From: Haliclona indistincta
Taxonomy: Eukaryota; Porifera; Demospongiae; Haplosclerida; Chalinidae
DNA: 64,000 nt
NCBI GenBank assembly: GCA_964017065.1
Contig: OZ024790.1
Coordinates: 12,584,703 to 12,648,702, forward strand
Reading direction: 5' to 3'
Shown: piece after piece, positions 1-64,000 of the stretch
Position numbering within the stretch: the stretch's first letter is position 1
Layout: each line of letters opens with the position of its first letter
Translations under genes and position numbers: made by a program
Notes under the pieces: generated by a model
The model's database searches: none
What the model was told of the DNA's origin: nothing
The model's input: only the letters and a program-made list of their open reading frames with translations

Positions 1-600
1 AGTCAATCATCGTATTACCATTCCATTTACCTCTGTGGGTTAGTGGACCATTGCCAATCTAACATCCCCAGAACTTTCTGATTTCTTTAAAAACTTATTT
101 TGTTGGTGTCTCTTTCTTTTGAGCAGTTTAAGATGCATATACTGAGCGTCTTCGTTTTCACCATTAATGTAGTTATTGCTCTAGCTTGTTTATGACTACG
201 TTACTCTTCATTAATTTAGTGCTTTTAATTTGTAGCTTGTATTTTATGCCGTACATTTCTGAAATCCCGCAGATAATTATTAGCTCACCCAAACATGTCA
301 TAATAATTATTATGCTGCCCTGTACACGAACCATGCCTACTTATGTTTAGACCATACTTCAATGTAATTCTGCAATTTGGTCAGCCAGAGGTAAACTAAA
401 TCAAGTAGACCACCGCTGATTTCACTTAGACCACCGCTGAGTTTATTTAGACCACCTTTAATTAACCACATCATTAATAACCACAACAAAATGGCGTCGT
501 CAAAAAACGCACGCGAGTTTATACTGCCATCGTTTGAAAACGGGCTGTCGCTTGACTCTGGGAACTTCTCTGGGCTTTCTACTACCTCGAGCTCTTCATT
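1..600. repeat. Repeat-derived intergenic DNA; truncated foldback copy at the edge
   Basis: No coding region is supported here. The first 120 bases resemble the right arm of the foldback repeat at 10,315-10,475 (shared blocks such as agtcaatc, attaccattcca and the gatttctttaaaaac region), so the window opens inside a decayed copy of that family. Around 400-460 the short phrase tagaccaccgctga recurs. No promoter or RNA gene is evident. Confidence 0.45.
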
Positions 601-631
601 TGCTTAAGCGCAGGTATGGTCTAAACACCTC

Positions 632-772
632 AGACAATAGATTCTCGGTGCCTACGAGATTTAGCTCACCTTGGAAACCGAAATAGACGCCCTCGCGCTA
701 CGCGCTCGGGAAGTCTAAAACATCGGTTTCCGCGGTGATCTAAATCCCGTAGACACCTCGAATCTATCGTCT
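632..772. repeat. 141-bp hairpin element (copy H1)
   Basis: The two halves are near-reverse-complements: agacaatagattctcggtg at the left end pairs with the cacctcgaatctatcgtct end. The loop holds the CG-rich phrase ctcgcgctacgcgctcggg. It has the same length, loop and 3' flank (tata.ttagagta-like) as the element at 1,578-1,718, so the two belong to one short palindromic family. Function unknown. Confidence 0.7.
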
Positions 773-845
773 AACCTATATTTAGAGTATAGCTCAATGT
801 TATTGACCAATCAGATTTATTAGATCTGAGGATCTATTTGCTGTA

Positions 846-908
846 GAGACCATCCGCGAACGGATAGAGTCCATCCGCGAACAGATAGAGTCCTTCCGCG
901 AACAGATA
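846..908. repeat. 21-bp tandem repeat, three units
   Basis: Three consecutive 21-bp units of the form gagtccatccgcgaacagata differ by one or two bases. Each contains the short inverted motif tccgcgaacgga or a variant. This is a small minisatellite with no coding role seen. Confidence 0.75.
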
Positions 909-1041
909 GACCACAGTTTGCTTAGTGAGTGTGCATTCATAACAAGCCATAAAATTGTTATTACAAGAACACGTGATGTGAGGCTTGTACACGTGTGAGC
1001 GTGAGTGAGTTCCAGAAACTAACTTTTTGTTGCGTCAGAAA

Positions 1042-1352
1042 CAGTAGCGGAGCTACGGTAGGGCCAATGGGGGCCCAGGCCCTACCAAACCTTCAATCGA
1101 GACCACGCCTTTGAGCCTCATGTTATATTAATTTTGAGTAATATTATACAGATTGTACAAATTTTTCCTTTGATACAACAAGCGGCGAAATCATCTACTC
1201 TGACTAGACTATGCCGAGAGCTTCCGCGGCAGGCAGCGCTCAGAACGGCAAAATTACGCATCTCATGAATATTAATTAGCAAAATTTTCGCGCCGCGCTT
1301 TGCGCACCGCTAACCATGCCCTGCCAAACCACAAGTCCTGGCTACGCCACTG
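1042..1352. mobile_element. 311-bp hAT-type MITE with perfect 8-bp target duplication
   Basis: The element starts cagtagcgg and ends cgccactg, imperfect terminal inverted repeats of the cagtggcgtagcc type. The 8-bp direct repeat gtcagaaa flanks it exactly (1,034-1,041 and 1,353-1,360), as expected for hAT transposition. There is no ORF. It shares an internal block (catgaatattaattagcaaaatttt) and almost exactly the same length with the element that interrupts the second sacsin-like gene (52,833-53,144). Confidence 0.85.
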
Positions 1353-1577
1353 GTCAGAAAGCCACTAGCAGACGCTAAAGCGATGGCGGAAGGATGGTAG
1401 GAGACGAGACAGAGTACCAGCAAGGTATAACAAGACACGGAAAGCCGTTTAGCGACGTACTCTAGCTAAACTCGCCTGTGTTTTCCCATCGCTGAAGTAA
1501 GGCCGTGTTCTTTACAAAACATTTGCGCAGCGTCGAAAATTCCTTGTTGGATAGCAATGGTTGCTATACTCTAAGCC

Positions 1578-1718
1578 GGTTAGAGACCTCGGCCAACGGG
1601 ATCTACGCGGTATAGAAACCCTCGCGTCGCCATAGAACCCTCGCACTACGCGCTCGGGTTCTATATGGCTTCCTCGGGTTTCTATACCGCGTAGATCCCT
1701 TGGCCTCGGTCTCTAACC
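1578..1718. repeat. 141-bp hairpin element (copy H2)
   Basis: A long stem: ggttagagacctcggcc at the left pairs with ggcctcggtctctaacc at the right, and gggatctacgcggtatagaaaccctcg pairs internally. The loop has ctcgcactacgcgctcggg. It is the cleanest copy of the family also seen at 632-772 and, more diverged, at about 18,112-18,236. Confidence 0.8.
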
Positions 1719-2409
1719 TATACTTAGTACCTCTGCAGTAGTTGGAAAGTAGAAGAGTGGTAATCTTGCACGAGCTAATTTGCTGAACTATTCTCTGGAG
1801 TCCAATACGGGTCGCCACAGCCATAATTGCATGTATGTATTTGGCTATGTGCATAATTATATAGTAGTTATATACCGACTGTGAGGTATATAACTACTTT
1901 AAACCATAGTGCGCTGCTTGCCTGACATCTAGCTGGCTATCTTACGTCGCAGGAAGACCACAGAGCAGCACGAGCACCGTTTCTTTGTGGATTCTTGAAC
2001 GCGGCGACCATCTTGAAACGCGTGCGGGCTGTACACGATTTATAGCCCTCAATAACGCTCATTACATCAAAGAGAATTATTCATACTATGGTTTAATACA
2101 CAATAATAAGATGGCGTCTAACACTAAGCTGAAAAGGATTTGCTAGTGAAAACATCGAATGGTTACATGCTGATAGGAGTGCTGAATGCTGATAGGAGAA
2201 TTTCACGGATGTTAATGGGTGGACACACTGTTTGCATAAAGGACTAAAGGTGCTGTAAAAATAGCTAGGACAACGCTAGAGAACAGATTTACAAATCTAT
2301 GAAAGTGCACCATCTGCACACTAATACATGCACATGGTGTTTAGCCACCATCCGTGCATCCCTACATGGGACACACTACTTTTAATCAGATCACATTGTT
2401 ATCATTATT

Positions 2410-5400
2410 TTACAATTTACCACCTTCAATTTCCCAATGATCAAGTTTTCTTAATTTCTTTGCCTGAAGGTACTGGCACACTAGCTCAATGTTTTCATCA
2501 ACATCAAAAGGCGTATCAGGTTTAATATGAATATCTTCTCCCAAAAAATGAAATACTGGAAATATATCATTGAACATTTCCAATGATTTATCTGCCTCTT
2601 CATGCCAAGCTGGAACCTGTAAAAAATTAGTTTAACACTTGATTAGTTCTCACAAACCTCAACAAAAATGGACCACATTAATCCACCAGGAAGTCTGTAT
2701 GATAAACCACTACAGTACTCTTCAACGTATCCAACAATTAACAAAGAGAAAAAAAACCAACTGATTTGAGAAGACAGTTTCCCAAACTGAGCTTTGTCAT
2801 CTTCATCTTCAAAGTCCTGTTTATAATAATCATTAGATAAATTTGGTAAAATATCAAATAAAACATACATTTGGACTAGGAAGTGTGAAGTTCAGGAATA
2901 TTGCAAGATTTCGTTGCTCAATTGGCATTTTTCTCAGCACCTCAATGATCTCTACTGCGTCAAAACATTCATTAACAGACAGAACAATTGTCTTTTTGTG
3001 CCTCTCCTTCTTTAGTTCTTTCCTGATATAGTGAGTCTTACCATCCCCTGTATGAGAAGATTCTGAGTATTCTGATTGGTCAATAGGACTTAATAAAAAT
3101 TATTTACGAAACTCTGCCTACCTATTAAAGGAAAAATAGAGCAAGTTCTACATGGACCATCACCAAACAACAGCTAGCAGGCGATAACAAAGTTTAGTAC
3201 TAACCTGCATTTCCAAATACAAGCTGGAATACTTTGAAGCAACCCTTTTCACTATCAATAACAGGTTTACACCAATTTTTGATTTCAGCGACTGTTGATA
3301 ATTGTTCCAGATCCTGTACATTATACATGATACATTAGTTATAAGACATGACAGAGAAAGTAACCTTGGGTTTAACAACAGTAATCCACGGCATTTGCCA
3401 AAGAAATGAATGACCAGTTTCAACAAAATGTAGTATAGGAATAACAGACTCCTGTTTCGCTGTTACACTCTCAAGCAAAGTTTTACACTGACTAACCAAC
3501 ACCTGAAATCAACCTCTGTTACTAAAAATTTTAAGAACAAAATATATTCACCTCTTGAATTTCTCTTAAGAGAAGATTGGCATTCATTATAACATATTTG
3601 TGTTTAGGAAAATGAATCATTCTCATAAAGAACAACTTCAGCTCATTTTCAGTGGTCTTGTTCGTACAACAAACAAGCTGGAATGGAAAAGGGATTCCAT
3701 TGAAAATACCACACAAGAATTGGAGCTGTTGCTTGTGATTAAAGTCAGGAATATAGTGAAGATCAAAGTGAACAAGATTCAGTGAGCCATGAAATGGTGT
3801 GCCAGAATCTTTATTGAGTAGAGAGACTTGCATGGGAGTGTACAGACTATCACTGTATTCAAAAAGTTTCAAAAGAATCTTTGCTGCGTATTCCACAAAT
3901 GACGATGATGGACTTGTGGATCCTAGAGCTTCCTATACACAGAATTATGTCACTACTTAATGTTGGGGAGGAGTGCTTTATGGCACAAGGGCATGGTTGA
4001 GTGGCTGATACATGAGGCAAACCCAAGTGCTTTATCAGTTCACAAAATCAAAAACAAGTCTGCCATAAATCACGCAAAGCAACACCCACCAACATTGAAA
4101 AATTTATCATGAAGCACTCTGTTGGCAGCACTTGTGCTGTATGAAAGTTATTGACTGTTCAATATTACGCTCTTGAAAATAAAAAGATTAGGCTCTGAGC
4201 AGTGCCTTTGATGTCGTTCACAAAGTAACAATAAAATATTATACTTGACAATAAACATCTGAGTACGCTGTTTGAACCATGCTACGGTCAGCAAATTAAA
4301 ACATAGTAAGGCATTATTAATTTTTAATGCTAAAAATATCACTATTACAATGAACCTTGACATATCTGCGTTGTGAACATCTTGTTTGATAATCGTTGGG
4401 AAAGATGACACTTATTTCATGAACAATTCTCTCAGCTTGTTCCACTGCATCATAGCTATCAAAGCAATGTAGTTGAAGTAACTTCATGTTGCTAAAAAAT
4501 GCCAGCCATTTGCACTCATTGCGAAAATCATTTGATTGCTGTTGCCATTCAGAAAATCTTTCTTGTACTCTTTCTACCTGCAATTTGGACTAAAAATAAA
4601 AATTGAAGACCATAATACGATACATACAGTGCTCTTTATGGATGAAATGTACTCAAATTTACACCAAAGCTCTTCTTTTAAAAATTCGGCATATTCAGCA
4701 TGAAGTTTCAGTGCCCTCATGTCACGAAGAACAGCTGCTAAAACCAAAATTTGCTAAAACAAAGATTTGCATCAAAATTGATATAAAAATTAATTGTAAA
4801 ATTAAAAGTTGTTACCTCATAAATGCACAGAAATATTTTACAATAATCTTTTTGCTCCACTACTTCATGCTGCATGAATTTAACCTGCACAGAAAACTCT
4901 TCAACCTGTTGAAGTGACCACCTCTGAAGAATAGACTTTGTTTGATATTGTCTTTCTATAGGTTTCCATAACAATAAATATAAATTAATATAACAATGTG
5001 TCAGACCTTCCACATACTGGTCCATATAAAACTCCAAATCAATGGGATCAATGCCATTAGCACGGTAACAAAAAATTCCTGTTTTTAGAATACTCGTCAA
5101 TGTACATGCGGTGCCTTTAAATGACTCTCCCTACAGAAATACATTCGTTTATAAAGAAAAAATATAAAATAGTCTTACCTCAAACCAATGCCTGACTAAA
5201 ACAATACCCGCATTTACAGTTTTCAGCTGTTTAATTCCATCGGGAATATTTGAAAGAGAAGTTACTCGTTCCATTAGTTCTTGAAGAGAAGATGGCTTGG
5301 CTAGAAATGGTTCAACATACTCAAAGCTGCCAAGAAGATGATCAAGAAGTTTTTCATTGTATTTTTCATGCTGAAGCTCAGTTGTCACTATTCTGTGACG

Positions 5401-8400
5401 GGTTCTAAATCGATTTCTCCCAATATCACCAGTGAATTTTTGTTCTTCTGCAAAACCGAAGAATGCACCACTGTCTTTGATCACATCAAAAAGCTTAAAA
5501 ATGTCTTGATAGTCTTGCATCTCGATTTGAAGTATACCTTTTACTTCAGTTATCATATTGCTTGCTTCAATCATAGTTAGATTTTGTCGATAATCTTCAG
5601 ACTGCAATTCGGACTGCAAATTTACAAGCTTTTGAAGTTGAGGATCTGAAAGAATTTGTTGTAGACCAACTTGTTGGCAAGCTTCAACAATAACTGGAAT
5701 GTTATCTTTTATTTCAAAGAGCTCTAATGCGGCTGAAATGCCATCTGGCCCTACACATTCCTGTTTGTGCTCATGAAATCGCTCTAAAAATACTTGTGAT
5801 TCAGAAAATAACTTCAGACTTTCTTTTTCTTGTTCAACATTAATGTCACTTAATGGACTAGCAATTTTGACTTCTGACACAGTAGCACTGCCATGACATA
5901 GTTTCCATAAGAATTCAACAGTTAAAAGCACAGATGTATTTAACCTAATGCTTTGATGAGTCTCAGTTGTTACAGGATCTTTGCACTTTGTCAGATATTG
6001 CTCAAACAAACAGCTTTTATGAAGCTGAAAGAAAACAAGAACATCAAGAGACAATGCCATCGGTCTTAAAAATGTCTTAATTTCATCGGCCATTTTTTCC
6101 AGCTGGCATATGTGATCAGAATATGAATCTATTGCTGTCTTTACGCAACACTCTGTGCCAAGAAAAGAATTAAACTGCTCTTCTAGACTGGGACTAAACT
6201 TAAGCCCGTGATGATCAAGAACTTCCTTTAGATTGCACCTATAATGTTATAAGTAATATAACTTATACAAATTACTGCTAAATTTGTCAAAGATGTTAAC
6301 ACGTGCTGTGCCAAACCAGGGTAACGGAAGCAGTGACAGTTTGACCTGTTTTCATAAACATGTTGCACACAGTGTAACTGTGGCATGCTCACCATCTGGA
6401 GGTTATAATACTATTGTTTGGAAAAAATAAAAACTAATTGAGAATTAAATAGAATATCGAAGTAGAATATTTTAGTTGTTCGTAGGTGCTTCAAGGCGTG
6501 TTCATTGTGTTTGAACTCTAATGTAGCCACCAATATAAAATTATTATTAATTTTGTTTTTGCTCATTCCTACATAGAGACGCACGATAGTGCATCTCTAA
6601 TAGTCAATCAGTACACAAATTGATGAAAACTTACTCAGTCAATTCAGAATGTCCAGGGACTTTACGTACTAACAACTGCTCAAAGTTGCGACAAAACATG
6701 TTGTATTCCTGGTTTATCCTTGATATAGTATCTTCATCCAAAACACAGTGATTTGGTAAAACAGAACTGAGAAGTCTAAAAGTCTGTTTCAACTCAATCA
6801 TAGATGTAAGATCAGAGGGTGACAATTGTTTTGCAAGTAAGATACTTTTATACTTTTCAAAGATGTTCTTCATTACACAGAAGAAGTTAAAAAACTCAGT
6901 TACTTCTTTCGACAGTTGAGGGGCTGTGACATGACTTGCATTTTGAAAACACTCGAATTGGGAAATTACACAATAAGCCTCTGAAAGTTTAATCACCTCT
7001 ACTGCATGATATTTTAGCCACTGAAGATTGTCACTGTCAAGAATAATGCCAGCTGCAACAAAATTAAAAATCCCCACACAAATGTGAGTTCTAGCTGATT
7101 CTGCTGTAAGACCGTAACTGTTATTTGTTACTTGTAGCAAATTGAGAGCAACAGCAACTAGCTTGGATTTTGGCAACCATTCTTTGTCTGAAATGACCTG
7201 CAAGCATGCACAGAAATGTAAATACTATCAAAATACACAAGTACCTTAACAATAACTCCAACAACACAACATTGAAATGAGCTCTTGGAGATGGAAGTGA
7301 AGTTCTATAAAAAAGTAAAATTGTAAAATTTTGAGTAAATAATATTATACTAACCAAAAGTAACTCAAGGTCTGACTCAGCACTGTTATCAAATATATTG
7401 TTCCTTACAACAAAGGTTTTTACAAAGGCCTTGAGGTCATCTGCGCTAGAATCACTGACAACTGGTGATTGAATTTCTTGTATGAACAAATCTGGAGAGT
7501 CTGGAGAATGTAATCGAAGTAAGTGAAGAAGCAAGTTTAACGAATCATTTCTCTTCTGATAGCATTGAGCAACATTCTTTATCAGCGGTAGTAGCACACG
7601 TGACTGCTCAAGAAGGTCATCCTTTAATCTAAAAAAACAAATTTTGTCTTGACATGTGATAGTATCTCCAAGTAATAACTATGTGATGAATAGGCCATTC
7701 CCAGTTAGCCCTTTAGCTACTGAATTATTTTTATTGTTCTCAATTTGGCAATTTGTCTTTCGATTTTCTACAACATGCAATATGCTAGCTGTTCCAAACT
7801 AGCTCCTTTTTACCTGGACTGTCAATGTTTACGACCATGTACGTACTAAACTCTGAGTCGGCCACTTCCACTTCGATACTAATGTTTGGATAGCTGCTGT
7901 TGTTAATATTAACAAGACTAGCCTTGGTTTGGGGAGTGTTAGAGCACCTGAAGCACTCCTTAAGGTGACGGGGTACAGTTACACCCCCGCACTTATGAAT
8001 ATAATTAGCATGTAATACCAGCAATGTAAAATGGCTGCGATCGATGATCGATTTTCTTCGTCAAAATTTGTGAACAGCACTTGCTTGCTATCGGTAAAAC
8101 CCGAACGTTTCTGTTGTACAGGGCCTTGGACAGGGCCTGAAACTATAAACTTCGCCTAGAAGCCACTTGTTCGTGAGTTATGACGGCAGTTCTCACCAAA
8201 ATATTAGCCGTTTGGAGTCTCACAATAACTTTTGGGCTTTTTCTCTGAAACGACTTACTTGATTACTTGCAAAACATACTCAGGCCCTCGCATGGATACA
8301 GAAGTGTCGGTTAGTGCTAAACTCTTCCATTTCTCCTTTAAAGCGTTCGCAAATTTTGACGACGAAAATAGAATTTCATACCTCTCAAGCTCTGCTTGCT

Positions 8401-9402
8401 TGCTGCCCAACTTTGTTGCGTGTTTGCTTAGCTCTTGCACTTATTATGAAGACTAGTCTTTTGTGTGTACATGGATTGCCACTATGACGTTCTAGCGCTC
8501 TTCTTTTTGACTCAGTATTTGTATTTATTTTATGAATAATTAATTAGCCAAACAGTACCCCGTCCCCTTAATACGCCTGTGCTGAAGCCACTAAGTATTG
8601 CAACTTTGTCATCAGCTAATTTGGTATTCATTATGGCTCGGTGGGCAGAGCCACAAGGCATAATGCTACACGTATTTCCAAATCTTGTCCAAAATTACCA
8701 AAATCACACAGTGAGAAACTCTGCCCTTGAAGCTTGGCTAACTTAACGGCCCGGAGAATACACCTTTTTAATTCCTTCTATGCTGCACGTTTTAGGAGGG
8801 AGGGTGTGTAGAAACCAGTAGGTTTGAATCTTTCCGATAAGTGGCAAAGAATGATTATTCAAAATGATTATGTGTAAGTTCTGTTACATAGATTAAGTTT
8901 ACCTTAAAGCAACATAGATAATCAGCTGCTTCAATGAGCTCGAGTCACACAATTGCATAGTATCATCTAGTTTTGCAGAAGATACTAGTGCGGTATATTC
9001 TGTAAGCACCTGTTAAAGAAAAGCAAGTTAGCTTGCTATACATGTACTAAAAAATTCATAACCTCTGTTTTCCAGAAATTTTCACTTGTGGAATTAAAAA
9101 TGCTGATGAATAGAGTTATATCATTTGTAAGTTTTGACAACGATTGTAGAAAATGTGCGTTGACCTATAGTGGAATATACAGATATCTTACTTATAAAAA
9201 GTGCTATTAAACTTACCCTCTCTTTAACAAGAGCTGAAAACCATTTCATGTTCCATTTTGCAACTGCCAAGTATTGAACATTTGATACAGAATCGCGATG
9301 AGATAAATCAATGAGTTTGATGAACATGTCAAGCCATTCTGAACATTCTTCATTAAAGGAATTTCCCCATTTATACTTTGTAGAGTTGGCTAATGTCATC
9401 AA
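2410..9402 (-). CDS. Large multi-exon gene, 3' part: RNF213 (mysterin)-like N-terminal arm/linker
   Basis: Exons with good splice sites on the minus strand include about 9402-9217, 9163-9064, 9010-8905, 7628-7356, 7302-7244, 7198-6635, 6238-5179, 3932-3552, 2816-2658 and 2616-2410; others between 5.1 and 2.9 kb are less certain. The product is mostly helical and soluble. The 3932-3552 exon has a pattern (LVCCTNKTTENELKLFFMR, then a nadLL-like stretch) that I associate with the region before the AAA domains of RNF213-type E3 ligases; this comes from memory, not a search. The last visible exon reaches TAA at 2410, but a possible donor (g|gtaaat) just before it means the gene may continue off the left edge, where the AAA and RING parts would lie. 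RNF213 proteins act as very large AAA/ubiquitin ligases in innate immunity and lipid biology. Alternative: an unrelated large helical protein. Confidence 0.45.
7960..8571. mobile_element. TTAA-flanked inverted-repeat element (612 bp)
   Basis: The left end reads ttaaggtgacggggtacagt and the right end reads acagtaccccgtccccttaa, near-perfect terminal inverted repeats bounded by TTAA on both sides. TTAA target sites are typical of piggyBac-like and some Kolobok elements. It lies in an intron of the RNF213-like gene and has no transposase; the ORFs inside look fortuitous. A related element with the same end motif is at 9,649-10,310. Confidence 0.75.
8633..8666. repeat. Short hairpin motif atGcctcg...cgaggcat family
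   Basis: The sequence ggctcggtgggcagagccacaaggcata is one of five occurrences in the window of a hairpin-forming phrase with the consensus tgcctcgtggctccgcccaccgaggca. The others are near 16,672, 17,057, 19,685 and 48,953. It probably marks one end of a repeat family. Confidence 0.5.
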
Positions 9403-9439
9403 AAATCCTGTACCCTTAGTAATAACAAGAAAATAAAAA

Positions 9440-10475
9440 TATTTCTAACGAAATCAAAAGGATGTAGGGATAAAGAAATATTCTACTGGTCTACAATGTA
9501 AACCAACAAGGAGCAAGCATGGAATGGTAACACTTTTACTTGCTGACAGACCATAGATCCCTACATCAGTGGCTGTACATAAAATTTTGATTTTGATACA
9601 AGCTGAATCAATTCAATGCATGTCAGGCGTCAGTCAACAGCAACTAGCTTAAGGTGGCGGGTACCTTTTTAGTGCGCACAATAATACGCGCAGTATGAAT
9701 ATCATTACTTCAGGGCAACCACGGCGCCCGCGCAACAGACTACATTGTAGAATGGGGTGGTAATTATATTCATAACAGCCAGCTGTTTTGCCAAGGAAAA
9801 CAACTGAAGTATCGAAACTTCTCGCCAAATTTAAGCAGAATCGTAGCATCTTATAATGGCTAACCTGGACGAGTGTGTAGCTAAGAACATTTTCTAGGTC
9901 GTGTCGGATGGTTTTGTGGAAATTCGTTCTTAAAATTTAGGTAGCTCTGGCTTTGTGTAGCCCACTGGCGTATTCTCGACGATATAAGCTCATAAATCAG
10001 ATGAAGGAAATAATTTTCAGAAAAGCATCCGACACGACCTAGAAAATTGCAATAGCTTACTATTGGGCTGCTGATCGTGGTCCTGCTAGCCGCTCACATT
10101 CACAAATTTGGCGAGAAAAATTGCTACAACGTTCGTGTAAGCCGTGCACTTCGCGCTCTACAGATTTTGCTGAGAGTTGTTTTATATGCTAGGACGCATA
10201 GTATGATGCTTCGCAGCGAGTTTTGCACTGCTTGGATCTTTCAGTCGGACGTTCTGAGCCCTCTAAAAATCTCATTAATATTCATAGCGAACGGGTGCCC
10301 GCCACCTTAACTGCTATAGTCAGCCACAGCAGCCACTGATGTAGGGATCTATGGTCTGTTAGCAAGTCAATCGTGTTACTATTCCATGCTTGCTCCTTGT
10401 TGTTTTACATTGTAGGTCAGTAGAAGATTTCTTTATCCCTACATCCTTTTGATTTTGTTAGAAATCTTTTTATTT
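9440..10475. mobile_element. Foldback repeat with a second element nested in its loop
   Basis: The left arm (about 9,440-9,575) and right arm (about 10,330-10,475) are reverse complements over more than 100 bases; both contain the gatgtagggatctatggtctgt block and the aaggagcaagcatgga block or their complements. The 662-bp TTAA element at 9,649-10,310 sits between the arms. The structure lies in the long intron of the RNF213-like gene. Confidence 0.75.
9649..10310. mobile_element. TTAA-flanked inverted-repeat element (662 bp), nested
   Basis: The left end is ttaaggtggcgggtacc and the right end is gggtgcccgccaccttaa. Both ends carry TTAA and the ends are inverted repeats of the same type as 7,960-8,571. 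Internal inverted segments are also present (ctaggtcgtgtcggatg and catccgacacgacctag). No transposase is encoded. Confidence 0.75.
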
Positions 10476-10733
10476 TCTTGTTTGTGTCCTTTTTTCCTTT
10501 CAGTGAGTTTCAAATTTTTGGTGCAGTTCGAATTCGGCAAGATAATGTATCTCTTTCAGAGCACGAAATAAAAATTTTAGGTGCTCAGACATAGTGTCTG
10601 AACATATTCAGTTATGTTCTGCCATTGACGTATTTTGATCTGACATTAAAATTTTTTGAAAAAATTATTGTCTACACATTCTAGTTAGTTGGTTAAGAGT
10701 TAATATACTCATTGAGTCATTCTAGTTAGTCAG

Positions 10734-13025
10734 TTAGGTGTTGATGATCCACTCATCCCAGTCATCTAGTAACATCTCTGGTTCTTCATCAGCACCACAA
10801 TCTTGATCTTGTGGAGCAGACTTCTTGTAGCTTGCTCGTGGACCTTGGGTAGGTCTTCTTGTCTTTGCATTCCACCACAGGTCAATAGCAGAATCTGGAG
10901 AAAACTCTTTCAGAGAACTTTTGTCGGCATTTACAACTAGCAGATCGCTCAGTGCATCTGTAGAGAGAGAAGATCTCTTGGTAGATTTGATGAGGTTAAC
11001 CTGAGAAAATGTCCGCTCGAGCTTGCCATTCGACACTGGGAGAGAGAAAAGAAGGTTGGCGAGAATGAGGACATTTGACCACTCAGACTTGTTTGGTGCA
11101 TGAAACAGATGCCACCAGACTGATTGGTACTCCATGGTTGCTAGAGATATAAACTGGGTCGCATAGGAAATCATTGCCTCAAATTCACTGCGCATCTCTG
11201 ACAAGTCTGCTCCAGCCTTCTCAAGAGGGAACTTGAACCGTTCTGTGAGTTGATCAATTGCCTTGAAAGGGTCCTCGCCATCCTCATCACTGTCAGACTG
11301 ATCATCAATTAACTTCTGCCAGCCGTGAGTACTAAGCATAGTGATTATGTCTCGAAACAGCTGAAGATCAGACCAGGATAGACGTGTTCGGATGCGCTCA
11401 GTGACACACTTGCAGTACTCTTGATGATGAGTTTGGAAGAAACTTTTAGCTTCAGAGAATCTTTTAAGAACTTGCCCTTGGTAAACAGCTTCTCCTTCAT
11501 CATCAAAGGTGATCTTGTTCAACATGGCAGCATAGGTTGGCCATTGTTCAAGGGGCTTCGTGTTGAGCTTGTTTGTTTCCTTGATAGATCGAAGCAAGTT
11601 TGTAAGTGCTCCAAGAATGTCCATCTCATCAGCTTGCATGCTCTTGGAGAAAATCGAGTACGGAAGAAGAAGGTCAGCAAACAAAGCACATCCAAGTAAG
11701 TACTTCGCATTAGTCCACTTGTTCAGGTATCCCCTAAACTTTGCACGATCGACTGTCTTGACGGATGAATCTACTGACAAAGTGGTAAGATGAGCAGTGT
11801 AGGCACCAAACTTGTTGATAACTCGCTTCATGGCACTTAATTTGTGAGATACCCATCGAGTGCCACATGCTCTGACTGGTCGTATTCCAGCTCCTTCGTC
11901 ATTGAGATGGAAAGCTTCTTTGAGGTCATCAACGATTGTCTCTAGCTCAGCACACTTTTTGGGTGACTTTTCATAGAGATAGTATAGACGGAGTAGCATT
12001 TCATCAAGCAGGTCAAAGGTAGTTCCATGAAGCGCGTCCTTGAGTGCTAACTCTAGCCTGTGTGCCAAGCACCACATCCAGAAGATCCAGTCAAGCTCTT
12101 TCTCCACTAGCCCCTTGAGTCCGTTGGCAGCTATATTTGCTGATGCTCCATCAGTAGCAAGCCCGACTAGCTTACTGCACTCTTCTTTGCTCACAGACTG
12201 AATACCAAGACATTGCAGGCCATACTCTAGAGATTGAAACAAGCCTGCTGCAGTGGTGTGTGGAGGCTTGTGAACCGAGAGGTAGCTAATCCTAGTGTGG
12301 ATCCTTTCATCTTCATCATCTATATCGCACCAAAGGACTAACAACAGCTCATTGTCTGCGTTGCTGGAATCAGTAGACCCATCCATCATCAGAGAGAAGA
12401 ACATTGCTTTAGAAAGAGTAGTGTTCAAATCTTGTTGTTTAGACTCTGCCAAGTAGTGCACAAACTCTCGACAGGATTTTTCGTTAAGGTAAGAGCTACC
12501 TAGGTCCACTCCATGCTTCATTTCAAGAGCACAGATTTGTGGATACTTTCGGAATGCTAGCTGTTCTGTTGCAACGAAGTAAGCCACATCAAACTTCTTT
12601 CTCACTTTCTTTAGCTCTTCATCGGAGAGAGTATGTAGGGACTGAGCAATTGGGGCATACACAGTAGCAGGAGCACCTTGAGCTTGTGCACGCTCTTTTC
12701 TGAGTAAGTTCATTGCATGAGCATGCTGTTCTGACTTAGCATGATCGACGAGGTTAGTCGTTCTTACTGAGTTTGCTCCAGTAATCCACTTTTCACTATA
12801 GTTCTTCCTTCCAGCTATTCTTTCCTTAAACTTAGTACACACTCGGCATTTTAGTTGTGTTACTAGCTTAGCTCCGTCATCCACACTCGTCTCACAGTCC
12901 AGCCAAGTGACAGTGTGATACTCGCGATCGTATTGCGTTAGCCATCCCTTGTACGTAGCATGCTTCACTTTCCTCCGCTTGGCTTCACCACTACTGGCTG
13001 ATGACTGACGAGTTCGCTTCGACAT
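10734..13025 (-). CDS. hAT-superfamily transposase, intact (ZNF862/KIAA1586-like)
   Basis: An uninterrupted 763-codon ORF. Domains: a basic N-terminus (RTRQSSASSGEAKRRKVKH, likely nuclear targeting); a TTF/BED-like zinc finger at about residues 55-105 (CRVC, then HAKSEQHAH); an RNase-H-like core with acidic residues in MMDGSTDSSNADNE (about 213) and ATDGASAN (about 290), followed by the CLAHRLELALKD motif (C..H); and a C-terminal hAT dimerisation domain (about 650-720: WWHLFHA, LPVSNGKLERTFS). Proteins of this type cut and paste hAT elements; vertebrate relatives are domesticated. It lies inside an intron of the RNF213-like gene, in the same orientation. I could not identify terminal inverted repeats or an 8-bp duplication, so element borders are unknown. 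The open frame implies recent activity or selection. Confidence 0.9.
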   Translation of the reverse strand: MSKRTRQSSASSGEAKRRKVKHATYKGWLTQYDREYHTVTWLDCETSVDDGAKLVTQLKCRVCTKFKERIAGRKNYSEKWITGANSVRTTNLVDHAKSEQHAHAMNLLRKERAQAQGAPATVYAPIAQSLHTLSDEELKKVRKKFDVAYFVATEQLAFRKYPQICALEMKHGVDLGSSYLNEKSCREFVHYLAESKQQDLNTTLSKAMFFSLMMDGSTDSSNADNELLLVLWCDIDDEDERIHTRISYLSVHKPPHTTAAGLFQSLEYGLQCLGIQSVSKEECSKLVGLATDGASANIAANGLKGLVEKELDWIFWMWCLAHRLELALKDALHGTTFDLLDEMLLRLYYLYEKSPKKCAELETIVDDLKEAFHLNDEGAGIRPVRACGTRWVSHKLSAMKRVINKFGAYTAHLTTLSVDSSVKTVDRAKFRGYLNKWTNAKYLLGCALFADLLLPYSIFSKSMQADEMDILGALTNLLRSIKETNKLNTKPLEQWPTYAAMLNKITFDDEGEAVYQGQVLKRFSEAKSFFQTHHQEYCKCVTERIRTRLSWSDLQLFRDIITMLSTHGWQKLIDDQSDSDEDGEDPFKAIDQLTERFKFPLEKAGADLSEMRSEFEAMISYATQFISLATMEYQSVWWHLFHAPNKSEWSNVLILANLLFSLPVSNGKLERTFSQVNLIKSTKRSSLSTDALSDLLVVNADKSSLKEFSPDSAIDLWWNAKTRRPTQGPRASYKKSAPQDQDCGADEEPEMLLDDWDEWIINT

Positions 13026-14100
13026 TACCAGCTGCCACAGTAAGTTGTAACGTTAGTGCAGCTGCAAGAATCGCGATCGCGTTCGCGCGCATGTTGATCG
13101 ACGCGTACGCGTGCGCGCGTCAATTAACAGTGGGCGTTCCCGTGCACGGTTATTATTGCGCATAATAATCGATTCGGACGAAGTGTCTTTGCCACGCCAA
13201 TTTTGCTCGGACAAAACCTTTATTTGCTCGGAAATTGTCCGATGACCGGTAGTAATTTCGTGCTCTGTCTTTGATTCCTCCATTGGTTTGGTTTGCTTTT
13301 GTTGATAATTGCTTTTTTACTTGTAGCTCTTAAATACTGAAACTAGCTCATACATTCATGCATGCTGCAGGATTGCACTGCATACGAGCCCCGCCCACTC
13401 TTGTTTAGAAATTTCTGTACAGTGTATGGCTGTGATACTAACTGGCAAGCAGCAGAACGGTGATACTACACGAACTTACTCTGTGAGTTGTTCTTCGAAG
13501 ACTCCAGACGCCAATATGCGCTCTCCATACGGCGATACTCTGCTAGTGATAGGTCACGTGCGCATTACGTAATCACAATAAATTATGGCGTCAAACACTT
13601 AGCTGGCAACTGTTCGTGATCGTGAACTCGTCAAATTTATATCGTCGTTTCGCTAAAAACTAAGTTCAAAAGGCACATGCCAGGAGAATTTCACGACTGT
13701 TCGTGGGTGTTTTAGTCTCGGCACTGCTCACGTAAAGGTGCTAGGCGAGTGGAAGAAAGAAGAAAACGAAGATGACGAAAGTCGATTTTCACCGTTTCTA
13801 GGTTCGTCACTTTAGTAACAATTTTGAGCAATCTCCTTGCTACTGTAAGATGGGGCAACGCCAGAGAGCAGATCTAAGTGTCTTTGGACGTATAAAATTC
13901 ATCACCAGGCGAAATATCAGCGTTTGAACGCTAATACATTGTATGTAGCCGCCATCTTGTTTTCTCGTTCATCCCTACATAGGGAGGCACGGTAGTGACT
14001 CCCTATGTAGGTAATAAGGAACAATAGGGACATGATTATTAATAATTATGAGAACCATGTGACTATCAGATTGCCCAAAACATGTCACCTGCCCTGGGAT
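13026..14100. other. Non-coding intron DNA with repeat remnants
   Basis: No gene is supported. Part of 13,580-13,990 (atggcgtc.aacac, ggagaatttcacg.ctgtt, cgccagagagcagat) matches 2,110-2,310 at low identity, so both are decayed copies of one repeat. A short palindrome cctacatagggag...ctccctatgtagg lies at about 13,972-14,011. The 13,026-13,300 part probably includes the 5' flank of the hAT transposase gene. Confidence 0.4.
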
Positions 14101-14114
14101 TAAAATTAATGAAT

Positions 14115-14401
14115 ACAAGTAATAAAAACATTTTAACCAAAATGGAAGAGATTTAGGGTTGGTACATTTATCGAAAAGTATGGAAACAAGATTTGAAATG
14201 AAAAGAATTGTAACAATAGCAGTGTAATGCTACCTCCCTATAAAATTAACCACAACTATCGAAAGCAGTTAATTTAGGGAGGTAGCATTACACTGCTATT
14301 GTTACAATTCTTTTCATTTCAAATCTTGTTTCCATACTTTTTCGATAAATGTACCAACCCTAAATCTCTTCCATTTTGGTTAAAATGTTTTTATTACTTG
14401 T
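14115..14401. repeat. Near-perfect long hairpin (arms about 130 bp)
   Basis: The left arm from acaagtaataaaaac to gctacctcccta and the right arm from tagggaggtagc to gtttttattacttgt are almost exact reverse complements, separated by only about 20 bases. The arms contain no ORF. Arm identity is far higher than in the older foldbacks nearby, so it is young. A transcript of the host intron would fold into long dsRNA here. Confidence 0.85.
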
Positions 14402-14919
14402 TTCTTTTCTTTTTTTATTAATGACTTAGTTGGCACTTATGCTAATACAGTGTATAAAGAGAACTAAGTGCCGGGCAGCTCCGCAATGCACTCAATCGAC
14501 TCTGCAGTCTGCACTGCATGCAACACGTACCATGCAACATTACCTAAGCTTAAGCTAGCATTCTTACAAGCCTGAACAGACAAATCCGGTGTAACAGTGA
14601 CGATTTGCTCATTGTCTGCTGTGAACACTGCTAGTGGCAGCAGCACTCGCGTTCCAAGCATGCAATTTGTACTAAGGTGCGCTTGTATTAGAATAATTAC
14701 ATACACGGGAGTGCGCGAGTAGGCGTAACCTAGTAACGGAGTTCAAAAGAATGATGGAATGGAGTCTGTTTATGGACCAAAAATCGCTGTTTTCTTGAAA
14801 ATACTCGCTTCTGCTAGTGTTTTAGGCTTAAATAGATATCAGGTGCACTGCTCCCAACGACTAGTGTAGTTTCTGTGTAGGTTTTGTCTTGAATAGCTCA
14901 TTAGCCACGGCGCTAGGCT

Positions 14920-14970
14920 CTCTGAAGAAGAAGAAGAATAAGAAGAAGAAGAAGAAGAAGAAAGAAGATG
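14920..14970. repeat. GAA microsatellite
   Basis: A purine run of gaa repeats with one interruption (aataag). Low complexity only. Confidence 0.85.
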
Positions 14971-15364
14971 AACAAACGGGTGACCACGTGAACTCTGGTT
15001 TACCACCGTAGACCTGGTTTCTTTTGCTTCTGAAGGTCTCTTTGTAATCGCACAAATCGTGCAAAGAGCTTCAGAACGTTAGATTAGCTTGAAACGCCCG
15101 TACGGCGAAGATATGGCAGTGCTGTAGTCGTGCCTCCAGGCGAGACGCCATCTTTTCATGCCCATAGCACCTGGCCTTATAGTCTTTCTTAGTAGACTCA
15201 TTGTAAGCGCTTACCTCTTAGGATAGCCCCTAGGTAGTTAAAATACCCCTTATATCGTCAACAGCCAAGATATACGTGAATTATTGCGTTTAGCCTAAGT
15301 GTAGCCGTCATCTTGTTTTCCGCCCAACCCTAAATATGCCACGTCTACCGCGTGGCATAATATC

Positions 15365-16126
15365 CAGGGGGTGACATAAAGAAAAATTACCGACCCCAGG
15401 CCAAAAAGTGGGTGGGTGGGTTGAGAGGGTTTTTACACAAAAAGTCATTTTGCGTAAATTTTAGCCACTACATTTCTGGTGCACTGTAGAGTTGTTTTAC
15501 AGGTTCTTGACATCAGAAGAGGTCTACATCATGCAGATATAACATGCTTTTGTTATTATTTACAGTGTGTGTATATTACACAGTAAAAAGCAGGTAAATG
15601 CATCAGCTGTGAAGGGTGTGGACTGGAGGCGTGGCTAGCATCATGTCAAAGTAGCTGCTTGAGCCTGCTTCTGAGCCAGGCAGTTATTCTACTCACCAGC
15701 TTCTGCAGTAGATTCAGCTGCACTTAGCTCTTGAGTGTTGTTCTTCCGTCGAAAGAAGCTATCTAATCGTGGAGTTTTAGCAGCATCGGGTGCTTTTATG
15801 TGACGAGCACTGCGCTTGTGCTCTGAAACATGGTAGTTGGCACTTAATCCAGTGGGATCTTGGCCCCATTCATAGCGGTAGCGCCGTCGCTTTCTGGTCT
15901 CTGCTGCTGCAGCAGTGTTGTGCATGATTGCGATCGATACCGCGCTGACGCACCTGCGTGATCGACAAGCTAATACTAGCTACTTGTACGCGATCGTCGT
16001 TTGTTCATGAATATTAATTAGCTTGGGTTGTGAATATCATTATATGACACATTATGACGTAGTGGGTATTGGGGCTATGTAAAAAACCGGCCTGGGGTCG
16101 AAAATTTCAGCCACTGACACCTCCTG
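15365..16126. mobile_element. Internally deleted hAT-type element (762 bp)
   Basis: The left end cagggggtga...accgaccccaggcc and right end ggcctggggtcg...cacctcctg form imperfect terminal inverted repeats beginning cagg.ggtg. They are flanked by ataatatc and aatatatc, an 8-bp duplication with two mismatches. The interior keeps a 78-codon minus-strand ORF at 15,689-15,925 with basic and BED-like N-terminal character, but no catalytic core, so it is non-autonomous. It lies in the RNF213-like intron. Confidence 0.7.
15689..15925 (-). pseudogene. Truncated transposase N-terminus inside a deleted hAT element
   Basis: A 78-residue ORF with a basic patch (RKRRRYRYEW) and a downstream DSFFRRK phrase, resembling the N-terminal tail that precedes the zinc finger in some hAT/KIAA1586-like transposases. 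It ends without a zinc finger, RNase-H core or dimerisation domain. It lies entirely within the inverted-repeat element at 15,365-16,126. The family assignment is inference. Confidence 0.4.
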
Positions 16127-16671
16127 AATATATCACACAATTTACCACCATGCCAGAGTGTACTTTAAATTAAGGACCATGAAACCATCAAAGTGAATAA
16201 GGCAAAGGTCTTGACATAAGTTCAGCCAGAGTGTATAAGGAGAAGGAGCATTCAACTGCCGTAGTAATATCGAAGTCTAAACTCCGCCTCCATGTGCTGT
16301 TGCTACTTGAAACTTGGGCCTTCCTTTGCACATTGTGGATCGCTATTTCCTACTTATACATTCTTCTACATGTCGTCATAACTCACGAACTAAGCTTCAC
16401 ATAAAGTTTTCACATGATCGAAAGCGAGATAATACCGTGTTCTACTTGCATTAATAGTTTCAGGGCTTAACTTTCAGCGCCAGCTACAAAACCGAACCAG
16501 GTGACGCAGTAACTCATGAACAGAGCCTTGCAATCAAAATCCTTACAATTCATTTTCAAGCAACTGTCGACTTTAGCTTGTGTTGCACGTTTCAGCACTT
16601 AATTTTCAGCGAGCGACAAGAAATCATTGTGACAGACTAACAGAATGACTGACAACACGACTACTGTATGT

Positions 16672-16704
16672 ATGCCTCGTGGCTCCGCCCACCAAGGCAT
16701 AATA
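16672..16704. repeat. Hairpin motif, second copy
   Basis: tatgcctcgtggctccgccc followed by accaaggcataat: a stem-loop identical in design to those near 48,953 and 19,685. As at 48,953 it is preceded by gactactgtatg, so the two are ends of the same repeat family. Confidence 0.6.
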
Positions 16705-16765
16705 ATGCTATTAGTTGTATGGTTACTAAAGTCATTGCAAATTACCCCCAAAATATTTAGTACAC

Positions 16766-19700
16766 ATACCATATCAATCACACTTGCAACTGTCCCTTCA
16801 ATAGTTAGATCGTCGATTCTTCCTTTGCTAAATAATTTGCCTTGAATTACATTTGCATAAGCTTTTCTTTGCGGCTTAATAAAGTCAGACAAGATGGCCT
16901 CTTCATCCCAGTACTTTACACAATATGGTTCAATGGTTCCCAAGAAGATTCTGTAACAAAATGTAACAATTGTTATGAACAAGCTATGCATCATTGTTAA
17001 AATGTAACACTGCAGATGTACATGTACTATAATCTGGTCTTTCATTATTCCTCAGAATGGGCAGAGCCACAAGGCAAAAGTATGTTTGTTTGTGTGTGTC
17101 TGGTCTGGATCTGAAACTGTCCTAAACGCAACTACTGTACTTCGATCATTTCTTCCCGGCCAAAACTTGCTTCTTACCAAACCTCACCTCAAAAGTGGAA
17201 CAGACTAATCATTGATCATTGTGCTAAAACTTTAAAACCACTGTAATAGTTGACATGTTGTCACAGGTGTAGGTAATATCCCATGTTAGCGGCATATATG
17301 ACCTGTTATATCCCTCGGGAAAGGGCGCGTTCAAGTGAAGTCGAGAAAGCACCGGGGTGAAGCCCGAGGTGCTTCCGCGACTTTATGAGAGCGCTAGCCC
17401 TTTCCCGAGGGATATAACAGCCCGCTGACATGTACCTGTGTCATGCTAAAGGCTGTTATGATATTGGGAACATGGTGCAGAGGGAGTTATGACCCGTTAA
17501 CTCCCTCGAATACTGTAATCTGATTGGTCAGAATAGACGTAGTATGGTATAACTTACGTAATTTCATGAATTGTTCGAACCCTTCCAAGGCCCAAATGTG
17601 CAATACTATGCAAATGCTTCACAGAAATCAAGCATTCTTCTTGTTGGTAAAACATTTGCATCAGCTCCAATCCTAGAGTTAAATCCTTGAAAAACACTTG
17701 GTTGAATTGAATGTCTTGTGCTGGCTGTAATAAAAAATTCGAATTTTTGTCTTGAACATAAGAAATGGATTTATAAACATAATAGAAAAAAAGCAAATAA
17801 TTTTTGAGACACGTACAGTGTGTTTACACTAGCAACTTCAAAACTGGACCGAACAGAGATTTAGTTCATTTTCAATTGTCAATAATAATATTGTTTAGGT
17901 CACAGCTAAGCGATGTTGACCAATCGGGTTGCGTAGCTGCGGGTCTCTATAGCTCATAATGGAATTCTACAACTGCCGAGACTTCATAATGGAATCCCGC
18001 CATGCAACACAGATTACGGTTCTGCGCGCGGAATAATTTTTATAGCGTTCGCGTGTCTTTGCTCGTCGTTTGTGTAGTTTCTGTTTGCTGTTGCTGTGGT
18101 CTCAATCAGTTGGACTGCGCATTCAATCGGATCTACGTGGTGTAGAAGCCCTCACTCCGTTACCATAGCACCTTCGCTATGCTCGAACGCTATAATAGCA
18201 ATCGCTCTCGGGCTTCTACATCGCATAGATACTCGGATGTGCTAACTATATAATGCATAATATATGATTGATGTAATAGTATTGCATTACCTCCACAAAA
18301 TGTCTTTGCCACATTGTACTAGCCCGTTTTTTCAAACCTTTGCTGTCTTTAGATAACTTCAGAGAAATCGTCACTTTATTGATTAGAAAAAATATATAAA
18401 TGGTATAGTTTGGATCCATAATCACTCATTTTAAATTAAAGTAGTTATGATTAGGGAAACAAATTTGGGAAAAGAACTTGACTTACATGTACAAATTACG
18501 TAAATTGCTATGTCATTCAAATATTAAATTTTAGGTTAAAAACAGTCAAACTGTCTACACACCTAATCATGATATGCTTCCAATCCACCTCCGGGGATGA
18601 ATTTGATTAATGCGAATTCAATTTTGCTTGGATTCGAATTAAAATAATGCGCATGGATGTGAAAACAACCAATGCACATTGAAATTGAATGCACATGTAT
18701 TTGATGTGTATCGATGAGTCTATGTGAAATGGGTCTTAACTGTTGTATAATGAAATGCTTACCACATAATGCTGCAATAGAAAAATAGTTTGGGTGAACA
18801 TCTCTTTTGTAGTAAGATTCACAAAGAGTAAGACATGCCCCTGCCAACATCTCAGGTAATGGAATATATGAAGACCATGGACCACTGGTCCCAGAAAAGA
18901 ATGTTTTTATGTTTGCTTCACTATAAGAATGTATAACACATGTGATAATAACATTGCTAATAGTATATGTTTAAATAAAATTAATAACTGTTGATATTAA
19001 GGCTCCGCCAAGAGCCCAGTTGTTGATGTAACACACATGAGCTAGTTAGTCTCGTCCCCAGACCCCACCCCTTCCTCTTTGCTTGGTAGAGGGTCTGGTT
19101 AAATGAATGCGAATTCCTGGTTCTGTGACATTTCATTCTCAGAATTGTGAAATACCAATCAGATTGCAGTATTTCCCCAAATTCACATGACCTGCACGCA
19201 ACGACCAATTGCATTGATCATGGCTTACCCAAGGATGCTATCATGGAATCGATATCGAAGAGCACCAAACAGCTTGGATATTCGTGTTTGTCGGCTGATC
19301 AGCAAGAAGTCGTGGTCAATATTCTTAACGGGGCGAGACGTGTTTATTTCTCTTCCCACAGGCGCTGGGAAGTATTTCTCTGCTACCTAGTCCTACCAAG
19401 TATCTTCAACTTGCTTCGTAACAGTAAATCTAGCAGAGTTATAGTGGTGTGTCTTTTGAAAAGCTTGATAGAAGACCAGGTAGCTAGCCTCGTCCCCAGG
19501 CTCTGTGCCTGGGGACAAGGCTAACAAGGTAGCTAATTATTATGCACATGATTTCGCGCGTGACAATTACGTCAGTGAACCAGGAATTTGCCTTCATTTA
19601 ACCAGACCCTCTATCAAGGAAGCGGAAGGGGTGTGGTCTGGGGATGAGACTAGAGCTAGTAATAACATGACCTGCTTGGATTTTTATGCCTCGGTGGGTG

Positions 19701-22525
19701 GAGCCACGAGGCATACAGTAATCTAGCCTCGTACCCGGTAAGCTCTCGGCGTGGGCGGCGCGTGGGTGGCTATTAGAGAGCTAGAGCCTGGTACGCATTG
19801 CATGCGCATGCGTCAGATTTTGAAAAGTGTGGGAGAATATAATCGAAAGACACCGCCCTCGCCCCACCTTTATAAATAATGCATTAATGCGAACAACGCT
19901 GGAAATATTGTTTGGGGTCTAACCGCGCTCAGGCAAGCTGCTGCGTCTACTTGGCCGCTTGTCCAGGTACACAAGACCAAATTGTGAGCAATTGGAGGTC
20001 TGTCTAGACATAGAATGCTAATTTTGTCGTAATCAGGCCAAAATCGAGAATAATTGCTGCTCGTGGCATTCGATATGGCTCGTAGCAGTACAATGCTTCA
20101 TTGTGACATGCTTAGCCGGCCTCAACACTGCTGCTTCTGTGTTTTTTCAAAACAAACAATGAGTATAATATTATAAGCAAGAGTGCGCGGACATCAACAG
20201 TAGTTTACTGTAGTATACGATGTAACCATCAGATGGTTAGATTATGTCATTTTTCGCGCATGCGCATGCAATGCATACCAGGCTCTCTAATAGCCACCCA
20301 CGCCGAGACCCTGGGTACGAATCTAACAGTAATCGTACGTCACGGTCTGTGTATGTATGTCTGTCCGCTCTAGTTCTGAAAGACGGCAAAGAATCAGCTG
20401 GTGGTAAGTGCAATATCGACATAACACGTTACAGTTACTGGTGATCTGGACTTCTACGAAGTCGAATGTGTCCATGGTTAACTGGCTAGCAGATTGTAGA
20501 TTTGATCTGGACTACAGGATAGCGTGGCGGGTCCAGATAAAATCAGCAAAAACCAAAAGTGGCTACAAGCATGGCTGTGTGCTTGCCTTTGTGCACGCCC
20601 AGTTAATTATTTCACTGTGGTAGCATACTATTGGCTTGTGTAATTTTTGCCAGCTTGTATCAATAGCTTGCATATTGTACTTTATAAATCAGTTACAATC
20701 ATCATCTGCTGATGGAATAGCTGCAGTTAACGTTGTTGTGTGCTGTCAAAGCATGTCCAGTGTGCAGTATGCATGCAATTCCACTGAGGCATCTGCACCT
20801 ATGGTGCTTCATTGATGTAGTAGTCTAGTAACCCATTATAGTTGTGACTTTGTGTCAAGCCAGCTTTTTTAGTGACAACTAAGCATCACATAAGCTTCAT
20901 TCGAAGTTCTAGCTACACAGTAGTCTTGCATTAACGCGTCTAAATAAGCAAGTGTAGTATACTTTGTGAGTGTCCCAATAATTGTTTTACCAGCAACCAC
21001 GGCACACAGTATGCAACAAACGAAGTTCACAATACCCTCAGACTGCTTTACACACTGTATAAATTTACTTGTTTGTACAGAAAATACCAACGTAATTGTA
21101 AACGTCAATTTGCCACAGGCCAGTGCATGTCCACTGGGAGGACTTAAGCTACAATGTTATAGAATTGTGCAACACTGCTGCAACATGTTGTCTTAAAAAC
21201 ATATACTATAGCAATTAGACAATCAGGAAGTTAATATGATTGTTTATACGCTGCTTATCAAGCATATCAGGCATGAGTAGCGGCCATTGATTGACATGCT
21301 TACCACAGTCGATTATGGACTCCTGGTGCCAACAACAGGGTAAGTGTATCGATGGCTTTGATTTTAACTCATGGATATTTCTAAATGTTGTCGGTCTCGA
21401 GTTCTGGTGAGTTGTCTTTTATGCCGTTGTATCGATGGCTTTGATTTTCACTCATAGAAATGTTGGCTTTGTTCGATATCTAATAGATTAGCGGACAATG
21501 GAACAGCACATTACCTTCATGATAGCTTCCAAGGACGGCATAGAAGACAACTCACCAAAACTCGAGACCGACAACATTTCCATGAGTGAAAATCAAAGCC
21601 ATCGATACAACGGCATAAAAGACAACTCACCAGAACTCGAGACCGACAACATTTAGAAATATCCATGAGTGAAAATCAAAGCCATCGATACGCTTACCCT
21701 GTTGTTGGCACCAGGAGTCCATAATCGACTGCGTCAATGGACTCCTGACGGCACTTGGTACGATAATGGACAGAATGACACACAAAGGAAGTACCGTAAC
21801 TCTTGTGCATACAAATTAAAGTGTGCATTATTTTAGTCAAACACACAACACACATAATTACCACATAGGAGTCAAAAATGCCACAGCTTCTTTAATCTTG
21901 GAAGGATCGGAAAGCAATAGAGTAATAATACTCTTCACTACTTTATCCACCATGTTATTCACACAATCAATAGTGTAGGTTGCAAATCTAAAGGACTCAA
22001 CTCTGTTATAATAATTATAAATCAAAATAATAATAATCAATTTTTGTCACTAACTAACCTTTTTGCACGATGAATCATCAAAACATAGAAAAAAACATCA
22101 TTTTTAAAGGTAGACGCAAAGTTCTTTAGATTCAATAGTTTATTCAAGTAGCGATCCAGATTTATAGTAATAGGTTCATCAAAGGTAGCATCCTAACAAT
22201 GAATAATGGTATACAAATTCACACATAATAACAGAACGATTCATAGCAAAACATCGTGCTATAGAATATTTACACTCAAGGGTGGTTAGAGAAAAGAGGG
22301 CATGCAACACTCAGACAAGCTTAGTTATCTTATGGGTGTGAATGTAGTAGATTCAGTATTATTTTAGACCAGCATTAATGTAAACATTCATACAATGCCA
22401 TGGCGTGACTTAGCACAATACCTGTACACTGTTGTGATATTCTGCTGCATGGCATATTTCCATAAATTCTGATAGCTTCTGTAAATCATTTGTGACACAT
22501 GTTTTTTTAACTTGTTCAATCCAGT
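16766..22525 (-). CDS. Large multi-exon gene, 5' part (probably the same RNF213-like gene)
   Basis: Minus-strand exons with consensus splice sites: about 22525-22422 (VQDWIEQVKKTC...), 22194-22060 (DATFDEPITINLDRYLN...), about 22010-21858, 18921-18766 (ending SIAALC), about 17720-17560 (FKDLTLGLELMQMF...) and about 16950-16766 (IEPYCVKYWDEEAILSDF...). All look like a continuous helical, HEAT-like polypeptide in the same style and strand as the exons at 9.4-2.4 kb. The simplest reading is one gene whose 7.3-kb intron (16.77-9.40 kb) hosts the hAT gene. The first coding exon is not identified; it should lie between 22.5 and 23.3 kb. Two separate genes cannot be excluded without transcripts. Confidence 0.4.
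17303..17420. repeat. Hairpin element (copy H4) around a gggatataacag stem
   Basis: ctgttatatccctcgggaaaggg pairs with ccctttcccgagggatataacag. Weaker pairing extends out to about 17,252-17,480 (cccatgttagcgg against ccgctgacatg). The loop is CG-rich. It has the same architecture as the 141-bp hairpins but a different stem sequence. Confidence 0.65.
18112..18236. repeat. Diverged hairpin element (copy H3)
   Basis: The stem ggatctacgtggtgtagaagccctc pairs with gggcttctacatcgcatagat, and the arms resemble those of the element at 1,578-1,718 (gggatctacgcggtatagaaaccctcg). It is an older member of the same palindromic family. Confidence 0.6.
19042..19660. mobile_element. Foldback element carrying a RecQ-helicase-like fragment
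   Basis: The left end (ctagttagtctcgtccccagaccccacc, then agagggtctggttaaatgaa and aattcctggtt) is the reverse complement of the right end (aaccaggaatt, ttcatttaaccagaccctct, ggtgtggtctggggatgagactag). Arms are roughly 80-90 bp. Between them lies a helicase-like coding fragment. A second small hairpin (gtccccaggc...gcctggggac) is inserted at about 19,484-19,523. Confidence 0.7.
19213..19482 (+). pseudogene. RecQ-like DNA helicase N-terminal fragment, frameshifted
   Basis: The translation gives STKQLGYSCLSADQQEVVVN and NILNGARRVYFS in one frame, then SLPTGAGKYFSA in a second frame, and LPSIFNLL...VIVVCLLKSLIEDQVASL back in the first. This matches the start of a RecQ-type helicase: the Q-motif-like region, Walker A (here GAGKY instead of the usual GKS/GKT), and the motif Ia-like PLxSLxxDQV. 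At least two frame changes, the altered Walker A and the missing remainder mark it as a captured, dead fragment. It is bounded by the foldback arms. Confidence 0.6.
19685..19717. repeat. Hairpin motif, further copy
   Basis: tatgcctcggtgggtggagccacgaggcata: the reverse-orientation form of the recurring hairpin. It lies exactly between two foldback elements. Confidence 0.6.
19722..20330. mobile_element. Inverted-repeat element (about 609 bp), arms about 85 bp
   Basis: The left arm (tctagcctcgtacccggtaagctctcggcgtgggcgg, then ctattagagagct and tgcattgcatgcgcatgcg) is the reverse complement of the right arm (cgcatgcgcatgcaatgca, agctctctaatagccacccacgccgag, ctgggtacgaatcta). No transposase ORF is present. 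Confidence 0.75.
20331..21300. other. Intron DNA without recognised features
   Basis: I see no supported gene, RNA or repeat structure between the foldback ending near 20,330 and the inverted repeat beginning at 21,306. The short ORFs here lack splice context or similarity. Confidence 0.4.
21306..21731. repeat. 426-bp inverted repeat with an internal direct repeat in each arm
   Basis: The outer ends cagtcgattatggactcctgg and ccaggagtccataatcgactg are exact reverse complements, and the pairing continues through atcgatggctttgatttt, tgttgtcggtctcgagtt and tggtgagttgtctt. In each arm the block atcgatggctttgattt...cactcat is present twice, so the structure is a duplicated module folded back on itself. 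It is in an intron of the RNF213-like gene. Confidence 0.85.
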
Positions 22526-22794
22526 CTTGCACCTCTGCAGATATGAATAATATAATAATATAATAATTTTTACATGCGCAAGTTACTAGAGTCTAGAGTG
22601 TATACCTTGATATCGAAAATCTTGAATGGTTTGTATCCCCTGGCGACTCGACCTCGGACCGGACCGAATGCCGGTAAAACCGGCGGTCCGTTCGGCCATT
22701 TCAAAGTAATAACAAACTGCTGTGCGACAGTAACCTGCAGCAAGCTGTACGATAAGTCAGCTCACGTGATCTGCCATGATGCAGTATAGCCCAG

Positions 22795-23290
22795 GGACTA
22801 GGGCGGGGTATTACCGGACACTGGGTAAACTAAAAATACACTCGCTGCAGAAGGGGCTGGGCCAGCGACTGCAGTATAGTACAGTAAGCCATTTTTATGC
22901 GATACCATCAGGCTATCCATAGATAATATATTATCTATAGCCCATAGATAATATATTATCTATAGCCCATAGATAATATAGCTATGGGATATCGTAGAGT
23001 AACAAACATGACTTTACTTATATACGACTACGAGGCAAGATTCTGTTTGATCTGCGAGTGCGATCATACAGCGATGTCCAGCTAGGTGTCCGAAATTACC
23101 CCGCATACCAAAATGCAAACATTTTCTGTTTGTATCAATCGTGCGTCTTTTCATCCTGCCAGTCGTCACCGAAAACTAAAACTTCGCTGACAGATAGCAC
23201 ATAGATAAAGTTCCAGTAAGTTGACGTAGCTATTTTATCTGCCAAGTTCGACAACCGGAAGTGTGCCCGGAATTACCCCACCCTACCTGG
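22795..23290. repeat. Inverted-repeat element with a palindromic tandem array
   Basis: Ends agggcggggtattaccggacac (near 22,800) and gtgcccggaattaccccaccct (near 23,265) are imperfect inverted repeats. A partial internal copy, gtgtccgaaattaccccgc, lies near 23,086. Inside, at about 22,918-22,986, the self-complementary block atagataatatattatctat is repeated about three times with spacer agccc. It lies just upstream of the reductase gene. Confidence 0.6.
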
Positions 23291-23345
23291 CTTACGGTAT
23301 TATAGTGTATGGTAGTCCATAATACATGTGTAATAGTAGTCGAAG

Positions 23346-24215
23346 ATGGATCCGTGCAACGGTCAACTGAGTGTGTTCTTCGGCCTACCTTACTCTCTAT
23401 TTTCAGGGAATGATTCTCGTCCCAATCCTCTTACAAACGTTCCCGATGATCCAGTCCGCTTCTGGCTGCACATCGGACTACTAATCCTGTGCTTTCTGCT
23501 GGCGATCATCAATGTCATTGTGCAGTTCTGCACAATCATTCCCTACGGAAGATTCGACGTTGGTGCGGGCAGATGCAGAGTGAACCAGAGAATCGCCTTT
23601 GGTCTATCCGACGGAATCCCAGGAATCGTGTTGTTCACGCTGGCGTACTTCATGACCGGGACACGCTTCAACGGAGCCGCCAACATTGTAATGTACTGCT
23701 TGTTCATCATCCACTACATCAACAGAGCTATCATAACCCCCATAACGAATCGGCACTCTCGCTCCACTGTGGTATTCTGGATCCCCATTGTGAACACATT
23801 GGTTAATGCTCTGTTCCACTACGTCAACGCGGACTACATCGGCTCAGCAAATTTCTGTCAAGGCTACTACTTCGACCCACGGTTCATCCTCGGAATAATC
23901 ATAATGATAACAGGTTTCGTCATCAACAGAGTTGCTGACGCTCAACTGATATGTCTCAGAGAAAACTACAAGGACAATTCATACAAAGTACCCAAAGGAC
24001 CGCTGTACTTCTTGATATCTCAACCTAACTATTTAGGCGAGATGATCGAGTGGTTCGGATGGGCGCTACTGACCTGGTCTTTGTCTGGAGTGGTGTGGTT
24101 CCTGTTCGTCGCCAGTACACACATACCCAGGGCTAGAGCAAACCACAGATGGAACCAGAAAGAGTTTGACGACTACCCCAAGAGAAGGAAAGCACTGATA
24201 CCATTCATATATTGA
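23346..24215 (+). CDS. Steroid 5-alpha-reductase family (SRD5A1/2-like) membrane enzyme
   Basis: A single-exon 289-residue protein; vertebrate SRD5A1/2 have about 255-260. At least five to six hydrophobic segments are visible (about 40-66, 90-107, 116-132, 142-160, 182-200, 236-256). The C-terminal family signature is clear: a QPNYLGEMIEWFGWAL stretch (about 225-240), corresponding to the conserved PNYfGE.vEW.G.A motif, then RARANHRWNQKEFDDYPKRR and LIPFIY at the very end, as in SRD5A enzymes. These enzymes reduce the delta-4 double bond of 3-oxo steroids with NADPH in the ER membrane. Substrate specificity cannot be read here. The start ATG has no in-frame upstream extension and begins a normal hydrophobic N-terminus. 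A polyadenylation signal follows at 24,241. Confidence 0.85.
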   Translation: MDPCNGQLSVFFGLPYSLFSGNDSRPNPLTNVPDDPVRFWLHIGLLILCFLLAIINVIVQFCTIIPYGRFDVGAGRCRVNQRIAFGLSDGIPGIVLFTLAYFMTGTRFNGAANIVMYCLFIIHYINRAIITPITNRHSRSTVVFWIPIVNTLVNALFHYVNADYIGSANFCQGYYFDPRFILGIIIMITGFVINRVADAQLICLRENYKDNSYKVPKGPLYFLISQPNYLGEMIEWFGWALLTWSLSGVVWFLFVASTHIPRARANHRWNQKEFDDYPKRRKALIPFIY

Positions 24216-24240
24216 TCCATGTTGTGTGCTCCGATAGGGA

Positions 24241-24246
24241 AATAAA
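24241..24246 (+). terminator. AATAAA polyadenylation signal
   Basis: AATAAA 26 bp after the TGA of the reductase gene. A canonical animal poly(A) signal in the right place. Confidence 0.7.
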
Positions 24247-24493
24247 TTATAGTTAACCACAATCAAGTCATAGTGTCATGCATACATGCATTGTTGTTAA
24301 TCAAGTGTTTTACGAATCTCTTCAAGTGCTAAATTTGATTTACATAATACATACATACATGGCTGTAGCAAGACACTGAAAACAACAACAATAATATGAT
24401 ACTAATAATAGCCAAACAAGGATGCATTATCACTAATGCTGGTACTGCCTGTGATGTGTGTTCATAGTAGCCATTTTAGGTAGCGCTATGACA

Positions 24494-25318
24494 CTACGAA
24501 AGACTAGGGTCATCCTCCTGTAGAAGAAGGCAATGCTATGATAATGCATACACACACAAGTCATAGTAAGAATCAAGCCTTATACTGGCAGCAACACATC
24601 CTTAAAAGCTTAGGAACTAGTAATAACATCCAGAGTGAGCTAGTCATGCAATATCAAGACTACAAAGACACAATACAATACGAAGAGACAACACAATAGC
24701 GTACCTTAGCATGCTTGCACCATCTCTGTGATGGTATGTGTCTATACGGAGGAATAGGTCTTCGCTACAAAGAGAACAGAACACATTTTAGGTGGTATTT
24801 TAGCATCTCTGCTAATGAAAGGCAACAGCTAACGGTTTGTAGACACAGATGACTGATCACATTCCTGACAGCAACCCATCATTAACCAAACAGCTGTGAC
24901 AGGAATGGTGATTACAGCATTCCAGAAGAGAAGCAGGTTGCAGATTGCTACCACCACCATCTCCAACCACCCAGGCTATGCATGCATGGCTTCCTACCGA
25001 GTTAATTATATAGGCCCGGTATTTATTTGAATACCAGACAACAGCAGTGTCTGAACCTATTACACACACAATGTAGTGTATAAATCTCATCTACCTCAAT
25101 CCGTGTCGATATGTACGCTACTGGGATACTCAGAGCAACGCTAATCAACATAGCAATGACCGTGTTTCTCTTCCATTGCCTTGGATTGCACCACCACCCT
25201 CCAGACGGAGACCATACGTATAAAGGATAAGGAAACCGTTTCGTTCCACCCTAAAGAGGAGAGATAAAATGAATAACTCCAGACAGAGCCTGCGTGCAAA
25301 GGTCAGCTAGCTCACCAT
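24494..25318 (-). CDS. Small conserved single-pass membrane protein (80 aa), four exons
   Basis: Reconstructed by splice sites: exon 1 is only the ATG (25,318-25,316, donor gtgagc); exon 2 25,250-25,095; exon 3 24,764-24,705; exon 4 24,517-24,494 (TAG). All junctions are phase 0 and the total is 81 codons. Exon 2 begins GGTKRFPYPLYVWSPSGGWW, continues CNPRQWKRNT, then has one membrane segment (VIAMLISVALSIPVAYIS); exons 3-4 give RRPIPPYRHIPSQRWCKHAK and EDDPSLS. The aromatic/proline motif before the membrane span and the IPSQ.W motif after it look like a conserved eukaryotic family, which I cannot name. It shares a 36-bp intergenic start region with NDUFB9, suggesting, but not proving, a mitochondrial inner-membrane role. 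Confidence 0.7.
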
Positions 25319-25354
25319 TTTGTTTATCACTCTAATTGAAGCGCACCTAACAAA
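25319..25354. promoter_or_regulatory. Compact bidirectional promoter/5' leader region
   Basis: Only 36 bp separate the divergent ATG codons at 25,318 (minus) and 25,355 (plus). Promoter elements must overlap the leaders or first exons. No TATA box is visible. The NDUFB9 start lies in the Kozak-like context aaaATGgcg. Confidence 0.55.
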
Positions 25355-26652
25355 ATGGCGTCGTTAGGATTGGAGAGTCTGACGCACGCACAGCGCGTTA
25401 CAAGACTGTATCGTCGCTCTCTCAAGCATATTCTCTCCTGGGTCATAGAAAGACATGTATGGAGAGTCGAGGCATTGAAGCTGAGGGACAGGTTTGACGC
25501 TACCAAGCACATCACGGACAGACGAAAGGCCCACCAGATGCTCTTGGACGGAGAGGCCGAGTTTGAAAGACTGAAGCATCCTTTTCCATACATTCGTGAG
25601 TAAATATGTGCACGTAGGCAGTAAATTTGCCTCTGTTTTACAGATCCTGATGCGCCAGGTGGTACTAGATATGAGAGAAACCTCCCCCCTCCTCCTAATG
25701 TAAGCAACATCATGAGCTGAAACTAAAAATACTCTACACATGGGAAATGTTATCGTACAATGTGTGTGGTTGTGACCGGGATCAGAGCTATGCATATAAA
25801 ATGCCATGGAGGTTATGACAACGTGTTGTCTATCATTTGATCCTGTTACGGCTGCACGTTGATGTTGATCGATCTTTCAGCCATTATGCACGTATCAATG
25901 AAATGCCCCACTCCCCCCCACCCGGGGTAGGGTGGGGATTTGTCAAAATTCGTGTGTCAAAAGCCCCACCCCTGGGGCAGTGTAATTACGGAGCCGGTTC
26001 ACAGTTTGCCTAAACGATGACACACTACACAAGTTTGTTGCTGGCAACAGTTGCGCAAAGCAAATTTGCCTAGTGAATCATCATTTAAGGCAAATTGTAG
26101 ACCGGCTTCAAATTTACTCTGCCCCCAGGGGTGGGGCTTTTGACACACGAATTTTGGCAAATCCCCCACCCTACCCCGGGTGGGGGGAGTGGGGCATTTC
26201 ATTGATACACGCATTATTACATGTTGTTATCGGTCACGGCTTGTGCTGAGAACAGAACTGTCATCGTACAAGTTTTCGATAGGTACGGTCGATCATGGAC
26301 TCATGTATATTACTATGAAATTCAGAAACTATAAAATAATTGATTTTTCACCCATTTTAACACGTGTGTTGTTAGCAAAAGATCGTAGAAATGCAGTATT
26401 AGCATGTTTACCAGACAACTCAGTATCTTGTAATATGATCTTTGACGTGATTCAGTGAAAATAGGTATAATATCAATACTAGACTTCACAACCAAAGGCA
26501 TGTATTGCTACAATACAGGGTGGTGCAAATACAGGAGCTGCAAATTATTTTGGGTATATTTGAATTATTCTTCTTCATGTTAGGTGCTGGAGATGACACC
26601 CGAAGAGAAGGAATGGTACGAAGAGGCAATAAATGGACCCAAACATCTATAA
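25355..26652 (+). CDS. NDUFB9: NADH dehydrogenase [ubiquinone] 1 beta subcomplex subunit 9
   Basis: Three exons: 25,355-25,595, 25,644-25,699 and 26,584-26,652, summing to 122 codons with consistent phases. The LYR motif appears as RLYRRSLKH (about residues 17-25), followed by the family's basic helix (VEALKLRDRF), the RLKHPFPYI region, and in exon 2 PDAPGGTRYERN, which matches the NDUFB9 hallmark PDSPGGTSYERY. The protein is a complex I accessory subunit of the inner mitochondrial membrane and binds acyl-carrier protein through LYR. The last exon gives VLEMTPEEKEWYEEAINGPK and a stop. At 121 residues it is shorter than vertebrate NDUFB9 (about 179), so the C-terminal part is reduced or an exon was missed in intron 2, which also contains a foldback. 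Confidence 0.85.
25892..26208. repeat. 317-bp palindromic element in NDUFB9 intron 2
   Basis: Outer arms gtatcaatgaaatgcccc and ggggcatttcattgatac are exact reverse complements; pairing continues through the G/C-rich ccacccggggtagggtgggg and ttcgtgtgtcaaaagcccc blocks. Further pairing of tttgcctaaa.gatgat-like bases continues toward the centre. A non-autonomous foldback element. Confidence 0.85.
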
Positions 26653-26964
26653 AAAACAAGTTTAGGTTTACCAGACACTCTACTAGGATTAGCTGTTGTA
26701 TAATAATTTCAAATTTAAAAATGACATGTACCCTGTGCCGCACCCATTGCAGCAAGGCATGTCCCAATAATAACAACCTCTATGCCCTGGGAGGGATTAG
26801 CTATAGACACTACAGTTCTTGTATCATTCGAATTGGAGCAGACAGTCGTACGTAGAAAATACTTTCACAAACGCATTGTCATCAAACAAATCACAAACAT
26901 AACAGCAATAGGGTAATGAACTAGGTGTGACTGTATGTTGTGTATAGTATATGTTAGTGTGCTG

Positions 26965-28520
<1,556 letters not shown>

Positions 28521-31500
28521 ATGTCGATTCCCACTGTTCAGTATCGTTTTTCCTTTGGTCTAAAAGGAGATGTGAGTGGCAATGTGTGCTACTTGGACGA
28601 ACAAAGTATCATCTACCCTGCGGGTACAAATTTGGTCCTGTTCAACATCGACCAGAAGACCCAACGGTTCATGGGTTTTGGGACAGGAGGAGATGGCGCT
28701 ACAGCACTAGCTGTTAGCCCTAACAAGCGTTACGCTGCCGTTGCCGAGAAGAAAGACAAGCCCGCCATTACCATCTTTGACTTGCAGACCATGCGCAAGA
28801 GAAAGGTTTTGAGTTGTCCCGACCTGGGGTCACACGAGTTCGTGTGGTTGGGATTCTCTCCTGACTCCAAATTCTTCATCGGTCAAGGAGGAGGTCCAGA
28901 CTGGGTGTTAGTCTACTGGCACTGGGAAAAGGCTAAGATAATGGCTACTGCTAAAGTATCAGCACCAGCCAACCACCCTGTACACCAGGTTAGCTCACTA
29001 GTCACTATCCAGAGCTGTGAGCTTCATCTTGTGTTCTTGTACAGGTGTCCTTCAACCCTCAGGACAACACTCAAGTGTGTGTTATCGGTGAAAAGTTGTT
29101 CAAACTATTTCGCTACAGTGAGGGGAATCTCAAGCAGTTTGCTTTCACCAAAGCCGATCCTCAGAACTACTTGTGTCACACATGGCTCTCTGAAGATAAG
29201 CTACTGATGGGCACCAGCGCTGGAAAGGTGCAGCTATTTGAGGTTGCAGACTTGAAGCAGGAGTACTATCTTACAAGCCCGCCAGGAACCAGTAGCCAAG
29301 TCTCCACTGACATGTAAGTACATGTACTATGCTGCCGATATAAAAATTATTTTTGTCGAATAAAATTGAGGTTATGTTCAGATGACCAGAACTTATTTTG
29401 TATTGCAAAATACTCGTAGCATGCTAGCAAAATTATCAGAGGAAACTCAGTAACAGGCTGTATTATTTTAGTTCCATGTAGTACGCGTAGACTTTCTCAT
29501 TCTATCTCCTGCAGGGCTTCCCGTCATGGTCGCAAGCAGTCAGCTGGATCATCATCTACCCATACTGACACCACACCCATCCTTAGTCTGCTCGTGTACT
29601 CTAAGGGATTCATATGTTCTGGTGGCAACGGAACTCTACACCTCTTTGAGAAGACTGACGAAAAGTGTCTGTTCAAACGAACTCGTTCAGTCACCATTGA
29701 TGCTGATCCATCCAGTCAGATGGACCAGGCAATGCTGAGCAATGGTGCTACCAGTAATGAGATCATGTGCCTCACTCTGAGCCCTTCTGAAGAGAACATA
29801 GTGTGCAGCACACGATCACAGCAGCTCTACAACCTAACACTATCAGCAGCTGATATTGAGAGGGTAGGTACACTGCATCTTAGAACCATTACATGTATGC
29901 AAAGCATCGGCCTCTTCTACAGTAGCATATCGGTATCTAATAGTGTAGTTCTGCTCAAACTATTATGTCACGCTTTAGGAACTAGTTTATAACTAGTAAT
30001 GAGAGGTTTCTCTTCTCTCTTAGGGAGCAGCTTTTGACTATCTTTCATCTTCGTTCCATTGTGCTGCTATTACTGGTCTGGATGTGTGTATCCGTAAGCC
30101 AATCATAGCCACATGCTCAATGGACAAAACAGTACGAGTGTGGAATTATGAGAACAAGTGAGTAGCAGCTTAATTTGTGCACAAAAGTATTTCACAATCG
30201 TACACCTTTATCCTATAGTTCGCTTGATCTGTGTAAGCAGTTCCAGGAAGAGGCATACAGTATTGCCCTTCATCCAAGTGGTCTGTTTGTGCTGGTTGGA
30301 TTCAGTGAGAAGCTGCGCTTGATGAACGTACTCATCGATGACATTCGACCATTCAGAGAGTTCATGATCCGTGGCTGTAGAGAGGTAAGCTGACATGAAT
30401 AGCACTACCCCCAGTATGTGTGTTGGTAGTACATGTGAATTAAATGTATCTTATTCTCATACAGTGTGCCTTTAGTCATGGTGGACATTTGTTCGCAGCG
30501 GCAAACGCCAACCTCATACAAATATTTTCTGCATTCTCATTCGAGAACACTGCTAATTTCAAGGGTCATAACGGAAAGGTAATTTCACATGAATTTTCTA
30601 TACGCTAATAATCCTCTCCTTACTGTTTTTTTTTCAGGTTCGTAACTTGGTGTGGAGTGCTGATGATTCCCGGCTGGTCTCATGTAGTATGGACGGTGCA
30701 GTGTATGAGTGGAACGTACAAGCTGCCAAGAGAGAGAAAGAGTGTGTCCTCAAGTCATGCAGCTACACCTCTGTGTCCCTGTCGCCTGACCTGAGATCAA
30801 CATTCGCTGTTGGTTCTGATCGAACATTGAAAGAGCTAGTGCTAGCAGACTCACAGGTGAGGGCATATCTGTGTTACTTGAAGACTATGCTATGCTGTGT
30901 CTTTCTGACAGATACTTCGTCAAGTCAGTGCAGGTGATGAGGTGCTCACTCAGGTAGTGCTGTCCCACTCTGGTCGAATGCTGTTTGTGGGAACTAGTTC
31001 TGGGGCAGTGAGAGCTATCAAATTCCCACTCACTGACCCGGGAGATTGGAATGAGCACCAGGCTCACACATCAGCCATAACTAGGGTAAGACAGGGTCTT
31101 AGTATGAGGTGATTAACACAAACAAGATTTTGTTCACCTGCTTTAGTAACCGTAAAATTAGTGTAATGTAATTTTCATGCTTTGAGTAGTATTGTCACAT
31201 TCCCACATGTGGTTTAATTTCCTTGTCCTCTATTCTTTAGCTCTGCATCTCGTGTGACGACCAGTATCTATTCTCAGTGGGTGAGGACGGCACTCTCTTC
31301 TCGTTCAGAGTCAATGATAGAGAGGGCAGAGGAATGAAGACCAGGGAGAGAGAATCTGCGTACGCTGAGGAGGTCCTAGTCACTCGTGCTGACCTGGAAG
31401 AAAAAGTGAGAAAAAATAAAACAGAGCATTCCAACTGTCACTCAGCATTGTCTCTGAGCTATTGAGCTAAAGTTGATGGAATACCTTTGATTTGGTACAG

Positions 31501-34500
31501 AACACCACAATGTCAGAGCTCAAGACTCGTGTTGAGGAGCTAAAGATGGAGAATGAGTACCAGTTGAGATTGAAGGACATGAACTACAATGAGAAGATCA
31601 AGGATCTCACAGACAAGTTCCTTCAAGAAATTGAAGGCGTCAAGGCAAAAAATGAGGTGAGAGTGCATGGGTACTGGTACATGCAATACATGACCTGTAC
31701 GTGTGTACAATGGGCACTGCTGGTTTTCACAGACACTGAAAGCAGAAAGAGAGAGAGAATCATCTCAACATGAAGAGGAGGTACAACACTTGGTAGACAC
31801 ACATTCCAAGGAAGTTCAAGAACGAGGTACAGTATACTGTAGTGATGGTGTGTGAGTAGTGATGGTGTGTGAGTAGTGATGGTGTGTGAGTAGTGGTGGT
31901 GTGTGAGTAGTGATGGTGTGTGAGTTGTGATGGTGTGTGAGTAGTGATGGTGTGTGAGTAGTGATGATGTGTGAGTAGTGATGGTGTCTGAGTAGTGATG
32001 GTGTGTGAGTAGTGATGGTGTGTGAGTTGTGATGGTGTGTGAGTAGTGATGGTGTGTGAGTAGTGATGATGTGTGAGTAGTGATGGTGTGTGTGAGTAGT
32101 GATGGTGTGTGAGTAGTGGTGGTGTGTGATTAGTGATGGTGTCTGAGTAGTGATGGTGTGTGAGTAGTGATGGTGTGTGAGTTGTGATGGTGTGTGAGTA
32201 GTGATGGTGTGTGAGTAGTGATGATGTGTGAGTAGTGATGGTGTGTGTGAGTAGTGATGGTGTGTGAGTAGTGATGGTGTGTGAGTTGTAACTTGTACAC
32301 GAGTGCTGTGATGGTGTGTAAGTAGAATGCCTACAGTACATGTGTACATGCAATGAGCGTATCTATTTCATTGCGCACTTTTCCCTTCTCCAGAGAATGC
32401 TAATAGTCAGAAGCTGATAGCAGAATATGAGAAGTACCAAGACTTGCAAGCTCGTAGCCAGCGCCTGCAGGAGGACTATGAGAGAAAGCTCGAAGAGAAG
32501 GAAGACGCCATGGAGAAGGCACTGCAGAAACTAACAGAACACTTTGAGGTTCAGCTCTGGGAGCGAGCAAAGGAGCTTGAACAGGTCTGACAAGAAAAAA
32601 ATATTATACACATGTAGCTTATCATACAGTCCTTGCATAATAGCTACATGTATGTCACTTGTCCGGTTGACATCTTGCTGCTTCATCATTGTTGTGTGTC
32701 TTCTTTGTCTTGGTGCTAGGCTGGTGATGAGTTGCGTCAGAAGCAGGAAGACAGCGATGAGTTGCTGCGACAGACTGAGGAAGATGCTGACGAAGAGATA
32801 CTAGCACTCAAGAGCCGCTATGAACGACAACTTAGACAACAAGTAGACGATAACCTGAAACTGAAGGGAGAAGCTGGAATCTTGAAAAAGAAGGTATATA
32901 AAACATAATAAAATAATTTTGGTAATTTTTTATCAATAAATTTTGACTATTGCAATGTATAAGTACTATACTTCCGCAACTTACATGTGTCTTTACATTA
33001 TAGGTCGGTAGTCTGCAAGGAGAGATTGATGAACTGAAGGCAGAGATAATGCGATTAAAGCAAGAAGTGAAGAAGAGAGATGACGTTATTGACTCTCTGA
33101 AGAATGACATTGATTGTCACAAGAAGGAGATCCAAGAGAGAGATGACACGATACAGGACAAGGTTAGCAGCATCAAGTCATAGTAACATACTGCGGTTGA
33201 AGTATTCACTATAATAATTATAATATTATAGATGTAATTCGAGTATTTTTCCAAAATTGTGGGCTTTGTATGCATAGTCAAAAATTTTTGTCTGTTGTTG
33301 CTTAAATTTTGTCACTGGCTGCTCAAAAAGTATATTGTTTGTAAATTTTTACGTGTTTAATTGTTGTCGAAAGTTGGACGACAAACACTGAAAATTTCCC
33401 AATCTATAGAATTATAGAATTGTAGGTGTAAAATTGCTTAGTCGGTGTCACACCAGTTGGTGTCCCAGGTTTGTTGTGACTGTATTAATTTCATCGTTAT
33501 AGGAGAAGCGTATCTACGATCTCAAGAAGAAAAATCAGGAGTTGGAGAAGTTCAAATTTGTGCTTGACTACAAAATCAAAGAGCTGAGACGACAGATGGA
33601 GCCACGTGAGAATGAGATCAAGAGAATGAAAGAACAAATCAAAAAGGTCAGTTACACTTGTACCGTACTAGGGTGAACTGTTTCTTGCAAGGAAAATTTA
33701 TTCAAAGTTATTTTACCGAACGTTTCAGTTTTACCAATATAGTAGTATCACATCTAAACATCTCTCTGCATTTACTACATGTATTTGCCGTAACACATTG
33801 CAGCCACTTGAAAATTAACATCTAAAACACTGTCATAATTGCATCCACGATTACTTGTACTCTGAGCTTTTCGTGTTGCACTGTGCTTACACACAAACTG
33901 AAGTTTCATTCCTTTGATATTATGGTGCATGTAATGTAGATGGAGGAGGAGCTTGAGGACTATAGTCGTGATAACCGTGAGCTACAGCGACTCATGGAGC
34001 TACAGAGACAGAAGCTTGATGCCACTACCAAGGAGATGAAGAAAGAACAGCAGCAGGTGCATGATCTCAAGGTGGAAATCGGCAATTTCAAGGCTGGACT
34101 GCACAGCACCTCTCAGCATATCCAGGAGCCCAAACAGCTCAAAGAGGCTGTGAAAGCTCTCTATAGAAAATACCTGAGAGATCATGAACAGGTGATTGTG
34201 ACAGTACATGTAACTATACAATAGAGAATTTAGTATTGTGTGTGCAAAATACAGCAGAGTAGCTGATAAGAACACCTTGAAATGGAGAGCTGTTTGAATT
34301 AGTGCATTTGTCCGGACTAGTGAAAACAGGTACAGCGATTTCACTACTTCTTGCAGCGTCAACTGTAGAGCTTAAACCGTGTTCAATCTGAATCACGCAA
34401 TGTAACAAATAAGGCACGGATCACGCCTTACGCTTTTGTGATTGTTGCAAGGAGTAATAAAACCGCTGTATGTACATGTAGATGATGTAGAATATCAATG

Positions 34501-35467
34501 TACTCCTGATATCAAACAGTATCCATAAACATGTAATGGAATTCACAGTTCATTTGGGTTAGGAGGATTCTGATTAGCGAGGGTCTACTGTACCGAGAAG
34601 AGCACTAATGCACAGTTTTTATTATGATTATGTACAGGTGGGAGACGGAGAGCATTCCAGGGAAACTGATGTGCATTCAGAATATGCTAGACAGCGAGAG
34701 CACATGGAGCGAACAGTGTCTGCTCTCAGGAAGAAACTTGCTAAGGACACCGAGATCCATCGCACAGACAAAATAAGAGTGATGCAGGTAATGATGATTG
34801 CATACATGTCCGTACCCACTGCAAGTATGATCATAATAGTGCCTGCAGTTATAACTCAATCATGATAGATATTATTTTAGTCTTGTACTGAATTAGAACC
34901 AGTGCACCCTAAATTAATGGTTTTCACTGGTTGGCCTTTGCATTAGCTTTGCTGGTTGGTCACACCTGCCTTTGGCAAAGAATTAAAAAAATGCTCAAAT
35001 GCAACGCGGTTCATCAAATTTTGTGTTTATGAGCATATCTACAGAAATTTTCAAACATTAGTACCCTCATATACCAGTATAGTTGCTATACAATGGGCAT
35101 ATTTTATTATTCATAATTATTGTACCCTGTTCTCTGATCACAGGAGAACGTGTCACTCCTCAAGGAAATCAATGATTTGCGAAGAGAGTTAAAAATATCT
35201 CGCACACAGATTCACGATCTTGAAGCGGCTATCAAGATAGCACGAAAGAGTGGTTTCGATGATCAAAGCACACTGGCTAAGATCAAGGCACCGCCTCCTC
35301 CTAGCGGTCTGGGAAAGATAGAGCCAACGGAAGAGTCTAGAATGATTGAAATGCAGAAGTTAGAGATAGCAAGACTAAGAAAGTGCATACGAGAGATGGA
35401 GCAGCAGCCAGCATTAGCTGGGATGGCTAGTAGACTACCTCCTCTACAAGCTATAGCTACACACTAA
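28521..35467 (+). CDS. CFAP57: Cilia- and flagella-associated protein 57 (WDR65), 18 exons
   Basis: Exons: 28521-28988, 29045-29313, 29515-29863, 30024-30157, 30219-30384, 30465-30578, 30638-30856, 30912-31085, 31241-31405, 31501-31656, 31733-31826, 32394-32584, 32720-32893, 33004-33162, 33503-33646, 33940-34191, 34638-34787, 35144-35467. They sum to 3,702 nt = 1,233 residues plus stop; human CFAP57 is 1,250. All have GT-AG borders and matching phases. The N-terminal half is a WD-repeat/beta-propeller region starting [20 protein letters not shown] (family: FGL...V..N..Y.DEQ.I.YP.G). The C-terminal half from about residue 730 is continuous coiled coil rich in E/K/R. The protein builds the inner-dynein/N-DRC-proximal regulatory structures of motile axonemes. 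The start at 28,521 is preferred over an in-frame ATG at 28,413 because homology begins there. An RFX X-box lies upstream. Confidence 0.93.
31837..32320. repeat. 17-bp minisatellite in CFAP57 intron 11
   Basis: About 26 tandem copies of gtagtgatggtgtgtga with recurrent variants (gttgtg, gatgatg, gtctga, gtgtgtgtga). The variants recur in a fixed order, giving a higher-order repeat. The long minus-strand [10 protein letters not shown] reading frames are produced by this array and are not genes. Confidence 0.95.
34568..34591. mobile_element. Pogo/Tigger-type terminal sequence remnant in a CFAP57 intron
   Basis: tctgattagcgagggtctactgta is the reverse complement of the pogo-like end tacagtagaccctcgctaatc seen complete at 45,932. 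It is the right end of a non-autonomous element within intron 16; the left end is not resolved. Confidence 0.5.
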
Positions 35468-35609
35468 TGACGACATTATAGTAGACACCGATAGTACTAC
35501 ACAGATTGATTATAATGCAGTTGATTTCAAAAAAATGATCAACAGTTATATCAATACATAAACAGTTGCGTCAAATGCATGTAACACTCTTGTGATGGTT
35601 AGCTAATCT

Positions 35610-38600
35610 CTAAAAGTTATATACACTCATCAAATTTTGTACAATGTTCAGTGCTGTTTCTGCAGCTTCAGCACATTCCTTTGCTTCCACTGCGGTGTAG
35701 ACATCCACAGGTGCTGTAGGAGACTTGTGAGCATCCGGATAGCGTGACTTGAGATAATGGTGCTCTAAACTAGACGCGATCTTGCAAAGCTTTTTAGTTT
35801 GATTCGAACATTTGTTGGAGTGAATTGCATCAGCAAGGCAGACTAGCTGATGATGCTGTAAGCAGGATTGATCCAGTCCAAATAACTGATAAGTACAGGC
35901 TTTGAGGGCTTTCTCAACTACTTGATGAGCAAGAAAGCACAGTGTGCTGGCAGTCTTGGTTTCAGTTAGCACGCTACGCTTCAAAACTCGCAGTGAACAG
36001 CAATCTGCTTCAGCTTGCCTCAACCAACGCTCAGCTTCAACATTGTCTGGTACTGGTTGAGTGTAACTTGGTCTTTCTCCTTTCGACCGTGATCTTCTTT
36101 TTCGTCTTCTGTACATATTCCTTGCAGTTTCATTCCATGCTCGATAGTTAGTCCATTGAGCACTAGTATGTTGTGATGGCATACTCTCGTTCTCTGGATC
36201 GTCCAAATTGAGCCCAGCCTCTAAATTTTCAATTTGCTTCATCAAATACTTGAATGCATCATCATAAATATCTGCCTCCTCTGGTTCGGCCTTGTCAGGA
36301 TGGTATTGAAGATAAAGCCGTTTCAAAGCCTTTTTTCGACTTTCTTTTGAAAGATTCTGAACAGTAGTTAGATCTTTATAAATACTCTTCTTCAGTTCCA
36401 GTAGCTTCTCATTCTTAGACAGCGGCTTCTTGGTTCTTGTACTTGTAGTAGAGGCAGACCTGCGACCAGTATAAAGCACCAATCCTCTGCTACTAGTAGC
36501 TTGAACTGGTTGCTCCTCATGTTCCTCTGCATCATCTATCAGCTTATAAAGATCAAGTGCCGAAACTTCCTTCCAATCTTCTTCCTTTTCACCAAATTTT
36601 ATTCTATAGAATGTGTGGAGGTACTCTGTAGCCTTACCTGATGGCAGCATGGGATGTAGTACAATAGCGTATATGAAGTGGTCTTCTTTGTATTCATAGC
36701 CGACCCATTCTTGAGCACGGAAAATATTGTTGATATCTTGATGACAGTCACAACGTTGGAGTGGTTGGCCTATTTTTGGAACATCAAACGGCGTGTCAAT
36801 GTCATCTAAATTGACTGAAAATTTTGAAGCAACATAATCCAAATCTCTGTCGGATTTGATTTGTAGTAATTCAGAAAGCCATGAACGAAATAAGAGGCAA
36901 TCTTCTGGACTGAAATTACCAACCTTTGCTGCCTCAATGCATAGGCAATGTGACAATTCACTCCAAAACTTATAACTGATATGTCTATCAACAGACTCCA
37001 TGGAATCCACGCTGAGACTGTAAGAGCCAAGTTGTGTTTGGCTAAGAAGGAAAGGAACAGGTTTACTCCCGAGACAAGATGGAGGCAAGTCAAGGGTGAG
37101 AAATATATCAGCACGAAGAGACGAAACAGTCTGAACTTTAACTTGTTCAATAATAGCAGCTATGTTAGTAGCAATTGCTTCTCTCAGCTCTGGTTCAAGT
37201 ACACCCTCATTACTTTGGGAAAGAACAAGTTTGATCTCCTTGTGAAATTGAATCATATTTGACAGTTGCTCGCACAGGTCTGATCGTGTTTTGCTTATTT
37301 TAACATCTTCTGTATTGGTTTCTGAAACATGAAAAGAAATGCGCTTTGGTCTTAGCCTTTCAGGAAGTGAAAGACATACATTCACTTCTGATTTCAAATC
37401 TAGTAGTCCACCTGAACATTCACTAGATGTATCAGGTGGTAATGCAAACATATTGTATGAAGAAGAACTAAAGTCTAGTGAGTCACCGTACCTTTGTGAA
37501 TCATCCACCAAGAGATGGGTGGATTTGACAAGGGTTAGCTCTGCGCAAGAAAGATATAGCTCGGTGAGTGCATCTCGTTGCTTAAAGTCCTGATCACAGA
37601 TTTTCATGATTTTCAGAATGGCTGTTCTGACTTTGAGTAACTGGTTTTGTTGAATCTTGCGACCCCCAATCTGATGATGGATACACTGCAGTATGTATTC
37701 AAGGTGCTTAATTCCTATTAGTTGAGTGACTCCAATTTTTTCCAAAGCTGGCGAAACAGAGTACATTCCGGATGGTAATTCATTGATGTAAGGCTCAAAA
37801 CATTTTTCAGATGCATCCATTGACCAGACAACTTGTAGCGAATTCACTAGAACATACGTGTGCTCCGGCTTGGTCACATCTGCAACCACTGGAATGCAAG
37901 CAACTTTTTCAAGGTCCTTTAGTTTGCGTTCATATGTCGCAAGAGCCCTGAAGTTATCAGACATAACCGATACTATACCAGTCTTACCAGTCTCCCATGC
38001 ATCCTTAAGGTAATAGGTACTGAACAGTTTAAAGTCTGCTAAAGCTGCCTTTGAGATTGACAAGACATTGTTATAAACATATTCACCACTTGGCTGTGTG
38101 ATCATGCCTAAATCTTTTTTAAGCTTCTTTTGTTCTTCAACTAAATATTTATTCCATTGTACCTTGACTACAGGCATGACAGTCCACACCAGCTTGTCAC
38201 ACGACGAGACAGCAGCTCCTCTCAGAGTGGTGAGCTGAAGAGTAGAGTTAACAGGAGCACAAGGAGTCTTGATCCAGCTGAGTTTGGGCAGTGGGTCTGG
38301 TCTGACAAAGCAAATTAGACCAATTTTATCGAGGTCATCAAAAGAGAAAGATGTTTGAAATGAGAACAAGTAGTCTAATAGCTCATCTGAAGCATTGTGC
38401 AGACTGAGGTGATTACCACTGGCAACAATCTTACAAAATTCGATGAACTGTTTAACTTTCAATATGGTCTGTAATCCAAGTTGTTTAAAGAACTTAAGCC
38501 AGTCATCGTCTCTATATGTTTTACTTGGAAACTTGAAATGGTCAGAAAATATCTGAAAGATTTTAACATTAGGATCAGAAAAATGAGAAACCGGAAGTAG

Positions 38601-41600
38601 TGCACCATTTTGAGAGTCTTTAAGGCAAGCAAGTGTTTTCAATTCAGCCAAAAGCATATCTTTATCCTTTACTGAGACATTGACAAGAACATGGTCTCTG
38701 ATGTATAAAAGATGTTTCTTTCTCTCAGAACTACTTAAATATCTAAAAGATTTAAAGATAAACCTTGTGTACAAATCTGTAGATGAAAGTTGATCAATTG
38801 ATAGGTCAAGACAATTCCATTCTCCATTGGCTTGTAAAAAGACGAGAGATTCAAGGTTAACCCATTTATCATAACCTGCTTTACAGCATTCAACTGGCCA
38901 AGCATAGACTTCTTTACCCCATAAAGATGTGTAAGTTCCATTGACCGTCTCAAAGAGAGGTAAAGACTTTATATATCTTGCACTGTCTGTATTATCTCTG
39001 AAGAATATGTGCCTGAAATAGTCAAATAATATGTGACTAACTGTGTCCATCTCCTTACCTGGTAAAATTAGCTCTCCGGTACGAGTATGGAAATGATACA
39101 ATGTCTCAAGCACTCTACCGTGCTCAGACATTTCAACACAGTGGCACTGGACTGCACGTAAGAGATCAGGTGATGAAGAAAAACGAGAAGCATCAAAAAT
39201 TGGTAATCTAAGCAACTTCAACAATTCGAAAGCAGCACATGTTTGAGGAGATGTAGTTTCTTCTGGACAAACGAGAGGTAGAATGGAGGACCTTGTAGAA
39301 AATAGGTAACATTCAGTAGTGGGTATTACTGCAAAGTGACTTGCAATCTCATCTTGATGAGTCATAAAGTTGATGTCACTATGAAAGCACTTCCAAAGGT
39401 CCTGAAGTTTTCTCCAGGAGATAAAGCATTCATTTGAATTATCTATCTCTTTTCCTTCGTACAATTCTATAGGCAAATTTTTCTTAAGAATACCTTGGAT
39501 TACTTCAAATTTTGATTCACTAGAAAAATAATCACATGACAATTTTAATTCCAGCATCCTAGGATGAAGAAACTTGCACAAGCTCTTGGGGAAGAGGTTG
39601 GTATATTCGCTACTGATGACTAAGTTGTTATGATCAAACACCCTTATGTGTTCATCAGCAGTCAAGAGAAGTGGATAACCAAATGGAGTCTGGTGATACT
39701 TCCTACTTTCTTCACCTATACGTATGCTTGTGATGAAGTTGGTGAACTTCACAATTTGTTCAGTTGTTTGAAAGACAGTATCAACTATTTGAGTTGGGGA
39801 TCGGCTTGGAAGAATCTTTCTGTGAAACATTGTGAAAAACTTAAAAGCGGCTGTAGAAGTACACACAGAATGTTCCAAATTCAATAAATGAAACTGCTTT
39901 CTGAGAAGGTCAGGTGCATCTGTGATGGTCATTCCGATCTTAATAAGTAGTTGCTTCACTGACTCATCTTTGAGCAATGAATGTGATCTGAAGTAAGCTT
40001 GATGGTATGAATCTTCCTCATTGCGAAGATTATACCACTGAAATTCAGTGCGGCCACTTTGATCACAATTAAAGCAAGCAAGTATTTGAACATTATTGGT
40101 CCACAACTTTTTAAATACATGCTGACCAAGCACTTTCCATTCACCTTCAGGATTACTAGAAAGAATTCTCTTAGCTTTAAAAATGGTGCGGCCTTCTATC
40201 TGAGGTACTCCAGTATGTGACTGAGATTCACAAATATCCCAGTAAGGGAACAGCTGATAGTAACTGATTAAATCAGCTTCTTTACTAGCAGTATGCTGGA
40301 CAAAGTGCTGACGAGCAATGACTAGAAAACGAACATAAGATGAAGAAATAGCCTTTATAAGCTTTTCATTCCATATCTTCCTTGCATCACCTTTTTCATT
40401 TGATAACCAAAGTGATCTACGACTGCTGCTCAAGACAAACTGCCCCTTAACATGGACAGGCAAATTCGTGTTAACTGGCAATGGTAGAAAGCAGAATGCT
40501 TTACCTTTGAATATTGTCGAGTTACCAGTTGGAAAAAGAGCTGCAAGCCCATGTTTAGGAGAAATACTGCCAGAATACGACCAGTCTTGTCCTGTTTCCT
40601 CAACATCTCCCACTCCTTGCTGCACTAGCCATTTGTCTTTACTAACTGATGAGGTATGACTAGTTTTGCTCGTGATAGATAAGCAGTATGTGACTAATTT
40701 TGGCATCTTATTTTGACGAAACTGATTTGCCATTTGAAAACATTCAGATCGTTTAGATTTATCACATTCGCTGACAAGGACCTTATAGCAATATTTGTGG
40801 CAACTTTGATCTCGTGAGACAACATAGAAACTAAAATGAGTGATATGGTTTAGAAAGATAAGAGATTCCTTGACTTGTGGCATCCAGCAGTGCAAGGTTT
40901 GTTCCATATTGCGTGCATCAATAATCTCCATGTGATCTGCGATTTCAGATTCAATCAATAATTCTGCAGTGTGTCTGAGCGGAAACCTAAAGAGAGATCC
41001 ACCTTGCAGCTCACTGGGCAGACCAGGCAATGGATCCCTCAGGTATGCACTCTTAAGGTCCGAAAAATTTCCCCAGAAGGCTTCATCAAGGTTATCAAAT
41101 CGTCGGCCAGGTAAACTAGGTGTGGCTCCTGGAGCATAGCGACAGTGAGGATCAAAAATACAGAGAGTTTTACCACCAGTGATAAAGCTGGGACAATCTG
41201 TTATATGGTATACCACATTAAAACCAATACCAAACTGACCAATGGACTCAAAGTCATCTCGTTTGGATCCTAGACCAAGCCGTTGGATTCCCTTTAAGTC
41301 ACTCTCTGTAAAATCTGCATCATTCCACACTAGTAGTGCTGGTCCCTGTAAATCTGTCCAACGATCTGATAATACTTTCTTATGGCCATGAGTACGTTTG
41401 TCTAGTATAACACACATCTTGGTAGCCTTAGCATCATCAGCATTCTGTATTAGCTCCTTGAGTACAGTAGCGTTCTCTTTATCAAAAGGATAATCTCTGA
41501 GAATATTTTTAATACGACAAGTCAGTGCCTCTTGCTGTCCAAAAGGGTCTCCTTGAAATGAATCCTGACTAGACTGATAGTTTTGAAGAAATCTACTGCT

Positions 41601-43397
41601 GACAGTTTTAACACCAATCTTGATAGCAGCACTTCTCGTCAATCTATCGGAAACGAACACATTGTCATCTGTAGTACACCACGATTCCTTCACAGAGAGA
41701 TCACTAGCTCGGTGTAGTCTATAAGAATCATCTGGTAAATAAACATCATCTGTGTCTATCATTTCCGGAAAAGTAAAGACTGAGTCGTTCAGCATGCTAA
41801 TGATCTCATTCACCTGTCTATGGCTTTTTGCTGACAAAACATGGTCAGGATTTTCTCCGTGCATATTTTTTAATGCACTAAAAAGATCATCAGCTTCAAA
41901 TTCATCTTTGACTCCTAGAGCATCTAAGAGGCTTGTTTTGTCTTGAATGATTTGAGGAAGTGAGAAGAGGTAAGGGCCATTGAATCGATAACTTCTTGAC
42001 ACTTGTGATGGTTTGACAAACTGTTCTCCAGTAAATATGAACGGTAAATCATAAAAGGACTTTATCGTAACAGATACCTGATTGTGAGACGTAATACTAC
42101 ACACATAATTCAGAAAACTGTAAGTAGCCTTGCAAATCTTCTCTACCCAGGCTTGTTGGTTAGCAAGGTTAGCTTTTGTGACAACAGTTCTCAAGTGTTT
42201 AAGCACAGCTGGTACAAGAAACAGTTCTGAAGAAGATAACACATTAGCTAAATCAACAGGTAAGACACCATTGATAAAGATAGCTTCAGAACCCATTATT
42301 AAAGCACGATCTGATTGCTCAATGTCATTGTGAAGAGCTAATAGTACTGTACGAGAAGAAGCCAAGTGCTGTTCATATGAACTTCCCTTCCACGGAAGCC
42401 ATCTGGGATAGTTAGATGGTCGTGCACCATGAACAGGCAGCCAGGAGTATCTAGTTGTCAAAACAGGAAGAGAATTTATCAGAGATGAATCTCCATCTCG
42501 TGTAATATTACAAGCAAACTTCACAACTGCAATGGCTCTTTCATTACTAATGCTGTCACATTGAACTGGCTCTTGAAATGGTGCCCTTCCTATTTCTTCA
42601 ATAATACTTACAAGACATTGAGCATTAACTGACTTTTGTCCTTTTAGTCCACAACGTCTTAGTGGTGTAAGACACGTATCAAAAGGGCGGATGGGAAACA
42701 CATCTTGACACCTGAAGAGACTCACAAGGTCAAAGCAACCTGGGTCATACAACTCTGCTGGACATTTCAATTCACCCTTCAAATTTTTGAGAAAATGTAA
42801 CTCTTTTAACAATCTAATAAAGAGTGTTCTTTCTTCATGTGAATAGGACTCGGTGAGATTTTTGAATTGTTTCAGAATGCTCAACATTAGAGCTTCTACT
42901 TTAGTACTGGGATACGTTCCATAGCTAATCATGGGAATAAGAACTTGACAGAGGAACCCAATCTTGTTCATGAATGTCACTTTGCCTCCTAATACATTTA
43001 ACAAGTGTGTCTGGTTATTTGCCTTGGAAATCACAAGAGGAGCTTGTGGAAGTAATTCATGGTCAAATGCGAAGTGATCTCTCTCTACTATTGCTAGACC
43101 AGTTATCAGATTTGAATTCATCACTGTTTCAATGGAGCACAACTGGCACTGGAGAGTGTGAAAAATTGCCAACTTTTGAAGAGTAGTGCATGCATTGTGA
43201 ATACTAGCTATGAGCCTGTGGTTATCATCAAAAAATGCTTGTAAAGCTGATGCTTCTTCAAAAGCAAGACAAATACTCTCGAGTGGAACTGGGCCGACAC
43301 AATCAATAGCATTCAACACACCAGGGCCGTTCAGCTGATGAAGGTAGTTCATGAGCTCTTGAGAGTATTTCAAGTAACTGTATGTAAAGAAATTCAC
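35610..43397 (-). CDS. Sacsin-like copy 1, main open segment: SIRPT 2, J domain, HEPN
   Basis: A 2,595-codon open frame. Approximate order: end of SIRPT 1 (1-600); SIRPT 2 beginning FGQQEALTCRIKNILRDYPF (about 640) with ATPase N-box NADDAKAT, GQFGIGF and a HVKGQFVLSSSRRSLW element; further linker to about 2,280; J domain (about 2,340-2,410) with the invariant HPD in YHPDKAEPE; and HEPN (about 2,480-2,590) starting RWLRQAEADC and including AHQVVEKALKACTYQLFG. The HEPN contains SRYPDAHKSP, i.e. an R-x4-H motif. The stop lies 142 bp from the convergent CFAP57 stop. Confidence 0.9.
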   Translation of the reverse strand: MNFFTYSYLKYSQELMNYLHQLNGPGVLNAIDCVGPVPLESICLAFEEASALQAFFDDNHRLIASIHNACTTLQKLAIFHTLQCQLCSIETVMNSNLITGLAIVERDHFAFDHELLPQAPLVISKANNQTHLLNVLGGKVTFMNKIGFLCQVLIPMISYGTYPSTKVEALMLSILKQFKNLTESYSHEERTLFIRLLKELHFLKNLKGELKCPAELYDPGCFDLVSLFRCQDVFPIRPFDTCLTPLRRCGLKGQKSVNAQCLVSIIEEIGRAPFQEPVQCDSISNERAIAVVKFACNITRDGDSSLINSLPVLTTRYSWLPVHGARPSNYPRWLPWKGSSYEQHLASSRTVLLALHNDIEQSDRALIMGSEAIFINGVLPVDLANVLSSSELFLVPAVLKHLRTVVTKANLANQQAWVEKICKATYSFLNYVCSITSHNQVSVTIKSFYDLPFIFTGEQFVKPSQVSRSYRFNGPYLFSLPQIIQDKTSLLDALGVKDEFEADDLFSALKNMHGENPDHVLSAKSHRQVNEIISMLNDSVFTFPEMIDTDDVYLPDDSYRLHRASDLSVKESWCTTDDNVFVSDRLTRSAAIKIGVKTVSSRFLQNYQSSQDSFQGDPFGQQEALTCRIKNILRDYPFDKENATVLKELIQNADDAKATKMCVILDKRTHGHKKVLSDRWTDLQGPALLVWNDADFTESDLKGIQRLGLGSKRDDFESIGQFGIGFNVVYHITDCPSFITGGKTLCIFDPHCRYAPGATPSLPGRRFDNLDEAFWGNFSDLKSAYLRDPLPGLPSELQGGSLFRFPLRHTAELLIESEIADHMEIIDARNMEQTLHCWMPQVKESLIFLNHITHFSFYVVSRDQSCHKYCYKVLVSECDKSKRSECFQMANQFRQNKMPKLVTYCLSITSKTSHTSSVSKDKWLVQQGVGDVEETGQDWSYSGSISPKHGLAALFPTGNSTIFKGKAFCFLPLPVNTNLPVHVKGQFVLSSSRRSLWLSNEKGDARKIWNEKLIKAISSSYVRFLVIARQHFVQHTASKEADLISYYQLFPYWDICESQSHTGVPQIEGRTIFKAKRILSSNPEGEWKVLGQHVFKKLWTNNVQILACFNCDQSGRTEFQWYNLRNEEDSYHQAYFRSHSLLKDESVKQLLIKIGMTITDAPDLLRKQFHLLNLEHSVCTSTAAFKFFTMFHRKILPSRSPTQIVDTVFQTTEQIVKFTNFITSIRIGEESRKYHQTPFGYPLLLTADEHIRVFDHNNLVISSEYTNLFPKSLCKFLHPRMLELKLSCDYFSSESKFEVIQGILKKNLPIELYEGKEIDNSNECFISWRKLQDLWKCFHSDINFMTHQDEIASHFAVIPTTECYLFSTRSSILPLVCPEETTSPQTCAAFELLKLLRLPIFDASRFSSSPDLLRAVQCHCVEMSEHGRVLETLYHFHTRTGELILPGKEMDTVSHILFDYFRHIFFRDNTDSARYIKSLPLFETVNGTYTSLWGKEVYAWPVECCKAGYDKWVNLESLVFLQANGEWNCLDLSIDQLSSTDLYTRFIFKSFRYLSSSERKKHLLYIRDHVLVNVSVKDKDMLLAELKTLACLKDSQNGALLPVSHFSDPNVKIFQIFSDHFKFPSKTYRDDDWLKFFKQLGLQTILKVKQFIEFCKIVASGNHLSLHNASDELLDYLFSFQTSFSFDDLDKIGLICFVRPDPLPKLSWIKTPCAPVNSTLQLTTLRGAAVSSCDKLVWTVMPVVKVQWNKYLVEEQKKLKKDLGMITQPSGEYVYNNVLSISKAALADFKLFSTYYLKDAWETGKTGIVSVMSDNFRALATYERKLKDLEKVACIPVVADVTKPEHTYVLVNSLQVVWSMDASEKCFEPYINELPSGMYSVSPALEKIGVTQLIGIKHLEYILQCIHHQIGGRKIQQNQLLKVRTAILKIMKICDQDFKQRDALTELYLSCAELTLVKSTHLLVDDSQRYGDSLDFSSSSYNMFALPPDTSSECSGGLLDLKSEVNVCLSLPERLRPKRISFHVSETNTEDVKISKTRSDLCEQLSNMIQFHKEIKLVLSQSNEGVLEPELREAIATNIAAIIEQVKVQTVSSLRADIFLTLDLPPSCLGSKPVPFLLSQTQLGSYSLSVDSMESVDRHISYKFWSELSHCLCIEAAKVGNFSPEDCLLFRSWLSELLQIKSDRDLDYVASKFSVNLDDIDTPFDVPKIGQPLQRCDCHQDINNIFRAQEWVGYEYKEDHFIYAIVLHPMLPSGKATEYLHTFYRIKFGEKEEDWKEVSALDLYKLIDDAEEHEEQPVQATSSRGLVLYTGRRSASTTSTRTKKPLSKNEKLLELKKSIYKDLTTVQNLSKESRKKALKRLYLQYHPDKAEPEEADIYDDAFKYLMKQIENLEAGLNLDDPENESMPSQHTSAQWTNYRAWNETARNMYRRRKRRSRSKGERPSYTQPVPDNVEAERWLRQAEADCCSLRVLKRSVLTETKTASTLCFLAHQVVEKALKACTYQLFGLDQSCLQHHQLVCLADAIHSNKCSNQTKKLCKIASSLEHHYLKSRYPDAHKSPTAPVDVYTAVEAKECAEAAETALNIVQNLMSVYNF

Positions 43398-45161
43398 TTG
43401 CTGGCTTCACGCCATACTTGGTCAGTGCTGCACCAAGGGAAGGAGTGACATCACAGCTGTTTAATGGAACGTACACTACACCAGCTGACTTGCTCAATCT
43501 GGCTACCTTCTCATGCTCTGGAGTACCAACAGGTACAATGGAAAGATTTTCAAAATACCATAGATCGCAAGGCTGAACCCATGACCAGAAAGTTTCAAGC
43601 CATTGTGAAGAATATTTCCTCGATGAAAAATCTCTAAGGAGACGAGCAACATCTTCTACCCTTAGAGACCGAAGCTGTGTACATCTGTGAGTACACATTC
43701 TCTCAAACTGATCATGAAGGAAGTTTGGAGGGTCGACAAGCAAGCCCCAAGAATGAGGCAAAAGTGTGCTGGGAACTTGCTTACTGCACAAATAATTTCG
43801 ATTGCGTTTGCTTCGAGAAAGCGTAGAAAATGTGTCAAACTCACCATTGACCAGTGGAAGGAGCTCTAGTCCAATCATATCACAACATTCATTGTCTTTG
43901 AGACAATATCTGAGTAATTCAAGCTTCTCGCTATTTGTTAAACTTTGATAAGCTCTTTTATTATCTTTCAGTGTTTGCCTGACCAATGGAGGATTTATTG
44001 TTTTGACTGACTCTAAATGGTTCGACAGGGCACTCCATACCACTTGACTAACACTAGTCACCTTTACTTTGCATTGGAGCAAAATTGTTTTCACTACAGT
44101 GGAAATATCTTCATCACGAGGTATGAATACTGCATCCTGTACTCTAATCCAACAGCCATCATTTATTGTAGAGTACACAACCTTGTGTTGAAACAACTTG
44201 AGAAAAAATGGCTGAAGGAATCCACTCCATTCTACACTATCCTTGATTTCATCTGCATCCGGCCAAGCCATGTATATCTCATCAGGAGTAGCTACTTTCA
44301 ATTCTATTATCTTGACAATCAAATAAACGTAGCAAGATGGCAGGCAATACTCTACAAGCAGTTTGTTCCATTTTGCTTGTGGGTCATTCTGCCTTTCTTC
44401 TGCCGGCCATTTGAGAGACCTTCGATTGTCGCTAAGGGCAAATGTTCCATTAACATGAACTGGAATTGGAGCAGTGGTTTCACAAGGCATTGGAAGAAAG
44501 CAAAACAGGCGCCCAGCTCTATTGGAGAAATTGGATGCTACCTCAATAGCTGTCCCGACCCAAGGCAAGACACGCTGTCTGGCTGCCTCATTTATGACTT
44601 GTGGCTCAGTGCTACCAACTTGCTGAGCTACAAGCCAGTGATGGTTGGATGTATCAGTAGTTGCATCATTGACTACAACACTAAAGCTACTAACGTCTGA
44701 AACTATTTCCAAGACATTGTACAGAGACTCACTATTAAAGATTGCACGAACCTTGTCTATAAAAGTTATTTGGGCCTCAGAGGTTAGAATCACTTCAAAA
44801 ACTTGATCTTCTTGTAAACCATCATGCAAAAATGAGAGGCTAACTTTTTTTACAGAGTTAAGAAAGAGAAGGAGGTACTTAGCTTCATATCTGAGTGATG
44901 CTATCAAGGGTAGGAGTGCTTGTGGATTATAGCATGTATTAGATAACTTAGATCCACATTTTCGAAGAGGCAGACGGAACAAAGTTGCCGGAAAATTTTT
45001 TAACCCACTCCTAAATCCACAAATTCCATTTAAGGAATCAAGTACATCAGCATTTCGATGAAGATTAGTCAAGCTGAATCTTTTTCCAGAATTTCCTTTC
45101 CATATACGTTCTTGTGGGTCAAGATACACACAGTATCGACCACTAATTATCATCGGTAAAT
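43303..45161 (-). CDS. Sacsin-like copy 1, upstream open segment of exon 3
   Basis: This segment encodes the rest of SIRPT repeat 1 (DLPMIISGRYCVYLDPQERIW, corresponding to DLPsvlSG..l.mfDPH in sacsins, and HVNGTFALSDNRRSLKWP). It ends 95 bases after the next frame opens (overlap 43,303-43,397), which locates the frameshift. The acceptor ctttcag at 45,162 joins it to exon 2 to complete an Asp codon. Confidence 0.8.
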
Positions 45162-46114
45162 CTGAAAGACAAATTATGACATAATATACTTGTACAATAA
45201 CATGAAGGGGATCAAAATGCACTAGTGTAGAGTAATTGATTAATAATTGACCATCGTATATAATCGGTCGCTATATTTTTCAGACCAATCAAATGGCAGC
45301 CTATAAACAAGAGAGCGACGACACTATACGTACTAATACATCGCCCGTACTTTGTCAGATGTGAGTTCGGAGGTGCAGACTAACACTGTCGTGTACAAAT
45401 TGCTAACACGCACTGCTATGACTAGGTAGCTTCAGAGACTAACACCAATGGCAGCAGCATGTGAGTTGCACTTAAACCATATACTAACGTATTATGAAAA
45501 CAATAGTCTTCATTTGTGCTACTTATGTAATTCTAAAGACTGTAGCAACTGTGGTAGAAGCATTTTAAAGAATAATCATTAATTTTTTCACAGCAGTTGT
45601 CGAGCAGTATTTATGGCTTGTGATGAAGAAATTTCGAAGGGATTTCATTTTCGAAGATAAGACCGACCTTGATAATTAATACTGAGTTAACTACACAGCC
45701 TACACTGCTATTCAGTTACACCTTAAATTTTCAGTGAAATGCGGCTTGAGCTGGCGAGCTGCCTGATCTTTCATGAGCTACGTATCAGCACAGATTCTGA
45801 TCGTCAACTACTGTCACTGTTGTAGTGTAGCCAGTAACGGCATTTTTGTCGCGTGTTTCTCCTCAGTAGCTTCCAAGAAGTCTTTTAAACATGATACAAA
45901 TGACTTGTCGAAGATACTGCATAAATACTTACAGTAGACCCTCGCTAATCCGAACACCTTGGTACCCGCTACTGTTCTGATTGAATCGCATTATGTACCG
46001 AGAAGCCCCGACCGGAAGTCACGTGCGCGAGCCGCCTTCGGCGGCTTATATTATCTACGCGCGCGCACGTATAGAAGCACTATAAAGGCTTGTTTGGTGG
46101 ATTGAACAGCCAAC

Positions 46115-46197
46115 AGGTTTCGGTGGCTCAGCGGTTTAGTGCGTGGTTTGTAGTGCATACGCTCCGGGTTCGATTACCAATCATGGTGTCTTTTTTT
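46115..46197 (+). ncRNA. tRNA-like Pol III transcription unit
   Basis: A-box tggctcagcgg (46,124-46,134) and B-box ggttcgattacc (46,167-46,178) have the normal tRNA spacing, and a run of seven T ends the unit. I could not fold a complete acceptor stem or confirm an anticodon, so this is a tRNA pseudogene or the head of a SINE rather than a working tRNA. Confidence 0.6.
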
Positions 46198-46248
46198 ATT
46201 ATTTTTTTCTCTACAAAAACTAAGTTTTTTTGTCCATTTACAACGCTC

Positions 46249-46402
46249 TAGACGATCTTTAGCAAGGGCAGAAGGCCCGCTTTAGGACGACCTTCTCGAC
46301 GATCCTTAGGCTTACCAAGGGCCGAAGGCCCGGGTTAGGACACCCTCCAGAAGATCCTTAGGCTTACCAAGGGCCGAAGGCCCGGGTTAGGACACCCTCC
46401 CG
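46249..46402. repeat. 52-bp tandem repeat, about 2.7 copies
   Basis: The phrase gatccttaggcttaccaagg recurs with a 52-bp period together with gccgaaggcccgggttagga; the first copy is more diverged. It sits directly downstream of the tRNA-like unit. Confidence 0.8.
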
Positions 46403-46425
46403 ACTTTGCACAGTTAGGAGAAGGT

Positions 46426-46460
46426 TTTTAGGGTTTAGGGTTTAGGGTTTGGGTTTAGGA
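46426..46460. repeat. TTTAGGG-type telomere-like repeats
   Basis: About four to five units of tttaggg, the last ones degenerate (tttggg, tttagga). Animal telomeres use TTAGGG, so the plant-type heptamer is unusual. It is internal to a transposable element. Confidence 0.7.
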
Positions 46461-48279
46461 TTTAGTTGTTAGGCTAATGTTTCCTAGTGTGTGCTCAGAC
46501 TAGAGTCCATATTTATCACGTGATTGCCATGGCAACCAATCGGGGCTTCTCGGTACATAATGCCGTTCGTTCTGATTATCGGACTAGCAAAAACATGTAG
46601 ATGATACAGATAGCTAACAATGCTAATTATATTCATGTACATGTAATGAGATTCACAATCCTATAATGTTATTCACAATCAAATTTCCCCATTCCGACTA
46701 GCGAGGGTACGGATTAGGATTAGTGAGGGTTCACTGTACTGCCAATTTTACATGTGAGAAATAAAATTTTCAACATGTTCAATCTTCATGGGATGACACC
46801 CTCAAAAATTAAATCCCTTGAAAATTAAACATTTCTCATTCGAAAATTTCTGCGTCTATACAGTGGTTTTTATGTATTGTGGGTGATAATACCCTCGTGA
46901 AGCGCTCGAGTAACTCCATGTTGCAGATGCTTGTGCTGTATAGAACTTATTGAATGTCTCGTAATTATAATGCTCATGAAAATACAGAGATCAGAGCTGG
47001 TACAAGGTTTTGATGTTACCCATAAAGTAACAATAACTAGAGTTCAGTGAACACATACCCTGGGCGCTGCAGCACATATCTAATTATATGTGTTCGCTCA
47101 GTCTCACAATTGTGGCACACTTACTTACCGGAATGTCTAATCGGCGTTGTTGCTAATAGGAATACACGGCCATAGCACGCGACAGAAGACTTTCTTGACT
47201 TCGCAGGTGTCTTTCAAAGAATAAGCGACCAAGCTGTTGAGAGCTATTTTATGACGATCTTCGAGCAGTAAGGCAGTAAACAGCCTCATTTTTTATACAC
47301 ACACACACACACACATATATATATAAACATACAGACGAACCCAAACACTTAACCTTTCGGCGCCTATGGGCCCATGGTAATTACTGCCAATAATTAATTT
47401 TATGTGCGCATGAATGAATTTAACGGAAGATTTCAAAATCATTTACACAGCACATGTAGCATAGTGGATGGTTGAGGCTGTAAAGGGTTATTGTTGGTAG
47501 AACAAACTGCTCTATTGAGACCCAATCACAATAAAACATACAAGTGCACTGAAAACACGTTTGATTTTGTCTATGAATGCAATCCCAAAGTGGTCACTGG
47601 ATTTTTTGAGCAAGAGCCTTAGTATGAAGCTAATATAATCCCATACACATGTCTCTGAATGTACTTGTATCTATTGTCTTACCAGTGATGTGATAGACTG
47701 AATTAAATCCAATGCCAAACCTTCCCACTTTGAATGGATCATCAGCTTTTCCACTTTGCTGCAGATTCTTGATACCCTCCCAGTCATTCCCAGTGAAGAC
47801 AGCATCATTGTATGCGAGAAGAGCTGGTCCACGATAGTGTTCGAGAAGATCCTGAGAGTGAGGCTCCACAAGGTGAGATGAGAGAGTGGGGAGGTTACGG
47901 TGGTCTAGAACGAACTTGACTTCTGTTGCTCCAGCATCATCTGCATTCTGTATCATCTCCTGTACAGTAGTATTGACATGCTTAGTGGATAAATGTAGTT
48001 GGGAAAGTGTTCATACATAAATTCATGTACTGCTAAACATCAAGGCACGTTTGCTTGAAACAGCGCAGTAGCATTGGTGACACACAAAGAATAAAGCACC
48101 AAGGTGCAGATGCCTCGGTGCAGTAGCATGTATGCTAGCCTGCAATTAGCAGATGCATATGACAGCACGTATGCATGCAGTAGATCAATGGAAGCATCAA
48201 ACAGTTCCATGGAAGCACGCAATGTGCACTGAAGCTGCAGTAGAAGTGACCAGCAGATCCATGGAACATTCAGGCAAGC

Positions 48280-48515
48280 AGCAGATCATAGCAACAGTGC
48301 TATGGAAGCGCAGGCTATAGTGGCAGCTATCCAGCAGCAGCAGATCATAGCAACAGTGCCATGGAAGCACAGGCTAGTGGCAGCTATCCAGCAGCAGCAG
48401 ATCATAGCAACAGTGCTATGGAAGCACAGGCTAGTGACAGCTATCCAGCAGCAGCAGATCATATAGCAACAGTGCTATGGAAGTGCAGGCTAGTAGCAGC
48501 TATCCAGCAACTGTA
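48280..48515. repeat. 57-bp tandem repeat in sacsin copy 1 intron 1
   Basis: Four copies of a unit containing gcagatcatagcaacagtgc and tatggaagcacaggctagtg (starts at about 48,281, 48,340, 48,397 and 48,454; spacing 59, 57, 57). Decayed copies precede it back to about 48,180. The unit is absent from the equivalent intron of copy 2. Confidence 0.85.
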
Positions 48516-48952
48516 CAAGCTGTTGTACAAAAGTTGTATTGAAGCCAAACAGAATAATGCTCAAGTGTAGCTGGGCGTGACTGTAACTGCTCTGCTCGCT
48601 CTGGCTCACCTGTCGAGCAGCTAAGTGAACTCAAAAACGCTTTCGCTCGCTAGTTTCACTGCTGCCAATGGAGTCGCGAGCTGTACTATCACAGATCAAG
48701 CCTTCAAGTTGCACTGTAGCCATCTGTAGACAGTTTTGTCTATGAAGTAGGCCCGAGAGCTCAAGACGGCTGTTTAGGTTAGCAAATCACGCCATAACTT
48801 CAAAACAAAGGCTTTAATAACAAATCTGTCAAATTTGATTTTCATAAACTATCGAGATCTACCTGTATTGCAAGTTTCAGTGCTTAGTAGCAAGCGGTTG
48901 CTGAGATACGCATTGCGAACACACACACACACAAACGAACAGACTACTGTAT

Positions 48953-48982
48953 GCCTCGTGGCTCCGCCCACACCTCGGCATA
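48953..48982. repeat. Hairpin motif, copy in sacsin intron
   Basis: tatgcctcgtggctccgccc then acacctcggcataa, preceded by cagactactg as at 16,660. The A/C-rich acacacacac stretch just upstream and the sequence back to about 48,570 may belong to the same repeat. Confidence 0.6.
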
Positions 48983-49855
48983 ATGATTAGTGCGGACAGC
49001 AATCCCAGCATCAATGCACATCCCAGCATGGTTATTGGTTTGTGTATTCACAATAAATCCCTCATTAGCATATTCTAAGCTGTACATCATGACAGTACTA
49101 TGCACTACAATTATAGTGTGCAGGCTTTAACGATTGTCTCACGCTAAACCTCCTATTTATTGCAGTATCATAATGAATACGACTATTTTTTTAATAACAG
49201 CTTCATATTTGGTTAGCTGAGATAAGCCTATGCGCTAAATAAACAACTGCCTATACTAATGTATAGATAGTGTGTGTACTTGTAGTATGGTACGGTACGC
49301 TATATGTGCCAAATATGGACAATGTGTAGACAACATTCTTCTTGATGTAAGGAATCTTTATGGGCGCTGTGATTAAGAACTAGTCACTACATCCAAAGGA
49401 ACTTGCCAGCTGTATAGACTAATAAGATAACTTGACGAACTACCGAGAAACACTGATTCACGGAGCATGCACGTCACGTGGTTGTATTCAAACCTTGAAT
49501 ATCTGTCCGTCGGGATATTTATCCAGAATTCCCTTGATGGTGACGGACAGAGGAGGACGTATTTGTCCGAAATCTTCGCCTTCGACAGCCATAACAACGG
49601 TAGGAAGGCGATAAAACAAACTGGTACATATATACGACACTCGCTATCGTGTCTAAAGCATCAGGCAAATCCACATGCAACGTGTGTGCGGGGTTGATTC
49701 GTCTGGGAACCAGACCAGAGACGAGTTGCTTTTGTACACAGATCAACAATAGTATAATGTAGATTTACATGACTACAAATCAAACAGGTGTATCATACTG
49801 CAATACAATGTTACAGAAAATAACTAATAGTTTAACAAAAATAGACGTTATCAAT

Positions 49856-50215
49856 TCAAAACACATTCCTGATAATATTAATGACTTTTTCTGCATCTCT
49901 TGCCATTTCATCAGCTTCATCAGCAGTGTACACATCCACAGGAGCTCTTGGCTCAGCATGACGATTTGGATACCGTGTCACTGTGTCTAAGTATTCTTTC
50001 TCAATTTTGCTTGCGATAGAGTGTAAAGAGCCATAATCGCTCACTTGCGTCAACATTGCATCAGCAGGACCACAAAGAGAATGGTGATGTAAGTATGAAG
50101 GATTGATCCCTACAAGTCTGTACATACCAGCTTTGAGTGACTTCTCAACCACTTGATGAGCCATAAAGCAAATGTTACAAGCTAATTGAGGTACTACATG
50201 ATAAGTGTTACACAA
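49856..50215 (-). pseudogene. Third sacsin-type HEPN domain fragment
   Basis: About 105 residues align with the HEPN C-termini of both neighbouring sacsin copies (ICFMAHQVVEKSLKAGMYRL against LCFLAHQVVEKALKACTYQL; APVDVYTADEADEMA against APVDVYTAVEAKECA), but are clearly more diverged than the two copies are from each other. It keeps an R-x4-H motif (RYPNRH). It lies between exon 1 of copy 1 and the 3' end of copy 2, same strand. No J domain or ATPase is attached; a possible short upstream exon at 50,345-50,287 (MDLEDIAQGACEQINEPFSQ) does not join in a clear phase. It is a remnant of an older sacsin paralogue or a small HEPN gene. Confidence 0.65.
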
Positions 50216-50531
50216 CTTACCTCACAACCCTATATCAGAAGACTCGTCCGTGAAATTTTGTTGATCAAACAAAATTCAAAGGGTACCTGAGAAAATGGTT
50301 CGTTGATCTGCTCACATGCACCTTGTGCAATATCTTCTAAGTCCATGCAAGATAACCTAGTAAAGTAATACAACTGATATACATTCTCTAACTTATGTAC
50401 ACAGGCACTTTTCCACGACTTTGCAGTTACAGTGTCACAGGTAAACTATATAGTGTCTGTGCCTCACACAAACAATCCCACATGTACTTCTGCAGTGATT
50501 GTGAGAAACTCTCTGTAGCCTTTGCCTTCAT

Positions 50532-50600
50532 CCTCTACAAGCTGTATCTACACACTAATGACATTATAATAGACCCCGATAGTATAGAGTGATTATCAAT
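50532..50600 (+). pseudogene. Duplicated 3' tail of CFAP57
   Basis: cctctacaagctgtatctacacactaatgac matches the end of CFAP57 exon 18 at 35,441-35,471 including its stop codon, and the following 3' flank (cattataatagac.ccgatagta, atcaatacataaacagtt) matches 35,472-35,570 with small gaps. This marks the left border of the second tandem unit. Confidence 0.8.
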
Positions 50601-50698
50601 ACATAAACAGTTGTGTCAAATATAAACACTTTTGTAGACAATCAAGTAAAATGACAGTGTAGCTGTGAGCATAATTATGTGTGATGGTTAGCTAATCT

Positions 50699-52832
50699 CT
50701 AAAAGTTACATACACTCATCAAATTTTGTACAATCTTCAGTGCTGTTTCTGCAGCATCAGCACATTCCTTTGCTTCCACCGCGTTGTAGACGTCCACAGG
50801 TGCTGTAGGAGACTGGTGGGCATCAGGATATTGTGACTTGAGATAATGGTGGTCTAAACTAGACGCGATCTTGCAAAGGTTTTCAGTTTGACTTGAGCAT
50901 TTGTAGGAGTGAATGGCATCAGCAAGGAAGACTAGCTGATGTTGCTGTAAGCAGGATTGGTCCAGTCCAAATAACTGATAAGTGCAGGCTTTGAGGGCTT
51001 TCTCAACTACTTGATGAGCAAGAAAGCACAGTGTGCTGGCAGTCTTGGTTTCATTTAGCACGCTACGCTTCAAAACTTGCAGTGAACAGCAATCTGCTTC
51101 AGCTTGCCTCAGCCAGCGCTTGGCTTCAACATTGTCCGGTGCTGGTTGAGTGTAACTTGGTCTTTTTCTTTTTGACCGTGATCTTCTTTTTCGTCTTCTG
51201 TACATATTCCTTGCAGTTTCATTCCATGCTCGGTAGTTAAACCATTGAGAACTGGTATGTGATGGCTTACTCTCGGTCTCTGGGTCATCCAACTTGAGCC
51301 CAGCCTTTAAATTGTCAATTTGCTTCATCAAATACTTGAATGCATCATCATAAATATCTGCATCTTCAGGTTCAGCCTTGTCAGGATGGTATTTAAAATA
51401 AAGCCGTTTCAAAGCCTTATTTCGACTTTCTTTGGGAAGATTCTGAACAGTTGTTAGATCTTTATAAATACTCCTCTTCAATTCCAGTAGCTTCTCATTC
51501 TTAGACAGTGGCTTCTTCGTTCTTGTACTTTTAGTAGAGGCAGACCTTCGACCAGTATAAAGCACCAATCCTTTGCTACTAGTAGCTTGAACTCGTCGCT
51601 CCACATGTTCCTCTGCATCATATATCAGCTTATAAAGATCAAGTGCCGAAACTTCCTTCCAATCTTCTTCATTTTCACCAAATTTTATTTTGTAGAATGT
51701 GTGGAGGTACTCTGTAGGCTTACCTGGCAGCATGGGATGTAGTACAATAGCATATATGAAGTGGTCTTCTTTGTATTCATAGCCGACCCATTCTTGAGCA
51801 CGGAAAATGTTGTTGATATCTTGATGACAGTCACAACGTTGGAGTGGTTGGCCTATTTTTGGAACATCAAACGGCGTGTCAATGTCACCTAAATTGACTG
51901 AAAATTTTGAAGCAAAATATTCCAAATCTCTGTCGGATTTGATTTGTAGTAATTCAGAAAGCCATGAACGAAATAAGAGGCAATCTTCTGGACTGAAATT
52001 ACCAACCTTTGCTGCCTCAATGCATAGGCAATGTGACAATTCACTCCAAAACTTATAAGTGATATGTCTATCAACAGACTCCATGGAGTCGACGCTGAGA
52101 CAGTAAGAGCCAAGTTGTGTTTGGCTAAGAAGGAAAGGAACAGGTCTTCTCCCAAGACAAGATGGAGGCGAGTCAAGGGTGAGAAATATATCAGCACGAA
52201 GAGACGAAACAGTCTGAACTTCAACTTGTTCAATAATAGCAGCTATGCTACTAGCAATTGCTTCTCTCAGCTCTGGTTCAAGTAAACCCACATTAATTTG
52301 GGAAAGAACAAGTTTGATCTCCTTGTGAAATTCAATCATATGTGACAGCTGCTCGCACAGGTCTGATCGTGTTTCACATATTTTGACATCTTCTGTATTG
52401 ATTTCTGAAACACAAACAGATATGCGTTTTGGTCTTAACCTTTCAGGAAGTGAAAGACATACAGTCACTTCTAATTTCAAATCTAGTAGTCTACCTGAAC
52501 ATTCACTAGATGTATCAGGTGGTAATACAAACATCTTGTAGGAAGAAGAACTAAAGTCTAGTGCGTCACCGTACCTTTGTGAATCATCCACCAAGAGATG
52601 GGTGGATTTGACAAGGGTTAGCTCTTTGCAAGAAAGATACATCTCGGTGAGTGCATCTCGTTGCTTACAGTCATTATCACTGATTTTCATGATTTTCAGA
52701 ATGGCTGTTCTCACTTTAAGTAGCTGATTGTGCTGAATCTTGTGACCCCCAATCTGATGATGGATACATAGCAGTATATATTCAATGTGCTTAATTCCTA
52801 TCAATTGAGTGACTCCAATTTTTTCCAAAGCT
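50699..52832 (-). CDS. Sacsin-like copy 2, downstream open segment: linker, J domain, HEPN
   Basis: A 709-codon open frame starting at an internal Met (MEKIGVTQLIG) just past the MITE. It contains the J domain (LSKNEKLLELKRSIYKDL...; YHPDKAEPEDAD) and HEPN (RWLRQAEADC; AHQVVEKALKACTYQLFG; SQYPDAHQSPTAP). If transcribed on its own it would be a J-HEPN protein, but no promoter evidence supports that. Confidence 0.8.
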
Positions 52833-53144
52833 CAGGCGCGTATGCACGATAGGTTTCCAGGGTTTCCGGAAACCCCCCTTGTAGCCCCACTAATTAGTAT
52901 TCATAGTAAATTAGCTAGCTAAACCACGTGCCCTTATCTGAAGCAGCTGGTTTATATGAGCTATTAGGCTAAGCAGTCAGCCAGAACAGCTAGCCAAGTG
53001 CGCAGCAAGTATAATTTTATACGCGTACATATCATACGATCACGTGTAATCTATGAAGCTCATGAATATTAATTAGCAAAATTTTTCGCGCGCTCCGCGC
53101 GCGATTTCGAAACCTCCCTTTTATATTTCCTGGCTACGCCACTG
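52833..53144. mobile_element. 312-bp hAT-type MITE inserted in sacsin copy 2
   Basis: It starts caggcgcgtatg and ends ctacgccactg, with the internal catgaatattaattagcaaaattttt block shared with the 311-bp MITE at 1,042-1,352. Comparison with copy 1 (37,746-37,770) shows a clean insertion in which aagct is present on both sides; the expected 8-bp hAT duplication may have decayed to these 5 bp. It introduces stops in all relevant frames. Confidence 0.9.
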
Positions 53145-56100
53145 AAGCTGGCGAAACAGAGTACATTCCAGATGGTAATTCATTGATGTAAGGCTCAATA
53201 CATTTTTCAGATGCTTCCATTGACCAGACAACTTGTAGCGAATTCACTAGAACATACGTGTGCTCCGGCTTGGTCACATCTGCAACCACTGGAATGCAAG
53301 CAACTTTCTCAAGGTCCTTTAGTTTGCGTTCATATGTCGCAAGAGCCCTGAAGTTAGCAGACATAACTGATACTATATCAGCCTTACCAGTTTCCCAGGC
53401 ATCCTTGAGGTCATAGGTACTGAACAGTTTAAAGTCTGCTAAAGCTGCCTTTGAGATTGATAAGACATTGTTATAAACATCTTCACCACTTGGGTGTGTG
53501 ATCATACCTAAATCTCTTTTAAGCTTCTTAATTTGTTCTTCAACTAAATATTTATTCCACGGTACCTTGACCACAGGCATGACAGTCCACACCAGCTTGT
53601 CACACGATGAGACAGCAGCTCCTCTCAGAGTGGTGAGCTGAAGAGTAGAGTTAACAGGAGCAAAAGGAGTCTTGATCCAGCTGAGTTTGGGCAGTGGGTC
53701 TGGTCTGACAAAGCAAATTAGACCAATTTTATTGAGGTCATCAAAAGAGAAAGATGATTGAAATGAGAACAAGTAGTCTAATAGCTCATCTGAAGCATTG
53801 TGCAGACTGTGGTGGTTACCAATGGCAACAATCTTACAAAATTCGATGAACTGTTCAACTTTCAACATGGTCTGTAATCCAAGTTGTTTAAAGAACTTAA
53901 GCCAGTTATCATCTCTATATGTTTTACTTGGAAACCTGAAATGGTCTGAAAATATCAGAAAGATTTTAACATTAGGATCAGAAAAATGAGAAACCGGAAG
54001 TAGTGTACCATTTTGAGAGTCCTTAAGGCAAGCAAGTGTTTTCAATTCAGCCAAAAGCATATCTTTATGCTTTAATGAGACATTGACAAGAACATGGTCT
54101 CTGATGTATAGAAGATGTTTCTTTCTCTCAGAACTACTTAAATATCTAAAAGATTTAAAAATAAATCTTGTGTACAAATCTGTAGATGTAAGTTGATCAA
54201 TTGATAGGTCAAGACAATTCCATTCTCCATTGGCTTGTAAAAAAACGAGAGATTCAAGGTTAACCCATTTATCATAACCTGCTTTACAGCATTCATCTGG
54301 CCAAGCATAGACTTCTTTACCCCATAAAGATGTGTAAGTTCCATTGACCGTCTCAAAGAGAGGTAAAGACTTTACATATCTTGCACTGTCCGTATTATCT
54401 CTGAAGAATATGTGCCTGAAATAGTCAAATAATATGTGACCAACTGTGTCCATCTCCTTACCTGGTAAAGTTAGTGCTCCGGTACGAGTATGGAAATGAT
54501 ACAATGTCTCAAGCACTCTACTGTGCTCAGACATTTCAACACAGTGGCGCTGGACTGTGTATAAGATATCAGGTGATGAAGAAAAACGAGAAGCATCAAA
54601 AATTGGTAACCTAAGCAACTCCAACAATTCGAAAGCACATGTTTCAGGAGATGTAGTTCCTTCTGGGCACACAAGAGGTAGAATGGAGGACCGTGTAGAA
54701 AATAGGTAACATCCCGTGGTGGGTATTACTGCAAAGTGACGCGTAATCGCATCTTGAACCACAAAGTTGACTTCACTATGAATCCACTTCCAAAGTTGCT
54801 GAAGTTTTCTCCAGGAGATAAAGCATTCATTTGAATTATCTAAATCTTTTTCTTTGTACAATTGTACTGGAAAATTTTTCTGAAGAATACCTTTGAATAC
54901 ATCAAATTTTGATTCGTTCGAAAAATAATCACGTGACAAATTTAATTCCAGCATCCTAGGATGAAGAAACTTGCACAAGCTCTTGGGAAAGAGGTCAGTG
55001 TATTCGCTAATGATGACTAAGTTGTTATGATCAAACACCCGTATGTGTTCATCAGCAGTCAAGAGAAGTGGATAACCAAATGGAGTCTGGGGATACTTCG
55101 ATAGATTTATACGTCTGGTTGTGATGTAGTTGGTGAAGCTGACCATATGTTCAGTTGTTTGAAAGACCGTATCAACTATGTGAGTTGGGGATCGGCTTCG
55201 AAGAATCTTTCTGTGGAACATCGTGAAGAACCTAAAAGCTTCTATAGGACCACATACAGCAGGTTTCAAATTCAATAACTGAAAATGCTTGCTGAGAATT
55301 TCAGGTGCGTCTGTGATGGTCATTCCGATCTTAATAAGTAGTTGCTTCAATGATTCATCTTTGAGCAATGAAGGTGATCTGAAGTAAGCTTGATGGTATG
55401 AATCTTCCTCATTGTGAATATTATACCATTGAAATTCAGTGCGGCCACTTTGATCACGACTAAAAATAGCCAGAATTTGACAATTACTGGTCCACAACTT
55501 TTTAAATACATGCTGACCAAGCAATTTCCATTCACCTTCAGGATTGCTAGAAAGAACTCTCTTAGCTTTTAAAATGGTGCGCTCTTCTATCTGAGGTACT
55601 CTGATATGTGACTGAGATTCACAAATATCCCAGTAAGGGAACAGCTGATAGTAACTGCTTAAATCAGCTTCTTTTCTTGCACCATGCTTGACAAAGTGCT
55701 GACGAGCATTGACTAGAAAACGAACATAAGATGAAGAAATAGCATTTATAACTTTTTCGTTCCATAACTTCCTTGCATCATCTTTTTCATTTGATAACCA
55801 AAGCGATCTGCGACTGCTGCTCAAGACAAACTGGCCGTTAACATGGACAGGCAAATTGGTGTTAACTGGCAATGGTAGAAAGCAGAATGCTTTTCCCTTG
55901 AATATTGTCGAGTTACCAGTTGGAAAAAGAGCTGCAAGCCCATGTTTAGGGGAAATGCTGCCAGAATACGACCAGTCTTGACCTGTGTGCTCAACATCTC
56001 CCACTCCTTGCTGCACTAGCCATTTGTCTTTACTAACTGATGAGGTATGATAATTTTTGCTCGTGATAGACAAGCAGTATGTGACTAATGCTGGCTCCTT

Positions 56101-59100
56101 ATTCTGACGAAACTGATTTGCCATTTGAAAAAATTCAGATCGTTTTGATTTATCACATTCGCTGACAAGGACCTTATAGCAATACTTGTGGCAAATTTGA
56201 TCTCGTGAGACAACATAGAAACTAAAATGAGTGATATGGTTTAGAAAGATAAGAGATTCCTTGACTTGTGGCATCCAGCAGTTCAAGATTTGTTCCATTT
56301 CCTGAGCATCCGCAGTATCTATGTTATCTGTGATTTCAGATTCAATCAATAATTCTGCAGTGTGTCTGAGCGGAAACCTAAAGAGAGAGCCACCTTGCAG
56401 CTCACTGGGCAGACCAGGCAATGGATCCCTCAGGTATGCACTCTTAAGGTCCGAAAAATTTTCCCAGAAGGCTTCATCAAGTTCATCATATCGTCGGCCA
56501 GGAAAACTAGGTGAGGCTCCTGGAGCATAGCGACAGTGAGGATCGAAAATACAGAGAGTTTTACCACCAGTGATAAAGCTGGGACAATCTGTTATATGGT
56601 AGACCACATTAAAACCAATACCAAACTGACCAATGGACTCAGAGTCATCTCGTTTGGATCCTAGACCAAGCCGTTGGATTCCTTTCAAGTCATTCTCTGT
56701 AAACTCTGTATCATTCCACACTAGTAGTGCTGGTCCCTGTAAATCTGTCCAACGATCAGATAATACTTTCTTACGACCGTGAGTACGTTTGTCTAGTATA
56801 ACACACATTTTGGTAGCTTTAGCATCATCAGCATTCTGGATCAGCTCCTTGAGTACAGTAGCATTCTCACTATCAAAAGGATAATCTCTGAGAATATTTT
56901 TAATACGACAAGTCAGCGCCTCTCGCTGTCCAAAAGGGTCTCCTTGAAATGAATCCTGACTTGACTGATAGTTTTGAAGAAATCTACTGCTGACAGTTTT
57001 AACACCAATCTTGATAGCAGCACTTCTCGTCAATCTCTCGGAAACAAACACATTCTCACCTGTGGTACACCACGATTCCTTCACAGACAGATCACTAGCT
57101 CGGTGTAGTCTATAAGAATCATCAGGTAGGTACACATCGTCTGTGTTGATCGTTTCAGGAAAGACCGAGTCGTTCAGCATGCTAATGATCTCATCCACAT
57201 GTCTGCGGCATTTTGATGACAAAACAAGACCAGGATTTTCATCGTGCATCCTTCCTAATGCACCAAAAAGATCATCAACTTCAAATTCATCCTTGACTCC
57301 TAGAGCATCTAAGAGACTTGTTTTGTCTTGAATGATTTGAGGCAGTGAGAAGAGGTAAGGACCATTGAATCGACTACTTCTTGACACTTGCGATGGTTTG
57401 ACAAACTGTTTCCCAGTAAAAATGAATGGCAAATCATAGAAGGACTTTATCATAACAGATACCTGATTTTGAGACATTATACTACACACAGAATTCAGAA
57501 AACTGTAAGTAGCCTTGCAAATCTTCTCTACCCAGGCTTGTTGGTTAGCAAGGTTAGCTTTTGTGACAACAGTACTCAAGTGTTCAAGTGCAGCTGGTAC
57601 AAGACACTCTTCTGAAGAAGATAACACTTTAGCTAGGTTATAAGGTAAGACTCCATTGATAAAGACAGCTTCAGAACCCATTATTAAAGTAACGTCTGAT
57701 AGCTCAATGTCTTTGCTAAGAGCTACTAATACTGTATGAGAAGATGCCAAGTGCTGTTTATATGAACTGCCCTTCCATGGAAGCCATCTGGGATAGTTAG
57801 ATGGTCTAGCACAGTGAACAGGCAACCAGGAGTATCTAGTTGCCAAAACAGGAAGAGAAATTAATAGAGACATATCTCCATCTTGTGTAATATTACAAGC
57901 AAACTTCAAAACCGCAATGGCTCTTTCACTAGCAATGCTGTCACATTGAACGGGCTCTTGAAATGGCGCCTTTCCTATTTCTTCAATAATACTTACAAGA
58001 CATTGGGCATTGACTGAATTTCGTCCTTTAAGTCCACAACGTTTCAGTGGTGTAAGACACGTATCAAAAGGGCGAATGGGAAACACATCTTGGTACCTAA
58101 AGAGACTCACAAGGTCGGAGCAACCTGGGTCATACAACTCTGTTGGACATTTCAATTCACCCTTCAAATTTTTGAGAAAACGTAACTCTTTTAACAATCT
58201 AATAAAGAGTGTTTTTTCTTCATGTGAATAGGACTCGGTGAGATATTTGAATTCTTTGAGAATGCTCAACATTAGAGCTTCTACTTTAGTACTTGGATAC
58301 GTTCCATAGCTAATCATGGGAAGAAGAACTTGACAGAGGAACCCAATCTTGTTCATGAACGTCATTTTGCCTCCAAATACATCTAACAAGTGTGTCAGGT
58401 TATTTGCCTTGGAAATCACTAGAGTAGCTTGTGGAAGTAATTCATGGTCAAATGCGAAGCGATCGCTCTCTACTATTGCTTGTCCTGTTACTAGATTTGA
58501 ATTCATCACTGTTTCAATGGAGCACAACTGACACTGGAGAGTGCTAAAAATTGCTAACTTTCGAAGAGTAGTGCATGCATTGCGATTACTATCTATGAGT
58601 CTGTGGTTGTCATCAAAAAATGCTTGTAAAGCTGATGCTTCTTCAACAGTGAGACAGATACTCTCGAGTGGAATAGAGCCAACAGATTCAATAGCATTTA
58701 ACACACCAGGGCCGTTCAGCTGATGAAGGTAGTTCATGAGCTCTGGAGAGTATTTCAAGTAACTGTAAACCCTTTCACTTGCTAGCTTCACACCATACAT
58801 GGTCAGTGCTGCAGCAAGGGAAGGAGTGACATCACCACAGCTGTTAGATGAAGCATACACAACACCAGCTGACTTGCTCAGTTTGGCTACCTCTTCCTGC
58901 TCTGGAGTACCAACTGGTACAATGGAAAGATTATCAAAGTGGCGAAGATCACAAGGCTGAACCCATGACCAGAAAGTTTTAAGCCATTGTGAAGAAAATT
59001 GCCTTGACGAAAATACCATTGAATATCTAAGGAGATGAGCAACATCTTCTACCCTTAGAGACCGAATCTGTGTACATCTGTGAGTGCAAATTCTCTCAAA

Positions 59101-60554
59101 CTGATCATGAAGGAAGTTTGGAGGGTCAACAAGCAAGCCCCAAGAATGAGGCAAAAGTGTGCTGGGAACTTGCTTACTGCACAAATAATGTCGATTGCGT
59201 TTGCTTCGAGAAAGCGTAGAAAATGTGTCAAACTCACCATTGACCAGTGGAAGGAGCTCTAGTCCAATCATATCACAGCATTCATTGTCTTTGAGACAAT
59301 ATCTGAGTAATTCAAGCTTTTTGCTATTTGTAAACCTTTGATAAGCTCTTTTATTACCTTTCAGTGTTTGCCTGACCAATGGAGGATTTATTGTTTTGAC
59401 TGACTCTAAATGGTTCGACAGGGCACTCCACACCACTTGACTAACACTAGTCACCTTCACTTTGCATTGGAGCAAAACAGTTATCACTACAGTGGAAATA
59501 TCTTCATCAAGAGGTACAAATACAGCATCCTGCACTCTGATCCAGCAGCCATCATTTATTGCAGAGTAGACAACCTTGTGTTGAAATAAGTTGATAAAAA
59601 ATGGCTGAAGGAATCCACTCCATTCTACGCTATCCTTGATGTCATCTGCATCCGGCCAAGTCATGTGTATCGCATCATGAGTAGCTACTTTTAATTCTAT
59701 TATCTTGACAATCAAATACACATAGCAAGATGGCAGGCAATGCTCTACAAGCAGTTTGTTCCATTTTGCTTGTGGGTCATTCTGCCTTTCTTCTGCCGGC
59801 CATTTGAGAGACCTTCGATTGTCGCTGAGGGCAAAGGTTCCATTAACATGGACTGGAATTGGAACAGTGGTTTCACAAGGCATAGGAAGAAAGCAAAATA
59901 GGCGTCCAGCTCTATTGGAGAAATTGGATGCTACCTCAATAGCTGTCCCAACCCAAGGCAAGACACGCTGTCTGGCTGCCTCATTCATGACTTGTGGCTC
60001 AGTGCTACCAACTTGCTGAGCTACAAGCCAGCGATGCTTGGACGTACCAGTAGTTGCATCATTGACTACAACACTAAAGCTACTAATGTCTGAAACTATT
60101 TCCAAGACATTGTATGGAGACTCACTACTAAAGATTGCACGAACCTTGTCTATAAAACTTCTTTGGGGCTCGGAGGTTAGAATCACTTCAAAAACTTGTT
60201 TCTCTCGGATACCATCATGCAAAAATGAGAGGCTAACTTTTTTTACAGAGTTAAGAAAGAGAAGGAGATACTTAGCTTCATCTCTGAGTGATGCTATCAA
60301 GGGTAGGAGTGCTTGTGGATTATAGCATGTACTAGATAACTCAGATTTACATATTCGAAGGGGCAGACGAAACAAAGTTGCTGGAAAATGTTTTAACCCG
60401 CTTCTAAAGTTGCAAATTCTACTCAAGGAATCAAGTACATCAGAATTTCGATGAAGAGTAGTCAAGTTGAATCTTTTTCCAGGATTTCCTTTCCATATAC
60501 GTTCTTGTGGGTCAAGATATGCACAGTATTGACCACTAACTATCATCGGTAAAT
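53134..60554 (-). CDS. Sacsin-like copy 2, upstream open segment: SIRPT 1 and 2
   Basis: A 2,470-codon open segment covering the rest of SIRPT 1 (DLPMIVSGQYCAYLDPQERI), the linker that is frameshifted in copy 1 but continuous here, and all of SIRPT 2 (FGQREALTCRIKNILRDYPF; ELIQNADDAKAT; GQFGIGFNVVYHIT). It runs into the MITE after ...GMYSVSPA, close to where copy 1 reads ALEKIGVTQLIG. Identity with copy 1 is visibly about 90% at protein level (estimated by eye). Confidence 0.85.
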
Positions 60555-62398
60555 CTGTAAGGCATAATAACATGAAAAGAGGTCAAAATGCACTATAATT
60601 ATAGCGTAGAGTAATTGATTAACAATTGACCATCGTATAAATTGAACACCATTTTTTCAAATGGCGCACACATCCAGCCTATAAAAAATAGTGTGGGTGT
60701 ACTATACGTACGAGACAGAATAGTACATTGCCCACTTTGTTGGATGTGCAGACTAACACGAAGTCGAGTACAAAGTGTTAACACGCACAGCTATAGAGGT
60801 ACATGGTGAATAGGTAGCTACAGAGACTAACAGCAGTGGCAGGAGATCGTCAGCTACCATCGCTGCTACATTGTAGCCAGTAACAGGATTTTTGTTGCGC
60901 GCTTCTCCTCAGTAGCTTCCCAGATGTCCATGATAACAACGACTTGTCAAAGAGCTTTCTGATACTACATGACTGCTTGCTGCCATTTTCGCATGCGAAA
61001 AACAAAATTTTAAACGTGTTCAATTTTTGAGAAGAATTTTTGAGAGCACCCTCAAAATTAATCGTTGAAAATTTAATATTCAAAACACTTTTTCATTCGA
61101 AATTTTCTGCATCTACAGTGGTTTGTGGGTAACCTTATGAAGCACTTGCGTAACTCCATATTACAGATGCTTGTGCTGCATAGAATTTATAATTATAATG
61201 CTCACGAAAATACAGAGATCAGAGCTGGTACAAGGCTCTGATGTAGCCCATAAAGTAACAATAATGAAGGCTTGGCATGAATTGAACAAAAGAGCTGTTT
61301 CATTTCAAAATCAACACATGTACACATGCATGTAGCACTAAACCAAGCCATTATAGGCTGCAGATTTAGCATTGTTGATATAGCATAGTTGATGTTGTTA
61401 ATATGGAAGAAAACTGCTCTATTGAGACCCAATCACACAATAAACATACAAGTGTACAGATGTATAGGAAACGTGTTTGATTCTGTCTATGAATGAAATC
61501 CCAAAGTGGTCACTAGCTTTTTTAGCAAGAGCCTGAGTGAGCCTTAGTATGAAGCCAATACAATCCCATGCACATGTCTCTGACTGTACTAGAATCTATT
61601 GTCTTACCTGTGATGTGATAGACTGAATTAAATCCGATGCCAAACCTTCCCACTTTGAACGGATTATCAGCTTTTCCACTTCGCTGCAGATTCTTGATAC
61701 CCTCCCAGTCATTCTCAGTGAAGATAGCATCATTGTATGCAAGAAGAGCTGGTCCATGATAGTGTTTGAGAAGATCCTGGGAGTGTGGCTCAACAAGGCA
61801 AGATGAGAGAGTGGAGAGATTACGATGGTCTAGAATGAACTTGACTTCTGTTGCTCCAGCATCGTCTGCATTCTGTATCATCTCCTGTACAGTAGTATTG
61901 GTACATGATAACATGCTTAGTAATAAATCTGTAGCTTGGAAAGTTTTCATACAGAAATGCATGTACTGCTAAACATAAAAAATGCTCAGGCACGTTTGCT
62001 CAAAACAGCGCAGTAGCACACAAAGAAAAATCTATGAGTCACATTGCAAGCCATTGTCGTGCTAAGCCTGTATACCTTTACCGAGTTTCAGAAGTGAGCA
62101 ATGGTCTCTGCAGCTCGATGGACAGAACGAACGAACAATGCAAGTGACAAACCAAGTACCGTAACCCTCGTGCATGCGCCGATGGTTAATGATTAGTGTG
62201 GACAGCAATCCCAGCATCAATGCACATCCCATCCCAGCATGGTTATTGGTTTGTGTATTCATGATAAATCCCTCATGAGCATGTTCAAAGCTATACGTAC
62301 ATCATGTAATATCCCATGTACGTACTATAATAATAATGTGTGCAGACTTTAATGATTGTCTCACGCTAAAACTCCTGTATTTATTGCAGTATCATAAT

Positions 62399-64000
62399 CA
62401 GTGGCGTAGGCAGGGGGGCTAGGGGGGCAATTGACCCCTTTTTTGCTGACTTGGTAGATGAATTTAGTTATTATTCTTGCAGGGTTGTGAATATGTTGGC
62501 CACATAGTTGATTTAGTGTAAGCCACATGTAAACTAAACTAGCCTGTTTACAGTGCTTTTAAGGTGTGTCCACACTATGTAGTCAATGCGCATTCGATCC
62601 GGATCGAATGCGCATTGACTGCGTCCACACCAAATTCGCATTGGCTAATCCGGTTCGAATCCGGATTCAGCTCAATCCACCTCCAGAGGTGGTTTCGATC
62701 CGGATCGCGCAATTGCGCTTTGCGCATACGGCCAGAAACGAGGTGCGGTTTGCTCTATCATGTGACTGATCGAAGCGGAGTTGTCTGCCAGTCTATCTAC
62801 TTGCTACTAGTCTGCCAGACTGCCATGAATACTGGCTTTACTGGGCGCTGTTAGGTCCATACTGGGCGCTGTTAGGCGAATACTAGGCGCTGTAGTATGC
62901 TTACGTTCGTCTTCTCCGTGCTCGTGCATGAGCTGTTTCCCTCAGCATCCTACGCGAAACACTGGGCGTTCGAGTGCGCCTGAGAGCCATCCATAGAAAG
63001 AACAGCACAGCTAGTGCAGTTCGCGGTACCGCCATCCTGTGTTGGTGTACGCGTGACTATCATGTGCAAACATGCATGTTGAAACCGCTTCGTCAGTAGT
63101 ACTACTAGTAGTGTGGACGCGATGAATGTGCATTGAATGCGATTTCGATTCGCATCGATCAATTCGGTTTGCAAACCGGTTCAAATCCAGTTCGGGTGTG
63201 GACACACCTTTAATCTAGAGGAGCCACTTTTTATTCCCAGAGTTGTGTGTGTAGTTAGTCCACACAACTTTCTACATAGCCCTTTCCATTGCATTAATGC
63301 AGATTGCAACTATGAGCATGAGAAAATGCAAGACACACAATGCTCTACAGCTCTCTCCCATTGAAGCTAATACAATAGCGCCATGTTTGTGACATCACTA
63401 TAATTTGTACAACGTCACGACGAACCACACCTACGACACAGCAGCCACAGTCTAGCGCCACAACGAGGCTTGGCGGTTATTATTCCTCGAGCTTAGCTAA
63501 TATCTATGCTATACTGTATAGAAGCACGCTTAAGAACGGGCAAAGCGAAAAACACAGCTTTTGATCGGCGCCATTCTTGCCGCTCGACAGTGAGCGGCGC
63601 AGCGCAGGCAGAAACACGTAATCGATAAACGCTCATATTGGATGAATATCATTATAACACGGCAGAGAATCGAAGTCACAGCTAAAGTTGGTGTTCTCGC
63701 TGACCGCGTTTGCGCATGGATGAACGTATCGTGCTAGTTTAAAAACTAGTGAAAACTACAAGTATCTGGCTATCCAGAGATCAAGTGGTTTTTCTTAACT
63801 CGCAAAGATGTCCAGATTTCAGCCTTAACACTTTTATCACCAAAAATCGCCAATTTCTAGTACATTTAGGGCTCATACTTCACTATGCTTGGAAGTTAAG
63901 CTCTCTAACTTGCTGAGATTAAAACTGAATAGTCATTCAAGCAGACTGCAAAGGGAATTTTCTTAACTCAGCTCCATACTATTTTCCTGGCCTTAACACA
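62399..64000. mobile_element. Inserted repeat DNA, starting with a hAT-type end; right end beyond window
   Basis: Homology with the 5' region of copy 1 (48,980-49,175) stops exactly at 62,398, where cagtggcgtaggcaggg begins. This is the same type of end as the MITEs at 1,042 and 52,833. The matching opposite end is not in the window. A further inverted-repeat element (62,561-63,211) is nested in it. No gene is supported in 63,220-64,000. Confidence 0.6.
62561..63211. mobile_element. Inverted-repeat element with palindromic core (651 bp)
   Basis: Ends aaggtgtgtccacac and gtgtggacacacctt are exact reverse complements, next to ttaa-containing flanks. Just inside the left end is the perfect palindrome gcgcattcgatccggatcgaatgcgc, and similar cgatt/ccggat phrases recur toward both ends. 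ORFs inside are by-products of the palindrome. Confidence 0.8.

What the first reader, a model, noticed from the sequence alone, without database searches (positions are those of the whole stretch)
35610..61884. Tandem sacsin-like genes, each broken by a different single lesion
Two roughly 3,300-codon genes (two Hsp90-type ATPase/SIRPT repeats + J + HEPN) lie side by side. Copy 1 has a 4-nt net insertion, copy 2 a 312-bp MITE. In both, arithmetic on the exon lengths shows that removing the lesion restores an exact multiple of three, with no other stop over about 9.5 kb. Both are therefore very young lesions, assembly errors, or tolerated. If real, the individual may carry no intact local copy.
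Basis: partly seen in the sequence, partly recalled or inferred. Interest (0 to 1): 0.8.

Follow-up and report, generated by a model that had tools for sequence, protein, structure and literature searches.

The report
Two freshly broken sponge sacsin genes
Two neighbouring copies of a giant chaperone-like gene, probably in a sponge, have each been broken by one small recent accident, but a third, unbroken copy lies about 50 kb away, so this looks like ordinary gene-family turnover caught unusually early.

Summary
Two tandem sacsin-like genes (minus strand) share one exon plan and about 91% DNA identity. Copy 1 carries a 4-bp tandem duplication (43,383-43,386). Copy 2 carries a 312-bp MITE-like element (52,833-53,144) with a 5-bp target-site duplication, net 317 bp, so it also shifts the frame. 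Of 18 main-exon indels separating copies 1, 2 and 3, only these two are not multiples of three; neither broken copy has another stop.

The suggestion that no intact local copy exists is wrong. A third copy (C8:12,685,648-12,699,118), outside the window, is open throughout (3,307 aa), beside a relative with an open 4,231-aa frame. The locus is a segmental duplication of a [short gene + long gene] cassette: in unit 3 both main exons are open; in units 1 and 2 the short gene is broken and the long gene truncated. Copies 1-3 are mosaics, as gene conversion would leave them.

dN/dS is about 0.43 between copies and not detectably raised on the broken branches, so both lesions look young. A neighbouring relic, 96% identical to the long gene, already has seven disabling changes. 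Most likely: very recent loss-of-function in a birth-and-death family. Whether fixed, segregating or expressed needs reads, other individuals or RNA.

The parts
35610..43406 (-). Copy 1, main-exon frame downstream of the frameshift: second SACS (HSP90-like) repeat, J-like region, HEPN
43303..45161 (-). Copy 1, main exon upstream of the frameshift (acceptor CAG|ATTTACC at 45161; premature stop at 43303-43305)
43383..43386 (-). Copy 1 lesion: 4-bp tandem duplication, absent from copies 2, 3 and 'far'; predicted product 744 aa (717 normal + 27 aberrant)
47683..47959 (-). Copy 1, second coding exon (277 bp, phase 1, first half of SACS repeat 1); splice sites match copies 2 and 3
   Evidence: Pfam
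49494..49592 (-). Copy 1, first coding exon with ATG (33 codons)
49859..50221 (-). Relic of the 3' end (HEPN) of a copy-4-type long sacsin gene between copies 1 and 2
   Evidence: Pfam HEPN 2.8e-9; DNA match to the 3' end of copy 4; sequences
50699..52831 (-). Copy 2, main-exon frame downstream of the insert: J-like region and HEPN
52828..53149 (.). Copy 2 lesion: 312-bp MITE-like element (52833-53144) flanked by 5-bp target-site duplication AAGCT (52828-52832, 53145-53149); net +317 bp
53134..60554 (-). Copy 2, main exon upstream of the insert: rest of SACS repeat 1 and SACS repeat 2; premature stop at 53134-53136; predicted product 2,598 aa
61608..61884 (-). Copy 2, second coding exon (277 bp); its first exon with ATG lies outside the window (equivalent 64633-64731)
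28821..50194 (.). Unit 1 of the segmental duplication; matches window-equivalent 90355-115015 (unit 3) in pieces

Best explanation
A chromosome of what is probably a sponge carries a segmental tandem duplication of a two-gene sacsin cassette (a short gene of about 3,300 codons and a long gene with an open main frame of 4,231 codons). In unit 3 both main frames are open. Units 1 and 2 keep only 3' pieces of the long gene, and their short genes were each inactivated very recently: copy 1 by a 4-bp tandem duplication that stops translation after residue 744, copy 2 by a MITE-like insertion that stops it after residue 2,598, before the J and HEPN regions. Shown: gene structure, the lesions, the intact third copy, the duplication, mosaic similarity between copies, purifying selection averaged over their history. 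Inferred: that the lesions are real in the animal, that the broken genes no longer make working sacsin, that the mosaic reflects gene conversion, and that redundancy with copy 3 made the loss tolerable.
For: Lesions unique to one copy each, with 16 of 18 main-exon indels in frame. Open third copy and long neighbour. Segmental duplication map. Splice sites and first exons conserved in all three copies. dN/dS 0.43, 0.43 and 0.44 in the three pairs among copies 1-3 (dS 0.108-0.149); private-change dN/dS 0.37 (copy 1), 0.46 (copy 2), 0.41 (copy 3), differences not significant (Fisher p 0.50 for 1 v 3, 0.56 for 2 v 3, 0.20 for 2 v 1). Zero nonsense changes bound the neutral time since loss at about 0.7% divergence. 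Local control: the relic at equivalent 64962-70670, 96.2% identical to copy 4, has 6 out-of-frame indels among 9 internal ones, and 1 stop codon; Fisher p 0.006 against 2 of 18. The copy 1 lesion lies in a stretch (43,200-43,710) where 48 of 57 informative sites group copy 1 with copy 3, against 429 of 969 over the main exon, and copy 3 lacks it; if that stretch is one exchange, the lesion is younger than it.
Against: The relaxed constraint expected of a dead gene was looked for and not found; this fits young lesions but also fits genes that still work. The copy 2 element differs from its family majority by 5 of 307 bases and 4 indels on an automatic count; most of these differences were in none of the 20 other copies aligned, and a 29-base pattern across one of its deletions matched nowhere else in the genome with up to 2 mismatches. 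If all arose after insertion, the flanking frames should have decayed too (P of no stop 0.0014 at 1.6% divergence, 0.016 at 1%); so either most were carried in by the source element or the exon stayed constrained after insertion. The relic used as control also shows dN/dS 0.31 against copy 4, so it too was constrained for most of its history. No reads, second individual or RNA were available.
Confidence: 0.78

Rival explanations
1. The lesions are real but segregating: the sequenced haplotype carries null alleles of copies 1 and 2 and other haplotypes carry whole genes. (A refinement of the best explanation rather than its opposite; the odds overlap.)
For: Lesions are too young to have left other damage. 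[quoted passage not shown] Two nulls side by side on one haplotype would fit a null polymorphism.
Against: No intact version of copy 1 or 2 is among the 120 proteins listed of 179 matches; the three close entries stand for one sequence each. They may all come from one specimen.
Confidence: 0.3
2. One or both lesions are sequencing or assembly artefacts.
For: Each main exon is otherwise open; no reads could be examined.
Against: The 4-bp change is a tandem duplication rather than a homopolymer error. The insert has both ends and a 5-bp target-site duplication, as 18 of 20 fetched family members do. The frames bordering the lesions are recorded on two contigs each, independence unknown.
Confidence: 0.1
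3. The copies still work in truncated or spliced form: copy 2 as a two-repeat sacsin without J and HEPN, or with the element removed as part of an intron.
For: Copy 2 keeps both SACS repeats upstream of the stop. 120 phase-compatible GT-AG pairs surround the insert in the stretch scanned. dN/dS of copy 2's downstream piece is not clearly raised (private 0.42, against 0.45 for copy 1 and 0.30 for copy 3).
Against: The eight best-scoring splice pairs listed are mediocre on a crude consensus score and would remove about 490-760 bp, that is 180-450 bp of coding sequence besides the 317-bp insert; stops created at the junction were not checked. dN/dS averages over mostly pre-lesion time. Copy 1 keeps only 717 normal residues against 3,307 in copy 3.
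Confidence: 0.12
4. The copy 1 frameshift is programmed (translational frameshifting).
For: Only that the downstream frame stays open.
Against: Copies 2, 3 and 'far' lack the extra bases and read on in one frame at this site.
Confidence: 0.01

Closest known systems
Sacsin (SACS; PDB 5v44-5v47 HSP90-like domain, 1iur J domain, 3o10 HEPN)
   Same: Repeated HSP90-like SACS domains, J-like region with HPD, C-terminal HEPN
   Different: About 3,300 codons with two SACS repeats, against 4,579 residues and three repeated regions in human sacsin (PMC3629688, abstract in search listing). No ubiquitin-like match in the frames scanned; the 33-codon first exon was not scanned and further 5' exons are not excluded.
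Multiple sacsin-like proteins of the sponge Amphimedon queenslandica (PMC3710099, passages read)
   Same: Several sacsin-like genes in one genome
   Different: Amphimedon members are reported fused to DEATH domains; no DEATH match appeared in the frames scanned, and the regions upstream of the first exon were not scanned.
[quoted passage not shown]
   Same: Unusual variation of a sacsin-like gene in an early-branching animal
   Different: There two divergent haplogroups persist; here the comparison is among tandem paralogues, two of them broken, in one genome.
Pseudogenes of tandem families, birth-and-death evolution (general knowledge, recalled)
   Same: Tandem duplication, likely gene conversion, independent inactivation with an intact paralogue left
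   Different: Only one lesion each in about 9.6 kb of otherwise open frame, so caught very early.

Membership tests
Sacsin family | Repeated HSP90-like SACS domains | tested here: met
   PF25794 in both copies, two stretches in copy 3; PDB sacsin 5v45 at 3e-35 with copy 3
Sacsin family | J domain before the C-terminus | tested here: met
   PDB 1iur, KIAA0730 protein (that this is the sacsin J domain is recalled), at 3.4e-7 with copy 3; HPD present in copies 1-3; Pfam shows only sub-threshold DUF4460 and no DnaJ match
Sacsin family | C-terminal HEPN domain | tested here: met
   PF05168 at 1.7e-15 (copy 1) and 7.7e-14 (copy 2), 6.4e-14 (copy 3); PDB sacsin HEPN 3o10 only at 0.0054
Sacsin family | N-terminal ubiquitin-like domain (vertebrate sacsin) | tested here: inconclusive
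   The ATG exon found has 33 codons before repeat 1 continues in the next exon; further 5' exons not excluded
Pseudogene | Disabling change absent from unbroken paralogues | tested here: met
Pseudogene | Relaxed constraint | tested here: not met
   dN/dS on broken branches 0.37 and 0.46 against 0.41 for copy 3, not significantly different. So the two genes are filed only as having recently lost the full reading frame, not as established pseudogenes.
Pseudogene | No functional product | not testable with these tools
   no RNA or protein data
MITE | Short, multicopy, conserved ends, target-site duplication | tested here: met
   40 matches in the genome including this one (40 scored of 87 candidates), 25 of them spanning at least positions 1-310 of 312; conserved ends in the 20 copies fetched; exact 5-bp target-site duplication in 18 of those 20 and in the window's copy
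MITE | Autonomous partner transposon | not tested
   not searched; superfamily not assigned

The most novel reading that the evidence does not exclude
Loss of the short sacsin gene is repeatedly favoured or balanced in this animal: units 1 and 2 carry independent young nulls maintained as alleles, with gene conversion from unit 3 able to erase or spread them, so the array acts as a reservoir of switchable copies.
Probability: 0.1. Interest if true: 0.55.

Novelty: new member of a known kind. Interest (0 to 1): 0.3.

Why it matters
Giant genes dominated by one exon give a sensitive clock for gene death: over about 9.6 kb, the first lesion can be seen before any second one. With a whole sister copy, a decayed relic and mosaic exchange at one locus, this cluster could be used to ask whether tandem sacsin copies are redundant, polymorphic or under selection for loss. 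It does not imply that the animal lacks sacsin.

Tried and rejected
Programmed frameshift for copy 1: rejected because copies 2, 3 and 'far' lack the shift. 'No intact local copy': rejected. Dating copy 2's element by raw identity (92% to the nearest copy): misleading, because gaps are counted; ungapped identity to the nearest copy is 98.3%. Counting all its majority differences as substitutions after insertion: withdrawn after looking at the alignment, where small indels seem to explain part of them (by eye). Species identification: COX1 from contig C46 is at best 90% identical to an unnamed protein; the closest named cluster is Demospongiae at 84%, followed by cnidarian clusters at 82% and less (120 rows listed, 7,999 candidates scored), so 'probably a sponge' is a modest inference., looking for papers by genome and mitochondrial size, found nothing. 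Of the papers in the listing, Geodia barretti has a 144-Mb assembly but in 4,535 scaffolds, with 49.3% GC and an 18.0-kb mitochondrial genome (PMC10542158, abstract and passages read), unlike this genome's 46 contigs and 24.9-kb contig C46. Literature on sacsin arrays (listings) gave the HEPN survey and the Acropora paper; no title or abstract start in those listings describes broken tandem sacsin genes, and the 15 rows listed of 316 do not hold the word sacsin. This says nothing about papers outside that library. A further split member on C5 (open frames 1587 and 2463 aa) has about 1 kb of extra sequence between parts that resemble a neighbour only at 64-66% and was not followed further. A C2 member with frames 1745 and 4623 aa was left open (break or intron).

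Full report
What is there. The window is C8:12,584,703-12,648,702 of a 144-Mb genome in 46 contigs. The mitochondrial COX1 on contig C46 is closest, among named entries listed, to a Demospongiae cluster (84%), with cnidarian clusters next at 82%, so the host is probably a sponge; the species was not identified. Two sacsin-like genes lie head to tail on the minus strand. Coordinates above 64,000 below are the window's numbering continued into fetched neighbouring DNA.

Gene structure. Copies 1, 2 and 3 share one plan: a first exon of 33 codons with ATG, a 277-bp exon ending in phase 1, and one main exon of about 9.5 kb, with conserved donor and acceptor sites. Copy 1 has its ATG at 49,592, exon two at 47,959-47,683 and the main exon from 45,161. 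Copy 2 has its ATG at 64,731 (outside the window), exon two at 61,884-61,608 and the main exon from 60,554. The gene models rest on sequence conservation; no RNA was seen. Pfam finds SACS (PF25794) and HEPN (PF05168) in the pieces of both copies. The intact copy 3 matches solved sacsin HSP90-like domains (3e-35), 1iur (3.4e-7; the sacsin J domain, recalled) and, weakly, sacsin HEPN (0.0054).

The lesions. Aligned with copies 2 and 3 and a distant open paralogue ('far', C8:10.85 Mb, 3,227-aa frame), copy 1 alone has four extra bases, a tandem duplication at 43,383-43,386. The predicted product is 744 aa, of which 717 are normal. Copy 2 alone has a 312-bp element at 52,833-53,144 with an exact 5-bp target-site duplication, net 317 bp; the predicted product is 2,598 aa against 3,307 for copy 3 and lacks the J and HEPN regions. 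The element belongs to a repeat family: 40 matches including itself (40 scored of 87 candidates), 25 of them near full length. Of 20 fetched copies, 18 have an exact 5-bp target-site duplication.

Is it more than chance? Over the main exon copies 1-3 differ by 18 indels; 16 are multiples of three and the two others are the lesions. Neither broken copy has another stop in its main exon. A local control is the relic at 64,962-70,670, a 5'-truncated relative of the long neighbour, copy 4, 96.2% identical to it: 6 of its 9 internal indels are out of frame (two end gaps were left out of that count) and it has one stop codon, two base differences from copy 4's codon. The contrast with 2 of 18 gives Fisher p = 0.006.

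Intact copies. Copy 3 (100,946-114,416; C8:12,685,648-12,699,118) has a single open main frame of 3,195 aa, and beside it copy 4 has one of 4,231 aa. Genome-wide, the SACS profile gives 63 matches on C2, C5, C8 and C9. Several further members have single long frames (4,271, 4,182, 4,162, 4,159, 4,313, 7,253 and 7,276 aa), and two others have split frames, one on C5 and one, break or intron, on C2. So the animal is not without whole sacsin-like genes.

How the locus arose. Self-comparison of 144 kb shows that 28,821-50,194 matches 90,355-115,015 in pieces, and 50,594-70,657 matches 100,813-120,358 in pieces. Each unit is a short gene with a long gene upstream of it on the same strand; unit 3 has both main frames open, unit 2 keeps only the 3' part of the long gene (the relic above), and unit 1 keeps only its HEPN end at 49,859-50,221. 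Copies 1-3 are mosaics. The longest run of informative sites grouping copy 1 with copy 3 is 39 (39,613-39,293) against a shuffle mean of 7.9 (p = 0.0002, 5,000 shuffles); the longest runs for the other two pairs also exceed chance (p = 0.003 for 1 with 2, 0.0004 for 2 with 3). The shuffle ignores variation in rate and constraint along the gene, so it supports gene conversion without proving it.

Age and selection. Pairwise dN/dS is 0.43 (copies 1-2), 0.43 (1-3) and 0.44 (2-3), with dS 0.133, 0.108 and 0.149. Changes private to each copy give 0.37, 0.46 and 0.41; none of the three pairwise differences is significant. So the relaxed constraint expected of a long-dead gene is not seen. With 4.3% of random substitutions being nonsense, zero stops bounds the neutral time since loss at about 0.7% divergence. 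The copy 1 lesion lies within a stretch, 43,200-43,710, where 48 of 57 informative sites group copy 1 with copy 3 (429 of 969 over the main exon), with such sites on both sides of it; copy 3 lacks it, so if that stretch is one exchange the lesion post-dates it. For copy 2 the element's own differences are ambiguous. An automatic count gives 5 substitutions of 307 and 4 indels against the family majority. By eye the alignment suggests fewer substitutions and about three to four small indels, and a 29-base pattern across one deletion was found only here, allowing two mismatches. If all were acquired in place, the flanking frame should show damage (P of no stop 0.016 at 1% divergence, 0.0014 at 1.6%), so most were probably carried in by the source element. 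This remains a tension.

Artefact? Not excluded. P0003 (the frame after the copy 1 lesion, from its first methionine, 2,580 aa) and P0004 (2,470 aa, 85% identical to copy 3, taken from its length to be the frame before the copy 2 insert; its sequence was not displayed) are each recorded on two contigs with a longest of 435,750 bp, and no intact version of either copy is among the 120 rows listed of 179 matches. Sources of the two are not shown and independence of the contigs is unknown.

Function. Sacsin is described as a chaperone, and its HEPN domain has been proposed to act on RNA under stress; multiple sacsin-like proteins occur in the sponge Amphimedon (PMC3710099, passages read). The working model is redundancy: after duplication, the short copies in units 1 and 2 were kept under purifying selection for most of their history and were lost very recently, with copy 3 remaining. 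That last step is inference.

Verdict.

Noticed in passing
window 49859-50221 (-): Orphan HEPN end of a copy-4-type long sacsin gene between copies 1 and 2, marking the truncated edge of duplication unit 1.
   Followed up: yes
window-equivalent 64962-70670 (C8:12,649,664-12,655,372), L009: 5'-truncated relative of the long gene copy 4, 96.2% identical, with 6 frameshifting indels and 1 stop codon, yet dN/dS 0.31 against copy 4.
   Followed up: partly
C-termini of copies 1-4: The HEPN Rx4-6H motif (motif from PMC3710099) reads R-x4-H (RYPDAH, RYPNRH) in broken copy 1 and in copy 4, while copies 2 and 3 have Q in place of R.
   Followed up: no
C5:6124100-6139516 and C2:13603511-13623088: Two more sacsin-like members whose main frame is split (1587+2463 aa, about 1 kb extra between homologous parts; 1745+4623 aa, break or intron unresolved).
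   Followed up: partly
C9:1740392-1764186 and C9:1774871-1798871: Two giant tandem sacsin-like genes with uninterrupted frames of 7,253 and 7,276 aa and six SACS matches each within the long frame, larger than human sacsin.
   Followed up: no
window 10734-13052 (-): Uninterrupted 772-aa hAT-like transposase frame (Dimer_Tnp_hAT).
   Followed up: no
window 26965-28446 (-) and 28359-29207 (+): A 493-aa RUVBL/TIP49 open frame whose end overlaps, on the opposite strand, a WD40 (MABP1/WDR62-like) open frame inside which the segmental duplication begins (28,821).
   Followed up: no
window 23340-24215 (+): Open frame with a 3-oxo-5-alpha-steroid 4-dehydrogenase domain.
   Followed up: no
window 14102-14413, 21306-21731, 25883-26217: Long palindromes of 312-426 bp (85-91% self-complementary), perhaps foldback elements.
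   Followed up: no
window 31839-32286; 46427-46465: A 17-bp unit repeated about 26 times, and a short TTTAGGG array inside the copy 1 intron.
   Followed up: no
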